The position numbers and the translations under genes were made by a program. Positions 1 to 64,000 of a DNA stretch of 64,000 nucleotides are shown one piece after another. A model generated the notes under the pieces. The model ran no database searches. It had not been told where the DNA came from and saw only the letters and a program-made list of their open reading frames with translations. This DNA is from Terriglobia bacterium (GTDB taxonomy: Bacteria > Acidobacteriota > Terriglobia > Terriglobales > Acidobacteriaceae). The stretch spans positions 62,001-126,000 of the forward strand of contig JAIQFC010000005.1 in the NCBI GenBank assembly GCA_020073465.1. The letters are read 5' to 3'. Within the stretch, counting starts at the first letter, position 1. Each line of letters begins with the position of its first letter.

Positions 1-33
1 GCTGACAATGGCAATATCACCCGGTTTTAACAT
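1..33 (-). CDS. Start of an unidentified gene running off the left edge
   Basis: An ATG read on the minus strand at 33-31 opens a frame that stays open to the window edge, giving MLKPGDIAIVS. A GGGA sequence lies about six bases upstream of it. Only eleven residues are visible, too few to name a family. The next gene (340-2928) is also on the minus strand, so the two could be co-transcribed. Confidence 0.3.
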   Translation of the reverse strand, partial: MLKPGDIAIVS

Positions 34-119
34 GATTTTCCCGGCAGACCCGTCATCAGAACGATCGGAGTCGTGCAGCCAAACTTATCAGTTTAACAGC
101 GGGAAGAGAGATTCTCCAC

Positions 120-143
120 CACGGAGGCACGGAGCCACCGAGG
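120..143. repeat. Phased octamer repeat, left arm
   Basis: Three abutting 8-bp units of the form CACGGAGG (120-127, 128-135, 136-143), with one or two changes per unit. The reverse complement of this unit recurs at 296-319, so the two stretches are inverted arms 152 bp apart. Confidence 0.75.
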
Positions 144-295
144 AAAGCGGACTATAGATTATTACGCTGACATTTTTTCAGGCGCGATGCTTCTTGATAT
201 TCATGACTCACCACGGCGCGGAATCGGTTCGCACCAGGTGCGGCACCACTGGAAGGAACACTCACCCGAGGCCGACACAAGAAAGCCCGGCTTGA

Positions 296-319
296 CTCCG
301 TGTCTCCGTGACTCCGTGG
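296..319. repeat. Phased octamer repeat, right arm
   Basis: Three abutting units CTCCGTGT, CTCCGTGA and CTCCGTGG at 296-303, 304-311 and 312-319. They are the inverted counterpart of the units at 120-143 and keep the same 8-bp period. They end 20 bp past the 3' end of the minus-strand TPR gene. Confidence 0.75.
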
Positions 320-339
320 TGAAGAGTGGTGAAGAAAGC

Positions 340-2928
340 CTACGCTACCGCTCCGGCAGCCAGCGCTGCCGCTTCCGCGACAACCTTCCCCGAACCTTGC
401 CCCGTGGAGGTCGCCAGAGCATGCTCCACCCGATTGATGACCTCGGTGACAATGTCGATGGGATCGTACTCGGGACGAATCACCGCCTCAGCCAGTCCCG
501 CAGAAAGCTGGATCGGCGACGCCTTCTCGTCCTTTGCAGGCAGGCGCACCTCGGCGATGACCTTGCGCAGCTTCTCGACCGCCATGATCCCCTCTTTTTC
601 CGACGTGTCCCCAAGAATGATGGCAATGCTCGTCGTGTCGTAACGGAAAGCCAGATCATTCGAGCGGATATTCGCGGCGAACAGTTGCCCAATCTTCTCC
701 ATCGCCGCCCCGACCTCCGCCTCACCGTACTCCTTGATCATGGCCGCACTCTTGCCGAACTGCAGCAGTAGCACCGAAAGCGGAGCTGCATTCTGCGCCG
801 CCCTCTTGCTCTCGGCCAGAAGCAAGTCGATGTAGGAAGCCCGTTTCAGCAGTCCGGACTTCTCGTCCGTCACCGAAAGATTCTTCACCAGCCGCCGCAA
901 CCCTGCATTGTTGAGCGCGATCACCATCTGCTCGGCGACGGTTCTCAGCACCAGTACATCCGATTGCTGCCACACCCGCGGCTTGTTGTGCATGAGCACC
1001 AGCACGCCAACCGGTTCATCGGCGTTGCTCAAGGGAAGTACCAGAATCGATACCGCACCCAACTCCGCAGCCGCCTTCCGTGCCGACTGCAACTGCGATG
1101 CCTTCTGCGCATCCTGCAGGATCAACGGCTCATGCCCGGAAGCCGCTTCTTGCAGGCTCGCGACCACTTCGAACAACGCAGACGGCGTTCCCTTCTTCAC
1201 TCCGTCTGCACAAAACTCCTCCAGCGCGGTCGGCGGAAGTCCCGGCTTCCCCATGGCCGCGATGCAGCGCGTTGCTTCCCAATGTCCGCCAATCTCCTTC
1301 ACCGCCGTGGTCAGCACCGCCGTCGCTGTCCCCTGGTGATACAACTTGCGCGTGATCTCCGCTACGCGAGTAAAGCTTCGAACCTCTGCTGCCGGATCAG
1401 CGGTCGCTGGCGCGGCCGCCGCAGGTGGAGCCGGAACCGTCGCTGCAGGCGGCGCCGCTGGAGGCAATGGCGCCGACCCGGCATAGCGTGGCGTCACCCC
1501 CGCTGACAGGTACAGCCGCTGCAAATCCTCGTTACGTTCCTCCTCCCGTGGAAACAGCTCTTGAATCCTCTGCAGCCGCTCCACTGCCTTGTTGCGCATC
1601 CCGTACTGCACCAGAATTTCCGCCTGCAACATCAGGTCCTGCAATGTCGAAGCCCCCAGGGTTGGCTCGTCCACGTGGGATGGCTCCTCGGCCGGCTTGC
1701 TCGTGGACGTAAAGCGCGCGGCAATCGCCTGGTAGCGCTTCTCGTCGATCTTCCCCTTCAGCATCTCCAGCCGCTTCATGTGGCCGGATTCATACGGATC
1801 CACTTCGGCCGAACGGTCCAGGCACTCCGCCGCCTTGGCAAACTCGCTGGTGCTGCAGTAAAGATCAAAAAGTTTCAGCAGCGTCTGGCAGTAGTCGTTC
1901 TCGCGATTGGACGCGTTATAGAGCTCGCTCAGGAACTCGAGCATGTGCGATGACGCGCGGTGTGCCGCCGTGAGGTCCTGCATGATGGCGATGAACTGCC
2001 GCCGTTCTCCGCGCCGCCGCTGGAATTGTTCCAGCTTGCGGGCCAGGGCAACCGCGGATTCGTCCTGCCCACCATCCAGCAGTTGCCCGACCAGCGCGAT
2101 CACCTGCTGCACTCGAGATGGATTCTGTTCAAACAGCTGCCATACCAACGGCTCAGCCTCGGCATAGCGCCCTGCTGCAACCAAAGCATCCGCGTAGCTG
2201 TCACGCAACTCGACCGTTACCTGTCCCGAGTTGAGCTGCGGCTCAAGGATGAAAATTGCGGCCCCAGCCTGACCCTGGAGCAGCAGGCTCTTCCCATACG
2301 CCAGAGCGACCGCCTGATCAGAAGAGTCTTCCTGATAAGCCCGCTCGTACCATTGCGCCGGATCGCCACCTTCGGTTGCCGCCAACTGCGCCACCCGCTG
2401 GAACGCCCCCGCCGCGACCTTCCGATTCCCCGATTCCGATGCCAGCTCAGCCACGCGCAGGTAGTTCGCTTGCGTCGGTTCCATCGCCACCAGGCGCTCC
2501 AGAATCTCCGCGCACTCCTGCTTCTTCCCCAGCTTGATCAGGTCGGCCAGGGCAGCTTCGTAGGTTCCAACTGCAAGCTTCTTGTTCGACCCCTCCAGCA
2601 ACTGCCCGAAGCGGAACTTCTGCTGCCAGGTTGGACTTCCGTGGCGTGTCAGCTTTTTGTAGGTAAGGCTGGCCCGGGTAGCGTCTCCGGCGCCCACCTG
2701 CCGCTCAAACAGGTCCCCCAAAAGCTGCACTGCTTCCTTGTTCCGGCTCAGGGAAAGACAGAGATCGGCGGCCAGCTGCCGCACTACATCATTCTCCGGA
2801 TCATCGTGCAGGACTTGCAGATACTCTTCCAGCGCGTCGGCCGTCTTACCCTTTTGCAGGAGCTTCTCGGCGCGCTCCACTCGCCGAGCCACCTCAGCGC
2901 GGTCCAGACGTCTTGTGATCTCGGGCAT
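340..2928 (-). CDS. TPR-GAF protein with degenerate GGDEF domain
   Basis: An 862-residue protein when started at the ATG at 2928, where the helical repeat region begins; the frame is open 35 codons further upstream. The first roughly 480 residues are TPR-like helical pairs (for example ALEEYLQVLHDDPEN). A Pro/Ala-rich linker follows, then a GAF-like domain, then a C-terminal domain with the GGDEF fold (SLSVLLLQFG, KLRKVIAEVR, LSAGLAE). The signature reads RYDTTSIAIIL where active diguanylate cyclases have R-x-GGDEF-A, so catalysis is very unlikely. It probably acts as a scaffold or sensor in the cytoplasm; no signal peptide or membrane segment is seen. The function is inferred from domains only. 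Confidence 0.85.
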   Translation of the reverse strand: MPEITRRLDRAEVARRVERAEKLLQKGKTADALEEYLQVLHDDPENDVVRQLAADLCLSLSRNKEAVQLLGDLFERQVGAGDATRASLTYKKLTRHGSPTWQQKFRFGQLLEGSNKKLAVGTYEAALADLIKLGKKQECAEILERLVAMEPTQANYLRVAELASESGNRKVAAGAFQRVAQLAATEGGDPAQWYERAYQEDSSDQAVALAYGKSLLLQGQAGAAIFILEPQLNSGQVTVELRDSYADALVAAGRYAEAEPLVWQLFEQNPSRVQQVIALVGQLLDGGQDESAVALARKLEQFQRRRGERRQFIAIMQDLTAAHRASSHMLEFLSELYNASNRENDYCQTLLKLFDLYCSTSEFAKAAECLDRSAEVDPYESGHMKRLEMLKGKIDEKRYQAIAARFTSTSKPAEEPSHVDEPTLGASTLQDLMLQAEILVQYGMRNKAVERLQRIQELFPREEERNEDLQRLYLSAGVTPRYAGSAPLPPAAPPAATVPAPPAAAAPATADPAAEVRSFTRVAEITRKLYHQGTATAVLTTAVKEIGGHWEATRCIAAMGKPGLPPTALEEFCADGVKKGTPSALFEVVASLQEAASGHEPLILQDAQKASQLQSARKAAAELGAVSILVLPLSNADEPVGVLVLMHNKPRVWQQSDVLVLRTVAEQMVIALNNAGLRRLVKNLSVTDEKSGLLKRASYIDLLLAESKRAAQNAAPLSVLLLQFGKSAAMIKEYGEAEVGAAMEKIGQLFAANIRSNDLAFRYDTTSIAIILGDTSEKEGIMAVEKLRKVIAEVRLPAKDEKASPIQLSAGLAEAVIRPEYDPIDIVTEVINRVEHALATSTGQGSGKVVAEAAALAAGAVA

Positions 2929-3060
2929 GAGTAGGGGACTGACGGAGTAGTCCTCCACCGATTCTAGGAGGCCCCTCCGGCAGCAGCAATGCGGTAACGG
3001 CCGCGCCCGATTACGAAGGTCACTGCGCTCCACCTAGGTTTGCTCCAAAAGGCTTTGTCA

Positions 3061-3087
3061 TTTCCGAACGAAGTGAGGAATCTGCTG
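3061..3087. repeat. Dispersed repeat of the GCGAAGCGAGGAATCTGC type
   Basis: The stretch reads TTCCGAACGAAGTGAGGAAT followed by CTGCTGT. A related copy lies inverted at 38222-38253 and a looser one at 59811-59860. All three are outside coding regions, as expected of a dispersed intergenic element. Confidence 0.5.
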
Positions 3088-3224
3088 TCTGCCGGCAGCA
3101 TCACTGCCCTCGTATCGAGCAGACGTAAAGATGGTTTTGAGCGCTATCGTCTGATTCAAACAGTTACGCCCGTAAGCTGCGAAGAATGCGATGTCGGTGT
3201 CCAATAGCGGTAGGGACAAATGCA

Positions 3225-3796
3225 ATGCCCAAATTGAGGCTCGCAGTTATCCTTCCGATCCTGATCATATGCCTTGATTTCCCAGTTGCACTCTGGCAGA
3301 GCCACGTTGATGCTCAGCAACCTCCGAAGCACGAATATCCCATCGTCTCTACTGTTACATTGGTCTACTTTGGGCTAAACGCGCCAGTGGTGATTTTTAA
3401 GGGGTTGTGTGAAGCAACGCTCCCCATCTACAGGATTGACCATGCTCCGCGCCGACACTATTTGGTATCGGTGTGGGACAGCTTCTGTTCTTCACTGGGG
3501 TTGTCTTGCTCTGGTTCACCGTGGGGTTGTTTCTTGACCGTCGTAGAAGTTCCCAGATGCATCGGCAGACTCCGACGGCTATTTGGCGAGTGCTCGGGAC
3601 TCTATTGCTGCTGGCCTTCGCGATCCTGCTCTTTGGTGGCGGAGTGTTCGTGACGAGACACCGCCCCACGGGAAATCCGGTTGGGGATGTTCTACAGGGC
3701 ATTCTCTTCTTTGGCTGGTCAGTGGTGTTCGTGGTCGCTTCTGCGATGAGGCACGTCGCCACATTATCCTCGAACGCGATCAAAGACCAAACTTAG
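3225..3796 (+). pseudogene. Small membrane protein gene split by a frameshift
   Basis: A first frame starts at the ATG at 3225 with a signal/TM segment (LAVILPILIICLDFPVALW) and continues through VYFGLNAPVVIFK to IDHAP near 3449. The protein-like sequence then moves to another frame (PTLFGIGVGQLLFFTGVVLL, a TM segment, then FLDRRR) and ends at 3796 after two more TM segments. One missing base within CCGCGCCG at about 3447-3454 would join them into one protein of about 190 residues with three or four membrane segments. Read as annotated, the downstream part could also start at GTG 3473. The family is not recognised. Either a real mutation or a sequencing error is possible. Confidence 0.6.
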
Positions 3797-3887
3797 CTGT
3801 TGAAATATCGCCATTCCACTCATTGGCTCGGATCCGCGCCAGCGCCTCGATTTGGGCAATCCGCCTCATCTTTGCTATGGTGCTGCA

Positions 3888-5237
3888 TTGCCCTCCGACG
3901 CTCCCATCCAGGAAGAAGGTCTTCGCCACCAGCTCACTGCCGGCCAGATGGCCATGGTCGCCGTCGGAGGCTCGATCGGCACCGGCCTGCTCCTCGGTTC
4001 CGGAGCCGCCATGGAAATCGCCGGGCCCGCCGCCATTCTCAGTTTTCTCGCTGCCGCCTTCATTAACTGGACCGTCGCCATGGCCCTCGGAGAACTCGCC
4101 TGCGTCCATCCCGCCGCCGGTTCGTTCGGGATATACGGCGATCTCTACCTCAACCAGTTCGCCGGATTCATCGCCCGCGCTGGATACTGGCTGGGAATTT
4201 CACTCGGCATCGGGACGGAAATGATCGCCGCCGCCACCTACATGGCCTACTGGGTGCCCAACGTGCATGCCTATGTGTGGGTGGTGGTCTTCTCTGTTTT
4301 GTTGCTTCTGGTGAATCTTCGCAGCGTTGGCTCCTACGGACGCTTCGAATTCTGGCTCTCGATGGTCAAGCTCACAACCATCACGGCCTTCATCATCATC
4401 GGTGCCGCCTTGCTGCTTGCCGGCCGCGCCACGCCTCAGTACAACGTTCAAGGAGGATTCTTCCCCACAGGGGCGCTCGCCCCGTTGATCGCAATGACTT
4501 TCGCCATCTACAGCTTCGGAGGAGTCGAGATGGTGGCCGTCACCACCGGCGAAACGCGCTCCCCACAGGAAACTCCGCGTGCCATCTGGCTCACGTTCGT
4601 CACCCTCACCCTGGTCTATGTGGGAGCCATTGTCGTGCTGCTGGGCGTGATGCCCTGGAATCACGCCGGAGTTACCGAGAGCCCCTTCGTTGCCGTATTC
4701 CGCACCGTGAACATTCCCCGTGCCCCCGGCGTGATGAACTTTGTCGTGCTCTCCGCCGCGCTCTCTGGAGCCAACGCGTCCCTCTACGTCGGCTCCCGAA
4801 TGATCTTTTCGCTGGCTCGCACCGGCTGGGCTCCGGCTCGCCTCGGTCGCCTGAATCACTCCGGCTCGCCCCAGTACGCCGTGCTAGTCACTTCCTTCGG
4901 AATCCTGTTCGCGCTTGGTTTGGAGTTGTGGGCTCCCGAAAACGCGTTTCGCTACCTGCTCGGAGCCGCCTTCACCGGGATGATTCTCTCCTGGCTGGTT
5001 TCCCTCGCCGCCCACATAAGTTTCCGCCGACGCCACTCCCCGGAAGAAATTGCCGCACTCCCTCTCCGATCTCCCTTAGGAAAATGGGGATCAATTCTGG
5101 GCTTCGTGCTGGTCTCCGCGGCCCTGCTCCAAACCTGGCTGTACCCGCGTGTGAATCTCTGGAGCGGCCTCGCCTGCCTCGCGTTGCTGGTTGTGGCTTT
5201 TGTTCTTGCCAAGCCGCACCGCGAGCCAGCATCGTAG
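3888..5237 (+). CDS. APC-family amino acid permease
   Basis: About 449 residues with around twelve hydrophobic segments. The first is the glycine-rich helix GGSIGTGLLLGSG, which is the substrate-binding signature of amino acid/polyamine/organocation transporters of the AAT type (LysP/GabP-like). The second signature region is FAIYSFGGVEMVAVTTGE. It should import an amino acid with protons across the inner membrane; the substrate cannot be read from sequence. The frame opens at TTG 3852, but TTG 3888 fits the usual N-terminal length better; neither has a clear ribosome site. It is followed by a palindromic repeat and a convergent minus-strand gene. Confidence 0.85.
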   Translation: MPSDAPIQEEGLRHQLTAGQMAMVAVGGSIGTGLLLGSGAAMEIAGPAAILSFLAAAFINWTVAMALGELACVHPAAGSFGIYGDLYLNQFAGFIARAGYWLGISLGIGTEMIAAATYMAYWVPNVHAYVWVVVFSVLLLLVNLRSVGSYGRFEFWLSMVKLTTITAFIIIGAALLLAGRATPQYNVQGGFFPTGALAPLIAMTFAIYSFGGVEMVAVTTGETRSPQETPRAIWLTFVTLTLVYVGAIVVLLGVMPWNHAGVTESPFVAVFRTVNIPRAPGVMNFVVLSAALSGANASLYVGSRMIFSLARTGWAPARLGRLNHSGSPQYAVLVTSFGILFALGLELWAPENAFRYLLGAAFTGMILSWLVSLAAHISFRRRHSPEEIAALPLRSPLGKWGSILGFVLVSAALLQTWLYPRVNLWSGLACLALLVVAFVLAKPHREPAS

Positions 5238-5260
5238 TTTTTTTTCTTGTCTGTGTGGTT

Positions 5261-5307
5261 ATGTGGGGACAGCCACCCTCGGCTGTCCGGCCGGGCAAGG
5301 CCCGGCA
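5261..5307. repeat. Double-palindrome repeat, GGACAGCC type
   Basis: ATGTGGGGACAGCC starts the element. GGACAGCC (5267-5274) pairs with GGCTGTCC (5281-5288) across 6 bases, and GCCGGGC (5290-5296) pairs with GCCCGGC (5300-5306). The same element is found at 12106-12134 (first hairpin only) and 45735-45780. It lies between convergent genes and could also help end transcription, but there is no T-run. Confidence 0.8.
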
Positions 5308-5311
5308 GCAC

Positions 5312-6686
5312 TCACCGCAGCCGCAACGACCTCAGCATCTGCTCAAACGTCGGCCGCATGGACCCGAACTCTTTATCGGGTGAAATGAAAACCAGATACA
5401 GCACTATCCCATCGCGACGCTGGGTAGTGACCACCCAGTCGCGCTCCGCTAGCACTTTCCCCTGCGCGTCCTTGATCGGAGAGCTCCCGATCAGGTCCAC
5501 CGACTTCCCTGCCACGCCGTTCACGCGGATATTCTCATCGCTGCCTATCTGCTTCAGATCGGGATTGGACTGGCGAAGTGACGCCAGCAGTTCGTGCGTG
5601 GCCGCGTCCAGCTTGGCGCCAGATTCTTCCGGCTGGTAGTTTGCAATCATCACGCCGTAGGCCACAGCGTTCTGCGAAACCCCGCTGGGCGGCGCAATCG
5701 TCACATTCGAACCCTGATCTCCGAATACCTGCCAGTTCTCCGGATAGGAAATCTCGTATTCGTTGTGCCGAAACGCTTTCAGGTTCGAGCTCGGCGTCAC
5801 GTCCGACGTTGGCTGCCCTCCCGCCGTCGGCACCCCTCCTTGTTTTTGCATCGCCGCTACTTCCTGCGAAGTGGGCGGCTTCATCCCCGCGACGCGCGTC
5901 TTGATCTGCCGGAAGTCGGCGCTGTCGGCAAGGTAGGTCCTCGCCATCAGCGTCTTCACTTCACGGGAGACGGCCTCCGCCCGATTCCCCGGATTCGGAT
6001 GGTCGCTCATGAACTGATTGATCATCGAGTTCGCGCCCGGCCCCATCTTGCGGCTCGTAACCGGAGTCATACATGATGTCGGTCCCAAGCAGGTCCGCCT
6101 CGGACTCCGACTGCCGCGAGTTCTTCAGAAAATACGAGCCCACCCCAAACGAAATCCCCAACTCCGCCGCCTTCGCCAGCGTGCTGTTCCCCATGATTCC
6201 GCCCAGGATCGCCAGCGGAAGTTGCGCCCCCATCTGCTTCGAAGCCGCACGCGTCCCGTGCCGCTGCACCACGTGCGAAATCTCGTGCGCCATCACACCT
6301 GCCAGCTGTGCCTCATTGTCCGCCGCTTGCACCGTGCCCAGGTTCACAAAAATCGGTCCGCCCGGCAGCGCGAAGGCATTGATCTCCTTCAAATTCACCA
6401 CATGAAAGTTGTACGGCCACTTGTATCCCGGAGCACGATCGGCCAGCCGTGCCCCCAGCCTCTGCACATACTGCGTCACCGGATCCGAATCCGGCAGCAC
6501 CGGCAGCTGTTTCACAACCTGCGCTGTGTTCTCTTGTCCCAGTTTGATTTCGTCATCCTGAGAGAAGATGTTGAACCCATGCGTGGGCTCCACCCGGGCT
6601 TCCAGGCAAGGCACCGCCACCAGACACGTAACTAACAAGAGAGACGGAACACGTGAGAAGGGTGAGTAGATAGCCATTGCACTCAT
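5312..6686 (-). pseudogene. M48-family metalloprotease, frame-broken
   Basis: The N-terminal part (6686 down to about 6060) has a signal peptide and the zinc motif HEISH in the context AGVMAHEISHVVQRHG; the third ligand is in SESEADLLGTD. After MYDSGYEP the frame changes. The C-terminal part continues in another frame with RKMGPGANSMINQFMSDHPNPGNR and a domain ending at 5312. SDHPNPGNR is the usual M48 follow-on motif, so the two pieces belong together. The stretch between GYEP and FMSDHP is also shorter than I expect for the family, which suggests a small deletion that is not a multiple of three. A periplasmic BepA/YfgC-like protease is the likely parent. A sequence error is the alternative. 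Confidence 0.75.
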
Positions 6687-6918
6687 GATAAATCGGAAGG
6701 CTCATGCGTAGCAGGCGAGACTGGACCTTGCACGCCTTGGTGTCGGACTACGTCAGGCTGTCAGATCTGCCACGCGTGTTCATAACTTCCGGATAGCCCG
6801 TCATTCAGGCACGATTCTGAGAGACACCGATAAGCGGCTGCGAACGAGGTCACTTCTACGTGGAGCCGACTAAACAGCGAAGTGGTTTCGGGACGTCCCG
6901 GCAGCCCTTCCTCCCAGC

Positions 6919-7572
6919 TCAGTGAGAATGCTGATGGTGATGACTCGCATCGCTCGATTTTTCTTCATCCCTATTTCCGTAGCCTCGTAGCTCGTCATAT
7001 TTCGCGATCTGTGCCGGGGAGAGAAGTTTCTGGGTTTTTAGATGCGCGCTCAAATGGATCAGCCGCAGCTTGCCCTGCAGGGAAGCGCTTTCTGCGGTCA
7101 AAGCGGCCAGCTGAGAATCATCGATCTCATTTCCGGCAAACAAAGCGTTCAATTTCCGTTCATTCTCGATGAGTTGCTGGCCGGTGCTGATCGCCGCCTG
7201 GCTCATAGCATCCTTGATCTGTTGTATTTGCCGTGCCTGCTCCTCGGAGAGCTGCAGTTCCTTCGCGAGATCGAGCACATGCCGCGGCCCGGGATAATGA
7301 TTCTGCTCGGCAGCCTTGGCCATGCCATGGCCTATGCCTTCTTCGTACGCCTTAATCTCCTCGGCAGTAAGCGACTTAATGGCGCGATATTCGGGACGTG
7401 GATCGGGTGAATCGTCATGACCTGGATGCTGCTGCGGAGGTTCGGCCTTAAAAGCAGCGTGGTGGGCGTGCAGAGGACAATCCTTCATGCTTCTGCTTTC
7501 ATCCTGTGCGGACGCCGCTGCCGCCGCCACGAAGGCCACAACCAAAACCGCGATTAAAGATTTCACTTGCAC
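6919..7572 (-). CDS. His-rich CpxP/Spy-like periplasmic protein
   Basis: A 217-residue protein with a clear signal peptide ending near AAAASAQD. Two His-rich patches flank the core: HAHHAAF after the signal peptide and SHHHQHSH at the C-terminus. The helical middle (LQLSEEQARQIQQIKDAM, LLSPAQIAKYDEL) has the LTxxQ-type pattern of the Spy/CpxP/ZraP family of periplasmic chaperones and metal-responsive proteins. The start overlaps the end of the upstream MerR gene by ten bases, so the two are translated as a unit. His clusters and the MerR partner suggest metal sensing or binding in the periplasm; the metal is not known. Confidence 0.8.
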   Translation of the reverse strand: MQVKSLIAVLVVAFVAAAAASAQDESRSMKDCPLHAHHAAFKAEPPQQHPGHDDSPDPRPEYRAIKSLTAEEIKAYEEGIGHGMAKAAEQNHYPGPRHVLDLAKELQLSEEQARQIQQIKDAMSQAAISTGQQLIENERKLNALFAGNEIDDSQLAALTAESASLQGKLRLIHLSAHLKTQKLLSPAQIAKYDELRGYGNRDEEKSSDASHHHQHSH

Positions 7573-8048
7573 TTCACCTCACTTGTCTGCAGTCTTCGCC
7601 GGAGTCCTGGAGAAAGTAGCGGCGACAGCGCCGCCGCGCCCTCCGGGTAAGCGGTGACAAAGTCCTCCAGCAGCCGGGCAGGGAGTTTATGGTGGTCGTT
7701 GAGCTGTCTTTTCCACGATCTGACTGCGTTGCCCAAGATGGCGCGCAACTCGTTAAGCTCAGCGATTCTGCGCTCCAGGTCCGCAAGCTTCCGCGCGGCC
7801 AATTCGCAGACTTCACGGCAGGGAGCTGCACCGCTATCGCGCTTGCGCAGGATGCGGCGCAACTCTTGCACGGTAAAGCCAATGGCCAGCGCGCCGCGAA
7901 TCAGCCGAATGCGCATCACTGCCTGCGCTGGGTAGAGCCGATAGCCGCCGGCAGAACGCGCCGGATGCGGCAGCAATCCCTGCGCTTCGTAGTAGCGCAG
8001 CGTATCGCGGCTTACGCCCAGCAAGCGTGCTACCTCCCCTGATCGCAT
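7563..8048 (-). CDS. MerR-family transcriptional regulator
   Basis: 161 residues from ATG 8048. The N-terminal winged helix is typical (SGEVARLLGVSRDTLRYYE, then GLLPHPARSAGGYRLY), followed by a dimerisation coiled coil. Cysteines in APCREVCELAARKLADLE lie where metal-binding MerR proteins (ZntR/CadR type) hold ligands, so metal sensing is plausible but not proven. The frame extends upstream to TTG 8144, but a good promoter at 8087-8116 lies inside that extension and favours the shorter start. The 3' end overlaps the CpxP-like gene, which is the likely target of its regulation. Confidence 0.85.
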   Translation of the reverse strand: MRSGEVARLLGVSRDTLRYYEAQGLLPHPARSAGGYRLYPAQAVMRIRLIRGALAIGFTVQELRRILRKRDSGAAPCREVCELAARKLADLERRIAELNELRAILGNAVRSWKRQLNDHHKLPARLLEDFVTAYPEGAAALSPLLSPGLRRRLQTSEVKCK

Positions 8049-8086
8049 TGCCCGAATTGCTCGAGCCTGTGTCACTAGCGGAGAAT

Positions 8087-8116
8087 TGTATAGGGTGGAA
8101 TATGTTCGACGGTCAA
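8087..8116 (-). promoter_or_regulatory. Sigma70-type promoter of merR-cpxP pair
   Basis: On the minus strand TTGACC (8116-8111) and TATACA (8092-8087) are separated by 18 bp. Transcription would begin near 8080, about 30 bases before the ATG at 8048. The slightly long spacer is in line with MerR-type promoters, but no convincing dyad was found within it. Confidence 0.5.
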
Positions 8117-8358
8117 ACGAAATCTTTTTCGGCATAAATGACAAGAAGGCGCGGCCACGGCCACGCTACCGCTCGTGCGCGCACTCTTTCAGATTGGGCC
8201 AACTCCCAGATGGTCGGCAATCCGGAAGTTGAAGACTGCAGCTTATAATCCTGCGGTGTCCGACAACTGGCGACTCGGCGATGCCATAAACGTCGAAGAA
8301 TCAATCGCGCTTTAGGCGCTGAGCTTGAGGCCTCGGTTTCACGGCAGCTTGCTTAGCT

Positions 8359-8385
8359 AAAAAGGCGCCGGAGGGTTCCGGCGCC
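8359..8385 (-). terminator. Intrinsic terminator of the AAA+ ATPase gene
   Basis: On the minus strand a perfect 9-bp stem GGCGCCGGA/TCCGGCGCC with a 4-base loop (8385-8364) is followed by five T residues (complement of 8363-8359). It lies about 50 bp past the stop codon at 8437. Confidence 0.85.
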
Positions 8386-8436
8386 GAGGGTTTCTCGCGA
8401 GATGCGGTCAAGCGAGAAGGAAAAACTTTCAGGAAA

Positions 8437-9651
8437 CTATTTGCTCTCCGCGACCGACGGGCTCGCCCCGAAGTCGCGACGACTATTAGCAGCGGTGCGC
8501 GCGGCACGTGCCGCCGGCTGAGTCGCAGCCGCGGCCCCGTAACGCTCCAGCAGCACCGGCGCCATAGTGTTTTCTGCTTCCTTCACAAAGATCATCTTGT
8601 TTTCGGAAGCCATATCTACGCGCACAAAATCGCCCAGCTTCACCTGGCCCGTGGCCACCAGGTTCGCCAGCGGAAACACCAGGTTCCGCTCAATCGCGCG
8701 CTTCAGGTGCCGCGCCCCATACCGCGGATCGGTGCCTTCCTTGAGCAAGTATTCCTTTACTTTCGAAGTGCAGTTGAACACGAACTGGTTCGTGCCCGCA
8801 GCCATCAGCACCCGCTGCTGCACCATCCCCAATTCGATCTCAAGAATCTGCGACAGATGTTCATCGCGCAGTGTCTTGAACACAACCGACTTGTCGATAC
8901 GGTTCATGAACTCCGGCGTGAACTTCCGTCGCGCGGCCTCGACTGCCGTTCGCTGAATCTTGTCATCGAACGAACCATTGACTTCAACCACCTTGGGCGC
9001 AAACCCGAACCCGCCATCCACGAGGTTGGTCATTTCGCCGGCGCCCAGGTTCGAAGTCATGATGATGATGCACTGCGACAAATCCACGCGGCGGTTGTCG
9101 CCCAGCGTCAAAGTCGCCTTGTCCAGAATCCCCAGCAGCAACTGCCACAGGGAGTCCGACGCTTTCTCGATCTCGTCAAACAGCAGGATCGACAACTTCA
9201 GCTTCTCCGTGAACCACTGGTTCAACGCTTCCTGCGTCAGCAGCGGATGCGTCTCGCGATGTCCCAAATACCCCGGAGGCGACCCAATCAGCTTCGCAAT
9301 CTCATGCGAGTGCTGGAACTCCGCGCAGTCAATCTTGATGCAAGCCCGCGAGTCGCCGAATAGCGCCTCAGCCATGGCTTCGACCACGCGCGTCTTGCCC
9401 GACCCCGTCGGCCCCAGGAACAGCAGGTTCCCCACCGGACGCCCCGGGGCATTCAGCCCCGCCAGAAACATCTGGTAGATCTCGACGACTTTCTCAATAG
9501 CCTGGTCCTGACCGACGATCCGGCGGCGCAGGGCGGTTTCAAATTCTCCAGCATCATTGCTGCGACGGTTCGGATCGAGCACAGTGGCGAGGTTCGTTCT
9601 CATAGGGTCTTTGCCCGGATTCTCACCGGACCTCTGATTCCTTTCGTTCAT
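8437..9651 (-). CDS. Stand-alone Clp-type AAA+ ATPase
   Basis: 404 residues with one AAA+ module of the ClpA/ClpB D2 (or ClpX-like) class. Motifs in order: IVGQDQAI, Walker A GPTGSGKT, pore loop GYLG, Walker B ILLFDEIEKA, sensor 1 TSNLG, sensor-2 region TDPRYGARHLKRAIER. It lacks the N-domain and D1 module of ClpA/B and has no zinc-binding ClpX domain. Whether it partners ClpP is unclear: an IGF/LGF-type ClpP loop was not recognised. The short tail after the AAA+ module is Ala/Arg-rich. ATP-driven protein unfolding in the cytoplasm is inferred. It is transcribed alone and has its own terminator. Confidence 0.85.
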   Translation of the reverse strand: MNERNQRSGENPGKDPMRTNLATVLDPNRRSNDAGEFETALRRRIVGQDQAIEKVVEIYQMFLAGLNAPGRPVGNLLFLGPTGSGKTRVVEAMAEALFGDSRACIKIDCAEFQHSHEIAKLIGSPPGYLGHRETHPLLTQEALNQWFTEKLKLSILLFDEIEKASDSLWQLLLGILDKATLTLGDNRRVDLSQCIIIMTSNLGAGEMTNLVDGGFGFAPKVVEVNGSFDDKIQRTAVEAARRKFTPEFMNRIDKSVVFKTLRDEHLSQILEIELGMVQQRVLMAAGTNQFVFNCTSKVKEYLLKEGTDPRYGARHLKRAIERNLVFPLANLVATGQVKLGDFVRVDMASENKMIFVKEAENTMAPVLLERYGAAAATQPAARAARTAANSRRDFGASPSVAESK

Positions 9652-10343
9652 GCCGTTTTCACCGGCAGTTGACCGCGTTTCTCCGAACTTTCCAGGCCGT
9701 TTTCCGTGTCACCAGCCTGTTTTCTGGAAGCGACAGAATCCGTCATCAGAACCTGTCGACCTTCTCCAGGAGCAGAGCCCCCGGATGGCATGGAATCAGC
9801 AAGCGACTGACCACCGCCCCAGTTGCGTCTCTAATCCAGAAAACCCCTGTATCCGGCAGGGGTTAGCGGCAACCCAACGCCCTCCAAGGCGAGAGAGTTT
9901 AGACCATCCCCTGAGGAAAGAGAAATACTTTGCAGAGTTGGGGAAGGAACCCGCACCTCAGGTCCCTGGGAATCGAATGTCCCTCGAGCCGGCAGCAATC
10001 GAAGTCGGCAATTCGGGCCCCAACCTCAAGGCAGAAACCGGATTGGACAAAGCGGTGGCTGAAGTGAGCAAGGACTCGAGCCCCAAACGGGGCGGCATGT
10101 GAAAGCCCGGCACGGCAGTGCCGGGAAAAGGAGGAAGGCAGAGCGAGTCCCGTAGGGACGGCACAGATTCGCATGCACGGCCACTGCCTGTGACCCAGGC
10201 GGTCGACTGCTCGTCTCTCCTGACGGGCATCCAAATAACTGAGCACTGAACACAAACAGTCAACCGTGGTTGTCCGCCCGTAACTAGCAGCCAGCATTGG
10301 CCCAAGCTACTATCGCGGTTAGGACTTGTCACCGGGAGGAACC
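9652..10343. other. Long intergenic region with palindromes
   Basis: No gene is supported over about 690 bp. A plus-strand frame of 150 codons (9650-10102) overlaps the start of the AAA+ gene in antisense and has no ribosome site or family features. Visible structure: a CCCCTG..CAGGGG inverted repeat near 9844-9863, the hairpin at 10106-10125 and the palindrome at 10147-10159. Confidence 0.6.
10106..10159. repeat. Two palindromes (REP-like)
   Basis: CCCGGCAC (10106-10113) pairs with GTGCCGGG (10118-10125) across four bases. Then GTCCC (10147-10151) pairs with GGGAC (10155-10159) across GTA. The arrangement resembles the other double-hairpin intergenic repeats in this window, but the sequence is different from the GGACAGCC family. 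Confidence 0.55.
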
Positions 10344-12086
10344 TTGCGCCGTTCGTCTTCTCTTCGTATCGTTACAGCGGTCTTGTGTGTTCTCTGCGCC
10401 ATCGCCGCTTGGCGTCTCAGCCCAAGCCTTTCCTCCGCGTTCGCCGCACAGGGACAGACGGCGCAGTCCGCTCCGCCTCAAACCGTTCAGGGCGCGAAAC
10501 TTCAACCGGTAAGCGCATCCATCCCGGTCAATCCCAACCCCGCTGATGTTCGCGCGCTGCAGCCCACTGCCGCGCCCGGGACCGAGATCTACACCGCCAA
10601 GCGTGGGGAGGCCATCCCGACCATCGCCCGGCGATATCTGGGCAAGACCTCTTACTTAACGTCCTCCGAGCTGGCCGAAGCCATCCGCCAAGTGAACGGG
10701 AAAGCGAACGGAGACCGTCCCAGCAACATCCTCAAGGCCAACGAAAACATCGTCATCCCCGGAATCCTCCCGGCCCCCATCGTCGAGAAGACGATCCCGG
10801 TCGCTAAAGACTTTGAAGTCCGCGCCATCTACCTCACCGGCGTGATGGCCGCCAGCGACCACGGACTCCGAATTATCCGTCACTGGCGTGAAGTCGGCGG
10901 CAACGCCGTAGTCTTCGATATCAAGGACTCCGACGGCAGCGTCAACATTCCCTTCGATCACCCGTTGCTCGGCAGCCACAAGGTGTATATTCACGACGTT
11001 CCGAAATTTGTACGCTTCCTGCACCAGCAGAACATGCACGCCATCGCCCGCATCGCCATCTTCCGCGACGAGCGCCTGGTCACCGAGCATCCCGAACTAG
11101 CCGTGCAGTCGAAGCGCACCAAGCAGGCATGGCGCGAAAACGGCAAGCTGGTCTGGACCGACCCGTCCAACCCCAAAGTGCAGGAATACAACATCGCCCT
11201 GGCCAAACACGTCGCCCAACTCGGCGCCGATGAGATCCAGTTCGACTACGTCCGCTTCCCCGCCGAAGGCGACCAGAAAGACGCAGCCTTCGTTTTCCAG
11301 AGCGAGCATCCGGAAGGCACGCAGCAGCCCGTTGCCAATGTCATCCCGACGGGAGCGACAGCTCCCGGAGCGACCTTACCTCAGTCCGTCCCGCAACCGC
11401 CGCCGACAGGATCGCAACCAGTGCCCACCTCGACTGAGCATGCCGACGCGAAGCATCATCCCGCGAAGCATCCCACGGCCGCCCCCGCCGGCCCGCAGCG
11501 CTCCGACGTCATCACCAGTTTCCTGAAGAAGGCCTATTCCGAGATCCACCCCACCGGCGCCCTGTTCTCGCTCGACGTCTTTGGCGTGATGGCCTGGCAG
11601 CGACAGGTTGACCTCTCGCACACGGGACAGGACATCATCGGCATGGCCAGATACTGCGACGTGCTCTCGCCCATGATCTACCCCTCGCACTTCTTCGGCA
11701 TGGATAACATCGCCCGCCCCGGCGACGAGCCCGCGCACTTCATCGGCGAGTCTATGGACCGCTTCGAGCTCATCACCAAAGGCAGCGGTGTCGTGATCCG
11801 CCCCTGGCTGCAAGCCTTCCACTGGCGCACCAGGACCTACTCGCCCGAATACATCAAGGTTCAGGTCGAGACCGCCAAGAACAAAGGTGGCATCGGATTC
11901 TTGTTCTGGAACGCCGCCAACGACTATTCCAAACCCTACGCCGCCATGCCCGAAATGAAGGCGGCGAACACCAAAGAAAAGGACAAATTCTTCCGCGGCG
12001 ACGAACTGCCGGGGACGGCCGTGAAAGCAAGTCTGACGCCCGCCGCCGCTCCCGCCCCAGCCTCCCCAGAAAAAGCAACTCACTAG
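10344..12086 (+). CDS. Putative glycoside hydrolase, DUF4015 type, LysM-like N-region
   Basis: 580 residues from TTG 10344, chosen because GGGAGG lies six bases upstream. A signal/TM segment (VTAVLCVLCAIAAWRL) comes first. A LysM-like stretch follows (YTAKRGEAIPTIARRYLG, then NGKANGDRPSNILKANENIVIP), which suggests cell-wall binding. The main domain starts near KDFEVRAIYLTGVMA and has the TIM-barrel features of the putative glycosyl hydrolase family (VFDIKDSDGSV, GADEIQFDYVRFPAEG, MIYPSHFF, PWLQAF). A Pro/Ala-rich insert sits between the two halves of the barrel. It is probably exported and acts on polysaccharide. The substrate is unknown. Confidence 0.8.
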   Translation: MRRSSSLRIVTAVLCVLCAIAAWRLSPSLSSAFAAQGQTAQSAPPQTVQGAKLQPVSASIPVNPNPADVRALQPTAAPGTEIYTAKRGEAIPTIARRYLGKTSYLTSSELAEAIRQVNGKANGDRPSNILKANENIVIPGILPAPIVEKTIPVAKDFEVRAIYLTGVMAASDHGLRIIRHWREVGGNAVVFDIKDSDGSVNIPFDHPLLGSHKVYIHDVPKFVRFLHQQNMHAIARIAIFRDERLVTEHPELAVQSKRTKQAWRENGKLVWTDPSNPKVQEYNIALAKHVAQLGADEIQFDYVRFPAEGDQKDAAFVFQSEHPEGTQQPVANVIPTGATAPGATLPQSVPQPPPTGSQPVPTSTEHADAKHHPAKHPTAAPAGPQRSDVITSFLKKAYSEIHPTGALFSLDVFGVMAWQRQVDLSHTGQDIIGMARYCDVLSPMIYPSHFFGMDNIARPGDEPAHFIGESMDRFELITKGSGVVIRPWLQAFHWRTRTYSPEYIKVQVETAKNKGGIGFLFWNAANDYSKPYAAMPEMKAANTKEKDKFFRGDELPGTAVKASLTPAAAPAPASPEKATH

Positions 12087-12105
12087 CCCGAAGGCACCAC
12101 AATTC

Positions 12106-12134
12106 ATGTGGGGACAGCCGCCTCGGCTGTCCGG
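12106..12134. repeat. Palindromic repeat, GGACAGCC type
   Basis: GGACAGCC (12112-12119) pairs with GGCTGTCC (12125-12132), preceded by the same CATGTGGGG lead as at 45735. Only the first hairpin of the element is kept; the second is degraded. It lies between convergent genes. Confidence 0.7.
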
Positions 12135-12169
12135 CGGCCCAGGTGTATCGGGGCCGCTAAACCCCGGCG

Positions 12170-12715
12170 TTACTTCACGCCTTTCTCTGGATCCCATGAC
12201 CCCTGCTGCTTGCGGACATAGATGATCTGCCCGACATGGTAGGCATTGTGCGTGCCGATGAGCGCGATGGTCGAGGCCCACGACTCGATTTTCTTATCGT
12301 CCGCCGCTTCCACGGCTTTTTCCCATGCGGTCAGAACTTCGTCGAGCTGCTGCACCGCGGCATTCCATTTCTTGCTGTCGAAGACGAACGTGTCGTCATT
12401 CTTCCCGCTGTACTTCGGAGGCGGCTCCCCTTTGAATCTTGCCAGCTGATCCTGGTTCCAGAAAACCAAATGAGCCGTCAGCTGCCCGACGGAATGATTT
12501 CCGCTCCCATCTTTCCAGCTGGCCTGCTCCGGCGTGAGTCCTTCCACTGCCGTGTTCGCAGGCACAAACCAGTCTTTCTGGTTGTGGGTCTTCCGCAGTT
12601 GCTCGAGCAGAATGCTCTTCAGTGTCGCCGGCGCTTTCTCGGTTTGCGCCTGAACCAGAAACGATTGAGCCGGGAACGCCAGCGTCAGGATTAGAAACAC
12701 ACTCATCTTTTTCAT
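12170..12715 (-). CDS. Exported DinB-like metalloprotein
   Basis: 181 residues starting at ATG 12715 with a signal peptide (MSVFLILTLAFPAQSFLVQAQ). The DinB four-helix bundle follows: a first His in SVGQLTAHLVFW and a His pair in GTHNAYHVGQIIYVRKQQG, the usual metal-binding triad. Members with known function are thiol-dependent enzymes or unknown; this one is unusual in being exported. It is encoded alone, convergent with the DUF4015 gene. Confidence 0.8.
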   Translation of the reverse strand: MKKMSVFLILTLAFPAQSFLVQAQTEKAPATLKSILLEQLRKTHNQKDWFVPANTAVEGLTPEQASWKDGSGNHSVGQLTAHLVFWNQDQLARFKGEPPPKYSGKNDDTFVFDSKKWNAAVQQLDEVLTAWEKAVEAADDKKIESWASTIALIGTHNAYHVGQIIYVRKQQGSWDPEKGVK

Positions 12716-13004
12716 ACCGGCTTTGATCCCTCCATCCGCGCGCCAAACCCTCGATCCCGGTCCGGCCGCGCCCCTCAGTGTACGCGAGCCTGTTCCCACA
12801 ACAACCTCCAGACAATGTCATCCCGATGCCTGAGGGTAAGTCGAGGAGTGCGTTCCTTGCCCAACGAAAGTTGAGGTGCTCCGTCTGCACAAAATGTTCC
12901 GAGCGGAACTTCTCACATTCCGCAGGCCCCGCCCCCCCGCCGCGCCCAGGCCGGCCGTGGGCACCCATCCTCACGTAACATCAGTGCGGGTTATGGCCAG
13001 GGTT

Positions 13005-13039
13005 ACTGAGAATTGAGAACTGACGACTGAGAACTGGTC
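13005..13039. repeat. Phased heptamer repeat
   Basis: Five abutting 7-bp units with core ACTGAGA (ACTGAGA, ATTGAGA, ACTGACG, ACTGAGA, ACTGGTC). The same unit in inverse orientation recurs at 41170-41197. The array ends 12 bp before the ilvE -10 element, so it overlaps the region where a -35 box or activator would sit. Confidence 0.8.
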
Positions 13040-13051
13040 TCAAGCCTCGGC

Positions 13052-13057
13052 TATAAT
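13052..13057 (+). promoter_or_regulatory. Probable ilvE -10 element
   Basis: TATAAT at 13052-13057 lies 18 bases before the ATG at 13076. No good -35 box is seen at 16-18 bp. The transcript would start near 13064, just at the AAGGAG ribosome site (13065-13070), giving a very short leader. Confidence 0.4.
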
Positions 13058-13075
13058 GTTGGTCAAGGAGTACGC

Positions 13076-14020
13076 ATGGCAATCCAGAAGACCGACAAGA
13101 TCTGGCACAACGGAAAGCTCATCAACTGGGACGACGCGACCATCCACGTGATGTCGCACGTGATCCACTACGGCTCCTCGGTATTTGAGGGCATCCGCTG
13201 CTACGCGCTGCCCACAGGGCCGGCGATTTTCCGCGCCACCGAACACATCCAGCGCCTGGTCGATTCGGCCAAGGTCTACCGTATCGACGTGCCGTTCACC
13301 CGCGACGAGATCATTAAGGGCATGCTCGACACCGTCGGCCACAACGGCGCGTGGCCCTGCTACATACGTCCGATCATCCTTCGTGGCTACGGTGAGGCGG
13401 GCGTGAACCCGTTCAACTCGCCGACCGAGGTCTACATCATCAACTATCCGTGGGGAAAGTATCTCGGCGGAGAAGGCGAAGGAGTCGACGTCTGCGTCTC
13501 GTCGTGGACGCGGCTGGCGCCCAACACTTTGCCCGCGATGGCCAAAGCAGGCGCGAACTACATGAACTCGCAGCTCATCAAGATGGAAGCCATCGTCAAC
13601 GGCTACGTCGAAGGCATCGCGCTCGACGTGGGCGGATTCGTCAGCGAAGGCTCCGGCGAGAACCTGTTCCTCGTGCACCGCGACAAGCTGATCACGGCGC
13701 CGCTGGGCAACTCGGTTCTGCCGGGCATCACGCGCGACTCGGTGCTGCAGATTGCACGCGATTTGAATATCCCCATCGTCGAGCAGATGATTCCGCGCGA
13801 AATGCTCTACATCGCCGACGAAGCCTTCTTCACCGGCACCGCCGCCGAAGTTACGCCGATCCGCTCGGTCGACAAGATCAACGTCGGCAAGGGCGTAACC
13901 GGACCGATCACGAAAGCGCTGCAAAAGGAGTTCTACGCGATCGTGCGCGGCGAAAAGGCCGACCGCCACAACTGGCTCACGCCGGTCCCGGTGCGCAGCA
14001 AGCAGCCGGTCAGCGTATAA
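13076..14020 (+). CDS. ilvE: Branched-chain amino acid aminotransferase
   Basis: 314 residues, the usual length of fold-type IV PLP aminotransferases. It interconverts Leu, Ile and Val with their 2-oxo acids using 2-oxoglutarate/glutamate in the cytoplasm. The N-terminal region KIWHNGKLINWDDA is typical, VIHYGSSVFEGIRCY is the substrate loop, the PLP lysine is in GANYMNSQLIKMEA, and GGFVSEGSGENLFLV binds the cofactor phosphate. A strong AAGGAG lies five bases before the ATG. The gene runs toward a DinB-like gene 95 bp downstream and may be co-transcribed up to the terminator at 14681. Confidence 0.93.
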   Translation: MAIQKTDKIWHNGKLINWDDATIHVMSHVIHYGSSVFEGIRCYALPTGPAIFRATEHIQRLVDSAKVYRIDVPFTRDEIIKGMLDTVGHNGAWPCYIRPIILRGYGEAGVNPFNSPTEVYIINYPWGKYLGGEGEGVDVCVSSWTRLAPNTLPAMAKAGANYMNSQLIKMEAIVNGYVEGIALDVGGFVSEGSGENLFLVHRDKLITAPLGNSVLPGITRDSVLQIARDLNIPIVEQMIPREMLYIADEAFFTGTAAEVTPIRSVDKINVGKGVTGPITKALQKEFYAIVRGEKADRHNWLTPVPVRSKQPVSV

Positions 14021-14115
14021 TTCGCAGGCGTAGCTTTCAAACTGGGGCGCTCCCCGTGCGCCCCTTCCGCATTTACGGCCTAGAAAACGTAACACCCTCA
14101 CATATAGGAGGAAAT

Positions 14116-14661
14116 ATGTCCGCTCAACAAGGTCTGACTCCTGAATTCGCCCTCGGCTTCCGGCAAGTGATGCTCGATGGCGTCGCCCGTGAAATGGAAA
14201 CCACCAAGAAAGTTCTCGCCGCGATTCCCGACTCCAAGAGGGATTACCGGCACGATCCGAATGCCCGTACCGCGTGGGAATTGGCGTGGCACATCGCCAA
14301 CTCCGATGTCCAGTTCCTCGACGGAATCGCCGACCTGAAGTTCACCATGGAAACGCCCGACGCCGAGCACAAGCCCAAAACCGTCGCCGAGCTGGTCGAC
14401 TGGTACGACACGAACTTGAAGCGTGCCGCCGCGCGGGTCGCTACTCTGTCCGCAGAGCAGCTGTTAACGCCGATCGATTTCTACGGCGTCTTTAACCTGC
14501 CGGGCGTCTTCTATCTTGGCTTTCTCAACAATCACAGCATTCACCACCGCGGCGCGCTGGCGACCTACCTGCGTCCCATGGGATCGAAAGTCCCGTCGAT
14601 TTACGGCGGCAGCTTTGACGTTCCCTTCCAGCCCCCGGTGGCCAAGGCCGACGCGGCCTGA
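14116..14661 (+). CDS. DinB-family protein
   Basis: 181 residues from ATG 14116, which has AGGAGG at a good distance; the open frame upstream is out of context. DinB fold with a first His in AWELAWHIANSD and a second/third pair in NNHSIHHRGALATYLRPMG. Members bind a divalent metal and act as thiol-dependent S-transferases or have no known activity. No signal peptide, so cytoplasmic. It is followed by a terminator at 14681-14707. Confidence 0.85.
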   Translation: MSAQQGLTPEFALGFRQVMLDGVAREMETTKKVLAAIPDSKRDYRHDPNARTAWELAWHIANSDVQFLDGIADLKFTMETPDAEHKPKTVAELVDWYDTNLKRAAARVATLSAEQLLTPIDFYGVFNLPGVFYLGFLNNHSIHHRGALATYLRPMGSKVPSIYGGSFDVPFQPPVAKADAA

Positions 14662-14680
14662 TTGGTCCACTGAAAACCGG

Positions 14681-14707
14681 AAAGCCGCCCGCTACGGGCG
14701 GCTTTTT
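14681..14707 (+). terminator. Intrinsic terminator after dinB-like gene
   Basis: Perfect 11-bp stem: AAAGCCGCCCG (14681-14691) pairs with CGGGCGGCTTT (14695-14705) across a 3-base loop, followed by more T residues. It lies 20 bp past the stop codon. Confidence 0.92.
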
Positions 14708-14836
14708 CGTTGCAACTCCGGCCCTGTCCAAACCGAAGGGATTGTCCAAACGCCGGATGGCGGCCATTACCTAGGTCATCTTGGGGAAGGTGACGTTTCG
14801 GGTCATCATACGAAGAGCTTTGACGGAATCTCTTCC

Positions 14837-15961
14837 ATGAATATTGATGACCTGCTGCGGATCGCGACGGAACGGCGAGCCTCGGACTTGCATTTGAAGG
14901 TGGGGAACTATCCTCACCTGCGCATTGACGGCGAATTGATGCCGTTGACCGACCAGCCCCGCGTCAGCGCCGAAGATATGCTGACCATGGCGTTCAGCAT
15001 GATGTCGGCGCGGCAAAAACAAAAGTTCAAAGAGACCACGGAAATCGATATGGCGTATGGCGTTGCCGGCCTGGGACGCTTCCGTGTGAACATCTTCCAG
15101 CAGCGCGGCAACGTGGGCCTGGTACTCCGCGTCATTCCCACCAAGATTCGCGCGCTGGACGAACTGTTCCTGCCCAAGGTGGTCGAGCAGATTTGCGACA
15201 TGCCCCGCGGACTGGTGCTGGTCACGGGCGTGACTGGTTCCGGTAAGTCGACGACGCTGGCCGCCATGGTCGACCGCGTGAACTCGTCCCGGGCGGAGCA
15301 CATCGTCACGATTGAAGACCCTATCGAATTTCTGCATCGCGACAAGAAAGGCTACGTCAACCAGCGCGAAGTACAGGTCGACACGCCTTCGTTCGGCGCG
15401 GCACTGCGCGCTTCTCTGCGTCAGGATCCGGACGTGATTCTGGTGGGCGAAATGCGAGACCTGGAAACGATCTCGACGGCGTTGCACGCCGCCGAAACCG
15501 GCCACATGGTGTTCTCCACGTTGCACACGTTGGACGCGGTGGAAACCATCAACCGAATCATCTCCATCTTCCCGCCGCCGGAGCAGAAACAGATTCGTAT
15601 GCAGCTGGCGGCTGTGATGCGGGCGATCGTCAGCCAGCGCCTGGTGCGGCGCTGCGACGCCGAAGGCCGCGTGCCCGCGGTGGAAGTCATGATCAACACG
15701 GCCTACATTCGCGAATGTATTCTCGTGCCGGAAAAGACGCGGTCCATTCGCGACGCCATCGCGGCGGGCACGTCGCAATACGGCATGCAGACCTTTGACC
15801 AGTCGTTGTGGGATCTGTTCCAGGCTGGCCTGGTGAACTACGAAACGGCGCTCGAGAACGCTTCCAACGCCGACGACTTCAAGCTGCGCATGCAGGGTAT
15901 CGCTTCAACGGCCGACATTTCGCGGCAGTCGATGCAGGCTGCGGGTTTTGGGAACAAGTAG
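14837..15961 (+). CDS. pilT: Type IV pilus retraction ATPase PilT
   Basis: 374 residues. This hexameric secretion ATPase powers pilus retraction at the inner-membrane base. Motifs in order: ASDLHLKVG (typical N-terminus), Walker A GVTGSGKST, Asp box IVTIEDPIEFLH, Walker B region DPDVILVGEMRDLETI with the catalytic Glu, and His box LHTLDAVETINRI. The start is the ATG at 14837 (MNIDDLLRIATERRASDLHL), which fits the family; the frame is open further upstream, including over the terminator, so earlier starts are unlikely. No other pilus gene is adjacent. A terminator follows. Confidence 0.92.
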   Translation: MNIDDLLRIATERRASDLHLKVGNYPHLRIDGELMPLTDQPRVSAEDMLTMAFSMMSARQKQKFKETTEIDMAYGVAGLGRFRVNIFQQRGNVGLVLRVIPTKIRALDELFLPKVVEQICDMPRGLVLVTGVTGSGKSTTLAAMVDRVNSSRAEHIVTIEDPIEFLHRDKKGYVNQREVQVDTPSFGAALRASLRQDPDVILVGEMRDLETISTALHAAETGHMVFSTLHTLDAVETINRIISIFPPPEQKQIRMQLAAVMRAIVSQRLVRRCDAEGRVPAVEVMINTAYIRECILVPEKTRSIRDAIAAGTSQYGMQTFDQSLWDLFQAGLVNYETALENASNADDFKLRMQGIASTADISRQSMQAAGFGNK

Positions 15962-16011
15962 GGCTTTGGGGATTTGAATTTCGTCTTCAGCACTGAGTTG
16001 CCTCCTTGGAT

Positions 16012-16039
16012 GGGCGCGCCCTTACGCGCGCCCTTTTTT
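16012..16039 (+). terminator. Intrinsic terminator after pilT
   Basis: GGGCGCGC (16012-16019) pairs with GCGCGCCC (16026-16033) across six bases, followed by six T residues (16034-16039). Confidence 0.9.
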
Positions 16040-16074
16040 CGTGATGCCATCAAGGTGAGACCTGGCAGCTTACT

Positions 16075-16563
16075 TCAGTGCTGTGGAGCGGCTCCGAACT
16101 GGGCGAACGTAACGAAGTGTCCCGCCGGATCCTTGATACTGATCTCCGTCGCGCCGTAGAAGGTCTTGCGCACCGGCATGACGACTTCGGCGCCCTTGAC
16201 CGCGGCAATGGTCTCGTCCAGGCTCTCGACTTCGACATAGAGAAACGTGGGGCCCTTGCGGACCAACTGGGAGATTGCGCCGACATCCTTGTCAGCGCTG
16301 GCGTAGCTTTGGTACATCAGTTCGACATTGCCCTTTTGCAGCATGGCAAAGGCCAGCTTGTTGCCGTCGGGCACTTCGGCCGTCTTCTGGAAGCCCAGCC
16401 GTTCTACCCAGAACTTCACGCAAGGTTCCACGTCTTCCACAAAAAGTACAGGAGTGATTCTTTTCACGTTCATGGTTTTGGTCTTCTCCTCCGCCTTCGG
16501 CCGTCCCCAGGGCAGGGCGGCGAGCAGTACGAGGGTAAGCAGCACGAAGGTCGCGATTCGCAT
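16075..16563 (-). CDS. Exported VOC-superfamily (glyoxalase-like) protein
   Basis: 162 residues from ATG 16563, which has AGGA upstream; the frame also allows TTG 16581. A hydrophobic N-terminus (IATFVLLTLVLLAALPWG) looks like a signal peptide or anchor. The two beta-alpha-beta modules of the VOC fold follow: RITPVLFVEDVEPCVKFWVERLGF and FLYVEVESLDETIAAVKG, ending in ISIKDPAGHFVTFAQF. Members are metal-dependent lyases, dioxygenases or binding proteins. A membrane-directed copy is uncommon. The reaction cannot be assigned. Confidence 0.8.
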   Translation of the reverse strand: MRIATFVLLTLVLLAALPWGRPKAEEKTKTMNVKRITPVLFVEDVEPCVKFWVERLGFQKTAEVPDGNKLAFAMLQKGNVELMYQSYASADKDVGAISQLVRKGPTFLYVEVESLDETIAAVKGAEVVMPVRKTFYGATEISIKDPAGHFVTFAQFGAAPQH

Positions 16564-16649
16564 GATTTTTGTCCTTGTCAAAGGATGTAGTCTTATTTAG
16601 ACTAGTGACACGATATTCGACTTCCATCACCATGTCAAGGAGGATTTTC

Positions 16650-16934
16650 ATGCCAACCCAACAACACCGTCTGCAGGATCTGATTTCGGTCGGGCCTGCC
16701 TTCGTTCGTGACTTTGAGCTACTCGGGGTGCGCAGCGTAGCCCAACTGGCCCGTCGAAGCCCGGAAAAACTCTATGAGGGCCTGTGCCGGGTCACCGGGC
16801 AGGCACAGGACATCTGCTGTCTTGACGTTTTTCGCGCGGCAATAGCCCAGGCACGGAATCCAGTCTTGCCCATTGAGCAATGCCAGTGGTGGTACTGGAG
16901 CCGGCAGCGAAAGGCGCGCGATGCCCGCAGCTAG
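16650..16934 (+). CDS. Cdd1-like helix-hairpin-helix protein
   Basis: 94 residues from ATG 16650 with AAGGAGG at 16637-16643. The sequence LQDLISVGPAFVRDFELLGV then SVAQLARRSPEKLYEGL is typical of the pathogenicity-locus (Cdd1) family, which has a helix-hairpin-helix fold related to DNA-binding modules. The last 14 bases overlap the start of the PadR-like gene, so the pair is translationally coupled. The cellular role of the family is unknown. Confidence 0.75.
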   Translation: MPTQQHRLQDLISVGPAFVRDFELLGVRSVAQLARRSPEKLYEGLCRVTGQAQDICCLDVFRAAIAQARNPVLPIEQCQWWYWSRQRKARDARS

Positions 16935-17520
16935 GAAGCGTGCGTTGACGACGCCGGACCTGGTCCTGCTGAGCCTTCTGGCGGAGCGGCCGTTGCACGG
17001 TTACCAGGCGAACCTGGAGTTGGTACGGAGGGAGGTGCAGGACTGGGCCGGGATTTCGCGGCCGCAAGTGTATTACTCGCTGGAGAAGCTCGCGCGCCGG
17101 GAGTTGATTCGGGCCACGGAAAGCGATGAACCGGCGGCCGGCCCCGAGCGCAGTGTCTTTGCGACGACTGCGAAAGGACGGACAGCACTGGCGGACGCCC
17201 TGGAGCGCGCGGACTGGGCCACGCAGCACGAGAGGCCGCCGTTTCTGACCTGGGTCGCCTTATCGTGGCAGGCTCGCCCCGGCGTCTTCGAGCAGCAATT
17301 GCGCCGGCGGCAGAGATTTCTGGAGAAAGAGTTGGCCCGGGAAGAGGAGGTTCTGCGCTCCATTCGGGAGGAGGTCGGCCACCGTTTCCACGAAGCGGTT
17401 TGGATGGTGAGTCTGATGATCGAGCACTTTCGCGCCGAACTGCGCTGGCTGCGCAAACTGTCTCGCGAGGTTCATCGCCGCGCTCCTGCCCGGCATCCGC
17501 AGTATGCAGAAGACAAGTGA
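16921..17520 (+). CDS. PadR-family transcriptional regulator
   Basis: 199 residues from ATG 16921. The winged-helix domain at the N-terminus has the PadR pattern: LLSLLAERPLHGYQANLEL, ISRPQVYYSLEKLARRELI, then TAKGRTALADAL. The C-terminal half is a helical dimerisation region (FLEKELAREEEVLRSIREEV). PadR proteins repress stress or efflux genes and respond to small molecules. It overlaps the preceding Cdd1-like gene, its only obvious partner. Confidence 0.85.
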   Translation: MPAARKRALTTPDLVLLSLLAERPLHGYQANLELVRREVQDWAGISRPQVYYSLEKLARRELIRATESDEPAAGPERSVFATTAKGRTALADALERADWATQHERPPFLTWVALSWQARPGVFEQQLRRRQRFLEKELAREEEVLRSIREEVGHRFHEAVWMVSLMIEHFRAELRWLRKLSREVHRRAPARHPQYAEDK

Positions 17521-17524
17521 CAGC

Positions 17525-17551
17525 CACAGAGGGCACAGAGAACACTGGGGA
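17525..17551. repeat. Phased nonamer repeat, left arm
   Basis: Three abutting 9-bp units with core CACAGAGGG (17525-17533, 17534-17542, 17543-17551). The inverted arm lies at 17615-17641 with a 63-bp spacer. It starts four bases past the PadR stop codon. Confidence 0.75.
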
Positions 17552-17614
17552 ATCCCGGGAACATCGTCGCTCAACCTGGATTACGACCGAAGCCGCCCTT
17601 AAGCCTCTCATTTC

Positions 17615-17641
17615 CTCTGTGCTCCCTGTATCCTCTGTGGT
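17615..17641. repeat. Phased nonamer repeat, right arm
   Basis: Three abutting 9-bp units CTCTGTGCT, CCCTGTATC and CTCTGTGGT, the inverted counterpart of 17525-17551. It ends 33 bp before the recX start. Confidence 0.75.
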
Positions 17642-17674
17642 TTTCACTTCGTTTTCAACTAGAATTAACTCTCC

Positions 17675-18214
17675 ATGTCGTTCCCACGTCCCAAGAAGAG
17701 AACCTACTCTGAGGACGAACTCTACGAGTACGCCGTCGGCGCTCTGGCCCGGCGCATGCGCACCGTGGCCGAACTCAAGCGCCTGATGCGTGCCCGCGTC
17801 GAAGAACCCGAAGCCGAGTACGGGCATACGCTCATCGAGCTGGTGGTCCGGCGGCTAAAGGATCAGGGATACTTGAACGATTCGCAGTACGCGGCATCGT
17901 TTTCTTCGTTGCGGCGGGACAATCAGAAATTCGGACGTATGCGGGTGATTACCGACCTGAAGACCAAAGGCGTCCACGGCGATGTGATCGACAAGGCGGT
18001 CGGCGCGGCCTACGAAGAAGTGGATGAAGAGAAACAGGCTCGCGAATATCTGCGGAAGAAGCGTCTGATGAAGCCTAAAGATCAGAAGCAGGTGGCGCGC
18101 ATCTTCCGCCAGCTGGCTCGCGCCGGCTTTCGCACCAAAACGATCATGGCAATTCTGAAGAAGTGGGATGTGGATGATGAAACCTTGAGCGCGCTGGAGA
18201 GTGAATCCGCATGA
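17675..18214 (+). CDS. recX: Regulatory protein RecX
   Basis: 179 residues built of three-helix repeats: YEYAVGALARRMRTVAELK, LVVRRLKDQGYLNDSQYA and ARIFRQLARAGFRTKTIMAIL. RecX binds RecA filaments and limits recombinase activity in the cytoplasm. The motif GYLND in the second repeat is characteristic. recA is not in the window. The stop codon overlaps the ATG of the next small gene (ATGA), indicating coupling. Confidence 0.85.
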   Translation: MSFPRPKKRTYSEDELYEYAVGALARRMRTVAELKRLMRARVEEPEAEYGHTLIELVVRRLKDQGYLNDSQYAASFSSLRRDNQKFGRMRVITDLKTKGVHGDVIDKAVGAAYEEVDEEKQAREYLRKKRLMKPKDQKQVARIFRQLARAGFRTKTIMAILKKWDVDDETLSALESESA

Positions 18215-18348
18215 AGTCGAACAACTACCGGCCTGCGCTGGTGCCGTATGAAGACTTGCCGGAGTCGGAGAAAGTCTATGACTGCTCGGCGGCAATGGAG
18301 ACGGCAAGAGCAATCCTGACGCTGGGATTTCGCATCCAAGAGAAATAA
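18211..18348 (+). CDS. 45-aa RyR-domain fragment protein
   Basis: The ATG at 18211 overlaps the recX stop (ATGA). The 45 residues include YRPALVPYEDLPESEK and ETARAILTLGFRI, which match the C-terminal half of the ryanodine-receptor repeat (RyR) domain, whose hallmark is a LvPYdeLpe-EK-yDR stretch followed by an alpha helix. The N-terminal half of the domain is missing. It may be a true mini-protein or a remnant. Too short for standard gene finding but supported by coupling and family match. Confidence 0.6.
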   Translation: MKSNNYRPALVPYEDLPESEKVYDCSAAMETARAILTLGFRIQEK

Positions 18349-18438
18349 CGGAGCGTGAGGCGCAGGCATTTGCCTTCAGCCCTCGCGTGCGGCATACTCG
18401 AAAACCGATTCCGGCCAAAAACTTCAAGGAGGAGCAAT

Positions 18439-18888
18439 ATGAAAGCGAAACTGGCGGCAGTGTTCATGGCAGCGTTGCTGGGTGCCGCACCGTTCGTGCG
18501 CGCGCAAGATACGGGCGGGGACAAAGACAAAACAAGCGACACGAACGCCGTAAAAAAGGCGGCCAAGACGACGGCCAAAGACACGGGAAAAGCCGCCGAC
18601 AAGACCGCATCGGCCACGGAGAAGGCGGCCAAGGCAACGGGCCACGCGACCAAGAGCGCCGCGAAGACCACGGCAAAGGACACCGAAAAGGGCGCGAAAG
18701 TCGCGTCCAAAGACACCGAAAAAGGCGCCAAGACTGCAGCGAAGAGTACCGAGAAAGCCGCCGATAAAACCGGTGCAGCGACGGAGAAGGCCGCGAAGAA
18801 GACAGGCAGCGGCATCAAGAAGGGTGTGAAGGGCGTCGGCCACGAGGTCAAAAAAGGAACGGAGAAGACCGCGGACGCAGTGAAGTAG
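18439..18888 (+). CDS. Exported Lys/Thr/Ala-rich repeat protein
   Basis: 149 residues from ATG 18439 with AAGGAGG just upstream. A signal peptide (LAAVFMAALLGAAPFVRAQ) is followed by a low-complexity region of degenerate 11-residue repeats such as KAAKTTAKDTGKAADKT, resembling LEA-like or histone-H1-like proteins. It is highly basic and probably disordered or amphipathic. Export speaks against a chromatin role; envelope stress or desiccation protection is a guess. No partner gene. Confidence 0.75.
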   Translation: MKAKLAAVFMAALLGAAPFVRAQDTGGDKDKTSDTNAVKKAAKTTAKDTGKAADKTASATEKAAKATGHATKSAAKTTAKDTEKGAKVASKDTEKGAKTAAKSTEKAADKTGAATEKAAKKTGSGIKKGVKGVGHEVKKGTEKTADAVK

Positions 18889-18912
18889 CGGCAGGCAGCA
18901 GATCGAATCAAC

Positions 18913-18968
18913 CACAGAGGGCACAAGGAGCGCGGAGGGAGACGCGTTCCTGGTGTCGTCTGTGGTTT
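18913..18968. repeat. Phased nonamer repeat upstream of alaS
   Basis: Three abutting 9-bp units (core CACAGAGGG, 18913-18939) match the array at 17525. A weaker inverted remnant (TGGTGTCGT, CTGTGGTTT) lies at 18951-18968. Confidence 0.65.
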
Positions 18969-19007
18969 TGATTTTTGGCGATGCTAGAATTGATGTTTGC
19001 TCCCAAC

Positions 19008-21866
19008 ATGTTGACCGGCTCTGAAATCCGACGCAGATTTCTGGACTTCTTTGTGCAAAAGGGGCACAGGGAGGTGCATTCCTCGTCACTCGTCCCGCAG
19101 AACGATCCCACGCTGCTGTTCACCAACGCGGGCATGAACCAGTTCAAGGACGTCTTTCTCGGCCTGGAAAAGCGCGACTACCCCCGCGCCACAACTTCGC
19201 AGAAGTGCGTGCGGGCCGGCGGCAAGCATAACGATCTGGAAAACGTCGGGTTCACCAACCGCCATCACACGTTTTTCGAGATGCTGGGGAATTTTTCTTT
19301 CGGTGATTACTTCAAGAAAGATGCGATTGCCTACGCCTGGGAACTGATTACTTCGCCGGAGTGGTACGGCATCTCCAAGGACAGGCTGTACGTGACCATC
19401 TTCGAGGGCTCACCCCTAGATGAGATTCCGCGCGACGACGAAGCCGACAAGTTCTGGCTTGGGGTCGGCGTGCCCAAAGAGCGCATCTTTGCCATGGGGA
19501 TGAAGGATAACTTCTGGCAGATGGGAGACACCGGCCCATGCGGCCCGTGCAGCGAGATTCATTACGACATGGGCGCAATCGCCAGCGACCAAGGCCACGC
19601 CGACTGCAAGTTCGGGTGCGATTGCGGACGGTATGTCGAGATTTGGAATCTGGTGTTCATGCAGTTCGACCGCGATGCCAGCGGGAAGCTGAATCCGCTG
19701 CCCAAGCCTTCGATTGATACGGGGGCGGGGCTCGAGAGGTTGGCTGCAGTAATGGCCAATCTCATGGACCCGACGAAGATCTCGAACTACGACACGGATT
19801 TGTTCACGCCGCTGATCAAGCGGGCCACTGAACTGACTGCCGTGAGCGCTTTTACGAAAGTCTTTCACGGCAAAACCGTCCAACATGGTGCAGCCTCACT
19901 GCGCGTCATTGCTGACCATTCGCGTGCCGCGACATTCCTGATTTCCGACGGGGCCCTCCCCGCCAACGAAGGCCGCGGCTACGTCCTGCGCAAGATCATT
20001 CGCCGCGCCATTACGCATGGGCGGTTGCTCGGACAAACCAAGCCGTTTCTGCATGAAATGGTTTTCGCCGTCCGCGACTTGATGCAGGATGCGTATCCGG
20101 AGTTGAACGAAACAGCTGATCGTGCGTCCAAGGCAATCCTCGCTGAGGAATCGAGATTTGCTCACACTATCGAGCTTGGACTTTCACGTCTGAATGCGGA
20201 CATCAGTGCAACAGCCGAGGAATACATCGCCCAATCCAACAAATTGGAAGAGGGTCTGCAAAGGCTCCGGGAAGAATTGACGAACCTTACGGGAGAGGAC
20301 CGAAGGCATCGGGCTCTGGCGATCTATCAAGAGATCCCAGACCCGGGAAAAAAGGAACTCACATACAGTGGCGATAAGGCTTTCAAGCTGTACGACACTT
20401 TTGGCGTCCCTAAGGATTTCATACAAGATGTCTGTCGCGATTTGGGAGTAGTGTTCGATCAGGAAGGTTTTGACCGTGCTATGGCAGAGCAGCGCGAGCG
20501 CGCTCGCGCATCTTGGAAAGGTGCGGCCAAGCAGACCGCCAATCCCGCATATCAGCAGCTTCCGAAGTCGGACTTCGAGGGCTACCGCCAAACTCGCTCC
20601 GACAACTGCGAGGTGCTGGCCATCATCCACAATGGCCAGGGGACACAACGACTCGAAGCCGGCTATGAAGGCGAGGTCATCCTTGACCATACGCCGTTTT
20701 ACTCTGAATCCGGCGGGCAGATGGGCGACCGTGGGCGGCTTTACTCCGACGATCACAACACCGTCGTCGCCGAGGTGAAGGGATGCTACTACCCGATTCA
20801 GGGCGTGCGGGCGCATCAGGTCATCGCGAAGCAGGCGATTCGGGTGGGCGACAAGGTGGATGCGGTGGTGAACACCGACGTCCGCCAGTCCACCATGCGC
20901 AATCACACGGCGACGCATCTGCTTCACGCAGGCCTGAGAGAAGTTCTGGGAAAGCATGTGAAGCAGGCGGGATCGCTGGTGGCGCCGAATCATTTGCGTT
21001 TTGACTTCTCGCATTTCACTGCGGTCGCAGACGAAGAGTTGCAGGACATCGAAGACATCATCAACAAGGAAGTGCTGCGCAATCAGAAAGTCGAGACCAT
21101 CGCCGACGTGCCCATCGACGTGGCCATCAACGAGTATCACGCCATGGCGCTGTTTGGCGAGAAGTATGGCGACAAGGTGCGGGTGATCAGGATCGGCGAC
21201 TTCTCAACCGAACTGTGCGGCGGCACGCACACGGCAGCCACCGGGGAAATCGGGCTGATCAAGATTCTGAAAGAAGGCAGCGTCTCGTCGGGTGTGCGGC
21301 GGGTGGAGGCGGTCACGGGCGAAGGGTCGCTCCAGCACTTCCGCAAGGACCATGAACTCGAGGGCTTCGTCGCCAGTATTGCGGCGCACTCGGACGTCGC
21401 GTCTCCGGCCGAGGTGTTGAGGGCCGAGTTGGATAAGAAAGACGCGGAGATCAAACGGCTGGCGCGCGAACTGGACCAGGCGCGGATGAAATCGGCGTCA
21501 TCGAGCACGGCGAATATTGGTGACAAAATCAAGGATGTGAAAGGCGTGAAGGTTCTCGCCCATCGCGTCGACAATCTCGAGCGTCCGCAGATGCGTACGC
21601 TGGTCGATCAGCTTCGCGACAAGCTCGGCTCTGGAGTCGTGGTGCTCGGGTCGGCGTCGAACGGGAATGTGTCGCTGATTGTCGGCGTCACCAGGGACTT
21701 GACGTCGCGCGTGCAGGCGGGCAAGGTCATAGGGCTCGTGGCGCAGAAGGTGGGCGGCAAGGGCGGCGGGCGTCCCGACCTGGCCGAAGCGGGCGGCAAA
21801 GATCCCGCCGCGCTGGATACTGCGCTGGACGAGGCTTATGCCATAGTCGACTCGCTGTTGGGATAA
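19008..21866 (+). CDS. alaS: Alanyl-tRNA synthetase
   Basis: 952 residues from ATG 19008, chosen since [15 protein letters not shown] aligns with the family start; upstream in-frame starts exist. Class II motifs: motif 2 region around [24 protein letters not shown] and motif 3 [11 protein letters not shown]. The editing domain has [16 protein letters not shown] with a later CGGTH zinc motif, and a DHHA1-like C-terminal domain ends the protein. It charges tRNA-Ala. Between the aminoacylation and editing parts (20200-20370) is an insertion of about 45 residues compared with the E. coli enzyme, with lower GC than its surroundings. No ribosome site is obvious. Confidence 0.95.
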
Positions 21867-21874
21867 GGGCCACC

Positions 21875-22249
21875 GTGGCGGCAACTATGGAAGATCGCAT
21901 CCGCTACATCGAACACGCGGGCAAGCAGATTCTGCTGGTGGATGTTTCCCATTGCACAGCGGCCGAAGTCGCGAAGATCTCCACTCTGGTTCCCTCTTAC
22001 GTGGTGAGCGAACCGCCCGGCTCTGTGCTCCTGCTGGCGGATTTCACGGACGCTGAATTCGACCGGGCAGCCGTCGACAGCCTGAAGAAGAGTACCGTGT
22101 TTGATCGACCACATCTGAAGAAATCGGCGTGGGTGGGAACAGAAAACCTGCCTCACATCTTCTTCGAACACATCAAGAACTTCTCGCGGCGCGAGTTGCC
22201 GACGTTCCCCACCCGGGCAGAAGCCATGGAATGGCTGGTCAAAGACTAG
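21875..22249 (+). CDS. STAS/SpoIIAA-like domain protein
   Basis: 124 residues from GTG 21875, or 120 from ATG 21887. It begins eight bases past the alaS stop and so is likely co-transcribed. The pattern IEHAGKQILLVDVSHCTAAEVAKI, then PGSVLLLADFTDAEFD, and a C-terminal helix FPTRAEAMEWLV is that of the small SpoIIAA-like/STAS proteins. Its role is not known; no kinase or sigma factor partner is nearby. Confidence 0.65.
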   Translation: MAATMEDRIRYIEHAGKQILLVDVSHCTAAEVAKISTLVPSYVVSEPPGSVLLLADFTDAEFDRAAVDSLKKSTVFDRPHLKKSAWVGTENLPHIFFEHIKNFSRRELPTFPTRAEAMEWLVKD

Positions 22250-22263
22250 CGGCTCTTGCCCGG

Positions 22264-23379
22264 CTAACTCCTCCACCGCAGATTGACCGGACCCGACATC
22301 GGGTGCTTCATCGCGTTTCCCGTCCGCTTCGACTCGAGGTGTGCTGCCTTCAACTGGAAGTACCACTTTGCCGGGCGGTCGGCGTCGTCGATCAGCATCA
22401 GGTGCGGGTTGTACTTCAGGCCTTCAGCCTGGATCTCCATGGTGCGGCGGTCTTGTTCGACGAATTTCGAGAATACGAACTTCAGCATTTCCGGGCCAAA
22501 GGGCAACCAGCGGAACAGGTTCCACGCAGCGACTACGTCGATGCGGCAATGATTGCGCGTGATCGGTGTCACCGTGGTCAGGCTGGAGAACCAGTATTTG
22601 CCGGCACGGATCACTTCGGTGCGTATATTCGGTAAAACGAAATCGATGGTGGTGGTAATCGAGTCGGCGTCGGCATAAAGGCGAAGCAGTTTGTAGGGCG
22701 CGGAGTTCGAACTGGGCGTGTGTGCGCTCATGCGAAAACCATTGGGGATGGGCTCGAAGTTCTTCCGCTTCTCGTGAATGCTGTGGCGAGTGCGCCACCA
22801 CCACGCCTGGTGGACAAAGGGGCCGTGGGCTGGGTCCATGAGGCCGATGATTCCGTGGTCGACGCTCACCGGCATTTCCGCGGTGAGATAGGCGAGTTTG
22901 TATTTCTCGCTGAACTTTTCGATTTGGGGTGCAGGGTCGGGAGCTTCAGCAGGCTTGGTGAATCCTGCGCCTTGCGGACTCAGGTGGGGAATATAGACCC
23001 AGATGAATCCGTCCTGCTCTTCGCAGGAATAGCTGCCGGCGTAGATGCGATCTACTCGCAGCGTCTGATCGGAAGTGAGCGAGGGGATCAGTTGGCATTG
23101 TCCGTTGTGCACGTCGAACTGCCAGCCGTGATAGGGACACTCCAGATTCTCTCCGTCGAACTTTCCCGAGTTCAGCGGCATGCCACGATGAGGACAGCTG
23201 TCACGTAGTGCGATGGGATGTCCCTGCCGGTCTCGGCCTATTACCAGTGGGACCTCCAGCAGCGTTGTTTTGTACAGGTGGTGGCGGTGCACGCGATCGG
23301 CGGGCAGGGCGCGATACCAGAAGCCCGTGAGCATGAGGGAATCGGGGGTTTGGCGCTGCGGGGATTCGAGTTCGGGCAT
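22264..23379 (-). CDS. Rieske non-haem iron oxygenase
   Basis: 371 residues. The N-terminal Rieske domain has CPHRG (55-65 region) and CPYHGW ligands for a [2Fe-2S] cluster. The catalytic domain shows the mononuclear iron motif in DPAHGPFVHQAWWW. Similarity in layout is to the pheophorbide a oxygenase/VanA group of aromatic ring or side-chain oxygenases; the substrate cannot be told. No reductase gene is adjacent. The start ATG 23379 lies just downstream of a phased heptamer array that occupies the usual promoter/leader position. Confidence 0.85.
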   Translation of the reverse strand: MPELESPQRQTPDSLMLTGFWYRALPADRVHRHHLYKTTLLEVPLVIGRDRQGHPIALRDSCPHRGMPLNSGKFDGENLECPYHGWQFDVHNGQCQLIPSLTSDQTLRVDRIYAGSYSCEEQDGFIWVYIPHLSPQGAGFTKPAEAPDPAPQIEKFSEKYKLAYLTAEMPVSVDHGIIGLMDPAHGPFVHQAWWWRTRHSIHEKRKNFEPIPNGFRMSAHTPSSNSAPYKLLRLYADADSITTTIDFVLPNIRTEVIRAGKYWFSSLTTVTPITRNHCRIDVVAAWNLFRWLPFGPEMLKFVFSKFVEQDRRTMEIQAEGLKYNPHLMLIDDADRPAKWYFQLKAAHLESKRTGNAMKHPMSGPVNLRWRS

Positions 23380-23390
23380 GGGCGTGAGAA

Positions 23391-23425
23391 TTGTCGATTG
23401 TTGATTTTTGATTGTTGATTGAAGT
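23391..23425. repeat. Phased heptamer repeat upstream of the Rieske gene
   Basis: Five abutting 7-bp units with core TTGTTGA (TTGTCGA, TTGTTGA, TTTTTGA, TTGTTGA, TTGAAGT). It is AT-rich in a GC-rich genome and lies 12 bp upstream of the ATG of the Rieske gene. A similar unit in inverse orientation occurs at 29930-29964. Confidence 0.8.
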
Positions 23426-23462
23426 CCTATGCTAGCATCCGCAGGACTTGGGCAGGGCGGCT

Positions 23463-23532
23463 ACCGCAGGGGCTAAAGCCCTTCGGTCGGCGGTGGGCCG
23501 GTTACCGCAGCGCTGGAAGCGCTGCGCCACCC
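23463..23532. repeat. Double-hairpin intergenic repeat
   Basis: GGGCT/AGCCC (23470-23481) and GCAGCGCT/AGCGCTGC (23507-23525) hairpins, each preceded by TACCGCAG. This resembles the double hairpin found inside moaA at 35907-35984 in layout, not in exact sequence. Confidence 0.6.
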
Positions 23533-23587
23533 AAAAACCACGGTAAGAGCTGTCTAACAGCAATAGTCTCGGGAGCCAACAAGCCCT

Positions 23588-24832
23588 TTGGAATTTCTTG
23601 GCCACTTTCGCAGGCTCACTCCGGTGCAGCGGAACACGTTCATCGCGTGCTTCCTGGGCTGGTCGCTGGATGCCTTTGACTTTTTCATCCTGATCTTCTG
23701 CGTCAACGCTCTCGCGGCTCAATATCAGGCCAAGGTTTCGGAAATCACGGAGGCGATTTTCTGGACGCTGGCGATGCGCCCAGTGGGCGCATTTCTGTTT
23801 GGACTGATGGCCGACCGTTTCGGCCGCCGGCCAACGCTGATGGTCGACATCATCGCGTATTCGGTGTTCGAACTGGCCTCCGCGTTCGCCCCGTCGCTGA
23901 AGGTCTTTCTCATCGTGCGGGCTCTGTTCGGAATCGCGATGGGAGGCGAGTGGGGCGTGGGTGCCGCGTTGGCATTCGAGACCCTGCCGGCCAAGGGACG
24001 TGGATTCTTTTCCGGCCTCCTGCAGGAAGGTTACGTCGTCGGGTATCTGATCGCTGCGTTGGTTTACGGCGCTCTTATTCCAATCGTCGGATGGCGTGGG
24101 ATGTTCGTGATTGGAGCGCTGCCTGCGTTCTTGGTCATTTATATTCGCAGCAAGGTGGATGAATCACCGGCCTGGCTGCAAGGACGTGTGTCGAGAGAAG
24201 CGGAGAATCATCTGGGCAAGGACATTGTTACCCATTTGAGCAGCTTTCTCTTTCTTGTGGCGCTGATGTTCGCGTTCACTTCGTTCAGTCATGGGACGCA
24301 AGATCTTTATCCCACGTTCCTGCAGAAGAATTTGCAGTTCTCGCCGCACACGGTGGGCTTGATCGCCATCATCTACAACATCGGGGCACTGCTTGGGGGA
24401 ATTGTCTTTGGATCATGGTCGGAGCGAATCGGCCGGCGGCGCGCCATTGTCTTCGCCGCGCTGCTTTCGATTCCAGCCATTCCCTTGTGGGCTTACTCCC
24501 ACTCCGTGCCGCTGCTTGCGCTCGGCGGATTCCTCATGCAGTTCATGGTGCAAGGGGCCTGGGGAGTGATTCCCGCGCACCTGAACGAACTCTCGCCTCC
24601 TTCTGTGCGGGGGACATTTCCCGGCCTTGCCTACCAGTTGGGCAACCTGCTCTCGTCGCGAAACGCCGTCCTGCAGGCGAAATTTGCCGAGCGGCGTTAT
24701 GGCGGCAGTTATCCGCCCGTGCTGGGGTGGACCGTGTTGATCATCGCGACCCTGGTAGCTCTGCTTACATTGAGTGGGCCTGAGCGCAGAGGAGCGGACC
24801 TGTCGGATATGAACTCGAATTCATCGCCGTGA
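23588..24832 (+). CDS. MFS transporter, sialate/lactate-permease type
   Basis: 414 residues from TTG 23588, with twelve predicted membrane segments. The loop 2-3 motif GLMADRFGRRPTLMVD and a second copy SWSERIGRRRAIVF are the MFS signatures. The N-terminus FLGWSLDAFDFFILIFCV is typical of the SHS/NanT-JEN1 group that imports monocarboxylates or sialic acid with protons. The start codon is weak and unsupported by a ribosome site. Monocistronic; substrate unknown. Confidence 0.85.
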   Translation: MEFLGHFRRLTPVQRNTFIACFLGWSLDAFDFFILIFCVNALAAQYQAKVSEITEAIFWTLAMRPVGAFLFGLMADRFGRRPTLMVDIIAYSVFELASAFAPSLKVFLIVRALFGIAMGGEWGVGAALAFETLPAKGRGFFSGLLQEGYVVGYLIAALVYGALIPIVGWRGMFVIGALPAFLVIYIRSKVDESPAWLQGRVSREAENHLGKDIVTHLSSFLFLVALMFAFTSFSHGTQDLYPTFLQKNLQFSPHTVGLIAIIYNIGALLGGIVFGSWSERIGRRRAIVFAALLSIPAIPLWAYSHSVPLLALGGFLMQFMVQGAWGVIPAHLNELSPPSVRGTFPGLAYQLGNLLSSRNAVLQAKFAERRYGGSYPPVLGWTVLIIATLVALLTLSGPERRGADLSDMNSNSSP

Positions 24833-24866
24833 GGCCAGTGGACACTAAACAAACGATATTCTAAGG

Positions 24867-24886
24867 GTGTGCAAGATTCAGCACAC
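24867..24886. promoter_or_regulatory. Inverted repeat upstream of hfq-like gene
   Basis: GTGTGC (24867-24872) pairs with GCACAC (24881-24886) across eight bases, in the 200-bp gap before the Hfq-like gene. It could be an operator or an RNA hairpin. No -10/-35 pair was assigned. Confidence 0.3.
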
Positions 24887-25029
24887 TCCAGGTTCGTAAG
24901 TGCACGAGGTCATTGTCACGGGAAGCTTCCTGTGGTACGGTAAGTTAAATTTCACGCCTTCGTAAATACTTCCCTGGGTCCTCGGATGTTGTGGTTTGCG
25001 CGAATGCGTGTCCATGAGGTAGCGCCACT

Positions 25030-25482
25030 ATGAAAGAAACCATGGATTCCATTACAGCGAGCGAGTCGACCGAAAAAGAGAATTTCGCCAATCGTAAGCT
25101 GATACGACCGACCTTGCCGCGGGTCGAGAATCATGGCAATCACAACTCCGTTGCAGCGTCTTCCGGCGAGCGGCGGGAACGAGTCGAACGCCATGAGCGG
25201 CACGACCGCGGGGAGCGTAATGATCGTGGAGACCGGGGCATGGGAGGCAAGAGGCCGGCTCCCCCGGAACAAACCAACGCGGAAAACTTTTATTACCAGA
25301 AGCAGATGCAGTCGCGGACACCGATGGTGATCATGCTGCGCGATGGTGAGGAAGTGCACGGCATCATCGAGTGGTACGACAAGCAGTGCATCAAAGTGAA
25401 CCGCGAAAACGGCGAACCCAACCTGATGATCTACAAGCCCGCCATCAAGTACATGTACAAGGAAGGCGAAGGCGAGCGGTAG
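25030..25482 (+). CDS. Hfq-like Sm protein with long N-terminal tail
   Basis: 150 residues. The last 65 form an Sm-like domain: [19 protein letters not shown] (alpha helix and strand 1), [19 protein letters not shown] (Sm1 pattern) and [16 protein letters not shown], which corresponds to the YKHAI Sm2 motif of Hfq. The first about 80 residues are Arg/Glu/His/Gly-rich and surely disordered, with [20 protein letters not shown]. Known Hfq proteins carry a C-terminal, not N-terminal, tail. It probably binds sRNA/mRNA as a hexamer. miaA, the common neighbour of hfq, is absent. Confidence 0.75.
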
Positions 25483-25816
25483 ACCCCCTGTGGGCGGGTG
25501 CGGCCTGGCTGGCAGCCATTTCTGAAAGCCAGTCTCGGAAGAATGCGAGTTACAGTGTCCTCCTCCCGAAGCAACCAAGAGTGGACCGCTGAAGATGCTG
25601 CCCTTCGCCGCCATCGGCGAAGAGCAGTACTCGACCTACATGCGTGTTGCGCCGGCTTGAAATTCGCGACCCTCGGCACGCTCAGCAATTGACCGTCAGA
25701 TTTGTAACGTGAACCTGAGCCGGTACCAGCCGTGGCACTTCCGGGAAATACTGCCTTCAATTATTAACAGCACAGTCCCCAAGCCCATTATCCCCTGCAG
25801 AAATAGAAGGTGTTGC
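25483..25816. other. Intergenic region with one hairpin
   Basis: No supported gene. A perfect 8-bp hairpin CTTCGCCG/CGGCGAAG with a 4-base loop lies at 25603-25622, without a T-run. AT-rich sequence near 25755-25775 may hold the promoter of the following lipoprotein gene. Confidence 0.5.
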
Positions 25817-27529
25817 ATGCGTACCGGTTTTGTAAGTGTGTTCCAGCATCCCCGGCACGTCGCCAGCTTTTTCCTCGTGGTTCTTGCCATACCCGGCTGC
25901 TCTCAAGACTCAACCTCGCCCAGGCTTGGAATGCCCTATGACTGGAGCCATCGCTACGTGATTTTCAGCAATTCTTCTTCCCCCAAAGCCATGCAGGCGG
26001 CTCAACAGGACGTTAGATACTGGCAGCAGAAGGTGCGCATGGACCCTGCGAACTGGACGGAGACGGCTCTCCCAAGGAAGAGGAAACGAGTGGATTGGAG
26101 CGTCAACCTCGGAGGAGCAGGCAGCGCCATTGCTCCGGGAATGTATCCGGCAAAATACAGTTTCAATGTCAATGCGGCGCCGGACTGCACCAATGACTTC
26201 GTCGTGTTCGCGCTCCACGTCGCCGGAGCGAGCAATCAAGCCACGATCGTGGGCTATAGCAATCTCTACACCGAGCCTGGCGGCACCGGCTTTTGTCCGG
26301 GCACGGGTCCTACGGTGAAATGGGCGTACAACACGGGAGGCGCAATCAACACGTCACCAACTTTGTCCCTGGACGGCAGGAAGGTTGCCTGGGTGGCGAG
26401 CGCGAATCCGCCGGTCTTGCACGTGCTTACCATCGGCACTACGGGGAGCAACGGCACAAGTGTCACGAGCCCAGCTGTCGCCGGTACTGGCAACAATGCT
26501 GTCGACACGGAGATTGCCTATGGTTCCGTGGGTGACACGCGCTCATCCCCGTTCGTGGATTACACCCATGATGTGGCTTACGTGGCCGCCGACGATGGCA
26601 AGATCTACAAGTTCACCGGCATCTTCCGCAGTACGCCAACGCAAGTCACCACGAGCGGCTGGCCGCTCCAGATCATTGACGGAGCCAATCACGTAATTGT
26701 TGGGCCTGTTTTCGATTCCGTCTCAAAGAATCTTTACTACGCGGACGATATTGGGGACTTCACCTACATTCGCGAAGTTGGCAGCACCGTCGGCGTGTGT
26801 ATTGGGCAGCCGGTACCTCCGTGCTGGGGCCAGGCCAGCTACAGTTTGACCTCAACGGCTCATCCGATTGTCGAACCTCCGATCGTGGACTCCGCGTTGC
26901 AGAAGGTCTACGTGTTTGTCGGAAATGACAATTCAGGGCACGCGCACGTGCTGCAGACCGACACTCAACTCTCCTCGTTCGCGCCGGAGCCGCCGATTGG
27001 TCAAGGAGGCATGGATATGTTCGGCGGGGTCTTCGACCACAATTACTTCTCCAGCCCGTCGACCGGGTTTCTTTACGTGTGTGGATATCCGCCGTCGGCG
27101 CCGAACTCCAGCCCTGTGTTGTATCGCATCGGGTTCAACAGCGCCGGAAAGATGAACAGCACGCACGATGCGAATTTGCTGGCCCTGTCGAGCAATTCAG
27201 TGGTCACACGCTGTTCGCCAATGACAGAATTCTTCAACACATCCGCGGGCAAGGACTGGCTCTTCGTCAGCGTACCAACCGGCTGCGTCGCGACCGGCGG
27301 AGGCGCGGGCGGGTGCATCATGAGCTTTGACATCACCGGCGGATTCCCTGCCGCTGCCACGCAAGGGCGGCCGGAGGCTGGCGGCACCAGCGCGATTGTT
27401 GTGGACAACGTCAGTACCCAGCCCCAGGCTTCCAGCATTTACTTCACTACGCTGGGGAACACTACCTGTGGAGATGGTGTGTCGGGTGGCGGCTGCGCGG
27501 TGAAGCTGACGCAGTCGGGGTTGAATTGA
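25817..27529 (+). CDS. Secreted lipoprotein, beta-propeller-like
   Basis: 570 residues from ATG 25817, where AGAAGGTG gives a ribosome site. A lipobox (LAIPGCSQ) marks a lipoprotein. The rest is rich in Gly, Ser, Thr and Asn and shows repeated blades such as SPFVDYTHDVAYVAADDGKIYKF and PPIVDSALQKVYVFVGND, suggesting a beta-propeller like PQQ-type repeats. Paired cysteines in the C-terminal part (CVATGGGAGGC, CGDGVSGGGC) fit an exported protein. No enzymatic motif is seen; family not recognised. Confidence 0.75.
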   Translation: MRTGFVSVFQHPRHVASFFLVVLAIPGCSQDSTSPRLGMPYDWSHRYVIFSNSSSPKAMQAAQQDVRYWQQKVRMDPANWTETALPRKRKRVDWSVNLGGAGSAIAPGMYPAKYSFNVNAAPDCTNDFVVFALHVAGASNQATIVGYSNLYTEPGGTGFCPGTGPTVKWAYNTGGAINTSPTLSLDGRKVAWVASANPPVLHVLTIGTTGSNGTSVTSPAVAGTGNNAVDTEIAYGSVGDTRSSPFVDYTHDVAYVAADDGKIYKFTGIFRSTPTQVTTSGWPLQIIDGANHVIVGPVFDSVSKNLYYADDIGDFTYIREVGSTVGVCIGQPVPPCWGQASYSLTSTAHPIVEPPIVDSALQKVYVFVGNDNSGHAHVLQTDTQLSSFAPEPPIGQGGMDMFGGVFDHNYFSSPSTGFLYVCGYPPSAPNSSPVLYRIGFNSAGKMNSTHDANLLALSSNSVVTRCSPMTEFFNTSAGKDWLFVSVPTGCVATGGGAGGCIMSFDITGGFPAAATQGRPEAGGTSAIVVDNVSTQPQASSIYFTTLGNTTCGDGVSGGGCAVKLTQSGLN

Positions 27530-27580
27530 AGCAGGAACCACCACTCCCCGGCTAATGCAGGAACCCGGGAGCGGGCAGTT

Positions 27581-28132
27581 CTACAACTTCGGCAGCACGA
27601 TTCCCTTCTGCGCCTGATATTTCCCTTTGCGGTCGGCGTAGCTGGTTTCGCAGACTTCGTCGGACTGGAAGAACAGGATCTGGCACAGGCCTTCGTTGGC
27701 ATAGATGCGTGCGGGGAGGGGGGTGGTGTTCGAGATTTCGAGCGTGACGAACCCTTCCCACTCGGGCTCGAACGGCGTCACGTTGACGATGATGCCGCAG
27801 CGGGCGTAGGTGCTCTTGCCCACGCAGATCGTCAGCACGTCGCGGGGAATTTTGAAGTACTCGACCGAGCGGGCCAGCGCAAACGAGTTGGGCGGCACAA
27901 TGCAGATGTCAGTGCGCACGGTGACGAACGATTTCTCGTCAAACTTCTTCGGGTCCACGATGGTGGAATTGACGTTGGTAAAGATCTTGAACTCGTCGGC
28001 CACGCGCAGATCGTAGCCGTATGACGACAGTCCGTAAGAGACCACGCCTTCGCGTACCTGCTTCTCGGAGAAGGGGTTAATCATCTCGTGTTCGAGGGCC
28101 ATCTTGCGGATCCAGCGGTCACTCTTGATCAT
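27581..28132 (-). CDS. dcd: dCTP deaminase
   Basis: 183 residues from ATG 28132 with AAGGAG upstream; the frame is open for 27 further codons that encode repeat DNA. The enzyme deaminates dCTP to dUTP for thymidylate synthesis. Conserved parts: MIKSDRWI start, [11 protein letters not shown], active-site region [32 protein letters not shown] with the catalytic Glu, and the C-terminal [13 protein letters not shown]. Cytoplasmic, trimeric in the family. Preceded upstream by an inverted octamer-repeat structure. Confidence 0.93.
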
Positions 28133-28148
28133 GGAACTCCTTGGGGAA

Positions 28149-28188
28149 ATTGACGAATTGGGTAATCGTGTAATTGGGTAATTGACGA
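28149..28188. repeat. Phased octamer repeat, left arm
   Basis: Five abutting 8-bp units with core ATTGGGTA (ATTGACGA, ATTGGGTA, ATCGTGTA, ATTGGGTA, ATTGACGA). It faces an inverted arm at 28225-28256 over a 36-bp GC-rich centre, and begins 16 bp upstream of the dcd start. Confidence 0.85.
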
Positions 28189-28224
28189 AGATCGGGGGCT
28201 GGGTTCCGCGCAACCTCCTGAAGA

Positions 28225-28256
28225 ATTACACAATTACCCGATTACACAATTACTCA
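28225..28256. repeat. Phased octamer repeat, right arm
   Basis: Four abutting 8-bp units with core ATTACACA (ATTACACA, ATTACCCG, ATTACACA, ATTACTCA), the inverse of the units at 28149-28188. Together the arms could fold into a long imperfect stem. Confidence 0.85.
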
Positions 28257-28403
28257 ATCGGAATGCTGGCTGGTTTCTGATACTAGTGTTGCCGAGGGTG
28301 CTTGCCAGTTTACGGGAGAGATGCTCCCGTTGACAATCTCCGTTATCTCCCATAGCATCAATGACTTGAGGCACCATCTTAGGCGCGCTTTCGGGGGGCC
28401 CTC

Positions 28404-28673
28404 GTGATTAAGCTCGACATCATCAACGAAGTGGTGGGCAAGACCGGCATCACCAAGACCAAAGCGGAACTGGCCGTGGAGACCGTGTTTGAGAGCATGA
28501 AGAAGGCCTTGGCCCACGGCGATCGCATTGAGCTGAGAGGATTTGGCGTGTTCAATGTGCGTCCGCGCAAGACCGGAATCGGGCGGAATCCCCGCACCGG
28601 TGCTGAGGTATCAATCCCGCCTGGGAAGGCGGTCCGGTTCAAACCGGGAAAAGAGCTGCAGTCGATTGATTAA
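28404..28673 (+). CDS. HU/IHF-family DNA-binding protein
   Basis: 89 residues from GTG 28404. The family features are clear: two N-terminal helices (LDIINEVVGKTGITKTKAEL), the strand region RIELRGFGVFNVRPRK, and the beta-arm with the DNA-intercalating NPRTG motif (IGRNPRTGAEVSIPP), ending VRFKPGKEL. It binds and bends DNA in the nucleoid as a dimer. Monocistronic; the ending is followed by a heptamer array. Confidence 0.92.
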   Translation: MIKLDIINEVVGKTGITKTKAELAVETVFESMKKALAHGDRIELRGFGVFNVRPRKTGIGRNPRTGAEVSIPPGKAVRFKPGKELQSID

Positions 28674-28689
28674 GAGCGGACCTCCGCTT

Positions 28690-28724
28690 TCGGGCTTCAG
28701 GCTTGCGCCTTCGGGCTTCAGCGA
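28690..28724. repeat. Phased heptamer repeat downstream of hupB-like gene
   Basis: Five abutting 7-bp units with core TCGGGCT (TCGGGCT, TCAGGCT, TGCGCCT, TCGGGCT, TCAGCGA). The same unit recurs, inverted, at 48319-48353. Confidence 0.8.
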
Positions 28725-28839
28725 GTCTGAGATAACACCTAACACAAATCAGCAGACAGCGGCATACTGCAACGCCGTTCTGCGCAAGTCGTAGTAGCAT
28801 CAGACAAAGGCCTCGCATGAATCGAGGCCGAAGGCTCGC

Positions 28840-29868
28840 ATGTCGGAACCGATCCCTCCTGTAACGTCCTCCACCGCGGAGTATTACCGGCCAATGCCGG
28901 TTTGGGTGGTGCACCCGCCCAAACAACGATACTGGCTGCATGGCTTGCTGTTGCTGGCGACTTGCTTTACGACGCTGGTGGTGGGAGCGCGCATGGAGTT
29001 CAACTTCCTGCATGCTCAGTCGGTGTTTTCACTCGATGATAACGCCGCACCGTTTTTCCCGTTGGGGTGGGCTTTCTCCAGCCCGGCGCGCCTGCTGCTG
29101 GGCGTTCCATTTGCGGCCACGCTGATGCTGATCCTGCTGGCCCACGAGATGGGTCACTACCTTTACTGCAGGAAGTATGGGGTCTCGGCTACGTTGCCGT
29201 TCTTTATTCCGGCGCCGACTCTGATTGGAACCTTGGGAGCTTTCATTCGCATTCGTTCTCCGATTCGGTCGCGGACCGCGCTTTTCGATATAGGTATCGC
29301 CGGGCCGATTGCAGGATTCGTGGTAGCGCTCGGTGTCCTGGCAGTCTCACTGGGTCTATCGAAGCCGATACCGTCTGGCATGCCTGCTGCCGATCTGGAG
29401 ATTGGGTTTCCTAGGATTTTTCAACTGGTGCAGACCATGCTGGCTTCGGCTGGTGTGGGACAGGGCGTCTTGCGTTTACCCCTAAGTCATCTCCTCTTGC
29501 ATCCCACAGCCATTGCGGCCTGGGTTGGGATGTTCGCCACGTCGCTGAATCTGCTGCCCGGCGGCCAGTTGGACGGTGGGCACATTGTGTTTTCGCTGGC
29601 GCCGCGCGCGCACAAGTTCATATCGCGGCTGACGATTCTCATCCTGCTGCCCATGGCGTACTACTTGTGGACGGGATGGTTCATCTGGGCAATCCTGCTG
29701 CAACTGAGCAGCTTTCGGCATCCGCAGGTGGCGGAGTGGCCACGAGTGTCGGGCGTGAGAGCTTGGCTGGCAGGATTCGCACTGGTGATGCTGATCCTCA
29801 CCTTGACACCTGCTCCATTCGGGCATGCGGCCCTGCCGGAAGCCGTGCGGCAGATTCGGGGCCGATAA
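28840..29868 (+). CDS. Membrane site-2-type metalloprotease (M50)
   Basis: 342 residues with about seven membrane segments. The zinc site is LLAHEMGHYLY, and the third ligand lies in NLLPGGQLDGGHIVF. GIAGPIAGF is the usual glycine-rich segment between. Such proteases cleave membrane-embedded regulators or precursor peptides. No PDZ domain is present, and no anti-sigma factor lies next to it. It is of the EGY1/YwhC-like subgroup with a long N-terminal membrane region. Substrate unknown. Confidence 0.88.
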   Translation: MSEPIPPVTSSTAEYYRPMPVWVVHPPKQRYWLHGLLLLATCFTTLVVGARMEFNFLHAQSVFSLDDNAAPFFPLGWAFSSPARLLLGVPFAATLMLILLAHEMGHYLYCRKYGVSATLPFFIPAPTLIGTLGAFIRIRSPIRSRTALFDIGIAGPIAGFVVALGVLAVSLGLSKPIPSGMPAADLEIGFPRIFQLVQTMLASAGVGQGVLRLPLSHLLLHPTAIAAWVGMFATSLNLLPGGQLDGGHIVFSLAPRAHKFISRLTILILLPMAYYLWTGWFIWAILLQLSSFRHPQVAEWPRVSGVRAWLAGFALVMLILTLTPAPFGHAALPEAVRQIRGR

Positions 29869-29929
29869 GGGAGGCTGTCGATTCCCCGATTTCGAATTTA
29901 ACTGAAATCACTTCGTCCTGGCTTCTTCC

Positions 29930-29964
29930 AATCAACAATCAAGAAATCAACAATCAACAATTGT
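29930..29964. repeat. Phased heptamer repeat
   Basis: Units with core AATCAAC: copies at 29930-29936 and 29937-29943, a one-base slip, then further copies to 29964. It is the inverse complement type of the array at 23391-23425 and lies just past the stop of the convergent APC gene (29976). Confidence 0.7.
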
Positions 29965-29975
29965 GTGCACTTGCC

Positions 29976-31523
29976 CTATCCGGCTCGTTTCCGCAACTTG
30001 CTGTGGCTCCGGCCGTAGCCGAAATAGATTGCCATCCCCACGATCAGCCAGACGATCAGGCGCAGCCACGTGCTTCCGGGCAGGCTGGCCATCAGGCCGA
30101 GCGAGATGAGGATCCCGAGAATTGGGGTCAGCGGTACCCATTTCCATATCAGCGGCGCTTTGAACGGGCGCGGCAGGTCGGGACGCTTGATGCGCAGCGC
30201 CCACACTCCGGCAGACACAATCACGAATGCCAGCAGCGTCCCAATAGAAGTGAGCTGGCTGAGCACGCTGATCGGCAGCACTCCCGCAAGGATGGCAACG
30301 AAGAATCCCACCACGATCGAAGAGATCCAGGGGGTGCGGAAGCGCGGGTGAACGCGGCCTGCCCACTCGGGCAGCAGTCCGTCGCGCGACATGGAGAAGA
30401 AGACGCGCGATTGTCCGAGCAACATGACCAGCATGGTGGTGGTGAGGCCGGCGAACGTGCCCAGCATGACGACGATGCTTCCCCAACGCACTCCGGTAGC
30501 CTGAATCCCTACCGCGACGGGCGCAGCGGTGTTGAGCGCGGTGTAATTGACGACTCCGGTGAGGGCGGAGCCGAGGCAAACGTACAGCACGGTGCAGATG
30601 GCCAGAGAGCCGAGAATTCCAATGGGCATATCGCGCTGCGGGTTCCGAGCCTCCTGCGCGGCGGTGGAGACGGCGTCAAACCCGATGTAGGCAAAGAAAA
30701 TCACACCGGCGCCGCGGGCAATCCCCGACCATCCAAAAGCGCCGAACGATCCCTGGTTGGGCGGGATGAAAGGATGCCAGTTGGCCGCAGCGACCTGCGG
30801 ATGGCGCAACAGGTAAGCAGTTGCGATCGCGATAAAAGTTAAAACCGTTCCCACTTTGATGAACACAATCAACGAGTTGAAATTCGCGGACTCGCGCACA
30901 CCAATGACCAGGATCAGGGTCATGAGCGCGATGACGAGATAGGCCGGAAGGTCGAGAATGCCGTGCGCCGATGGCAGCTTGGTAGCGTCAACGCCGGCGC
31001 TCGCGAGCTGCGTACCGATGGTGGCGAGCCGCGACCATTGCCCGTTGTAGAGCACCAGCAGAGTGCCAGGAGGGGCGGTGATCTGCGGTGGAAGCTGAAT
31101 GCCGAAACTTTGAAACAGGGCGACGAGGTTGCCGCTCCAGCCCACTGCCACGGACGCGGCACCGAAAGCGTACTCGATAATCAAGTCCCATCCGATAATC
31201 CACGCAAAGATCTCGCCCAGCGTGGCATAGCCGTAGGTGTAGGCCGAGCCCGCGATGGGGATCAGTGAGGCAAATTCGGCGTAACAGAGTCCCGCGAAGA
31301 TGCAGCCGGATCCGGCCAGGATGAACGACAACACAATCGCGGGTCCGGTGAAGCTCGCGGCGACGGTTCCGGTCAGGACAAAAATTCCTGCGCCGATGAT
31401 GGCGCCGATGCCCAACGTAACCAGGTTTACGGGGCCAAGCACGCGGCGAAGGCCGCTTTCGCTTTCGTCACGCGCTTCGGCCAGTAGAAGATCGATAGGC
31501 TTCGTTGCCAGAAAATCGGACAA
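29976..31523 (-). CDS. APC-family cationic amino acid transporter
   Basis: 515 residues from TTG 31523, selected since AGGAGGG lies about seven bases upstream and SDFLATKPIDLLLAEA is the usual N-terminus of this group; the frame extends to 31580. Twelve or more membrane helices. The binding helix reads GIGAIIGAGIFVLTG, and FFAYIGFDAVSTAAQEARNP is the second signature (TM6). This fits the CAT/YfnA subgroup importing basic or neutral amino acids. Monocistronic, convergent with the M50 protease gene. Confidence 0.88.
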   Translation of the reverse strand: MSDFLATKPIDLLLAEARDESESGLRRVLGPVNLVTLGIGAIIGAGIFVLTGTVAASFTGPAIVLSFILAGSGCIFAGLCYAEFASLIPIAGSAYTYGYATLGEIFAWIIGWDLIIEYAFGAASVAVGWSGNLVALFQSFGIQLPPQITAPPGTLLVLYNGQWSRLATIGTQLASAGVDATKLPSAHGILDLPAYLVIALMTLILVIGVRESANFNSLIVFIKVGTVLTFIAIATAYLLRHPQVAAANWHPFIPPNQGSFGAFGWSGIARGAGVIFFAYIGFDAVSTAAQEARNPQRDMPIGILGSLAICTVLYVCLGSALTGVVNYTALNTAAPVAVGIQATGVRWGSIVVMLGTFAGLTTTMLVMLLGQSRVFFSMSRDGLLPEWAGRVHPRFRTPWISSIVVGFFVAILAGVLPISVLSQLTSIGTLLAFVIVSAGVWALRIKRPDLPRPFKAPLIWKWVPLTPILGILISLGLMASLPGSTWLRLIVWLIVGMAIYFGYGRSHSKLRKRAG

Positions 31524-31642
31524 GGATTTCCCTCCTGGGATTGCCCGGGGCATTGTAACCGGACGCATGAAGAAGAGCACGTAGAAAAGCCCCGAGGGCG
31601 CGGATTCGCGATCCGTCTAATTGCCGCAGTGCTCGGTGCCCA

Positions 31643-34099
31643 CTACATCAGCCAGAGTGCGTCGACATCCACGATAAGTTGTGTGCGCGGGATTTTCTGC
31701 TGTGCGGCGTAGGCCAACATCGCGCGCAGTGTCGTGTTCAGTTTTTCGCGACTGGGCGACTTGAGTACGAAGTGATAGCGGTAGTCGCGCTTGAGGCGAA
31801 TGATAGGTGCGGCTGCCGGGCCGAGCACGCGGACACCCTCGTGGCGCGTTTTCTCAAACCACTTTCCCAGCGTCCCCGACCAATTGAGCGCGTCATCGAG
31901 CTTGTCGCTGCGTATGAGCACATTCGCCAAAGCAGAGTAGGGAGGATAGTGCATCCAGCTGCGGAAGCGTAGTTCTTTGTCGTAGAAGCCGGCGAAGTCG
32001 TGTTGGGCGGCGAATTGGACGGCATAGTGATCCTGGAAATAAGTCTGCAGAATGACTTTTCCAGGAGACTGGCCGCGTCCAGCGCGTCCGGCAACCTGCG
32101 TGAGCAATTGGAAAGTGCGCTCAGCGGCGCGGAAGTCGGGTAAGCTCAGGGCAACGTCGGCGCCGACTACGCCGACCAGCGTTACACCATGGATATCGTG
32201 ACCTTTCGCGATCATCTGCGTGCCTACGAGCAGGTCGAGTTCGCCTTCACTGAGCGCGTTGAGCGTGCGCTCGAAGTCTTCGTGGCCTCGAACAGTGTCG
32301 CGGTCGAGGCGGGCGATGCGGGCTTGAGGAAACATGCCGTGCAGCAGTTCTTCTAGCTTCTCTGAACCGGTGCCCAAGAAGTAGACATACTCGCTGCCAC
32401 AGTGGATGCACGCCTTCGGCACGGGGGCGGTATAGCCGCAGTAGTGGCAGACCATCTTGTGCTCACGCTTGTGATGGGTGAGCGCGATGGCGCAGTTCTG
32501 GCATTCGAGCGTCTTGCCGCAAGTGCGGCAGAGTACGACCGGTGAGTAGCCGCGGCGGTTGAGCAGCACCATGACTTGCTCCTTGCGGTCGAGGCGCTCT
32601 TTGATCTCCGCGGCCAGTTTGCGGGAAACCACCTGCTCATGTCCGGTCTCCTGGAACTCCTGGCGCATGTCGATGATTTCGACTTCGGGTAGAGGCCGCT
32701 GCTCGACTCGATCGGGCAGCTCGATGAGCGCGTATTTGTTCTTTTTCGCATTGAAGTAGGACTCCAGCGACGGCGTCGCCGAGCCTAGCACCACGACCGC
32801 GTTCGCCATCTTGGCCCGCATCACGGCAATGTCGCGGGCATGATAGCGCGGGGTTTCTTCCTGCTTGTAGGAAGAATCATGCTCTTCGTCGACGATGATC
32901 AACGCCAGGTCCGCCACCGGCGCGAAGACCGCGGATCGCGTGCCCACGACCATGCGCGCTTCGCTGCGCTTGATGCGGTGCCACTGCTGGGCGCGCTCCT
33001 GATCGGACAACGCGGAGTGCAAAATGGCGACTTCGTCACCGAAGATCTGATGCAGGTCGGCCGCAACCGCTGGAGTCAGGCCGATTTCCGGGACGAGCAA
33101 GATCGCCGAGCGTCCCGCCTCGAGCACGGCTCGCATGCCGGCGAGGTAGACGGCGGTCTTGCCTGAACCGGTCACCCCATGCAGCAACATGCCGGAGAAC
33201 TTGCGGGCTGCGACGCCTTCGCGCAGACGCGTGAGCGCCGACTCCTGTGCGGAGTTGAAGTCGAATTCGAACGGAGAAGGTCGAGGCTTGGTCCGCGATA
33301 CGGTGAACGTCGCGGGCTCTTCGTGGATTTCGACCAGACCCCGGCGCACCAGCGTACCAAGCGTGGTGCGCGGAACTTCGAGCGCTTGCAGAGTCTCCAG
33401 GGGCACTCTGCCTCCGGATGCAGCGAGGGTGTCAACCAGCTTTCGCTGGTTGTCATTCAACTTGCCTTCCGCAGATTTGAGCTGCGCAATCCTGACGGTG
33501 CGCGTGGCGTCGTGCGCGGCAGAGGTGTCTTCCCGGATCAGCCACTTCTTGCGGACCATCCCGGCGAGAACGGATTTGGAGATACCGGTTGCGGAACGGA
33601 GAGTCGCTTCCCGCACGAGAGGCGCGGCTTCAGAGGACGACTCGCGTCCAGCCAGATAATCCAGGACGCGGAACTCTGCCGCCTGTTCTTCCGGCGTACG
33701 GCGCGAGCGGGCCGAAGATCCTGACATTCCCGCCAGGTGCAGCGCCATTTGTCCGTCTTCGGCGATGCGATAGCCGATAGAACGCTTGAACTCCGCGCTC
33801 AGAGGGAGCATGGTGCGAAAAACTTCGCCGACGGGAGCAAGATAGTAGTCAGCGATCCAACGACCGAGGCGCAGCAGTTGCTCGTCGAGCACCGGCGCAG
33901 AGTCAAGCACGCTGAGGACGGATTTGGTCTGGACCGACGGCTTGCGATCGTGCAACTCGACGACGATGCCGGTCATGCGCTGCTGGCGAAATGGCACCAG
34001 CACGCGCCCTCCAACAATTGGCGCTGCGTCCACCGGAACACGATAGGTGAAAACCATGTCCAGCGGCACGGGCAGGGCAACGTCGCAGAATTCGGGCAT
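31643..34099 (-). CDS. priA: Primosomal replication restart helicase PriA
   Basis: 818 residues. PriA recognises stalled forks and reloads the replicative helicase. The 3'-end binding domain comes first (VALPVPLDMVFTYRVP), followed by a winged helix, then a superfamily 2 helicase: Walker A GVTGSGKTAVYL, Walker B VDEEHDSSYKQ, motif III GSATPSLESY. The zinc region has four Cys pairs between CRTCGKTLECQNC and CHYCGYTAPVPKACIHCG. The C-terminal region FPPYSALA-like part reads MHYPPYSALANVLI. A normal-length, apparently intact gene. Confidence 0.93.
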   Translation of the reverse strand: MPEFCDVALPVPLDMVFTYRVPVDAAPIVGGRVLVPFRQQRMTGIVVELHDRKPSVQTKSVLSVLDSAPVLDEQLLRLGRWIADYYLAPVGEVFRTMLPLSAEFKRSIGYRIAEDGQMALHLAGMSGSSARSRRTPEEQAAEFRVLDYLAGRESSSEAAPLVREATLRSATGISKSVLAGMVRKKWLIREDTSAAHDATRTVRIAQLKSAEGKLNDNQRKLVDTLAASGGRVPLETLQALEVPRTTLGTLVRRGLVEIHEEPATFTVSRTKPRPSPFEFDFNSAQESALTRLREGVAARKFSGMLLHGVTGSGKTAVYLAGMRAVLEAGRSAILLVPEIGLTPAVAADLHQIFGDEVAILHSALSDQERAQQWHRIKRSEARMVVGTRSAVFAPVADLALIIVDEEHDSSYKQEETPRYHARDIAVMRAKMANAVVVLGSATPSLESYFNAKKNKYALIELPDRVEQRPLPEVEIIDMRQEFQETGHEQVVSRKLAAEIKERLDRKEQVMVLLNRRGYSPVVLCRTCGKTLECQNCAIALTHHKREHKMVCHYCGYTAPVPKACIHCGSEYVYFLGTGSEKLEELLHGMFPQARIARLDRDTVRGHEDFERTLNALSEGELDLLVGTQMIAKGHDIHGVTLVGVVGADVALSLPDFRAAERTFQLLTQVAGRAGRGQSPGKVILQTYFQDHYAVQFAAQHDFAGFYDKELRFRSWMHYPPYSALANVLIRSDKLDDALNWSGTLGKWFEKTRHEGVRVLGPAAAPIIRLKRDYRYHFVLKSPSREKLNTTLRAMLAYAAQQKIPRTQLIVDVDALWLM

Positions 34100-34171
34100 C
34101 GATTGGAAGGATAAACTAAAGAACTTTCATGGGGCCGAAGGATGGCGCGCTCGGGAATGCCGAGAGCAACT

Positions 34172-35071
34172 TTATTCAGCAGCCTTCTTCGGTGGCTCGA
34201 GGCCGAGATACTTCATCACCATTTGCAGATCTTTCCAGGCTTCCCCCTTCTGGCGCGGGTCCCGCAGCAGAAATGCAGGGTGATAGGTTACCGCCAGGCG
34301 CGCTCCCGGCCAAGAAGGATCGCTGCTGCGGGCGCCGACCGGGAGGAAATCGTAAAAGCGGCCCCGCAGTTCGGACATGGGCGCGTTGATGGCCAGCAGA
34401 TTCTTTGCGGCGACAGCACCGAGCGCGACCACCACCTTGGGCTTGATCACGGCGATCTGCCGCATCAGGAACGGGGAGCAGGTTTCGCACTCGTCGCGCT
34501 CCGGCGTGCGGTTGCCCGGCGGACGGCACTTGACCACGTTCGCGATGTGGACGTCCTCGCGGCGCAGGCCCATGGCCTTGATCATGTTGTTGAGGAGCTG
34601 ACCGGCGCGTCCGACGAAAGGTTCGCCTTGCGCGTCTTCGTCGGCACCGGGACCTTCTCCCACAAACATCAACTCAGCGCGGGGATTCCCTACGCCAAAG
34701 ACAATTTGCTTGCGACCCTGCTTGTGGAGTTTGCAGCGCGTGCAGTCGCCCAGGTCTTCGCGAATGAGCTTGAGGGCGGCGACTGGATCAGAAACACCGT
34801 ACTCTGGCTTTGGTGTGGAAATTTCGAAAATGTTCTCCTCGGCGACTGCTGGCACGACGGCGGGTTTTCTGGCGGGCATTTCCTCTCGCAATTCCGTTGG
34901 CAGCGTGGGAATCAAGGCTGATGAATCAGTCCATACAACCGCCGGCGCACTCTCCGGGGATTCGAGTCCAGCCCGGTCGCGCCGGTAGAAATCATAGATG
35001 CCTAGCTCGTTGTAATAACGCACACGTGCGGCGAGCGCGCGGCGAAGTTCAACATCAAGAACTGGTGGCAT
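34172..35071 (-). CDS. Family 4/5 uracil-DNA glycosylase
   Basis: 299 residues from ATG 35071. The C-terminal 200 residues form the UDG domain: the iron-sulfur cysteines in DCTRCKLHKQGRKQIVFG and ECETCSPFLMRQI, the catalytic region GEGPGADEDAQGEPFVGRAG, and the HPAFLLR motif near the end. The N-terminal 100 residues are Pro/Ala/Glu-rich and look disordered; they have no match that I recognise. It removes uracil from DNA in base excision repair. It starts 70 bp before priA and could share a transcript. Confidence 0.88.
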   Translation of the reverse strand: MPPVLDVELRRALAARVRYYNELGIYDFYRRDRAGLESPESAPAVVWTDSSALIPTLPTELREEMPARKPAVVPAVAEENIFEISTPKPEYGVSDPVAALKLIREDLGDCTRCKLHKQGRKQIVFGVGNPRAELMFVGEGPGADEDAQGEPFVGRAGQLLNNMIKAMGLRREDVHIANVVKCRPPGNRTPERDECETCSPFLMRQIAVIKPKVVVALGAVAAKNLLAINAPMSELRGRFYDFLPVGARSSDPSWPGARLAVTYHPAFLLRDPRQKGEAWKDLQMVMKYLGLEPPKKAAE

Positions 35072-35177
35072 TTGGCTTGGGGAATTATAGCGGTACAGCC
35101 GTTGTATCAAGAGATGTCTTTTCCACAGTTGCACCGGTCGTGTGAGACGTAGCCAGTTACGTCTCTACGACGCTCAC

Positions 35178-36233
35178 TCATCCGCCGATGTGAACCATCG
35201 TTCTTGACGCGGGCACAAAATCCGGCTCGCCAATGTGGTGGCGCTCTTCTTTTCTCGCGACGACCCCGCAAATGAACTCAGCTAACTCTTCGTCGCTCGC
35301 GCCCTGGCGCATCTGGGCATGGAGGTCGTGGTCCCAGATGGAAAACAAGCAGGTGCGGATCTTCCCGTCGCTGGTGATGCGGATGCGGCTGCAGTGCCCG
35401 CAGAACGGGTGCGACACTGGGGCGATGATGCCGATTTCGCCGACCCCATCGTCGAAGCGGTAGCGGCGCGCAGTCTCCGAGCGAGCGTGCGGAATTTCGA
35501 CCAGCGGACGGTACTCGGCCATGCGCGCCAGAATTTCGTCGAGCGTAACCACGGTGTTAGGCGACCACGTGCGCCCCTCTTCGAGCGGCATGAATTCGAT
35601 GAAGCGCACGGTGACGCCCTCTTCACGCGCGAACATGCCGAAGGGGATGATCTGGTCTTCGTTGAAACCGCGCATCAGCACGCAGTTCACTTTCAAGGGC
35701 CAGAGGCCGGCGCGGCGGGCGGCTCGGATGCCGGCGAGCACATGGTCGTATCCGTTGGGCACGCGCGTGATGCGGGCAAAACGGTCGGGATCGACGGCGT
35801 CCATGGAGACAGTGACGCGGGTGAGGCCAGCGTCCTTCAGCAGCTGCGCGAGATCGGCGAGCAGGTGGCCGTTGGTGGTCAGGGCGATGTCGAGGGGGTC
35901 CGCATCTTGGTTTTGAAAGGGCACGGCTTCAGCCGTGCCGTTAGACCCACTATCTGAATGGGGCTTCAGCCCCTGAGGGCGCAATTTCGCCAGTTCACGG
36001 ACGAAATCGACCACGCCGTTGCGCAGGAGCGGCTCCCCTCCGGTCAGGCGAATCTTCGTGACTCCCATCCCAACGAGCACGCGCGCCATGCGCAGGTAGT
36101 CGTCGAAATCCAAGTCGCCATAGAGCGCGCCTTCGTTCCCCGTGCGGCAGTAGACACACTTGTAGTTGCAGCGGTCGGTGATGGAAATCCGCAGGTCGGT
36201 GATGGCGCGGCCGAATTTGTCGTGGAGAAACAA
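35178..36233 (-). CDS. moaA: GTP 3',8-cyclase MoaA with an in-frame repeat insertion
   Basis: 351 residues from TTG 36233. Radical-SAM enzyme for the first step of molybdopterin synthesis. The N-terminal cluster is CNYKCVYC, GTP binding uses RLTGGEPLLR, the second cluster is PFCGHCSRIRITSDGKIRTC, and the protein ends in GG as most MoaA do. Residues 84-109 (35907-35984) are extra relative to the family and are encoded by two palindromes; the reading frame is kept. The start is at the edge of a heptamer array without an evident ribosome site. It may supply cofactor to the hydroxylase at 55-58 kb. Confidence 0.9.
   Translation of the reverse strand: MFLHDKFGRAITDLRISITDRCNYKCVYCRTGNEGALYGDLDFDDYLRMARVLVGMGVTKIRLTGGEPLLRNGVVDFVRELAKLRPQGLKPHSDSGSNGTAEAVPFQNQDADPLDIALTTNGHLLADLAQLLKDAGLTRVTVSMDAVDPDRFARITRVPNGYDHVLAGIRAARRAGLWPLKVNCVLMRGFNEDQIIPFGMFAREEGVTVRFIEFMPLEEGRTWSPNTVVTLDEILARMAEYRPLVEIPHARSETARRYRFDDGVGEIGIIAPVSHPFCGHCSRIRITSDGKIRTCLFSIWDHDLHAQMRQGASDEELAEFICGVVARKEERHHIGEPDFVPASRTMVHIGG
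35907..35984. repeat. Palindromic element inside moaA
   Basis: Two hairpins with the same TTCA loop: GGCACGGC/GCCGTGCC at 35920-35939 (8-bp perfect stem) and GGGGC/GCCCC at 35960-35973. They encode the extra RPQGLKP..GTAEAVPFQ stretch in MoaA. Length is a multiple of three, so the frame is preserved. It is like other intergenic double hairpins in the window (23463-23532). Confidence 0.7.
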
Positions 36234-36268
36234 GCTTTTGGCTCTTAGCCTTTAGCTCTTAGCTCACC
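36234..36268. repeat. Phased heptamer repeat, left arm, upstream of moaA
   Basis: Five abutting 7-bp units with core GCTCTTA (GCTTTTG, GCTCTTA, GCCTTTA, GCTCTTA, GCTCACC). It begins one base past the moaA start and faces an inverted arm at 36291-36318 over a 22-bp spacer. Confidence 0.85.
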
Positions 36269-36290
36269 TGCGGCGGCATCCTAGCTTCGG

Positions 36291-36318
36291 TTGAGCCAAG
36301 AGCCAAAAGCCAAAAGCG
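36291..36318. repeat. Phased heptamer repeat, right arm
   Basis: Four abutting 7-bp units with core AAAAGCC (TTGAGCC, AAGAGCC, AAAAGCC, AAAAGCG), the inverse of 36234-36268. Confidence 0.85.
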
Positions 36319-36435
36319 GTTCAGGAAAAGAGACAAACAGGCGGGACAATCCCGGCGGCTGTTTCCTTTCCAATGCGCTTCTTCCGGAGCGCGGGAGGCG
36401 CCGGCGTTTCCACCAGCACCCTCGGGAAAGTGTGG

Positions 36436-36455
36436 GACGGACACTTTTGTCCGTC
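36436..36455. repeat. Palindromic repeat, GACGGACA type
   Basis: GACGGACA (36436-36443) pairs with TGTCCGTC (36448-36455) across CTTT. It is preceded by GTGTGG. A close copy is at 37256-37275 with compensating base changes (GGCGGACA/TGTCCGCC). Confidence 0.75.
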
Positions 36456-36632
36456 AGCCCTTTCCCACGCCGCCGCAGCCTGGGTATCCTCGAAGGCTGG
36501 GGCGGTCGGAAACTTCAAACATTATAGATGCAAACCGCGGGCCGAAGATCTTGTTTCGTGCAGAGCGACGGTAATCTGGCAAAATCTAATCGACGCCCGT
36601 TTGGTGGCAAGATTGTGACTGAGGAGGAAACG

Positions 36633-37229
36633 ATGCCGCAGAAGCGAATTCTCATCCTAGCTGGTGACTACGTGGAAGACTACGAAATCATGGTACCGTT
36701 CCAGGCTCTGCTGATGGTCGGACACTCCGTGCACGCGGTTTGTCCCGGGAAGAAAGCTGGAGACTTCGTCCGCACCGCCGTCCACGATTTCGAGGGAGAC
36801 CAGACATACAGCGAAAAGCGCGGTCACAATTTCGTCCTGAACGCGACCTTCGACGAGATTCATGCCGAAACATACGATGCGCTGGTGATTCCCGGCGGAC
36901 GGGCTCCCGAGTATTTGCGTTTGAATCCTAAAGTGCTAGACATGGTGCGTCATTTCTCCGGAGCACGCAAGCCGATTGCCGCGATCTGCCATGCCGCGCA
37001 ACTGCTGGCAGCCGCACAAGTGCTCGCGGGACGGCGTTGCAGTTGCTATCCGGCCGTATCTCCCGACGTTGTCGCGGCCAAGGGAACCTACGTCGACCTG
37101 CCCATGGACAAGGCCTGTGTGGATGGAAACCTGGTTACGGCTCCGGCGTGGCCGGCGCATCCCGCGTGGCTCGCGGCGTTCCTCGAGGTCTTGGGAACCA
37201 AGGTCAGTATTGAGCCCGCCGCTGCCTGA
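36633..37229 (+). CDS. DJ-1/PfpI-family protein
   Basis: 198 residues from ATG 36633 with GAGGAG at good spacing. The nucleophile elbow is [13 protein letters not shown] with the conserved Cys; the upstream acidic partner is in [16 protein letters not shown]. Family members are glyoxalases/deglycases, proteases or stress chaperones; this one resembles the PfpI/YhbO group. Cytoplasmic. Flanked on both sides by GGCGGACA-type palindromes; otherwise solitary. Confidence 0.85.
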
Positions 37230-37255
37230 GCGGTGCCTGAGCAGTGAATGTGTGG

Positions 37256-37275
37256 GGCGGACACTCTTGTCCGCC
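37256..37275. repeat. Palindromic repeat, GGCGGACA type
   Basis: GGCGGACA (37256-37263) pairs with TGTCCGCC (37268-37275) across CTCT. Sister copy of 36436-36455, with paired changes keeping the stem. Confidence 0.75.
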
Positions 37276-37392
37276 AACTCCCTCACCGGCACGGCACCAT
37301 CGGTATCGCGGGAGCCCGCACGGTTGGAAGTCGGTTCACGATGGTAGTAAGACCGGCTGTCCAGCATGTGTGATTTGCCAAGCGACCAGCGA

Positions 37393-38178
37393 CTAACGGC
37401 CGGCCTCCACTTTGGCAATCGCCCCCTCTGCCAATGGCACCATGATTTTGTATCCCGCGGCGTTGGGGTGGAGGCCGTCGTCGGCGAGATCTTTCTTCAT
37501 GAGTCCCTTGTCGTCGACCATGGCGCTGAAGTAGTCGAGGTAAGCGCAGCCATTCGATGACGTCGCGCAGTAGTTCTTCAGCCAGCGGTTGAGTTCGAGA
37601 ATCTTCTCCGGAGAGCGTTGCGCAAAGAAATCCTGTGACCGGGGCGTGTAGTTGTGCACGGGCAGGATCGAAGAGTAGATCACCTTGACGCCGTGCGCGT
37701 GGGCGAGTTCTGCGAGGGATGCGAAGTTGGCTTCGATGTCCTCGAGCCGCATCGGCCCGGTATTGCCGGCAATATCATTGGTACCGGCGAGGATGATGAC
37801 GACTTTCGGGTGAAGATCGATGACGTCCTGGCGGAAGCGGACCAGCATCTGCGGCGTAGTCTGGCCTCCGATGCCGCGGTTGATGTAGGGCTTGCCCGGA
37901 AAATATTCGTCGAGGTGCCAGATGTCGGTGATGGAGTCGCCAAAAAAGACCACGCGGTTCTCACCGGGCGCAGACGGCTTGAGCGCGGCGTTGGCGTCAA
38001 CGTAGCGCTTCAGCTGGCCGTAGTCGTCGGTGAAGACCGCAATGCGCGAGGCGCGGTACTGGTCGAGGCCGGGGAATCCGGTGGAGGGGATGCTGGGCAG
38101 TGCGGGTTGCTGAGCGAGGGCGGAGAAGGTGAGGAGCAGCAGGGATACTAATTGCATGACGTTGCGAAATGAACCCAT
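37393..38178 (-). CDS. Exported SGNH/GDSL-type hydrolase
   Basis: 261 residues from ATG 38178 with GGAGGAAC upstream; earlier in-frame codons lie in repeat DNA. A signal peptide (VMQLVSLLLLTFSALAQQ) leads. SGNH blocks: VVFFGDSITDIW (block I Ser), RGIGGQTTPQML (block II Gly), ILAGTNDIAGNTGP (block III Asn) and DDGLHPNAAGY (block V Asp/His). It is probably a secreted esterase, perhaps deacetylating carbohydrate. Substrate not determined. Confidence 0.88.
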   Translation of the reverse strand: MGSFRNVMQLVSLLLLTFSALAQQPALPSIPSTGFPGLDQYRASRIAVFTDDYGQLKRYVDANAALKPSAPGENRVVFFGDSITDIWHLDEYFPGKPYINRGIGGQTTPQMLVRFRQDVIDLHPKVVIILAGTNDIAGNTGPMRLEDIEANFASLAELAHAHGVKVIYSSILPVHNYTPRSQDFFAQRSPEKILELNRWLKNYCATSSNGCAYLDYFSAMVDDKGLMKKDLADDGLHPNAAGYKIMVPLAEGAIAKVEAGR

Positions 38179-38221
38179 ATGCTTGTTCCTCCCAGGAGAG
38201 AATAGCGCATCCGCAAGCAAG

Positions 38222-38253
38222 AAGCAGACTCCTCGCTTCGCTTGGAATGACAA
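38222..38253. repeat. Dispersed repeat, GCGAAGCGAGGA type (inverted)
   Basis: In the minus sense the stretch reads ATTCCAAGCGAAGCGAGGAG followed by TCTGC. Related copies lie at 3061-3087 and 59811-59860. Confidence 0.5.
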
Positions 38254-38266
38254 TTCCTAGCGTTTG

Positions 38267-38296
38267 ATCAGTGGAAATCCGCGTGAATCCGTGGCA
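38267..38296. repeat. Phased decamer repeat
   Basis: Three abutting 10-bp units ATCAGTGGAA, ATCCGCGTGA and ATCCGTGGCA. The same unit occurs in two inverted arms at 40080-40109 and 40129-40158, on the other side of the ETF-QO gene. It is followed at 38309 by the GGGCGCCCGCGCCACAC palindrome also seen at 41205. Confidence 0.8.
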
Positions 38297-38308
38297 ACGG
38301 AGTTTTCG

Positions 38309-38332
38309 CGAGCGAGGGCGCCCGCGCCACAC
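38309..38332. repeat. GC-rich repeat shared with 41205-41232
   Basis: CGAGGGCGCCCGCGCCACAC, shared apart from a 3-base difference with the copy at 41205-41232. Both copies sit just beside a phased repeat array. Confidence 0.6.
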
Positions 38333-38337
38333 GAGCG

Positions 38338-40053
38338 TCACATTCCGTCGTAGTTAGGTCCACCCCCGCCTTCTGGCGGCACCCAGGTGATGATCTGATA
38401 AGGGTCGGCGATGTCGCAGGTCTTGCAGTGGACGCAATTGGACGGGTTCAGGCTGATGCGCTTGCCGTTGGGCTGGGTTGAGTCGTCAACCATTTCGTAG
38501 ACGTTGGCGGGACAGAAATTCTGGCAGGGGCTGCCGAATTCTTTCACGCAGCGGGTGTTGCAGATGTTGGTGTCGTGGATGACCAGGTGCGCGGGCTGGT
38601 CCTCTTCGTGCTTGGTGCCGGAGTGATAGAGGTCGGTTAGCTTGTCGAAAGTAAACTTGCCGTCGCCTTTAGCGGGGCCGAGCAGGTGGGCTTCGGCGCC
38701 TCCGTTGGCGGGGAGTTCGACAAGTTTGCGCATGTGCTCGTGGCCGGCTTTGCCGGGATAGCGGTTGCGCAGGCCACGTCCGCCGGTGACCATCTGCAGC
38801 CCGGTATGGAACATGCCGGCGTAGAATCCGCGCTCAAATCCCTGGTGCATGTTGCGGACTTTCCAGAGTTCCTCTTTGATCCAGCTGGACTCGACTTTTT
38901 TCTGAAAGCTTCCCAGAGTCGCGGCCGATGAATCATCCTTCGTCAGAGCTTCGAAGGCGGTCTCGGCGGCAAGCATGCCGCTCTTGATGGCGAGGTGAAT
39001 TCCCTTGAGGCGCGCGGAGTTCAGGAAACCGGCGGAGTCGCCGAGGATCATCCATCCATTGCCGGCGACGGGTGGGATCGCCCACCAGCCGCCGTAGGGC
39101 AGGGACTTCGCGCCGTAGCGGATCATCTTGCCGCCTTCGAGCAGGTTCGCGACAAACGGATGCCGCTTGAATTCCTGCAGCACCCGCTGCGGGTCGAGGC
39201 GCGGGTCGGGATAGTCGAGTCCGGTGACGAAGCCGAGCGAGACGATGTCGTCTTTCGAACCGTAGATCCAGGCGCCGCCGTATTCCTTGGTGGTGAGCGG
39301 CCAACCCATGGTGTAGATGACCTGGCCTTTGGCGATGCGGCCGGAGGGGACCTCCCAGAGTTCTTTCACGCCGACACCGTAGGTTTGCGGGTTGGAATCT
39401 TTGGCGAGATCGAACTTGTTGATGAGCTGTTTGGTTAACGACCCGCGCGGGCCCTCGGCGAGGATCACGACTTTGGCTTGCAGATCGTAGCCAGGCTCGA
39501 AGTTGGATTTCTGGTGGTTCTCTTTGTCGATGCCCTTGTCGTCGGTACGGACGCCGGCGACGCGGTCACCGTCGAAAAGCAGTTCAGAGCCGGAAAACCC
39601 GGTGAAGATGGTGATGCCGGTCTCCTCCACCTTGCTGCCCAGCCATTTCACGAATCGGTTGAGCGAGATGACGTAGTTGCCGTGGTCGCGCAGAGGCGGC
39701 GGGGTGATGGGAAGCTTGAACTTGCTCTTCGCGGTAAGGAAGTAGACAGCTTCTTGCGTCACTTCGGCGTCGAGAGGAGCTTCCTTTTCGAATCCGGGGA
39801 GCAGTTCCCGCATGGAGCGCGGGTCGAGCAGCGCTCCGGAGAGGCAGTGCTGGCCGATCTCGCGAGCTTTCTCGAGGACGTAGATATTCTCTTTGCTGAG
39901 CTGCGCCGCAGGATTCCTCGTGTTGTGCTCATCGATAAGCTGAGCCAAGCGGAGAGCGCACGCCATGCCCGCGGGGCCACCGCCGACGATCACGACGTCA
40001 GCGGGCATCTGCGGGCGTTCGACGCCTTCGAGAGGTTTGCGGAAAATCAGCAT
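38338..40053 (-). CDS. Electron transfer flavoprotein-ubiquinone oxidoreductase
   Basis: 571 residues, the usual length. It passes electrons from reduced ETF to quinone at the membrane surface. FAD binding: VVIVGGGPAGMACALRLAQ at the N-terminus, then a second dinucleotide motif and GDSAGFLNSARLKGIH. The 4Fe-4S cluster ligands are near the C-terminus: CVHCKTCDI with an upstream CQNFCP. It is followed by etfA and etfB on the same strand, with small repeat-containing gaps, so one transcription unit etfB-etfA-ETF-QO is likely. Confidence 0.93.
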   Translation of the reverse strand: MLIFRKPLEGVERPQMPADVVIVGGGPAGMACALRLAQLIDEHNTRNPAAQLSKENIYVLEKAREIGQHCLSGALLDPRSMRELLPGFEKEAPLDAEVTQEAVYFLTAKSKFKLPITPPPLRDHGNYVISLNRFVKWLGSKVEETGITIFTGFSGSELLFDGDRVAGVRTDDKGIDKENHQKSNFEPGYDLQAKVVILAEGPRGSLTKQLINKFDLAKDSNPQTYGVGVKELWEVPSGRIAKGQVIYTMGWPLTTKEYGGAWIYGSKDDIVSLGFVTGLDYPDPRLDPQRVLQEFKRHPFVANLLEGGKMIRYGAKSLPYGGWWAIPPVAGNGWMILGDSAGFLNSARLKGIHLAIKSGMLAAETAFEALTKDDSSAATLGSFQKKVESSWIKEELWKVRNMHQGFERGFYAGMFHTGLQMVTGGRGLRNRYPGKAGHEHMRKLVELPANGGAEAHLLGPAKGDGKFTFDKLTDLYHSGTKHEEDQPAHLVIHDTNICNTRCVKEFGSPCQNFCPANVYEMVDDSTQPNGKRISLNPSNCVHCKTCDIADPYQIITWVPPEGGGGPNYDGM

Positions 40054-40079
40054 TCAGCCCTATTTAAGAACTTCCTGGC

Positions 40080-40109
40080 CACGGATTCACGCGGATCGAC
40101 ACGGATAAC
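40080..40109. repeat. Phased decamer repeat, left arm
   Basis: Three abutting 10-bp units CACGGATTCA, CGCGGATCGA and CACGGATAAC; inverted against 40129-40158 over 19 bp. It lies in the gap between etfA and the ETF-QO gene. Confidence 0.85.
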
Positions 40110-40128
40110 ACCCTCAAGCTATTTTCTG

Positions 40129-40158
40129 ATCCGTGTGTATCCGCGTTGATCTGCGGCG
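40129..40158. repeat. Phased decamer repeat, right arm
   Basis: Three abutting 10-bp units ATCCGTGTGT, ATCCGCGTTG and ATCTGCGGCG, matching the array at 38267-38296 in the same orientation. Confidence 0.85.
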
Positions 40159-40165
40159 ATGAAGT

Positions 40166-41161
40166 TTAGCCTCCCGCTTTCGCCTTCTTCACTTCTTCAA
40201 TCAGTGGCGGGACGATGTCGAACAGGTTGCCGACTACGGCAAAGTCCGCGATCTCGAAGATCGGGGCTTCGGAATCCTTGTTGACGGCGATGATGGTGCG
40301 CGAGCCTTTCATGCCGACGATGTGCTGAATCGCGCCGCTGATGCCGAGCGCGAGATAGAGCTTGGGCGCAACCGTCTGACCCGACGACCCGATCTGGCGG
40401 TCCATGGGCAGCCATCCCGAGTCGCAAATGGGACGCGAGGCAGCGAGGTCTCCGCCAAGGGCGTCAGCCAACTGCTTGGCGATCTCGATGTTCTTCTGCT
40501 CTTTAATGCCGCGGCCCACGGCCACAATGATTTCAGCCTGGGTCAGGTCGACCGCCTGCTTGGCTTCCTTGAAGACTTCCTGCGGCTTGTTGCGGATCAC
40601 GCCGTCGGCGATGTTGACGGCCACGGTCTCAACTGGGGCCGCAGCCGCGCCCGCTTCCGCCTTGTCGCCACGAAAAGCCCCGTTCTGGAAAGTCACGAAC
40701 CACGGGGCGTCGCTGCTGAAACTGACGTCCGCAGCGAACTTGCCCTGAAACATCTGACGCGTGAACACGAGCTTGCCGGCTTCGTACTTGAAGCCGATGC
40801 AGTCGCTGATCACGGCGCGCCCCATAGCGGTCGCGAGCTTGGGGACAAAGTCGCGCACCTGGTAGGTATGCGGCATGATCACCAGCTTGGGCTGCTTCGC
40901 CGTGAGGAACTGCTTCAGCGCGGCGGCGAAGGCGTCAGGAGTGTAGGGCTCAAGCTTCGGAGACTCGACCGCATAGACTTTCGCGACTCTCTTCGCGGCG
41001 ACTTCAGCGGCAAAAGATGCCGCGCTCGCGCCTACTACGGCGGCCTCGAGAGGCCATCCAGTAGCGGCCGCGATGGCCTGGCCCGCGGTAATGGTCTCCC
41101 AGGAGACGCGATTCAGCTTGCCTTCGCGTTGTTCAACAACTACTAAGATGGTATCGGGCAT
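40166..41161 (-). CDS. etfA: Electron transfer flavoprotein alpha subunit
   Basis: 331 residues from ATG 41161; the earlier frame start is in repeat DNA. The alpha subunit binds FAD: the C-terminal domain has the signature VAVGRGIKEQKNIEIAKQLADAL, SRPICDSGWLPMDRQIGSSGQTVAP, then LALGISGAIQHIVGM and VNKDSEAPIF. With EtfB it carries electrons from dehydrogenases to ETF-QO. The upstream 71-bp gap to etfB holds a heptamer array and a GC palindrome in place of a clear ribosome site. Confidence 0.93.
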   Translation of the reverse strand: MPDTILVVVEQREGKLNRVSWETITAGQAIAAATGWPLEAAVVGASAASFAAEVAAKRVAKVYAVESPKLEPYTPDAFAAALKQFLTAKQPKLVIMPHTYQVRDFVPKLATAMGRAVISDCIGFKYEAGKLVFTRQMFQGKFAADVSFSSDAPWFVTFQNGAFRGDKAEAGAAAAPVETVAVNIADGVIRNKPQEVFKEAKQAVDLTQAEIIVAVGRGIKEQKNIEIAKQLADALGGDLAASRPICDSGWLPMDRQIGSSGQTVAPKLYLALGISGAIQHIVGMKGSRTIIAVNKDSEAPIFEIADFAVVGNLFDIVPPLIEEVKKAKAGG

Positions 41162-41169
41162 AAGAGCGG

Positions 41170-41197
41170 TTCTCAGTTCTTGGTTGTCAGTTCTCAG
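41170..41197. repeat. Phased heptamer repeat in the etfB-etfA gap
   Basis: Four abutting 7-bp units TTCTCAG, TTCTTGG, TTGTCAG, TTCTCAG; on the minus strand the unit is CTGAGAA, the same as at 13005-13039. It ends nine bases upstream of the etfA ATG. Confidence 0.85.
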
Positions 41198-41204
41198 AAA
41201 AACC

Positions 41205-41232
41205 GCGGGCGAGGGCGGCGCCCGCGCCACAC
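41205..41232. repeat. GC-rich repeat shared with 38309-38332
   Basis: GCGGGCGAGGGCGGCGCCCG then CGCCACAC. Sits between the heptamer array and the etfB stop codon. Confidence 0.6.
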
Positions 41233-42003
41233 TTACAGCACGCGCAACTCGTTGCGCAGTTTGTCCACCAGCTTCTTTGCGATTTCGCCTGGGGGGCCCT
41301 CGATGTGTTCTGTCTTCTTGGTCTTCTGCGGCACGTAGAGCCGCTCGATCTTCTGCAGATTTTCTCCAATCGCGGACTGCACTTCGGCCAGCGCCACTTT
41401 CCGCAGTGGCTTGTTCTTCGCCTGCTTGATGCCAATGAGCGTCGCATAGCGCAGCTTGTTGATGCCTGACTGGATCGTGAGCACCGCGGGCAGCGGCATG
41501 TCAACGAACTGGAAATATCCGGCTTCCAGTTCGCGTTTGACTCTAATCCCACCGTCGGTCTTTTCAATCTGCATGATGATGGTGGCGTGGGGCCAGCCCA
41601 GCAGTTCTGCCAGGATGACGCCAGTCTGGGCGTAGCCGTAGTCGTCGGATTGCAGGCCGGTGAAGATCAGGTCAAACTTCTCGTCTTTGATGGCAGCCGC
41701 AAAGGCCTTGGCGGTGTTGAAGGCGTCGAGGCCAACGAACGCATTGTCTTCGAGGTGGATCGCACGGTCTGCACCCTTGGCCAGCGCTTCGCGCAGCACT
41801 TGCTGGGCGCGGGCCGGGCCGGAAGTGATTGCCACAACTTCCCCGCCGTGTTTTTCTTTCTGGCGGAGTGCCTCCTCCAATGCGAATGCGTCGGGCTCAT
41901 TCACCTCGTACGAGACGTCTTCCCGGATCCAGGCGCCGGTTTCGTTGAGCTTGAGCGGTGCGTCTTTCTGGTGCACCTGCTTCATGCATACCAGGATTTT
42001 CAA
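41233..42003 (-). CDS. etfB: Electron transfer flavoprotein beta subunit
   Basis: 256 residues, normal for EtfB. The N-terminal KILVCMKQVHQKDAPL is typical, with AMP/adenosine-binding patterns LIFTGLQSDDYGYAQTGVILAELLGWPHAT and the family signature VKRELEAGYFQFVDMPLPAVLTIQSGIN. First gene of the etfB-etfA-ETF-QO unit. It is divergent from the corrinoid-protein gene, with a 199-bp gap between the two starts. Confidence 0.93.
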   Translation of the reverse strand: MKILVCMKQVHQKDAPLKLNETGAWIREDVSYEVNEPDAFALEEALRQKEKHGGEVVAITSGPARAQQVLREALAKGADRAIHLEDNAFVGLDAFNTAKAFAAAIKDEKFDLIFTGLQSDDYGYAQTGVILAELLGWPHATIIMQIEKTDGGIRVKRELEAGYFQFVDMPLPAVLTIQSGINKLRYATLIGIKQAKNKPLRKVALAEVQSAIGENLQKIERLYVPQKTKKTEHIEGPPGEIAKKLVDKLRNELRVL

Positions 42004-42133
42004 AGCGTGACTCCTTGCCCCTGTCGCTTCTGGAAGCCACAGGGAAACTGGTCAGTATAAATGAGCAGACGGAGAAAATGTGGGCCTCCTGATCACCGGT
42101 AGTGGCTGAGACACAATGTTTAAGACAGTGCCT

Positions 42134-42151
42134 GATCACCACGGTGTGATC
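42134..42151. promoter_or_regulatory. Inverted repeat in the etfB/corrinoid divergent gap
   Basis: GATCAC (42134-42139) pairs with GTGATC (42146-42151) across six bases. CTGATCACC is found twice in this gap (42087-42095 and 42132-42140). It may be an operator that controls one or both divergent units. No cobalamin riboswitch features were seen. Confidence 0.35.
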
Positions 42152-42202
42152 GTAATCACAGACTGGTGTCGTTCCGTCGGTCAGCATGGCCGAGAGGCTT
42201 TC

Positions 42203-42880
42203 ATGCCAGACGACACTTTTTCTGCCATGCGGCAGAGCATCATCGACGGGGCGCCCGATACGGCTTCTGACCTGGCGCAACAGGCGGTCGCGGCGGGGAT
42301 CGCGCCCCTGGAAGCCATCAACAACGGGTACGTTCCGGGGATGCATGCCGTGGGCGAGCAGTTCGCGCAGGGAAAGATGTACCTCCCGGACATGATGGCG
42401 TCGGCCGAGGCTATGCGGGCCGCGATGGCGGTGCTAGATCCAGAATTGAAGAAACTGGGGACGGAGCGGCCGATGGCCGGCGTGGTGGTTCTGGGAACGA
42501 CCCAGGGAGACATCCACGAAATCGGGAAGATTCTGGTTGGGACGTTGCTTTCGGCACATGGATTCCGCGTACACGATCTGGGAGTCGACGTCGCGGGCGT
42601 AGAGTTCGCGGTCAAGGCGCGCGAACTAAGTGCCGATATCGTTGGTGTGTCTGCTTTGCTCACAACGACCATGCGCAATCAGAAGTGTGTTGTCGAGGCG
42701 CTGGAACAAGCGGGCCTGCGGTCGCAGGTCAAGGTGATGGTCGGGGGCGCGCCGGTGACACGGCGGTGGGCGGAGGAGATTGGTGCCGATGGTTACGCCA
42801 AAGACGCGATGAGCGCGGTCGCTCTGGCGCGCAGCTTGATGGAACTGAAGGCTCAGACGTCCGCGGTGCAGCCGGTATGA
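42203..42880 (+). CDS. Methyltransferase corrinoid protein
   Basis: 225 residues from ATG 42203 with GAGAGG upstream. The N-terminal helical cap domain contains VAAGIAPLEAINNGYVPGMHAVGEQFAQGKMYLPDMM. The Rossmann B12 domain has GDIHEIGKILVG (DxHxxG, lower axial His), VGVSALLTTTM and VMVGGAPVTR. It carries methyl groups on cobalt between a substrate methyltransferase and an acceptor methyltransferase. Its stop codon overlaps the start of the MttB-like gene (ATGA), which names its partner. Confidence 0.9.
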   Translation: MPDDTFSAMRQSIIDGAPDTASDLAQQAVAAGIAPLEAINNGYVPGMHAVGEQFAQGKMYLPDMMASAEAMRAAMAVLDPELKKLGTERPMAGVVVLGTTQGDIHEIGKILVGTLLSAHGFRVHDLGVDVAGVEFAVKARELSADIVGVSALLTTTMRNQKCVVEALEQAGLRSQVKVMVGGAPVTRRWAEEIGADGYAKDAMSAVALARSLMELKAQTSAVQPV

Positions 42881-44340
42881 GGCCGAAACTCGAACTGCTC
42901 GACAAGCGACTGATCGAGCGCATTCTTGGGGAAGCGTTCCAGTTGATCGAGGATCCGGGCGTGCGCGTGGCCCCGTACGTGGTCGAGTTGCTGCGTTCGG
43001 CGGGAGTGACGGTTACCGAAGGTGTGGCGCGTATCCCCGAGGCGCTGGCACGCAGGCTGCTGGAGCTGGCTCCGCGCGGGTTCTGCGTCTACGACCGCAA
43101 CGGGAAGCCCGCGGTGCGCTACGGGGGAGACGACGTCAACTTCGATCCCGGCTCTTCATGCCTGAACATTCTGGATCCGGAAACGCAGCAGGCCCGTCCC
43201 GCGGTCGCTGCCGACCTGGTCCGGCTGGTGCAGGTCGCCGAAATGCTGCCGCAGTTTGCGGCGCAATCGACGGCGATGGTATGCAACGACGTGCCGCCGG
43301 AGATCGGGGATTGGTACCGGCTGTTGCTGGTGCTGTGGCATTCAGAGAAGCCGGTGGTTACCGGCGCATTCTCGGCTTCCAGCCTGCACACGCTGCTGGA
43401 ACTGCTCGCGCTCGAGAGTGGGGGACGCGAGGCGCTGCGCAATCAGCCGCGAGCTGTTCTTGACGTTTGTCCCTCGCCGCCACTGAACTGGTCCGAGTTT
43501 GCCTCGCAGAATCTCGTCGACCTGGCGCGGGCCGGAGTACCGGCAGAGATTGTCAGCATGCCTCTGGCGGGAGCGACGGCCCCCGTCACTCTGGCTGGTT
43601 CAGTGGTGCAGCACGCCGCCGAGTGCATCAGCGGGATCACGATTCATCAGCTGGCGCAGCCGGGATCCCCCATCGTCTGGGGCGGAGCTCCGGCGATCTT
43701 CGATATGCGCACGGGCAAAACTCCCATGGGTGCCATCGAGACGGCCATGCTGGATGTCGCCTGCGCCCAGGTCGGGAAATACCTCGGATTGCCGACGCAC
43801 GCTTATATGGTCGCGGGCGACGGCCGAGTCATTGACGCGCAAGTGGAGATGGAGAGTGGGATGTCGGCGGTGCTGGGGGCGCTGGCGGGGATCAACATGA
43901 TTTCCGGTGCCGGGATGCTGGATTTTCTGGCCTGTCACAGCATCGAGAAGCTGGTGATCGACGCGGAGGCCATTGCCTCGGCACAGAGGCTGATCGAAGG
44001 GATTGAGCCGCGAACCGACTCGCTGGCCGTGGCCATGTTTGCTCAAACGGGGCTACACGGAGATTTCCTGAAGCTGAAAGAAACTCGAACGCTCTTTCGG
44101 AAGGAGCAGCACTTCCCCTCTGCGGTCATCGATCGCGGGCTGGGCGGCAATACGGGGTCTACCCCAGATATCCTGAGGCGCGCACGGGAACGAGTCGAGG
44201 AGTTGCTGGCACAATATCGGCGTCCCGAGATTCTCTCCGACCGGGAACAGGCGATGCTGCAATTCGCTGAGCGCGAGGGTGGACGAGCGGGACTGGAAGG
44301 CTTGCCAGGGATTGTCAGTCCTGCGTCTGCTACTCGGTGA
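42877..44340 (+). CDS. MttB-family methyltransferase (non-pyrrolysine)
   Basis: 487 residues, coupled to the corrinoid gene by ATGA. The family includes trimethylamine methyltransferase (with pyrrolysine) and glycine-betaine methyltransferases without it. There is no in-frame UAG here; the sequence runs through MISGAGMLDFLACHSIEKL without interruption. Typical parts: DPGSSCLNILDPETQQARPA, PLAGATAPVTLAGSVVQHAAE, VWGGAPAIFDMRTG. The likely substrate is a quaternary amine or related methyl donor, but the specificity is not known. The acceptor methyltransferase and reductive activase are not in the window. Confidence 0.88.
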   Translation: MRPKLELLDKRLIERILGEAFQLIEDPGVRVAPYVVELLRSAGVTVTEGVARIPEALARRLLELAPRGFCVYDRNGKPAVRYGGDDVNFDPGSSCLNILDPETQQARPAVAADLVRLVQVAEMLPQFAAQSTAMVCNDVPPEIGDWYRLLLVLWHSEKPVVTGAFSASSLHTLLELLALESGGREALRNQPRAVLDVCPSPPLNWSEFASQNLVDLARAGVPAEIVSMPLAGATAPVTLAGSVVQHAAECISGITIHQLAQPGSPIVWGGAPAIFDMRTGKTPMGAIETAMLDVACAQVGKYLGLPTHAYMVAGDGRVIDAQVEMESGMSAVLGALAGINMISGAGMLDFLACHSIEKLVIDAEAIASAQRLIEGIEPRTDSLAVAMFAQTGLHGDFLKLKETRTLFRKEQHFPSAVIDRGLGGNTGSTPDILRRARERVEELLAQYRRPEILSDREQAMLQFAEREGGRAGLEGLPGIVSPASATR

Positions 44341-44605
44341 AGACCACCGATTGCACGCCGGAAATTTCAAATCGCTTTCTGCAGCGCATGTTCTTGCAGG
44401 CCAGCATGTCATCTTTGCGCAGCATGTAGGAGCGGGCCTTGGCGAAGCGGGCACGGTCACGCTCGTCGGCGCGGCCGGGAAGCTGGCGCTTCTTCGTGCG
44501 GACCACCCAGTTGATTTCGTATTCGCCGGACTGCTGGCAGTGCGGGCAGTTGAGCGTTGCGTTCTTCTTCTCCTGCCGCTCGTCGAAAAAATCGCGCTCT
44601 TCCAT
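44330..44605 (-). CDS. Small zinc-ribbon-like protein
   Basis: 91 residues. Two Cys pairs, CPHCQQSGEYEINW and CKNMRCRKRFEISG, are spaced like a zinc ribbon, with a basic segment between. Its stop codon overlaps the 3' end of the MttB gene by 11 bases on the opposite strand. The family is not recognised; nucleic-acid or protein binding is possible. Confidence 0.65.
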   Translation of the reverse strand: MEERDFFDERQEKKNATLNCPHCQQSGEYEINWVVRTKKRQLPGRADERDRARFAKARSYMLRKDDMLACKNMRCRKRFEISGVQSVVFTE

Positions 44606-44744
44606 AGACAGTCGTTGGTCCCTTCGCCCTGCTCAGGGCAGGCTAAGAACAGTCGTCGATCGTTGGCGAGCCCTTGCCGGCCAGCCGTCAACCCGACTGC
44701 GAACCATGATTATTACAGTTTTGTGACCGACAAGCTATGGCAAC

Positions 44745-44921
44745 ATGGAGGCGATGGCGCGAAAGAAGAAGGCAAAGCGGTTTCGGGCGGTGACCGCCGT
44801 CAAAGAGTTGGCGAGGGAGCGCGTCGGCACGCCTCCGGCGGCAAAGGTTGTTCTGGAGAAAAAGAAGAAACCGGAGAAGCACAAACCGACACTGGGAAAA
44901 CTATTGGGAGAAACGGAGTAA
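44745..44921 (+). CDS. 58-aa Lys-rich protein
   Basis: 58 residues starting MEAMARKKKAKRFRAV and ending LGKLLGETE, with ATG 44745 or the internal ATG 44754. Strongly basic with a helical middle (VTAVKELARERVG) and a Lys-rich stretch EKKKKPEKHKP. No family is recognised; the composition resembles small ribosome-associated or RNA-binding proteins. Too short for normal gene calls; codon use looks like its neighbours. Confidence 0.5.
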   Translation: MEAMARKKKAKRFRAVTAVKELARERVGTPPAAKVVLEKKKKPEKHKPTLGKLLGETE

Positions 44922-44942
44922 TATTCCCGTCACGTGCGGCCA

Positions 44943-45590
44943 TCAGTTGAAAGTTACCGTCACGCTGCGGTCTGCGGTCAAGGAAACAGTACAAGGGTTC
45001 GTACCGACGGGCGAGTCGCAGTTTGTCCAACTCCCAAATGTTGACGGGCTAATCGGAGTGGCAGTTAGTGTCACCGTGGTTCCGGTCGCAAACTGTGCGG
45101 CGCAGGTCGTACCACAATTGATACCGCTCGGAGAACTTGTAACCGTTCCGCTTCCACCTCCGCTGGTGGTTACCGTCAACGTATTCAAGGCACCTCCCGT
45201 TGGGCACCCCAGACTGGCAGGGCCATCCACGGTGATGTTTGCGGTATTGCTGACCACGAGATTGCCGCCATCGTTGAACGTGGCGAATACTCCAGCCGTG
45301 CCGCAATTCAGGTTGGGGCTAACCACCCCAGCGCTGCTGACCTGGGCGACCTGCGGGATGTCGGATTGCCAGGTAACCTGAGTTGTGATGTCTTTGGTCT
45401 GCGGTGGGTGAGTATAGGTTCCGAAAGCCTTGAAGTTCGCCGACAGGGACGGGTCAACCGCGCCGAACTCAACCCCGGAAGGTTGCACTGATATGGACGT
45501 AAGGTGCCGGTTGTGGGCGCAGCTTGACAGGCTGACCAGCACGCTTGCGGCGAGGCTGAGGGCGGCAATGCTGAACCACTTCCGGGTCAT
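44943..45590 (-). CDS. Lipoprotein with Ig-like and InlB-type repeats
   Basis: 215 residues. Lipobox in LVSLSSCAHN. The first half has a bacterial Ig-like pattern (SISVQPSGVEFGAVDPSLSA, TWQSDIPQVAQVSSAGVVSP). The second half has a divergent InlB B-repeat-like motif with paired cysteines (SGTVTSSPSGINCGTTCAA, GTTVTLTATP, FGSWTNCD). It is surely exported and probably acts in the envelope or in adhesion. Convergent with the 58-aa gene. Confidence 0.75.
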   Translation of the reverse strand: MTRKWFSIAALSLAASVLVSLSSCAHNRHLTSISVQPSGVEFGAVDPSLSANFKAFGTYTHPPQTKDITTQVTWQSDIPQVAQVSSAGVVSPNLNCGTAGVFATFNDGGNLVVSNTANITVDGPASLGCPTGGALNTLTVTTSGGGSGTVTSSPSGINCGTTCAAQFATGTTVTLTATPISPSTFGSWTNCDSPVGTNPCTVSLTADRSVTVTFN

Positions 45591-45734
45591 CGACGACTCC
45601 TGGGAGCTGGAGATGCAGATAGATGCTTCTCCGCGGGGGAAGGGTCAATTTAGTCAATGGTAGGGCAAAAAGCAAGCGCTACGCGGGACAAGGAGCAAGG
45701 GAGTAGCGGGGCGGGCAACCGGGCAACGTGGCTC

Positions 45735-45780
45735 ATGTGGGGACAGCCGCCCCCGGCTGTCCGGCCGGGCAAAGCCCGGC
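45735..45780. repeat. Double-palindrome repeat, GGACAGCC type
   Basis: GGACAGCC (45741-45748) pairs with GGCTGTCC (45755-45762); GCCGGGC (45764-45770) pairs with GCCCGGC (45774-45780). Nearly identical to the element at 5261-5307. Confidence 0.8.
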
Positions 45781-45809
45781 AGGCGGTCAGGTAAGACGAG
45801 CGGCGCTCA

Positions 45810-46856
45810 TCACTCGACTGCTTCCGCGACAAACCGGGCGAACTCCCTCACGTCCTCTTCCGTCGTATCAAAGGAACACATCCAGCGTACGATCGATTCT
45901 TCCTCGATCCACATGTAGAAGAAGTACCGCCCTTTGATCTTTTCGACGGCGTGGCTGGGAATCTTGGCGAAAACGCCGTTGGCTTCGACTTTCCACACGA
46001 CCTGCACTCCCGGGATAAGGCTGATCTCTTTTTCCAGCAGGCGGGCCATGTGGTTGGCGTGCTCGGCACTGCGGCGCCAGAGATCGTTGGTCAGCAGCGC
46101 TTCAAACTGCACCGCGATGAAGCGCATCTTGGAGGCGAGTTGCATGCTTTGCTTGCGCAGGTAGAGAAAATCCGTGCTCAGCTGGCGGTTGAAGAAGACG
46201 ACAGCCTCGCCGCCCATGATTCCGTTCTTGGTGCCGCCGAAAGAGAGCACGTCCACGCCCAGGTCGCGCGTGGCCTGGCGCAAGGTCTGGCCCTGGCTGA
46301 CGGCGGCGTTGGCGATGCGGGCGCCGTCCATGTGCAGAAACATTCCCCGCTCGTGGGCAAAGCGGGCAAGAGCTTGAATCTCCTCCGGTTTGTAAACCGT
46401 GCCCATCTCCGTCGACTGCGTGATGGAGATGACACGGGCCTGCACGTGGTGCTGGTCGCCGATGCCGTGGTAAGCGTGGCGGACAGAGTCGACGGTGATC
46501 TTGCCGTCCTGATGCGGCAACGGGATGAGTTTGCAGCCGGTGTGCTTTTCGGGGGCGCCGCATTCGTCGGTATAGATGTGCGCGTAGTCACTGCAGAGCA
46601 CGGCGTGGTAGCTACGATTAAGAGCTTGCAGGCTGAGAACGTTGGCGCCGGTGCCGTTGAAGGTAAAGAAGACGTCGATGTCGGGGCCGAAGTGTTCCTC
46701 GAACTTCTGAATGGCGCTGCGAGTGTAGGGATCGTCCCCATAGGCAACGACGTGGCCCTGATTCGCCCGGCCGATGGCTTCGAGGACTTCGGGATGGATG
46801 CCGGCATTGTTGTCGCTGGCGAAGCTGCGGGAGGGTTGGTTCAGGCCTTGCTGCAT
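45810..46856 (-). CDS. Low-specificity threonine aldolase
   Basis: 348 residues from ATG 46856; the frame is open far upstream over what looks like non-coding DNA. Fold-type I PLP enzyme that cleaves L-threonine/allo-threonine to glycine and acetaldehyde. RSFASDNNAGIHPEVLEAI is the N-terminal signature, STEMGTVYKPEEI and HMDGARIANAA hold the PLP aspartate, and the lysine is in SFGGTKNGIMGGEA. Cytoplasmic tetramer in the family. Divergent from the RND adaptor gene. Monocistronic. Confidence 0.9.
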   Translation of the reverse strand: MQQGLNQPSRSFASDNNAGIHPEVLEAIGRANQGHVVAYGDDPYTRSAIQKFEEHFGPDIDVFFTFNGTGANVLSLQALNRSYHAVLCSDYAHIYTDECGAPEKHTGCKLIPLPHQDGKITVDSVRHAYHGIGDQHHVQARVISITQSTEMGTVYKPEEIQALARFAHERGMFLHMDGARIANAAVSQGQTLRQATRDLGVDVLSFGGTKNGIMGGEAVVFFNRQLSTDFLYLRKQSMQLASKMRFIAVQFEALLTNDLWRRSAEHANHMARLLEKEISLIPGVQVVWKVEANGVFAKIPSHAVEKIKGRYFFYMWIEEESIVRWMCSFDTTEEDVREFARFVAEAVE

Positions 46857-47082
46857 ATAGCGCAACAATGTAGCAGAGTGGAACCACGAATGCAGTGTGC
46901 CGGGCCTGCATGCGATCCGGCGGTGAAGGGTTTTCTTGTGTTCTGCGCCGTTGTAAGAATCCTTACAGTGGCGCCTACCGGCGCATTCGTGGGTGCGTCC
47001 AATATGGGTTGGGGCGCTTTCACAGAGATCCGAACTCGGGTACAGTACTAGGGGCCAGAAAGAGCCCGACCAAATTAAGTTC

Positions 47083-48192
47083 ATGAAAAGCAATCTTGGT
47101 AGACATCCGGCTCCCGCCCTCCTGCTCACGGGACTGGCCGTCCTTGCCACGACCCTGGGTTGCTCGAGCAAGGCGACGCAGAACGCACAAGCGGGGGGCC
47201 CTCCCGCCATGCCGGTGAAGGTGCAGGAGGCGCGGGCAGTACCGGTGAACGATGCCAGCGACTATGTCGCCACCGTGAAGTCGCGCGATTCGGCCGTCAT
47301 CATGCCCCAGGTGGAGGGCCAGATTATCCAAATCTACGTGCACTCGGGGGACCGGGTTGCGGCCGGGGCTGCGCTCATGGAGATCGATCCCTTGAAGCAG
47401 CAGGCCACGGTGAAGAGCCAGGAAAGTGCCAGGGCCGCGCAACAGGCGACGCTGAGTTGGTCGAAGCAGCAGTATGAGCGCGCCCAGGGGCTGTTTTCGG
47501 CCGGCGTGGTCAGCAAGCAGGACTTGGACCAGGCCAAGGCCGCTCTGGACGCGGCGCAGGCGCAGATGGAAGCGCTCGACTCCCAGGTGCGCGAGCAGGA
47601 AGTGCAACTCCATTACTACAAGGTGGTTGCTCCTCGCGAAGGAATTGTGGGCGACGTCCCGGTGCGCGTAGGAGATCGAGTCACGACCTCCACGCAACTG
47701 ACTACGGTGGACCAGCCTGGAAGCCTGGAAGTGTACGTCTACGTGCCCATTGAACGCTCGGCACAGCTCAAGATGAATCTGCCGGTGCAGGTGGTCGACA
47801 GCGAGGGCAAGGTGCTGGTCAGCACTCGCGTGACCTTCATTTCCCCGCAGGTCGATAACACGACTCAGACGGTGCTGGTCAAGGCTCGCGTCCCGAACAG
47901 CAATGATGCGCTGCGGCAGTCGCAGTTCATACGGGCGCGAATCATATGGGGCACGCATCAGAATCCCCAGGTTCCGATCCTCGCCGTGTCACGGTTGGCC
48001 GGACAATATTTCGCGTTTGTCGCCGAGCCGCAGAATGGTGGCTCGTACCGGGCGAAGCAAAAGCCACTGAAGATTGGACAGACGATCGAAAATGATTACG
48101 AAATCCAGGACGGGATCAAGCCGGGCGATAAGGTGATCGTCTCGGGAACGCAGTTCCTGCGCGATGGCGACCCCGTAATACCGCAGAGCTAA
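47083..48192 (+). CDS. RND efflux adaptor lipoprotein
   Basis: 369 residues from ATG 47083. Lipobox in LATTLGCSSK. Membrane-fusion architecture: barrel-sandwich halves around AVIMPQVEGQIIQIYVHSGDRV and VVAPREGIVGDVPVRVGDRV, a coiled-coil hairpin (AARAAQQATLSWSKQQYERAQ to AQAQMEALDSQVREQE), and C-terminal beta-barrel domains. It links the permease with an outer-membrane channel in the periplasm. The permease gene follows after 166 bp holding heptamer arms; no TolC-like gene is present. Confidence 0.9.
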   Translation: MKSNLGRHPAPALLLTGLAVLATTLGCSSKATQNAQAGGPPAMPVKVQEARAVPVNDASDYVATVKSRDSAVIMPQVEGQIIQIYVHSGDRVAAGAALMEIDPLKQQATVKSQESARAAQQATLSWSKQQYERAQGLFSAGVVSKQDLDQAKAALDAAQAQMEALDSQVREQEVQLHYYKVVAPREGIVGDVPVRVGDRVTTSTQLTTVDQPGSLEVYVYVPIERSAQLKMNLPVQVVDSEGKVLVSTRVTFISPQVDNTTQTVLVKARVPNSNDALRQSQFIRARIIWGTHQNPQVPILAVSRLAGQYFAFVAEPQNGGSYRAKQKPLKIGQTIENDYEIQDGIKPGDKVIVSGTQFLRDGDPVIPQS

Positions 48193-48196
48193 GAGT

Positions 48197-48217
48197 GGGC
48201 TTCGGGTTTCGGCTTTT
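48197..48217. repeat. Phased heptamer repeat, left arm
   Basis: Three abutting 7-bp units GGGCTTC, GGGTTTC, GGCTTTT just past the adaptor stop. Inverted against 48319-48353 over 101 bp. Confidence 0.75.
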
Positions 48218-48318
48218 AAGTCGCAGTTTCTTAACAAGAGTACTTGGCAGTGGTCGTCTGGCGCGAGCCAGATGACGGCGGTGCCGCCTCAGAGATTCTT
48301 CGTTAGCCAAAGTGTTTT

Positions 48319-48353
48319 AGCCGAAGCCTGACGGCTGAAGCCCGAAGCCCGAT
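48319..48353. repeat. Phased heptamer repeat, right arm
   Basis: Five abutting 7-bp units AGCCGAA, GCCTGAC, GGCTGAA, GCCCGAA, GCCCGAT, ending five bases before the permease ATG, so they take the place of a usual ribosome site. The unit is the inverse of that at 28690-28724. Confidence 0.85.
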
Positions 48354-48358
48354 TTCTT

Positions 48359-51300
48359 ATGTTCGTTGACTTCTTCATACGACGCCCGGTGTTTGCTACA
48401 GTATGCGCTCTGCTGATCATCCTGGCAGGCGCCGCCGTCATCCCCACGCTGCCGGTCGCGCAGTTTCCCAATCTTGCGCCGCCGCAGGTTGGCGTCTCCA
48501 GTTTCTACATCGGCGCCAGCGCGCAGACGGTTGAGAGCGCGGTCACGATCCCGCTGGAACAACAGATCAATGGTGCTGAGGGGATGAAGTACATGACCTC
48601 GACCAGCGGCAACGACGGTTCGAGCAGCATCACCGTGACCTTTGATTTGAATCGCGATCCCGATATCGCCACCGTCGACATTCAGAACCGCGTTAACACG
48701 GCGCTGGGACGCCTGCCTGCTGCAGTAAAGAACATCGGCATCACCACGCAGAAGACCTCGCAGAATTTTGTTTTCGGCGCAGCCGTCGTCTCCGACAACA
48801 ACCGATATTCCACGCTGTTCATGAGCAATTACCTTGACGTGTATGTCAGGGACTCACTCAAGCGCATTCCGGGAGTGGCCGACGTTTTTGTTTTCGGAGA
48901 ACGCAAGTACTCGATGCGCCTGTGGCTCGATCCGGTACGCATGGCGGGACGTGGACTGACAGCTCCCGACGTGGTGAATGCGTTGAGCGAGCAGAACGTG
49001 GAGGTAGCGGCCGGGCAAGTTGGACAGCAACCGGCGAAACCGGGACAGCAATACCAGGTAAGCGTACGTGCTGTCGGCCGGCTGAGCGAGCCCGCGCAGT
49101 TTGAAAACATCATTCTGAAGACCAATGGAGACGGCACGCTGGTTCGGCTGAAGGACGTCGGAAGAGCAGAGTTGGGTGCGGAGAGTTACGGTTCCGATCT
49201 CAAATTTAACGGACAGGATGCCGTCGGCATCGGTGTAACGCAGCTTTCGACTGCGAACGCGCTGGACGTAGACCGGCGCGCGCTCGCTGAATTGGACCGG
49301 CTCGCGAAAAGCTTTCCGCCCGGAATGCGCTATCAACTCGCATTTGACACAACCGACGCTGTCGGAGAATCCATTCGCGATGTCCTCAGCACGCTGGGTA
49401 CGGCGATCGTGCTGGTTATCCTGGTCATCTTCGTCTTCCTCGAGGATTGGCGAAGCACGCTGATTCCTGCGGTCACAATCCCTGTCTCACTCATCGGGAC
49501 ATTTGCATTTGTGAAACTGTTGGGATTCTCGGTCAACACACTGACGCTGTTCGGCATCACGCTGGCGACCGGGCTTGTCGTCGACGATGCAATTGTAGTG
49601 ATTGAGAATATCGAGAGACACATTCAGGAAGGACAGCGGAACGCGCGCAAGGCCTCTTCTGAGGCGATGGGCGAGGTCACTGGCGCGGTCATTGCGACAT
49701 CCCTCGTGCTGGTGGCCGTGTTTGTCCCGGTGGCATTCTTTCCGGGAACGACAGGAATTTTGTTCCGGCAATTTGCGCTGACCATCGCTTTCTCGATTTC
49801 GATCTCTGCGTTCAACGCGTTGACGCTGACTCCCTCCCTTTCGGCCTTGCTGCTCGGACGCGAGCACGGGCAGAAGAACTGGGTTTTCCGGCAGGTGGAC
49901 AAAGTGATAGCCGGAACCACCAACGGGTATCGCAACCTGCTGCGGCATTTCCTCAATTACAAACTGGCAGCGGTCGTGCTCTTCTTCATCGGCTTGGGCT
50001 TGACGTACTTCGTGATTAGGAAAGTGCCCACCGGATTTGTTCCAGACGAAGATCAGGGGTATTTCATCGTCGTGATTCAGGCGCCGTCAGGAGCTTCGCT
50101 TGAATACACGAAAGCGATTGGCAAACAGGTTTCTGATCTGCTCGCCGGCGTGCCCGAGGCTGAGGGAACCTTCTCTGTGGCTGGCTTCAGTTTTGCCGGC
50201 GCCGCCGCCAACCAGGGACTCATGTTCGTTCCCCTGAAGCCGTACGAGCAGCGCAAAGGAGAGGAGCACACTGCCAAAGCGATTCTGAATCGCTTGCGTC
50301 CGAAAATGTTCGGCATCTCGGGAGCGATCGTCTTTGCGACGTTACCCCCCGCCGTGCAGGGACTGGGAGAATTTGGCGGATTCCAATTTATGGTGCAGGA
50401 TCAGGCCGCTCACACCTTGCAGGAATTGGCCGCCGCTACGCAGGGATTGATGCAGCAATCCGGAGAGCACAAAGAACTGGTCGGACTCTACACCCCGTTC
50501 ACCGCCAACGATCCCCAGTACCTCGTGACCATTGACCGCGAGAAGGCGAAGAGCTTACACGTGCCGTTGTCTCAGATCACCGACACGCTCGGCGTATACA
50601 TGGGTTCGGCTTACGTAAATGATTTCGATTTCAACAACCGTTCGTATCGGGTCTACGTACAGGCCGACAGGCAATTCCGCTCCGAAGCGAAGGACATGAA
50701 TGAGTTTTACGTGCGCTCCGATGTAGGAGCCATGGTGCCGCTCGATAACCTGATCAACACCGCACAGACCACAACGCCGCAGGTAATCAGCCACTACAAC
50801 CTGTTCCGTTCGGCCGAAATCGATGGGTCGGCAGCACCGGGCTACAGTTCCGGACAGGCGATTACGGCCATGGAAGATCTGGGCAGGAAAATGCCGCAGG
50901 GCTTCACCCACAGCTGGACTGGACTTTCGCTGGAGGAATTGCAGGCAGGTGGAACATCGCTGATCCTGTTTGGGCTGGGGACGCTGGTGGTGTACCTGAC
51001 GCTGTCGGCACAATATGAGAGCTTCGTGCTGCCGTTTATCGTGCTGCTCGCCGTGCCCATGGCTTTGCTGGGAGCGCTCTCGGCGCAATGGCTGCGCGGA
51101 CTGCAGAATGACGTGTTCTGCCAGGTTGGACTGGTCATGCTGGTCGGACTGGCCAGCAAGAATGCGATTCTGATCGTCGAGTTTGCCGAGCAGTTGCGCG
51201 AGCGGGGGCTGCCGCTGGTTGAGGCGGCCGTGCAGGCAGCGACCATCCGTTTGCGTCCAATTCTGATGACTTCCCTGGCATTCATTCTTGGCGTCGTTCC

Positions 51301-51466
51301 ACTAGTTGTGGCCACGGGTGCGGGCGAAAATGGGCGTCACTCGGTGGGCACGACGGTTTTCGGAGGAATGATTATGTCAACCGTTCTAAACCTGTTCTTC
51401 ATCCCCGTGCTCTATCTGATGATCGAAGGCTGGCGCGAACACGGGAAGGCTCCTGAGCATCGCTAG
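48359..51466 (+). CDS. RND efflux permease, AcrB/HAE1 type
   Basis: 1035 residues, full length for a HAE1 pump. The N-terminal FVDFFIRRPVFATVCALLIILAG is the standard first TM helix. Proton-relay aspartates are in GLVVDDAIVVIENIERH in TM4; the TM10-11 region has VGLASKNAILIVEFAEQLRERG. The two large periplasmic loops are present. It pumps hydrophobic drugs or solvents out in exchange for protons with the upstream adaptor. No local repressor gene is seen. Confidence 0.92.
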   Translation: MFVDFFIRRPVFATVCALLIILAGAAVIPTLPVAQFPNLAPPQVGVSSFYIGASAQTVESAVTIPLEQQINGAEGMKYMTSTSGNDGSSSITVTFDLNRDPDIATVDIQNRVNTALGRLPAAVKNIGITTQKTSQNFVFGAAVVSDNNRYSTLFMSNYLDVYVRDSLKRIPGVADVFVFGERKYSMRLWLDPVRMAGRGLTAPDVVNALSEQNVEVAAGQVGQQPAKPGQQYQVSVRAVGRLSEPAQFENIILKTNGDGTLVRLKDVGRAELGAESYGSDLKFNGQDAVGIGVTQLSTANALDVDRRALAELDRLAKSFPPGMRYQLAFDTTDAVGESIRDVLSTLGTAIVLVILVIFVFLEDWRSTLIPAVTIPVSLIGTFAFVKLLGFSVNTLTLFGITLATGLVVDDAIVVIENIERHIQEGQRNARKASSEAMGEVTGAVIATSLVLVAVFVPVAFFPGTTGILFRQFALTIAFSISISAFNALTLTPSLSALLLGREHGQKNWVFRQVDKVIAGTTNGYRNLLRHFLNYKLAAVVLFFIGLGLTYFVIRKVPTGFVPDEDQGYFIVVIQAPSGASLEYTKAIGKQVSDLLAGVPEAEGTFSVAGFSFAGAAANQGLMFVPLKPYEQRKGEEHTAKAILNRLRPKMFGISGAIVFATLPPAVQGLGEFGGFQFMVQDQAAHTLQELAAATQGLMQQSGEHKELVGLYTPFTANDPQYLVTIDREKAKSLHVPLSQITDTLGVYMGSAYVNDFDFNNRSYRVYVQADRQFRSEAKDMNEFYVRSDVGAMVPLDNLINTAQTTTPQVISHYNLFRSAEIDGSAAPGYSSGQAITAMEDLGRKMPQGFTHSWTGLSLEELQAGGTSLILFGLGTLVVYLTLSAQYESFVLPFIVLLAVPMALLGALSAQWLRGLQNDVFCQVGLVMLVGLASKNAILIVEFAEQLRERGLPLVEAAVQAATIRLRPILMTSLAFILGVVPLVVATGAGENGRHSVGTTVFGGMIMSTVLNLFFIPVLYLMIEGWREHGKAPEHR

Positions 51467-51703
51467 GCGTCTGTCCATTGAGAACGAACAAGCTGGCTTC
51501 AGTTTTGTTTTGACTTGATTCCTCCCTGCAGAAGCTACACAATGCCTTCACCAAAGTTGTGAGTGGCAGTAAGTTGCTGCAGCAAGCTTCCTGCTCAATT
51601 TCAATAACAGGCGTTTCGGGCCGAACTCCTCGAAAACAAATCAGGTCTTTGCCATCTAGCTGAAACCACATGCACGGAAAATCTTCCGGGGTCGGAGGGG
51701 AGA

Positions 51704-52981
51704 ATGAGGAAGTCGTTGTGGAACGTGCTGGCAAGTAATCTGGCGCTCTTCGCGCTGGCGGTGACCGTGAGTTGCAGTTGCCTGTGTGGCGACAAGAGCC
51801 CGGCGGTTGGCTCCGCTCCATTCCGGAGTATCGGTCAGGATCCCGCTGGCAAGGGCGAGTCCTGGCGCTTCGTGGTCTCCGGCGACTCGCGTAATTGCGG
51901 AGACGTCGTTATGCCCGCCATTGCTGCGGGGGCGAGGACAGACGGTGCTCAGTTCTATTGGCATCTCGGAGACCTGCGCGCCATCTACGACTTCGACGAC
52001 GACATGCTGCAGGAGTCGAAGATCGCAAAGCAGCACTTGACCATCAGCGACTATGAAAAGAATGCCTGGGACGACTTCTACAAGAACCAGGTCGCCCCGT
52101 TTGAGAACACCCCGTTCTACCTCGGAATCGGGAACCACGAAACCTACTCTCCGAAAAGCCGTTGCGAGTTCGCGAAACGCTTCTCCGCGCTCCTTGACAA
52201 GCCTGAGTTGCAGGGCGGAAAGACCCCTCAGAGTTCACCAGTCGGGGCCAAAGTTGCCAGTTCCAAGGGTGCGGCCGCTAACCCAGCCGACAAGAACACC
52301 TCCTCCCCTAACGCCTGCACGAAAGACTGTGCCGATTGCGAGCGCCTGCAGTCGACGACCTACTATCACTGGGTCAAGAGCGGAGTGGACTTCATCTACC
52401 TGGACAACGCCACCGGCGATCAGTTTGACGACAACCAGATGAAGTGGTTTGACGGAGTAGTCAAGGACGATGCGGCCAAAAAGGAGATTCAGACCGTTGT
52501 TGTCGGCATGCACGAAGCCCTGCCCTGGAGCGTTTCCTGCGGTCACAGCATGAACGAGTCGCCGAAAGGGATCGAGAGCGGCGTCAAGGTTTATCAGGTT
52601 CTGCTGGATCTGCAGAAGAAGGAGAAGAAGGTCTATGTTCTTGCCAGCCACTCACATTACTACATGAAAGACATCTTCAATACGAAGCACTGGAGCAAGG
52701 ATGGCGTCTTGCCGGGCTGGATTGTGGGAACAGCCGGCGCTCAACGCCGTCCCTTGCCACCGGCGGCGGACCTGGCCAAATCCCGCGCGTACGTCTACGG
52801 ATATTTGCTCGGACGTGTCTTCGCCGATGGAACCATTCAATTTGAATTCACGGAATTAAGGCCTGACGATGTCCCCTCTACCGTGAACGACCACTACACC
52901 GCTCAGTTTGTCTCTCGGACGTGTTTTGCCGGGAACCGGAGTACCGACCCGCCCCAGGGAAAGGATTACTGCAAGGAGTAG
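51704..52981 (+). CDS. Exported metallophosphoesterase
   Basis: 425 residues with GGAGGGGAGA just before ATG 51704. A signal or lipoprotein-like N-terminus (LALFALAVTVSCSCLCG) leads. Metal-binding motifs of calcineurin-like phosphoesterases: VVSGDSRN, HLGDLRAIYD, GIGNHET, VGMHEALPWS and ASHSHYYM. GDLR and the missing D in the first block differ from the usual GDxH, so it may be divergent. An Asn/Pro/Ser/Lys-rich insertion with CTKDCADC lies in the middle. Outward-facing phosphatase or nuclease activity is inferred. Confidence 0.8.
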   Translation: MRKSLWNVLASNLALFALAVTVSCSCLCGDKSPAVGSAPFRSIGQDPAGKGESWRFVVSGDSRNCGDVVMPAIAAGARTDGAQFYWHLGDLRAIYDFDDDMLQESKIAKQHLTISDYEKNAWDDFYKNQVAPFENTPFYLGIGNHETYSPKSRCEFAKRFSALLDKPELQGGKTPQSSPVGAKVASSKGAAANPADKNTSSPNACTKDCADCERLQSTTYYHWVKSGVDFIYLDNATGDQFDDNQMKWFDGVVKDDAAKKEIQTVVVGMHEALPWSVSCGHSMNESPKGIESGVKVYQVLLDLQKKEKKVYVLASHSHYYMKDIFNTKHWSKDGVLPGWIVGTAGAQRRPLPPAADLAKSRAYVYGYLLGRVFADGTIQFEFTELRPDDVPSTVNDHYTAQFVSRTCFAGNRSTDPPQGKDYCKE

Positions 52982-53039
52982 AAAAGAAGCCGGGAGAGGA
53001 AACAAGCCATTGAATTTCTCACCGCCCGGGCGCCGCCGT

Positions 53040-53507
53040 TCAGCGCTGTGCGCCTGTTGTTTCCGCCAGCCGCTGCCGCTTCAGCGCCCGGCGGCGCATC
53101 TTTGCCATCCATTCCCTGGAATACATGGTGCCGCGGCAATTCGCAGCGCCGCAGTGGCACGGGGCGGGCGCCTCGTCGTCGTAAAGGTTGTAGTCCCAGA
53201 CGAGTTCCTCCCCGGCGTCTATGTCGCGCAAGGCAAAGATCCAGACGCGACCCTTGATCTCATCGACTTCGCAGTTGGGATCGCAGGAGTGATTCAGGAA
53301 TGCCCCCAGCCCTTCACCGTCAATGATGGTCTCGCCGTCCTCGAGTCCATACAAATAGGTGCGAGAGGAGCCATCGTAGAGGCGGTCGGCTTCCTCTGGA
53401 GTGATGCGCGGTCCGGCATATTCCACGATGCGGGCCCCTTTGCGAATGGGAGCCGTGGTGTAGACTCCGACCGAGTGAATAGGGGAAGGACGAACCACCA
53501 GGGGCAT
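53040..53507 (-). CDS. SET-domain protein methyltransferase
   Basis: 155 residues from ATG 53507 (172 if started at 53558). Compact SET domain: SPIHSVGVYTTAPIRKGARIVEY (N-SET), FLNHSCDPNCEVD and GEELVWDYNLYDDE (SAM and lysine channel), and a post-SET zinc tail CHCGAANCRGTMY. These enzymes methylate lysine side chains; bacterial targets are largely unknown. No signal peptide, so cytoplasmic. The gene is solitary; no histone-like target is adjacent, and HU lies 25 kb away. Confidence 0.88.
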   Translation of the reverse strand: MPLVVRPSPIHSVGVYTTAPIRKGARIVEYAGPRITPEEADRLYDGSSRTYLYGLEDGETIIDGEGLGAFLNHSCDPNCEVDEIKGRVWIFALRDIDAGEELVWDYNLYDDEAPAPCHCGAANCRGTMYSREWMAKMRRRALKRQRLAETTGAQR

Positions 53508-53630
53508 GAAACTAATTTCGCACGACCGGACGGGTTTGGGAAACGGCAAAAAGCGCAATGGTCAAGGCAGTCCGGCTCGGGCGAGATGCGGAGTCAAGCC
53601 CGCCACACGCGTGAACTACACCAGCACCCG

Positions 53631-54191
53631 TTAGTCCGGATCGTAGACGGAACTGCCAAAGCCTTGCTGGCGGGCCTGGTCCTGCATCTCTTCCAGCCGC
53701 TTCTTTTGGTCTTCCAACTGCGACTTCATCTGCTCAACTTGTTGCTGTTTCTCCCGCTGGCGCTCGTTCCATTGCGCACAATTGGAAACGCAGTTTGCCC
53801 CGGCAAAATGGATGGATTCGCTCACTTGGTCGACCTGGCTCTGTAAAGAGCTGATCAGATTCTTCTGTCCCTCGACCTGCGCCTTCCACTGCTCGGCCGA
53901 CATCTTCCACTCTTCTCGTGAACGATCCGCGGCATTCACATACTGGGCCTGGCCGGCGCCGGCAGTCTTCACCGCCGGTTTGAAGCTTTGCGGAATCTCG
54001 TCGTTAGTGATGACTTTGGGGGCTTTAGCGGGCTGCGCATTTTTGGCCTGGGGCTGGGGAGCCTTGGCCTGTTTTTGCTGGCGGGCTTGGCGTGCAGCAT
54101 CGCCCAAGGATTGCGAATCCTGACCGTGGGCAAGCAATCCGAACAGAGAAGCAGCGGAACACAAGATGGCGGCTCGATAGAGGTGCCGCAT
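53631..54191 (-). CDS. Exported Gln-rich coiled-coil protein
   Basis: 186 residues. Signal peptide (AAILCSAASLFGLLAHGQ) followed by a Gln/Ala/Lys/Pro-rich linker (ARQARQQKQAKAPQPQAKNA). The second half is a coiled coil: GQKNLISSLQSQVDQVSESI and REKQQQVEQMKSQLEDQKKRLEEM. It has a Cys pair CVSNC between the two coils. Periplasmic structural role is a guess; family not recognised. Confidence 0.75.
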   Translation of the reverse strand: MRHLYRAAILCSAASLFGLLAHGQDSQSLGDAARQARQQKQAKAPQPQAKNAQPAKAPKVITNDEIPQSFKPAVKTAGAGQAQYVNAADRSREEWKMSAEQWKAQVEGQKNLISSLQSQVDQVSESIHFAGANCVSNCAQWNERQREKQQQVEQMKSQLEDQKKRLEEMQDQARQQGFGSSVYDPD

Positions 54192-54318
54192 GGAACCCTC
54201 CCTAGCAATCCGTTGAGGGAGAGTAACGGCTGCCTGGAAGAAATGGTAGCGCCGAATGGCGGTCCCGCCGAGTTACTTTGGTGTAGCGCAACAGCCATTT
54301 GTCAGGGTGTGGCCCGGC

Positions 54319-55362
54319 TTATGGCCCGGCAAGAGACGTGATCAGCGAGTCGAGTTTCCCCAGAAGAGCGGCGTTTCCCTGCCGCGGATACTGGGCCAGC
54401 GCGTCGCGGTAGTGCGGCAAATTATAGAGAAATGACTCAACGCGCTCCTTGTTCAATTCTTCCCAGTAAGCGCCGTAGCCTGCCTTGTCGAGCCAGTACG
54501 CGTTGAAGACCTGCTCAAACTGGTGGAGCACGGGCACGGCGAGATACGGCTTGCCCAGATGCAAAGCCTCCGTCACCAGCGAGAATCCCGAATTCGCTAC
54601 GACGGCCTTTGCGCTGGTCAGGTCGGCGAAGAACCCGTCCAACGACGGTTTCTTGTAGACAATATTGCCTTCCGAGCCTTCGCGGCCAAAGCCATACGCA
54701 ACAAACTGACAGCGGACAGAACTCAGCAACTTCGCCAGCTCCGGAGCCGGGGAGGTCACGTAGACCAGCACGTGCTCTCCCAGTGTGGGGGTGGCGTCGA
54801 GGATTTCCTTTCGCAGCAGAGGCGGAAATAGAAACGTATTTCGTTTCCTGACAGGTGCATCAAAGAAGGAAATCACCAGGTAAGCATCGGCGTGGGGCGT
54901 CATCATGCGCGTCACCAGCTTGGCGGCAGCCGCGTCGCGCCGGTACTTCGGCGGATACGAGACGGCAGCGTTCGTCAGGCAATGCTGGTTGTCGATGGAG
55001 ATGACGGGCAGCCGCTTTCTGTGTCCCACATGGCAGGTGAGGGGCTCAAAGTCAGTAATGACCAGATCGATCTTCCATTCCTCGACCAGCTCTTTCAGAT
55101 GTGCGAGACTGCGGGCCGCCTGCGGCATCGTGATGAGATTCTTCGCGATCGTCCGTTTGTAGCGGACGCGGTTGTTCACGTACGCAAACCGGAAACCGTA
55201 GATTTCCGTGACGTCGAAGTGTTCGCTGAGGTCGCGCAGGCCGCGGTCGAAGGAGGCTACGTGGACGGTGTGTCCCTGCGCGACAAGATGAGAGAGAACC
55301 TCTTTGGCGCGGGTCGAATGTCCTGCGCCCTCCCCGTTCACTCCGTAAAGAATGTTGGCCAT
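54319..55362 (-). CDS. Glycosyltransferase-like protein, MJ1255 type
   Basis: 347 residues with a GT-B-like layout. The N-terminal NILYGVNGEGAGHSTRAKEVL is the signature of the MJ1255/VC2487 glycosyltransferase-like group, which resembles MurG and monogalactosyldiacylglycerol synthases. The C-terminal half has YGFGREG, VVANSGFSLVTEALHLGKPYLAVP and FEQVFNAYWLDKAGYG, the donor-binding region. Donor and acceptor are not known. The start ATG 55362 is 30 bp from the end of the hydroxylase large-subunit gene, so both may be one transcript. Confidence 0.85.
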   Translation of the reverse strand: MANILYGVNGEGAGHSTRAKEVLSHLVAQGHTVHVASFDRGLRDLSEHFDVTEIYGFRFAYVNNRVRYKRTIAKNLITMPQAARSLAHLKELVEEWKIDLVITDFEPLTCHVGHRKRLPVISIDNQHCLTNAAVSYPPKYRRDAAAAKLVTRMMTPHADAYLVISFFDAPVRKRNTFLFPPLLRKEILDATPTLGEHVLVYVTSPAPELAKLLSSVRCQFVAYGFGREGSEGNIVYKKPSLDGFFADLTSAKAVVANSGFSLVTEALHLGKPYLAVPVLHQFEQVFNAYWLDKAGYGAYWEELNKERVESFLYNLPHYRDALAQYPRQGNAALLGKLDSLITSLAGP

Positions 55363-55391
55363 CGAAGGGCGAGTATACCGCGCAGTCAGGC

Positions 55392-57554
55392 TCAGCTCAC
55401 TTTCAGTCCATCGGGAACCAACGGTAGAGACCGCAAGCGCATCCCACTCGCGTCAAAGATCGCATTCGCGATCGCGGGAGCCAGACCGACCATGGGACAT
55501 TCCCCCGCCCCTGCGGAAGGAAGGTCTTTACGGTCGAGCAGCACCGTTTCGATCATGGGAACATCGCTGAAGCGGGGCACGCGGTATTCAGACATTCTGC
55601 CGTTGAGAATCTTCCCATTCTCGAATTGAATGGCTTCAAAGAGCGCGCCGCCCAGCCCCTGCACGTTGGAGCCCTCGATCTGGTTACGCAGATTGTCAGG
55701 GTTGACGATTGCTCCGCATTCGAATGCGGACACCACACGCACAACTTTGACTTCGCTGGACTTCGAATCGACATTGATCTCGACGAACGTGGCGACGTTC
55801 CCCAACTTCTCGTAGCCTCCCCCCATCCCAAAACCCTGACCAGGCTTGGTTTTCGGCTTTCCCCAGCCGAACTGCTTCGCGCCCGCCTCAAAGACAGCGC
55901 GCAGCCGCTCGTTTTTCAGGTTCCTCAGACGGAATTCAAGCGGATCCATCTTGACCGCGTGGGCCAGTTCGTCCATGTGCGATTCGCGGGCGAAGTGGTT
56001 CGCAGTTGCGGCCAGGGCGCGATACGAACCCTGGCGCAAAGGAGATTTTGTCGGATGAAACACGATGCGCTGGTTCGGAACTTCGTAGTACGTGCGAATC
56101 CCAGCCGAACCGGAGTTGTAATTGTGGAAGTCCCAGGCAACAAGAGTGCCATCGTTGCGGGCGCCGCTGGTGACGTCGATAACGCCGGCGGGGCGAAAAT
56201 ACGCCCAGGTGAATTCCTCCTCGCGCGTCCACACGACTTTGACGGGACGCTTGGCGGCACGGGCAAGTCGGGCAGCTTCGATTGCGGTTTCCCCGGTGTG
56301 TTTGCCGCCGTAGCCTGAACCCGTGTCGGGCATCAGCACTCGCACTTTCTCTTCCGGCATGCGGAAGGCCTCCGCCAGCTCGCCGCGCACTCCGAAGGGC
56401 CGCTGGGTGCCGGTCCACACCGTCAATTTGTCGCCATCCCATTTGGCCAGAGCGGCGCGGGGTTCCAGGGGAACGTGCGCGATGTAAGAAACCGTATAGC
56501 TCTGTTGGAGCTTGTGCTCGGCCGAGGCTAGCGCCGGGTCGATGCTGCCAGTCTCGAAGCGGTCGCCGTCGCCCGTGGGATCCTCCCCTGTCTCAGGATT
56601 CTTCTTCAGATAATCGAAGAGTTCCTCGCCCGAAGGCTGTGCCTCCGACTTCCATTCAGCGTGAATGGCCTTGAGAGCTGACTCGGCCAATTGCGTGCTG
56701 GGCGCCGCGACTCCCACGAAGCTGCCGTCATGCACGACGGTCACACCCATCTGCTCGGCTTTCTGCGTCTCTAACGAGAGGAGACTCGCCCCGAAAAAAG
56801 GCGGACGGAGCACCTTGCCGTGCAGCATATCGGGCGACTTCTGGTCTGAGGGATAGCGATGCTTGCCGGTGACGAAGTCGCGGCCATCGACTTTGCGTAC
56901 GGATTGCCCTGCAACTTTCCAGTCGGTCGCCGGAATGAGCGGAACCTCCGCCGGAATGCTGTGCGCGAGTTGCTGTCCTTTGACCAGTACCGAGTATTCG
57001 ACGGACCGTTTGTTCTGCGGATCGCTGACCTTGCCATCGGCTGCGATGAGGCGTGCGCGATCGGTCTGCCATTGCGCCGCCGCAACGCCAATCAGCAGAT
57101 CGCGCGCTGCTGCCGCCACTTTGCGCAACTGCAGATTCATGGTGGGAGTTGTACGGCTTCCGAATGTGCCCATGTCGAACGGGGTGAGCTGGGTGTCGCC
57201 CATGACCATTTCGATCTTGTCGATCGCGACGTGCAGTTCTTCAGCAACGGCCTGGCTGAGGGACGTTCTGATGTTTTGGCCGACTTCGACTTTCCCGGTG
57301 TAGACCGTGACTTTGCCGTTCTCACCAATATGCAGCCAGGCATCGATTTCCTTGGGCAGAGATTCACCCCGTGAACGTCTCGCGCCGCCGGACTCCTGCG
57401 CGACCGCATGCTTCAGGACAGAGAACACCAGAACTCCCGCGCCCAGGAACTTGAAAAACTCGCGCCTGTCCACGTCGAAACGGTACAGGGGCACAGCGGT
57501 AAGCTCATAACGTTCGGGCTCCAGTGGAATCTCGGCTCGGATCTTCTCGTTCAT
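55392..57554 (-). CDS. Molybdenum hydroxylase large subunit (IorB-like)
   Basis: 720 residues from ATG 57554, overlapping the small-subunit stop by four bases. A Tat signal (DRREFFKFLGAGVLVFS) sits about 30 residues in. Family of isoquinoline 1-oxidoreductase beta/aldehyde oxidase subunits: GQNIRTSLSQAVAEEL, GSGYGGKHTGETAIEAARLA, and the catalytic Glu in SAGAGECPMVGLAPAIANAIF. It binds the molybdopterin cofactor and oxidises N-heterocycles or aldehydes in the periplasm. No separate FAD subunit is present, so electrons must go to a cytochrome or quinone by another route. Confidence 0.88.
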   Translation of the reverse strand: MNEKIRAEIPLEPERYELTAVPLYRFDVDRREFFKFLGAGVLVFSVLKHAVAQESGGARRSRGESLPKEIDAWLHIGENGKVTVYTGKVEVGQNIRTSLSQAVAEELHVAIDKIEMVMGDTQLTPFDMGTFGSRTTPTMNLQLRKVAAAARDLLIGVAAAQWQTDRARLIAADGKVSDPQNKRSVEYSVLVKGQQLAHSIPAEVPLIPATDWKVAGQSVRKVDGRDFVTGKHRYPSDQKSPDMLHGKVLRPPFFGASLLSLETQKAEQMGVTVVHDGSFVGVAAPSTQLAESALKAIHAEWKSEAQPSGEELFDYLKKNPETGEDPTGDGDRFETGSIDPALASAEHKLQQSYTVSYIAHVPLEPRAALAKWDGDKLTVWTGTQRPFGVRGELAEAFRMPEEKVRVLMPDTGSGYGGKHTGETAIEAARLARAAKRPVKVVWTREEEFTWAYFRPAGVIDVTSGARNDGTLVAWDFHNYNSGSAGIRTYYEVPNQRIVFHPTKSPLRQGSYRALAATANHFARESHMDELAHAVKMDPLEFRLRNLKNERLRAVFEAGAKQFGWGKPKTKPGQGFGMGGGYEKLGNVATFVEINVDSKSSEVKVVRVVSAFECGAIVNPDNLRNQIEGSNVQGLGGALFEAIQFENGKILNGRMSEYRVPRFSDVPMIETVLLDRKDLPSAGAGECPMVGLAPAIANAIFDASGMRLRSLPLVPDGLKVS

Positions 57555-58045
57555 CGGCTGCCTCCCTTCGCAGCGGGCGATCCTGCCATCACCTTCGCCG
57601 CGCGCTGAATCGCGCTCACGATGCGCGAATAGGTGCCGCAACGGCAGACGTTCCCATCCATGAAGTCAACGATCTCGCTTTCCGTCGGACTATGGTTTGC
57701 ATTCAGCAGGCTTACGGCCGACATGATCATCCCCGATGTGCAATATGCGCACTGCATCGCGCTTTCTTCGAGGAACGCCTGCTGTACCGCATGCAGCCGG
57801 TCTCCACTCGCGAGGCCTTCAATCGTGGTGACCTTCTTCTGAACAACGCTGCCCACCCTGGTGATGCAGGATCGCTGGGCCTTTCCGTCGATCAAGACGG
57901 TACAGGCACCACATAACCCTTCTCCGCAGCCGTACTTGCTGCCGGTGAGGTCCAGTTGATCGCGCAACACGGTGAGAAGACTGGTTTGCGGATCTACGTC
58001 GAGAGTGTAAGCATTTCCATTTACGACGAGCCGGAGAGTAGGCAT
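57551..58045 (-). CDS. Molybdenum hydroxylase [2Fe-2S] subunit (IorA-like)
   Basis: 164 residues from ATG 58045, with GGAG at the right distance. N-terminal plant-type ferredoxin fold: cluster CGEGLCGACTVLIDG with a fourth Cys in QRSCIT. C-terminal helical domain with the second cluster: CAYCTSGMIM and CRCGTYSRI. It passes electrons from the Mo site to the acceptor. First gene of the two-gene operon; its stop overlaps the large-subunit start (ATGA). It is probably carried out by the Tat signal of the partner. Confidence 0.9.
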   Translation of the reverse strand: MPTLRLVVNGNAYTLDVDPQTSLLTVLRDQLDLTGSKYGCGEGLCGACTVLIDGKAQRSCITRVGSVVQKKVTTIEGLASGDRLHAVQQAFLEESAMQCAYCTSGMIMSAVSLLNANHSPTESEIVDFMDGNVCRCGTYSRIVSAIQRAAKVMAGSPAAKGGSR

Positions 58046-58203
58046 TGCGATCTCCATATCAGCGCAGACCGGTGAAAGAAACGCTATTTTAAAATGATAT
58101 ACCTGTCGCAATCGCCCGCGGACGCGAGATGCGCTGACACGGAAGCTGACCGCCGACCCAAACGGGCTTCCCCAAAACGACTGAGTGAAGGATACTTGGT
58201 GCT

Positions 58204-59703
58204 ATGAAAGTCCAGTTCTGGCCAAGAGTGCTCTTGATCACGCTCCTTCTCGCGTTGCCCGCAATCACCTGGGCACAGACCGGCACGTTGATTACGGTGG
58301 ATCCGTCTGCCCCAAGCCATGCGTTCCCACATTTTTGGGAGCAGATGTTCGGCTCCGGACGCGCGGTCCTCAGTCTCCGCGACAGCTACCGGCAAGACCT
58401 GCGGCAGGTCAAACAGATTACCGGGTTTGAGTACGTCCGCTTTCACGCGATTTTTCACGACGAGGTGGGGCTGTACGACGAGGATCCACAGGGCAAGCCG
58501 GTCTACAACTTCTCTTACGTTGATCAGATCTACGACGGTTTGCTGGCCAACGGGGTGCGCCCTTTTGTTGAGCTCAGCTTCATGCCGAAGAAACTGGCAT
58601 CGAAAGAGATCCTTCATGCCTTCTGGTACAAACAGAATGTTGCTCCGCCCAGGGACTGGAACAAGTGGGACGACCTCATCAAGGAGTTCACCCAGCACCT
58701 CGTCAACCGCTACGGAATTGAAGAAGTCAGCCAATGGTATTTCGAGGTCTGGAATGAACCCAACATAGATTTCTGGGGTGGAGACCCCAAGCAGGCCACG
58801 TATTGGGACCTGTACGACCACACTGCCCGCGCCGTCAAAGCAGTGAACCCGCGGCTGCGGGTGGGCGGCCCGTCAACCGCACAGGCCGCGTGGGCCGATG
58901 ACTTTCTACACCACTGCTTCGACAACCATGTTCCCGTCGACTTCGTCTCCACCCACGTCTACGGCAATGACAGGTCGCAGGATGTTTTCGGAACGGTGGA
59001 AGACATTCCTCGCAACCGGATGGTGTGCCGTGCCGTAAAGAAGGTCCATGATCAGATCAAGGCTTCTCCCATGCCCAACTTGCCTTTGATCTGGAGCGAG
59101 TTCAACGCCAGTTACGCCAACGAACCCCCGGTCACCGACACGTCCTACATGGGTCCGTGGATGGCTGACACGATCCGCCAATGTGACGGTCTGGTCGACG
59201 TGATGTCCTACTGGACGTTTTCTGACGTTTTCGAAGAACAGGGTGTCGTAAAGACGCCCTTCTACGGAGGCTTCGGTCTGATCGCGGAAGACGGCATCCC
59301 CAAGCCCGCATTCAATGCCTTCAAGTTGCTGCATCAGTTGGGCGATCAACGCATCGAACTCGACTCGGACTCCGCGCTGCTGACCCGCAAGAAGGACGGT
59401 TCCCTCGTGCTAGCAGTATGGAACTACGCGCCTCCGGAACAGGCTGGGACGTCGAAGACCGTCACGCTGCGCTTCAAGAATGCCAAACTCACGCGTGTCC
59501 TGATTTCTCGCGTCGATCCTGAGCACGGTGACGTCCATGCACTCTACGAAAAGCTGGGCGCTCCCCGCTACCCAACGCAAGCACAGATTCAGCAATTGAA
59601 GAAGGCCGCGGAACTTCCAGCGCCGGAGGCCCGAGCGCTAAAGAATAGCGACCTTACGCTCACCTTACCGTCGTATGGGCTGGCCTTGATCGAGCTGAAA
59701 TAG
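58204..59703 (+). CDS. GH39-family glycoside hydrolase
   Basis: 499 residues. Signal peptide (VLLITLLLALPAITWAQ). GH39 clan-A barrel: acid/base Glu in YFEVWNEPNIDFWG and nucleophile Glu in LIWSEFNASYANEP, with SYWTFSDVFEEQG following. The C-terminal beta-domain contains LVLAVWNYAPPEQAG. Family members are beta-xylosidases or iduronidases; xylosidase is likely here. Exported. It is next to a GH13 enzyme, suggesting plant-polymer or glycogen use. Confidence 0.9.
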   Translation: MKVQFWPRVLLITLLLALPAITWAQTGTLITVDPSAPSHAFPHFWEQMFGSGRAVLSLRDSYRQDLRQVKQITGFEYVRFHAIFHDEVGLYDEDPQGKPVYNFSYVDQIYDGLLANGVRPFVELSFMPKKLASKEILHAFWYKQNVAPPRDWNKWDDLIKEFTQHLVNRYGIEEVSQWYFEVWNEPNIDFWGGDPKQATYWDLYDHTARAVKAVNPRLRVGGPSTAQAAWADDFLHHCFDNHVPVDFVSTHVYGNDRSQDVFGTVEDIPRNRMVCRAVKKVHDQIKASPMPNLPLIWSEFNASYANEPPVTDTSYMGPWMADTIRQCDGLVDVMSYWTFSDVFEEQGVVKTPFYGGFGLIAEDGIPKPAFNAFKLLHQLGDQRIELDSDSALLTRKKDGSLVLAVWNYAPPEQAGTSKTVTLRFKNAKLTRVLISRVDPEHGDVHALYEKLGAPRYPTQAQIQQLKKAAELPAPEARALKNSDLTLTLPSYGLALIELK

Positions 59704-59810
59704 CCACTCCATTCGCAGGCATGCCGCAGGAACGGAAAGCAAAACAACCGGCGACCGGACTGCCTGGTGGTGGCTCAATTTGGAGTCTGACACCTAACAA
59801 CTTCGATCGG

Positions 59811-59860
59811 CGTCATCCCGAACGGAGCCGTTCTTCAGGCGAAGGGAGGGATCTCGCGTG
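59811..59860. repeat. Dispersed repeat in the GH39-GH13 gap
   Basis: CGTCATCCCGAACGGAGCC, then CGAAGGGAGGGATCTCGCG. Related in layout to 3061-3087 and 38222-38253 (TCATTCCGA..GCGAAG..GAGGAATCTGC). It is within the open frame upstream of the GH13 start but not in the chosen gene. Confidence 0.5.
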
Positions 59861-59993
59861 CGTCGCCACCTCACTCAGGCCTCAAGCTGAGCTACTACCG
59901 TTTGCAGGCTTCCCACTGGTTTTGAACGTCACCGGAGTATTCTGTCTGGTTGCGCCCTTGTCCCGCGCCGTTCTGGATTGGAGAACTCTTCCC

Positions 59994-61805
59994 GTGAAAA
60001 TTTTACGATTCATTCTCGCTGCCTGCGCAAGTGTGGTGCTGATCTCGCCTTCGCTCACCGCCCAGGCCACACCAACTGCTGGACGATCCACAAAACAGTC
60101 GTCAACCCTCAACGGATACCAGCCCCGGTGGTGGAAGGAAGCGGTGGTCTATCAGGTCTATCCCCGTTCGTTCAAGGATTCCAACGGCGATGGCATCGGC
60201 GACTTGAAAGGCATCACTTCCAAACTCGATTACCTTCAGGGCCTCGGTGTCAACGTAGTCTGGCTGAGCCCGCACTACGATTCTCCCAACGCCGACAACG
60301 GATACGATATCCGCGACTACCGCAAAGTCATGACCGAGTTCGGCACCATGGCCGACTTCGACGAACTCCTGAAAGGCATAAAGCAGCGCCACATGAGGAT
60401 GGTTCTCGACCTTGTGGTAAATCACACCAGCGACGAACACGCCTGGTTCGTGGAGAGCCGCAAGTCCAAAGACAATCCCTACCGCAATTACTACATCTGG
60501 CGCCCCGCAAAGAATGGCAAGGAGCCCAACAATTGGACTTCTTTCTTCTCCGGTTCAGCATGGAAGCTCGATCCCGCGACCGGCGAATACTATCTCCACC
60601 TCTTTGCCGAAAAGCAGCCCGACCTCAACTGGGACAATCCCAAAGTGCGTCATGAAGTCTACGACCTGATGAAGTTCTGGCTCGACAAGGGCGTCGACGG
60701 CTTCCGTATGGACGTCATTCCCTTTGTCTCCAAAGATCAGACCTTCCCGGATTTCCCTGCAAACTTTGACGGACGCGCCGAACACATCTACGCCTCGGGC
60801 CCGCACATGCATGAGTATCTGCAGGAGATGAATCGCGAGGTCCTGTCAAAGTACGACGTCATGACGGTGGGCGAGGCCTTCGGCATCACCCTCCAGCAAA
60901 CGCCGTTCCTCGTCGATGAGCGGCGTCACGAACTGAACATGATTTTCAACTTCGACGCCGTCCGGCTCGACCAGCAGAACGGCATATGGCGGGATTGGAC
61001 CCTGCCCGAACTGAAGGCCATCTATACCCAGCAGGATCGCAGCCTCGACGCACATAGCTGGAACACGGTTTTTCTCTCCAACCACGACAATTTGCGCATG
61101 GTCTCCGCCTTCGGCGATGACTCTGCCGCGTATCGCGTGCCCTCAGCCAAACTGCTCGCGACCATGCTCTTCACTTTGAAAGGCACGCCCTTCGTCTATC
61201 AGGGCGACGAATTGGGAATGACCGACTATCCCTTCAAGGGCATCGAAGATTTCGACGACATCGCCGTGAAGAATGCGTGGAAAGAATATGTCCTCACCCA
61301 GCGAGTGAGCGCCGAGTACTTCCTCGCGAACATGCGCAAGACCGGTCGCGACAATGCCAGAACCCCCATGCAGTGGGACAACTCATTGAATGGAGGCTTC
61401 ACCACCGCTGCGAAACCCTGGCTCGCCGTGAATCCCAACTACTCCGAAATCAACGCCAGGCAGGTGATCGGCGACCCCAACTCGATCTACCACTACTACC
61501 AGCGCATGGCGGATCTCCGCAGGAAAACGCCGGCCCTGGTCTACGGCGACTACAAGGACCTCGACCCGGCAAATCCGAAGATCTTCGCCTACACCAGGAC
61601 TCTCGGCAAAGATGCCTACCTCATCGTCCTGAACTTCTCCAAGGATGCAATCTCTTACTCAATTCCGGGAGGCTTGAAGGCGGGCCGCCTGGAGGCTTCG
61701 AACTTAGGCGAATCGGAAGGGACCACCACTACGCTGCACCTGAAGCCCTGGGACGCCAGAGTTTACAGAATGGCGGTCCCTTCCTCCGGGACTGATATCA
61801 ACTGA
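59994..61805 (+). CDS. GH13 alpha-glucosidase
   Basis: 603 residues from GTG 59994, which starts a good signal peptide (ILRFILAACASVVLISPSLTAQ) and has GGAG upstream. The upstream open frame covers repeat DNA. GH13 regions: DLVVNHTSDEH (I), GFRMDVIPF (II, nucleophile Asp), MTVGEAFG (III, acid/base Glu) and FLSNHDNLRM (IV, stabilising Asp). WWKEAVVYQVYPRSFKDSNGDGIGDL is the oligo-1,6-glucosidase/alpha-glucosidase N-terminus. Exported or periplasmic. Ends 36 bp before selC, which is on the other strand. Confidence 0.92.
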   Translation: MKILRFILAACASVVLISPSLTAQATPTAGRSTKQSSTLNGYQPRWWKEAVVYQVYPRSFKDSNGDGIGDLKGITSKLDYLQGLGVNVVWLSPHYDSPNADNGYDIRDYRKVMTEFGTMADFDELLKGIKQRHMRMVLDLVVNHTSDEHAWFVESRKSKDNPYRNYYIWRPAKNGKEPNNWTSFFSGSAWKLDPATGEYYLHLFAEKQPDLNWDNPKVRHEVYDLMKFWLDKGVDGFRMDVIPFVSKDQTFPDFPANFDGRAEHIYASGPHMHEYLQEMNREVLSKYDVMTVGEAFGITLQQTPFLVDERRHELNMIFNFDAVRLDQQNGIWRDWTLPELKAIYTQQDRSLDAHSWNTVFLSNHDNLRMVSAFGDDSAAYRVPSAKLLATMLFTLKGTPFVYQGDELGMTDYPFKGIEDFDDIAVKNAWKEYVLTQRVSAEYFLANMRKTGRDNARTPMQWDNSLNGGFTTAAKPWLAVNPNYSEINARQVIGDPNSIYHYYQRMADLRRKTPALVYGDYKDLDPANPKIFAYTRTLGKDAYLIVLNFSKDAISYSIPGGLKAGRLEASNLGESEGTTTTLHLKPWDARVYRMAVPSSGTDIN

Positions 61806-61841
61806 CTCTACGGTCCGGCATTTCGCAACACTCACAGAAAA

Positions 61842-61939
61842 TGGCGGAAGCGAGTGGGGGTCGAACCCACCGGTGACGGGGTGACCCGCCGCCCGCCGGT
61901 TTTGAAGACCGGGACGATCACCGGACCGCATGCGCTTCC
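61842..61939 (-). tRNA. selC: Selenocysteine tRNA, tRNA-Sec(UCA)
   Basis: 98 nt on the minus strand with CCA encoded. The 5' acceptor GGAAGCG pairs with CGCTTCC. The anticodon stem-loop is CCGGTCTTCAAAACCGG with anticodon TCA, matching UGA. The long variable arm is GC-rich (GGCGGGCGGCGGGTCACCCC region), and the T arm is GTGGG-TTCGACC-CCCAC. The size, extended arms and TCA anticodon are diagnostic. The 8th acceptor pair is mismatched in my reading. It implies selenocysteine insertion in the organism. Confidence 0.95.
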
Positions 61940-62002
61940 GTGACTCATGGTAGCTGGAGTGGCCGTGGGCTGGCTAGCTGGGGCAGTCCCAGCAAAATGG
62001 AG

Positions 62003-62024
62003 AAATGTTCCGACAGGAACATTT
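62003..62024. promoter_or_regulatory. Perfect inverted repeat AAATGTTC-N6-GAACATTT
   Basis: AAATGTTC (62003-62010) and GAACATTT (62017-62024) form a perfect 8-bp inverted repeat over six bases, upstream of brnA and of the selC 5' end. It could be an operator or an RNA hairpin. The half-sites face the other way from a LexA box. Confidence 0.45.
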
Positions 62025-62040
62025 TGTACTGGCTGAAAAG

Positions 62041-62064
62041 TATGTACAGAAATATACATATAAT
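62041..62064 (+). promoter_or_regulatory. brnA promoter -10 and operator dyad
   Basis: TATGTA (62041-62046) and TACATA (62055-62060) form a dyad that runs into TATAAT (62059-62064). The -10 ends only four bases before the ATG at 62069, so the transcript would be leaderless or nearly so. No -35 box was found at the proper distance. BrnA antitoxins repress their own promoters, in keeping with the dyad. Confidence 0.55.
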
Positions 62065-62068
62065 CTAA

Positions 62069-62347
62069 ATGAAACATAAGGCAACAATTACGGCGGCTGC
62101 AGCGGGACGACGAAAACCTAAGCGGCAAAGAATCAGCCTGAGTGCCTCGGGGGAGGAACCGAAGCGGGCGCATCCGACGATGGAGGAAATTCTCGGGCTA
62201 TACAAGCCGCGCAAGAAACCGGTCACGCTGCGGCTGGACGCGGACGTGCTCGACTGGTTCAAGAAACCGGGGCACGGTTATCAGACGCGCATCAATCGGG
62301 CGCTGCGCAAGGTGATGAGGGAAGAAAAGAAAGAGCTGGGCGAGTGA
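62069..62347 (+). CDS. BrnA-family antitoxin (orphan)
   Basis: 92 residues. The C-terminal half is the BrnA signature: KPVTLRLDADVLDWFKKPGHGYQTRINRALRKVM, a ribbon-helix-helix DNA-binding module that pairs with the BrnT RNase toxin. The N-terminal part is Lys/Arg-rich. brnT normally lies upstream and overlaps, but the 129 bp between selC and this gene cannot hold it. It has no ribosome site and a -10 element directly before the ATG. It is likely to be a remnant or a solitary regulator. Confidence 0.8.
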   Translation: MKHKATITAAAAGRRKPKRQRISLSASGEEPKRAHPTMEEILGLYKPRKKPVTLRLDADVLDWFKKPGHGYQTRINRALRKVMREEKKELGE

Positions 62348-62355
62348 GGAAGAGT

Positions 62356-62388
62356 CCCCACTTCTCGCAAAAGACGCGAGAAATGGGG
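62356..62388. repeat. Imperfect palindrome downstream of brnA
   Basis: CCCCA plus TTCTCGC (62356-62368) and GCGAGAA plus GGGG (62376-62388) form an imperfect stem over AAAAGAC. It could end brnA transcription, though there is no long T-run. Confidence 0.5.
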
Positions 62389-62422
62389 CACCCGGCAACA
62401 GCAAGTTGCCGACCTGAAAAAG

Positions 62423-62677
62423 TTGGCAGACGATGAGCAACAGCAAATCAAGAAACTCACTGACCAAATACAAGCCGATAGCGCTGCTGCAATTCAGGCA
62501 AAGGCCGACGATGCCGCAGCCACTCTTCAAGCGAAGAATGCCGCTCACACCGCTGGCCTGAAGAGTGGGATTGCGATTGGTGTTGTTGGAGCGTTGGTGT
62601 TGCTCGGGTTGATCTTTGGTATCAAGAAACTGACGCAGAGATTCTCGGTAGTAAAGAAACCACAGGTTCCTGCATAG
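62423..62677 (+). CDS. Small coiled-coil membrane protein, possibly truncated
   Basis: 84 residues from TTG 62423. A Gln/Ala/Asp-rich helix (QQIKKLTDQIQADSAAAIQAKADDAA) precedes one membrane segment (GIAIGVVGALVLLGLIFGI) and a basic tail. The coil pattern continues upstream of the TTG to about 62390 without a start codon, so the 5' end may be lost. No ribosome site. Family not recognised. Confidence 0.4.
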   Translation: MADDEQQQIKKLTDQIQADSAAAIQAKADDAAATLQAKNAAHTAGLKSGIAIGVVGALVLLGLIFGIKKLTQRFSVVKKPQVPA

Positions 62678-63008
62678 AAGTTGTACTTCAACCACACTCG
62701 GGTTGACCTGAATCTCACCCGGTCATCCGCGTTCATGCAGCGGCTTCCTATGCGCCGCGTTGGACCTTGCCGCGAGGCCGTGGACCAGACTGTGATCCAC
62801 AGACCCAAGGGCCGCATCCCAACTCAAACCGAGCCAATTCCCTTGACGCCGTGTTGAAGGCCGGTGGCCTTGGACCGGACTGCGCGGTGCTGTGAGTGTG
62901 CCTCGGTCTAACACTTCTCAGCAGTCTGAGTGTATCCAAGATCACAGACTGCGCCGTTTGCTCGACGATAGGATACCAACTTTGGAGAGTGAAATCAGGA
63001 GAGACAAA
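62678..63008. other. Gap without a supported gene
   Basis: I see no gene here. A minus-strand frame (62748-63128) runs antisense to the next gene and has no family features. An AGGAG ribosome site for the next gene is at 62997-63001. Confidence 0.5.
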
Positions 63009-63185
63009 ATGGGCAATGTGATAACCATTCAAGGAATGTGTGCAGGACAACCTTGCAAGCACGGCCCCGGCAATCAGATCATAATGCGCGAAGACGAAGT
63101 GGTCACAGTTGACGGCAAAACATATCACAAGGGTTGCGAACCAACAGAGAAGGAGCGTGAAGCAAGGAGAAACTCATACACATAA
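63009..63185 (+). CDS. 58-aa Cys-containing protein, unknown
   Basis: 58 residues from ATG 63009, with AGGAG about ten bases upstream; a longer frame from 62892 is less likely. GMCAGQPCKHGPGNQII and YHKGCEP give a C-x4-C-x-H...H-x2-C pattern that could bind a metal. Basic/acidic C-terminal tail. Family not recognised. Lower GC than the rest of the window. Confidence 0.55.
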   Translation: MGNVITIQGMCAGQPCKHGPGNQIIMREDEVVTVDGKTYHKGCEPTEKEREARRNSYT

Positions 63186-63205
63186 GGCCATTCACTTCTC
63201 ACCCA

Positions 63206-63415
63206 ATGAAAACCTTCGCAAAAACGGTGATTACAGTCCTAGTCAGCGGAATTATCGCCCCACTGTTCATTTTCACTGTTTTGAAGGGCGCCAATGATGC
63301 TTTCTTTGAACCGCCGATTCATGTGTCCGACAGGACTTTCCTCATCAGCTATGCTGTATTGGGCTTAGGAACAATGATCTGGGCAGTGTACTACCTGATG
63401 AGGAATCGAAACTGA
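63206..63415 (+). CDS. 69-aa two-TM protein, unknown
   Basis: 69 residues with two membrane segments, VITVLVSGIIAPLFIFTVL and FLISYAVLGLGTMIWAVYY, joined by a short loop. It begins 20 bp past the preceding small gene on the same strand. No clear ribosome site, no family recognised. Small TM proteins like this are common in mobile or accessory regions. Confidence 0.5.
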   Translation: MKTFAKTVITVLVSGIIAPLFIFTVLKGANDAFFEPPIHVSDRTFLISYAVLGLGTMIWAVYYLMRNRN

Positions 63416-63470
63416 CCCAGTACCGGAGTGCGTTTCTTCTCTTCCTCTGCGAGATAATCAACGATGGGTG

Positions 63471-63740
63471 TCATTGTGTTCCTTTCAAGCGTAGGTTGCC
63501 CACTGCGATGCACATGTAGAGCATGTTGACTGCTGTCTTCTTCATATTGGTTAAGCAGAGCCAGTCCTGAGCCAACCCCGGCTTGCTCCATAACTCTTTC
63601 TCAGCCGTGGCGATTTCCTCATCTGTTGCTGCTAGCTCATTGAAGTGTTCCTGAATCATCTCCCCGATTTGTCTTTCACGTCTTGCCCGTCTCGAAACTT
63701 CCTCAGGCACACCCGACGGATCACCGATAAACTTAACCAT
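63471..63740 (-). CDS. 89-aa protein, unknown
   Basis: 89 residues with a strong GGAGG ribosome site six bases before ATG 63740. Acidic helical middle (IGEMIQEHFNELAATDEEIATAEKELW) and a C-terminal hydrophobic stretch with NMKKTAVNMLYMCIAVGNL. It is convergent with the 69-aa gene. Family not recognised. Base composition is lower in GC than the genes to the left. Confidence 0.6.
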   Translation of the reverse strand: MVKFIGDPSGVPEEVSRRARRERQIGEMIQEHFNELAATDEEIATAEKELWSKPGLAQDWLCLTNMKKTAVNMLYMCIAVGNLRLKGTQ

Positions 63741-64000
63741 TGACCACCTCCACTCTCAGACTAGCAACCACGCGGCAGGCGCGGAAGGCACCTCTGTGGA
63801 GTTGCAGGCGCACGATGGTGGAGCGAACAGAAGGCTTACCAAATTTCAACCAACCTCGAATCCCTTGCATGTTGAAAAGTTACTGCCACTTAACTGCCAG
63901 TTCTCTCCCGAATTGCTCCAAAACTGCCAGTTTCGACCCGCTCGGACCCGCGTAAACCGCTGATTCCAGACACACCGGCTTTTCCGCCTTCGATTTGAAG

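Follow-up and report, generated by a model that had tools for sequence, protein, structure and literature searches.

Known short-repeat systems

Cyanobacterial STRRs are intergenic tandem heptanucleotides. In the REP/REPIN–RAYT systems many short, gene-free palindromic copies rely on a protein whose gene lies at another place in the genome; the Y1 transposase gene there is flanked by the repeats that also form the dispersed copies. MITEs have terminal inverted repeats, a target-site duplication and a known transposase. The Foldback (FB) transposons of insects, which are eukaryotic and much longer, also have short tandem repeats in inverted orientation at their ends; we know of no relation between them and the arrays described here.

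23S rRNA intervening sequences (IVSs) are inserted in a helix of the 23S rRNA and excised by RNase III. The IVS of Coxiella is, in the available part of its description (PMC4990558), an S23p ORF placed between complementary, stem-forming ends; tandem heptamers GACAGAT directly precede the ORF and are treated there as local variation, and for the Xanthomonas S23p the same text cites a homopentamer ring structure. According to the accessible portion of PMC2700814, Geobacter metallireducens has paired tandem sites on opposite strands, with the units GTTGCTYN, TCTCCGTS[Y] and MTYCTGA and at variable distance, which were read as putative global-regulator sites, and IHF/HU-type binding was proposed. 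Direct repeats of TAACTGA occur in Beggiatoaceae, Cyanobacteria and Bacteroidetes, mostly just upstream of start codons, and their author considers that mobile elements or a mobile repeat-binding protein might be involved; the available sections of that paper (PMC4679880) name no partner protein and do not contain the term S23. Apart from the Coxiella heptamers, the literature searched, which did not extend to subscription papers, yielded no paper connecting arrays of this kind to S23 or GxxExxY genes.

Arrays of the window

The window, i.e. the whole 64-kb stretch of Terriglobia DNA that was analysed, contains 13 intergenic arrays. These look like the mostly empty left and right arms of small gene cassettes that occur in many bacterial phyla. 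The score of each array at the period claimed for it was compared with those of 500 dinucleotide shuffles of the DNA around the same locus, gene boundaries being those of our own simple gene caller. The fraction closing each line gives the shuffles that reached the score.

120..319: inverted octamer arms CACGGAG+N (120-148 and 290-318), no intact cargo, GxxExxY class; pair and period 0/500
13005..13039: solo heptamer array ACTGAGA, right-arm form of CAGTTCT, the unit of S23 cassette L119; 0/500
17525..17641: inverted nonamer arms CACAGAGGN (17525-17552 and 17612-17639), GxxExxY class, beginning 5 nt past the stop of the upstream gene (gene end 17520); pair 0/500, period 4/500
18913..18968: short inverted pair with CACAGAG-type ends (18913-18934 and 18943-18964); pair 0/500, period 159/500
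23391..23425: solo heptamer array TTGTTGA, adjoining a minus-strand Rieske-domain gene (Pfam) at its start; 0/500
28149..28258: inverted octamer arms AATTGGGT/AATTACCC, with a dCTP-deaminase-like gene on one side of the gap and an HU gene on the other (Pfam), no class assigned; 0/500
28690..28724: solo heptamer array TCGGGCT, 17 nt after the HU gene stop; 5/500
29930..29964: solo heptamer array AATCAAC; the minus-strand gene at 29976 ends 12 nt away; 0/500
36234..36318: inverted heptamer arms GCTCTTA / AAAGCCA (36241-36266 and 36292-36317), with a molybdenum-cofactor riboswitch (36347-36523, minus strand; Rfam) on one side and the radical-SAM gene downstream of it (Pfam) on the other; 0/500
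38267..38296: solo decamer array ATCCGCGTGA, GxxExxY-class unit, as in locus L034; 11/500
40080..40158: inverted decamer arms CACGGATNNN / ATCCGTGTGT, GxxExxY class, 8 nt from the stop of a minus-strand gene at 40166; pair 0/500, period 2/500
41170..41197: solo heptamer array TTCTCAG, left-arm form of CAGTTCT, the L119 unit; 1/500
48197..48353: inverted heptamer arms GGGCTTC / GAAGCCC, 5 nt past the stop of an HlyD-like gene, spacer about 120 nt, no intact cargo; pair and period 0/500

All 13 arrays lie where the initial annotation had placed them. Since the claimed period is the best among periods 5-13 at 12 of the 13 loci and most loci beat their shuffles (those at 120, 13005, 23391, 28149, 29930, 36234 and 48197 being matched by none), the arrays are not a product of chance. 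With any period from 5 to 12 permitted, the loci at 28690, 41170, 17525, 38267 and 40080 are matched by 15-84 of 500 shuffles and thus rest partly on their partners and relatives. The locus at 18913-18968 taken alone has no periodicity (484/500 shuffles, any period 5-12); it is a significant inverted pair, the left end of which is nearly the same as that of 17525. Inverted pairs were found at seven loci rather than the six first counted (120, 17525, 18913, 28149, 36234, 40080 and 48197; each 0/500). The unit length is, as first described, fixed at each locus and equal on both arms, and units do recur between loci, e.g. the CAGTTCT-type unit at 13005 and 41170. The proposed autocorrelation check, run on the intergenic DNA of the window, gave z values of 3.4, 1.7, 3.9 and 1.8 at lags 7, 8, 9 and 10, and 3.8 at lag 14; lags 3 and 6 were also raised (3.9 and 3.2), probably by unmasked coding DNA.

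Intact cargo is absent from all window arrays, and the remark that the coding annotation explains nothing holds inside the window; it fails genome-wide, where cargo-bearing copies carry PF05635 (7-mers) or PF13366 (8-, 9- and 10-mers). Among the window spacers, the sole cargo-remnant match is a weak GxxExxY similarity in 120..319 (tblastn E 0.005). The CACGGAG+N unit of that locus also flanks GxxExxY genes in the genus, the arms of 17525..17641 are those of GxxExxY cassette L031, and the GGGCTTC-type unit of 48197 also flanks the S23 genes L134 and L138. Related arrays occupy the gap orthologous to that of 23391 in G027, G014, G001, G018, G022 and G004; the right-arm array of 28149 is present in G011, G022 and G004 and degraded in G027; and the gaps orthologous to that of 28690 hold different 7-mer units in other species. 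G027 also has the 38267 array and the 48197 pair, and the 40080 pair is absent at its corresponding gap.

Abundance of arrays

Over 346 kb of the contig, arrays with a score of at least 8 were compared with the shuffled mean: 46 vs 2.2 for 7-mers, 12 vs 2.2 for 8-mers, 6 vs 1.0 for 9-mers, 9 vs 1.8 for 10-mers, 8 vs 2.2 for 11-mers and 6 vs 1.6 for 12-mers. The same 346 kb gave no excess of 5-, 6- or 13-mers (3, 4 and 0 vs 2.8, 3.0 and 2.0). Twenty-eight of the 46 heptamer arrays on contig C47 are at most one base from the unit of a resident S23 cassette, the corresponding figure for random intergenic 7-mers being 10.9%.

Two 50-kb pieces of E. coli K-12 contain zero 7-mer arrays. Six genomes of the genus were compared, partly sampled, two of them without S23 matches and one 86% complete. 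Heptamer arrays are near background in the two genomes without detected S23 genes (6 per 100 intergenic kb in both G042 and G008); the density is 24 in G033, with one weak match, and 30, 57 and 115 in G035, G000 and G001, with 8, 6 and 10 matches, respectively. A GxxExxY match is missing in 17 of 45 genomes, in which the class II pattern matches have a median of 5.8 per Mb vs 13.4 where it is present. The density of class II arrays correlates with the GxxExxY count (rho 0.64) and also with the S23 count (0.48), and arrays occur without a GxxExxY gene; part of this density is therefore general load or genome quality.

Genes between the arms

Two protein classes have been identified between such arms. 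The class I cargo matches PF05635 (S23, a four-helix bundle) and TIGR02436 (E 3.5e-35). In the genus, significant inverted arms flank 26 of the 28 scored S23 loci, all 26 with period 7; 6 of the 34 loci were left out of the scoring for short flanks. Among the best 80 S23 loci listed from genome_contigs across many phyla (phyla taken from record titles), arms are present at 62 of 77 and not significant at 15; period 7 is not universal in this class, with 48 loci of period 7, 8 of period 8 and 6 of other or unclear period. The arm unit and the S23 protein codiverge (Mantel r 0.55, 26 loci), also at the 15 loci outside the topA site (r 0.60), in each case with 0/5000 permutations reaching the value, and the arm units are alike within a locus but not between loci. 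The arms have 4.4-4.7 units in 20 of 52 cases and are shorter in 25, so that five units per arm is the mode only. The excess of purine-purine over pyrimidine-pyrimidine mismatches in these arms (129 vs 69) may be strand composition. An identity of the L119 S23 protein with DGR Avd was rejected, the score against NF033474 being 27.4 bits with a cut-off of 80, i.e. a distant similarity only.

Class II is represented by GxxExxY genes (PF13366), with arms at 23 of 29 loci in the genus and 24 of 28 in the phylum set; 6 and 4 loci, respectively, have no significant arms. The periods are 8, 9 and 10 (one 12, four unclear) and never 7. In the own genome of the window 3 of 5 GxxExxY loci score, and the repeats of L033 are one-sided by eye. 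The unit of this class, again by eye, looks like a 7-nt core with 1, 2 or 3 extra bases. A comparison of GxxExxY with PDB sequences gave zero matches, and the best match in the fold comparison was SSO0001 (E 0.021); none reached 0.001, for which reason the protein is called PD-(D/E)XK-like only.

In both classes the nearest protein relative shares the arm period beyond shuffled labels (0/5000). The unit length is thus not arbitrary from locus to locus and follows the class of the cargo protein. Helical phase is accordingly not the organising variable, and DNA bending was rejected. As a control, a 310-bp stretch was shifted within the same loci, which yielded 23 inverted pairs among 292, 2 of them periodic. 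On the sense strand, G.U and A.C mismatches have no bias in either class (103 vs 86, p 0.24; 42 vs 57, p 0.16); this lack of a G.U excess is compatible both with pairing of the arms as RNA and with its absence.

The dprA–topA site

One site displays the cassette at several stages. Among 30 genomes, the gene is present between dprA and topA in 26, with 7-mer arms in 25 of these. In G033 the arms are empty apart from an S23 remnant (E 3.7e-7), and G036 has a solo array; at this site the empty pairs and solo arrays are degraded cassettes. Vertical inheritance of the cassette was rejected: the S23 protein agrees with the arm unit (r 0.64, n 22), whereas neither tracks topA (r 0.03 and -0.04), and two host genes agree with each other at r 0.71, the host distances at this site spanning a narrow range. 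G004 and G016 are close relatives with host genes 4% apart, and they carry different cassettes: the S23 proteins are 41% apart and the alignment breaks at the arms.

Alternative explanations

The most serious alternative, which we regard as unlikely although well worth weighing, is host regulation. The arrays would be binding sites or transcript-end hairpins, the S23 and GxxExxY proteins regulators or RNA/DNA-processing factors, and the flanking arms a means of self-regulation rather than the termini of something mobile, a variant of the reading given for Geobacter. A neighbouring stop codon lies at most 20 bp from the arm at 30 of 30 three-prime sides in class I (11 of these loci being the topA site) and at 16 of 23 in class II, and divergent gaps are avoided (1/27 and 1/23 vs 42/231 background gaps), as such a role would have it. 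Array sites remain occupied across the genus, many of them being common to its genomes, and a host function therefore fits these as well. The 36234-36318 pair, between a riboswitch and its gene, is largely conserved in G027, and 13005, 23391, 28149 and 36234 are on the 5-prime sides of genes, which speaks against the cassette reading. S23 is under purifying selection by a rough estimate (dN/dS about 0.04, 7 close pairs), array density follows S23 genes in the few sampled genomes, and pairs of this kind were called putative regulator sites in the available text of PMC2700814. Against regulation stand the dprA–topA protein and arm unit, which do not track the host and are swapped whole between close hosts, the cargo remnants in empty forms, and the units at one site, which differ between species, an odd feature for a conserved regulon. 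The two readings are not exclusive, as relics can be co-opted.

Neutral mutation is a very improbable source. Slippage and hairpin-templated repair would generate the arrays and keep them uniform, and DNA of this sort would simply be tolerated by the two gene families; the homogeneity of S23 arms within a locus (0.42 mismatches vs 2.82 between loci) and the expansion of one L119 array to about 22 units agree with this. It accounts poorly for the sharp division of unit lengths between the protein classes, for the codivergence of unit and protein, for the arm units shared by distant phyla, and for the almost complete lack of 7-mer arrays in E. coli, G042 and G008. A REP/REPIN-like origin, with palindromes mobilised by Y1 (RAYT-type) transposases, is scarcely credible, for although the genome has 18 PF01797 matches and inverted repeats flank 7 of 9 scored Y1 loci, these are never periodic (0/9) and no array unit recurs in them.

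Proposed organization of the cassettes

Repeat-armed cassettes, arm-binding proteins and relics, taken together, are probably the best explanation of the arrays; the cassette-and-relic part by itself is very probably correct. In a complete cassette a single small gene would be framed by a left arm of tandem short units and a right arm that is the inverted complement of the left. Such a cassette would occupy a gap between genes, in most cases directly at a neighbour's stop codon. Class I would combine 7-nt units with a gene for an S23-type four-helix bundle, and class II 8-, 9- or 10-nt units with a GxxExxY gene of PD-(D/E)XK nuclease-like fold. Arm and protein would be swapped between hosts as one unit. 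Loss of the gene in most copies would leave empty inverted pairs, and further loss of an arm in many would leave solo arrays. The loci revealed neither a target duplication nor a transposase nor a true empty site, and their flanks are too diverged to show a duplication.

On balance, we favour the view that the cassette protein reads the arm units. By such binding the protein, a ring of repeated subunits in solved S23 relatives, may spread or maintain both the cargo-bearing and the empty copies. More tentatively, and with the chances somewhat against it, one subunit would bind each unit; the unit length would then be fixed by the protein and hence alike on both arms.

The class of protein would account for the lengths of the repeats and hints at what is recognised by two protein families so far unexplained. 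S23 and GxxExxY, widespread families without a known role, gain a candidate substrate in the units flanking their own genes. Should a ring protein indeed read a DNA or RNA ladder subunit by unit, and codiverge with it, many natural protein–ladder pairs would be available for decoding specificity. The cassette reading would also explain much of the intergenic short-repeat clutter in these Acidobacteriota.

Comparison with known systems

The class I cassettes resemble the 23S IVS in encoding an S23-type protein between complementary ends able to form a stem. In contrast to the IVS, they lie between protein genes, have heptamers in both arms and are mostly empty. The genus loci are not located in a 23S rRNA helix; a weak scan with seven 23S rRNA motifs found none of them in loci L118-L350.

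The seven pairs of the window are similar to the Geobacter sites, with opposite-strand tandem units of 7 to 9 nt at variable distance, and in the portion of PMC2700814 available the unit TCTCCGTS matches the octamers at 120-319. The G. metallireducens pairs, with 7-, 8- and 9-nt units, are also a described case of the variable unit length for which the initial annotation knew no precedent; unlike the cassettes, they come with no mention of a cargo gene in that part of the account. The TAACTGA repeats likewise form intergenic heptamer arrays scattered over distant phyla, and differ, as described in the accessible text of PMC4679880, in having one unit sequence in direct repeats.

The likeness to cyanobacterial STRRs, drawn at the outset, is fair for the heptamer loci only, the 8-, 9- and 10-mer loci not fitting it. 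Unlike REP/REPIN–RAYT, the arms are made of tandem units and the proteins are not Y1 transposases. The empty copies are MITE-like, with terminal inverted repeats, no intact gene and related gene-bearing copies.

It is possible, at a little under an even chance, that all this constitutes an unnamed class of mobile element: fold-back cassettes, the ends of which are binding ladders for a self-encoded ring protein with one unit per subunit. There would be two versions of it: S23 rings would use heptamer ladders of about five units, and GxxExxY nucleases would use ladders of three units, each of 8-10 nt. The 3-prime ends of genes would be filled with empty copies, by the hundreds in one genome. 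The 23S IVSs, the Geobacter pairs and the heptamer arrays of other phyla would then be parts of it, and the Geobacter paired sites, the Beggiatoa heptamers and the rRNA intervening sequences would share one explanation.

Phased arrays of the window and its contig

All 13 intergenic arrays of phased 7- to 10-bp units reported in the initial annotation are present in the sequence as described. Each was scored against 500 dinucleotide shuffles of its own surroundings; the claimed period was the best one at 12 loci and not at the remaining one. Same-period shuffles as good as the array numbered 0/500 at seven loci, 1-11 of 500 at five and 159 at 18913. With any period from 5 to 12 allowed, the arrays at 28690, 41170, 17525, 38267 and 40080 were matched by 15-84 of 500 shuffles and are therefore weak alone. 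The inverted pairs are real (0/500 shuffles as good for each) and occur at seven loci, not at six as first counted.

Contig C47, which contains the window, was scanned over 346 kb for intergenic arrays with a score of at least 8: (i) 46 heptamer arrays (2.2 expected); (ii) 12 octamer arrays (2.2); (iii) 6 nonamer arrays (1.0); (iv) 9 decamer arrays (1.8). The recurrence of units noticed earlier extends across this contig, where CAGTTCT, CACGGAGN, AATTGGGT, CAGTGGT, GAAGCCC and others repeat. The genome (G000) comprises 5.9 Mb in 67 contigs. A scan of 100 kb of E. coli K-12 gave no heptamer arrays.

Cargo genes and unit length

A complete cassette consists of a left arm of short tandem units, one small gene and a right arm that is the inverted complement. 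Class I carries an S23-type four-helix-bundle gene (PF05635) and class II a GxxExxY gene (PF13366). The six PF05635 matches in G000 represent five genes, one being split in two pieces, and inverted heptamer arms surround all five. The PF13366 search also gave six matches; of the five loci fetched, three score with 8- to 10-mer arms, one has one-sided repeats by eye and one has none. In the genus, arms were counted if better than all 20 shuffles. The cross-phylum S23 set was obtained by scanning named genomes with the S23 alignment.

Arms and their periods around the cargo genes
Set; loci with arms of those scored; period (loci)
PF05635, genus (6 loci with short flanks skipped); 26/28; 7 (26)
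PF13366, genus (5 loci with short flanks skipped); 23/29; 8 (9), 9 (7), 10 (5), unclear (2)
S23, many phyla (best 80 loci, 77 scorable); 62/77; 7 (48), 8 (8), 9 (2), 6, 10, 11 and unclear (1 each)
PF13366, phylum-wide; 24/28; 8 (7), 9 (9), 10 (5), 12 (1), unclear (2)

At period 7 there is no overlap between S23 and GxxExxY loci. In both classes the nearest protein relative has the same period more often than under permuted labels (0/5000). A 310-bp stand-in gene, moved within the same loci with 400-bp flanks, gave pairs in 23/292 positions, two of them periodic; real genes with such flanks had pairs in 27/28, 56/64, 24/29 and 23/25. Y1-transposase (PF01797) loci of G000 (L036-L043 and L045) carried inverted repeats in 7 of 9 scored, none periodic. 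Plain, non-periodic inverted repeats at Y1 genes are expected of REP-type systems.

Array density follows gene content in part. Expressed as heptamer arrays per 100 intergenic kb in six partly sampled genus genomes, it was 6 in each of the two genomes with no PF05635 match (G042 and G008), 24 in G033 with one weak match, and 30, 57 and 115 in G035, G000 and G001 (8, 6 and 10 matches). Eighteen other relatives ranged from 0 to 162 on pieces of 11-60 kb, too short for ranking. Across 45 genomes, class II pattern counts correlated with GxxExxY matches (rho 0.64) and also with S23 matches (0.48), so the correlation is partly general; CAGTTCT dimers gave rho 0.43 with S23 and 0.28 with GxxExxY (p 0.065). 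Class II hits persist in the 17 genomes without a GxxExxY match, at a median of 5.8 per Mb versus 13.4 where a match exists; relics therefore outlast the gene.

Arm anatomy and protein structure

Class I arms in the genus have a median length of 4.43 units: 20 of 52 measure 4.4-4.7 units, equivalent to five 4-nt cores spaced 7 nt, 25 are shorter and 7 longer. The two solved S23 relatives, 2gsc and 2rld, have five chains each, and PMC4990558 cites the Xanthomonas S23p structure as a homopentamer. Left and right units differ by 0.42 mismatches within a locus and 2.82 between loci. On the gene's strand, mismatches between S23 arms are purine-purine in 129 cases and pyrimidine-pyrimidine in 69. 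The S23 cassette L119 (contig C55 of G000) has about 22 nearly perfect CAGTTCT units per side, an expansion possibly due to recent slippage.

By eye, most class II arms consist of three units. A unit is a 7-nt core, for example CACAGAG, extended by one to three bases, and ACC stands at the arm's outer edge. The GxxExxY protein had no relatives among PDB sequences. Its predicted structure (pLDDT 95.4) has PD-(D/E)XK nucleases as fold neighbours, the best at E 0.021: Cas4-type SSO0001, lambda-type exonucleases and a homing endonuclease domain.

In G140, from a different family of the phylum, L412-L431 include 18 or more almost identical copies of a larger repeat, whose consensus contains a class II arm pair and a GxxExxY gene that is shortened; the loci L430 and L431 are additional and match the full-length family. 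It looks as if an insertion sequence captured a cassette, which was then amplified along with it.

Codivergence, exchange and degradation

S23 protein distance and arm-unit distance are correlated (Mantel test, 0/5000 permutations in each set): r is 0.55 for the 26 genus loci together, 0.60 for the 15 that are not at topA and 0.80 for the 11 that are. Between dprA and topA, whose identities were confirmed by domains, the S23 gene is present in 26 of 30 genomes, on the topA strand, with heptamer arms in 25. Across 22 genomes at this site, S23 follows its own arm (r 0.64; 0/3000) and not topA (r 0.03), and topA does not follow the arm unit (r -0.04); host distances are informative, with r 0.71 between topA and the B12-binding gene. 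Between the relatives G004 and G016 the difference is 4% in these host genes but 41% in the S23 protein. Their DNA aligns closely to the last codons of dprA, whose stop codon itself differs, and again from the right-arm end, with different arms and gene between. This is a cassette exchange at a fixed site, and arm and protein of the S23 cassette behave as one unit.

Degraded forms occur at the same site: G033 retains both arms and, in place of a gene, a 23-residue S23 C-terminal remnant (E 3.7e-7), G036 has a single array, and G006 and G038 have no arrays by eye. Before the B12-binding gene, CACAGAG-type ends directly follow a stop codon in most of 30 genomes, and the GxxExxY gene is present only in G000 and G018. 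The gap 23380-23623 has CACAGAG arms in G011, G022, G004 and G001 and none by eye in the other relatives compared; the adjoining heptamer array is older than these arms. In the gap 28674-28839, the 7-mer unit at one place varies by species. The inverted pairs of the window belong to the empty kind of cassette.

Position relative to host genes

Genes ending towards class I arms do so within 20 bp in 30/30 cases (median -2), five-prime sides in 7/24, and 1/27 class I loci lie in divergent gaps, against 42/231 in the C47 background; 11 loci in these counts are the topA site. For class II the values are 16/23 three-prime, 10/23 five-prime and 1/23 divergent. The main rival, that the arrays serve host regulation or transcript ends, is considered less likely than the cassette reading; some relics, for example the pair next to the molybdenum-cofactor riboswitch, may have such a role. 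RNA features of the window include:

10079-10125, minus strand, Acido-Lenti-1 RNA (RF01687)
36347-36523, minus strand, molybdenum-cofactor riboswitch (RF01055)
61846-61939, minus strand, selenocysteine tRNA (RF01852)

The riboswitch stands just before the arm pair 36234-36318 and a radical-SAM molybdenum-cofactor gene; the pair takes the place of an expression platform and is well conserved in G027. Possible promoter elements are conserved blocks of type GTAGTAGCATC, GTGCTAGCTTC or ATGCTAGCAT, which recur in the genus before the start codons in the gaps upstream of topA, an M50 peptidase gene and an MFS gene.

Proposed mechanism and known systems

The observations are that unit length goes with cassette class, that arm and protein diverge together, that a cassette was exchanged at one site and that copies degrade. 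Beyond these, we infer that the cassette protein would bind its own arm, reading it as a ladder of units, and that such reading would spread or maintain cassette copies in cis and, presumably, in trans. Loss of the cargo would leave an empty pair, and loss of an arm a solo array. The literature search found no account in which such arrays are brought together with the S23 and GxxExxY genes as classes of cassette. Earlier work describes paired tandem-unit sites in Geobacter (2009; PMC2700814), heptamers in Beggiatoaceae (PMC4679880) and S23p with heptamers inside a 23S intervening sequence (PMC4990558).
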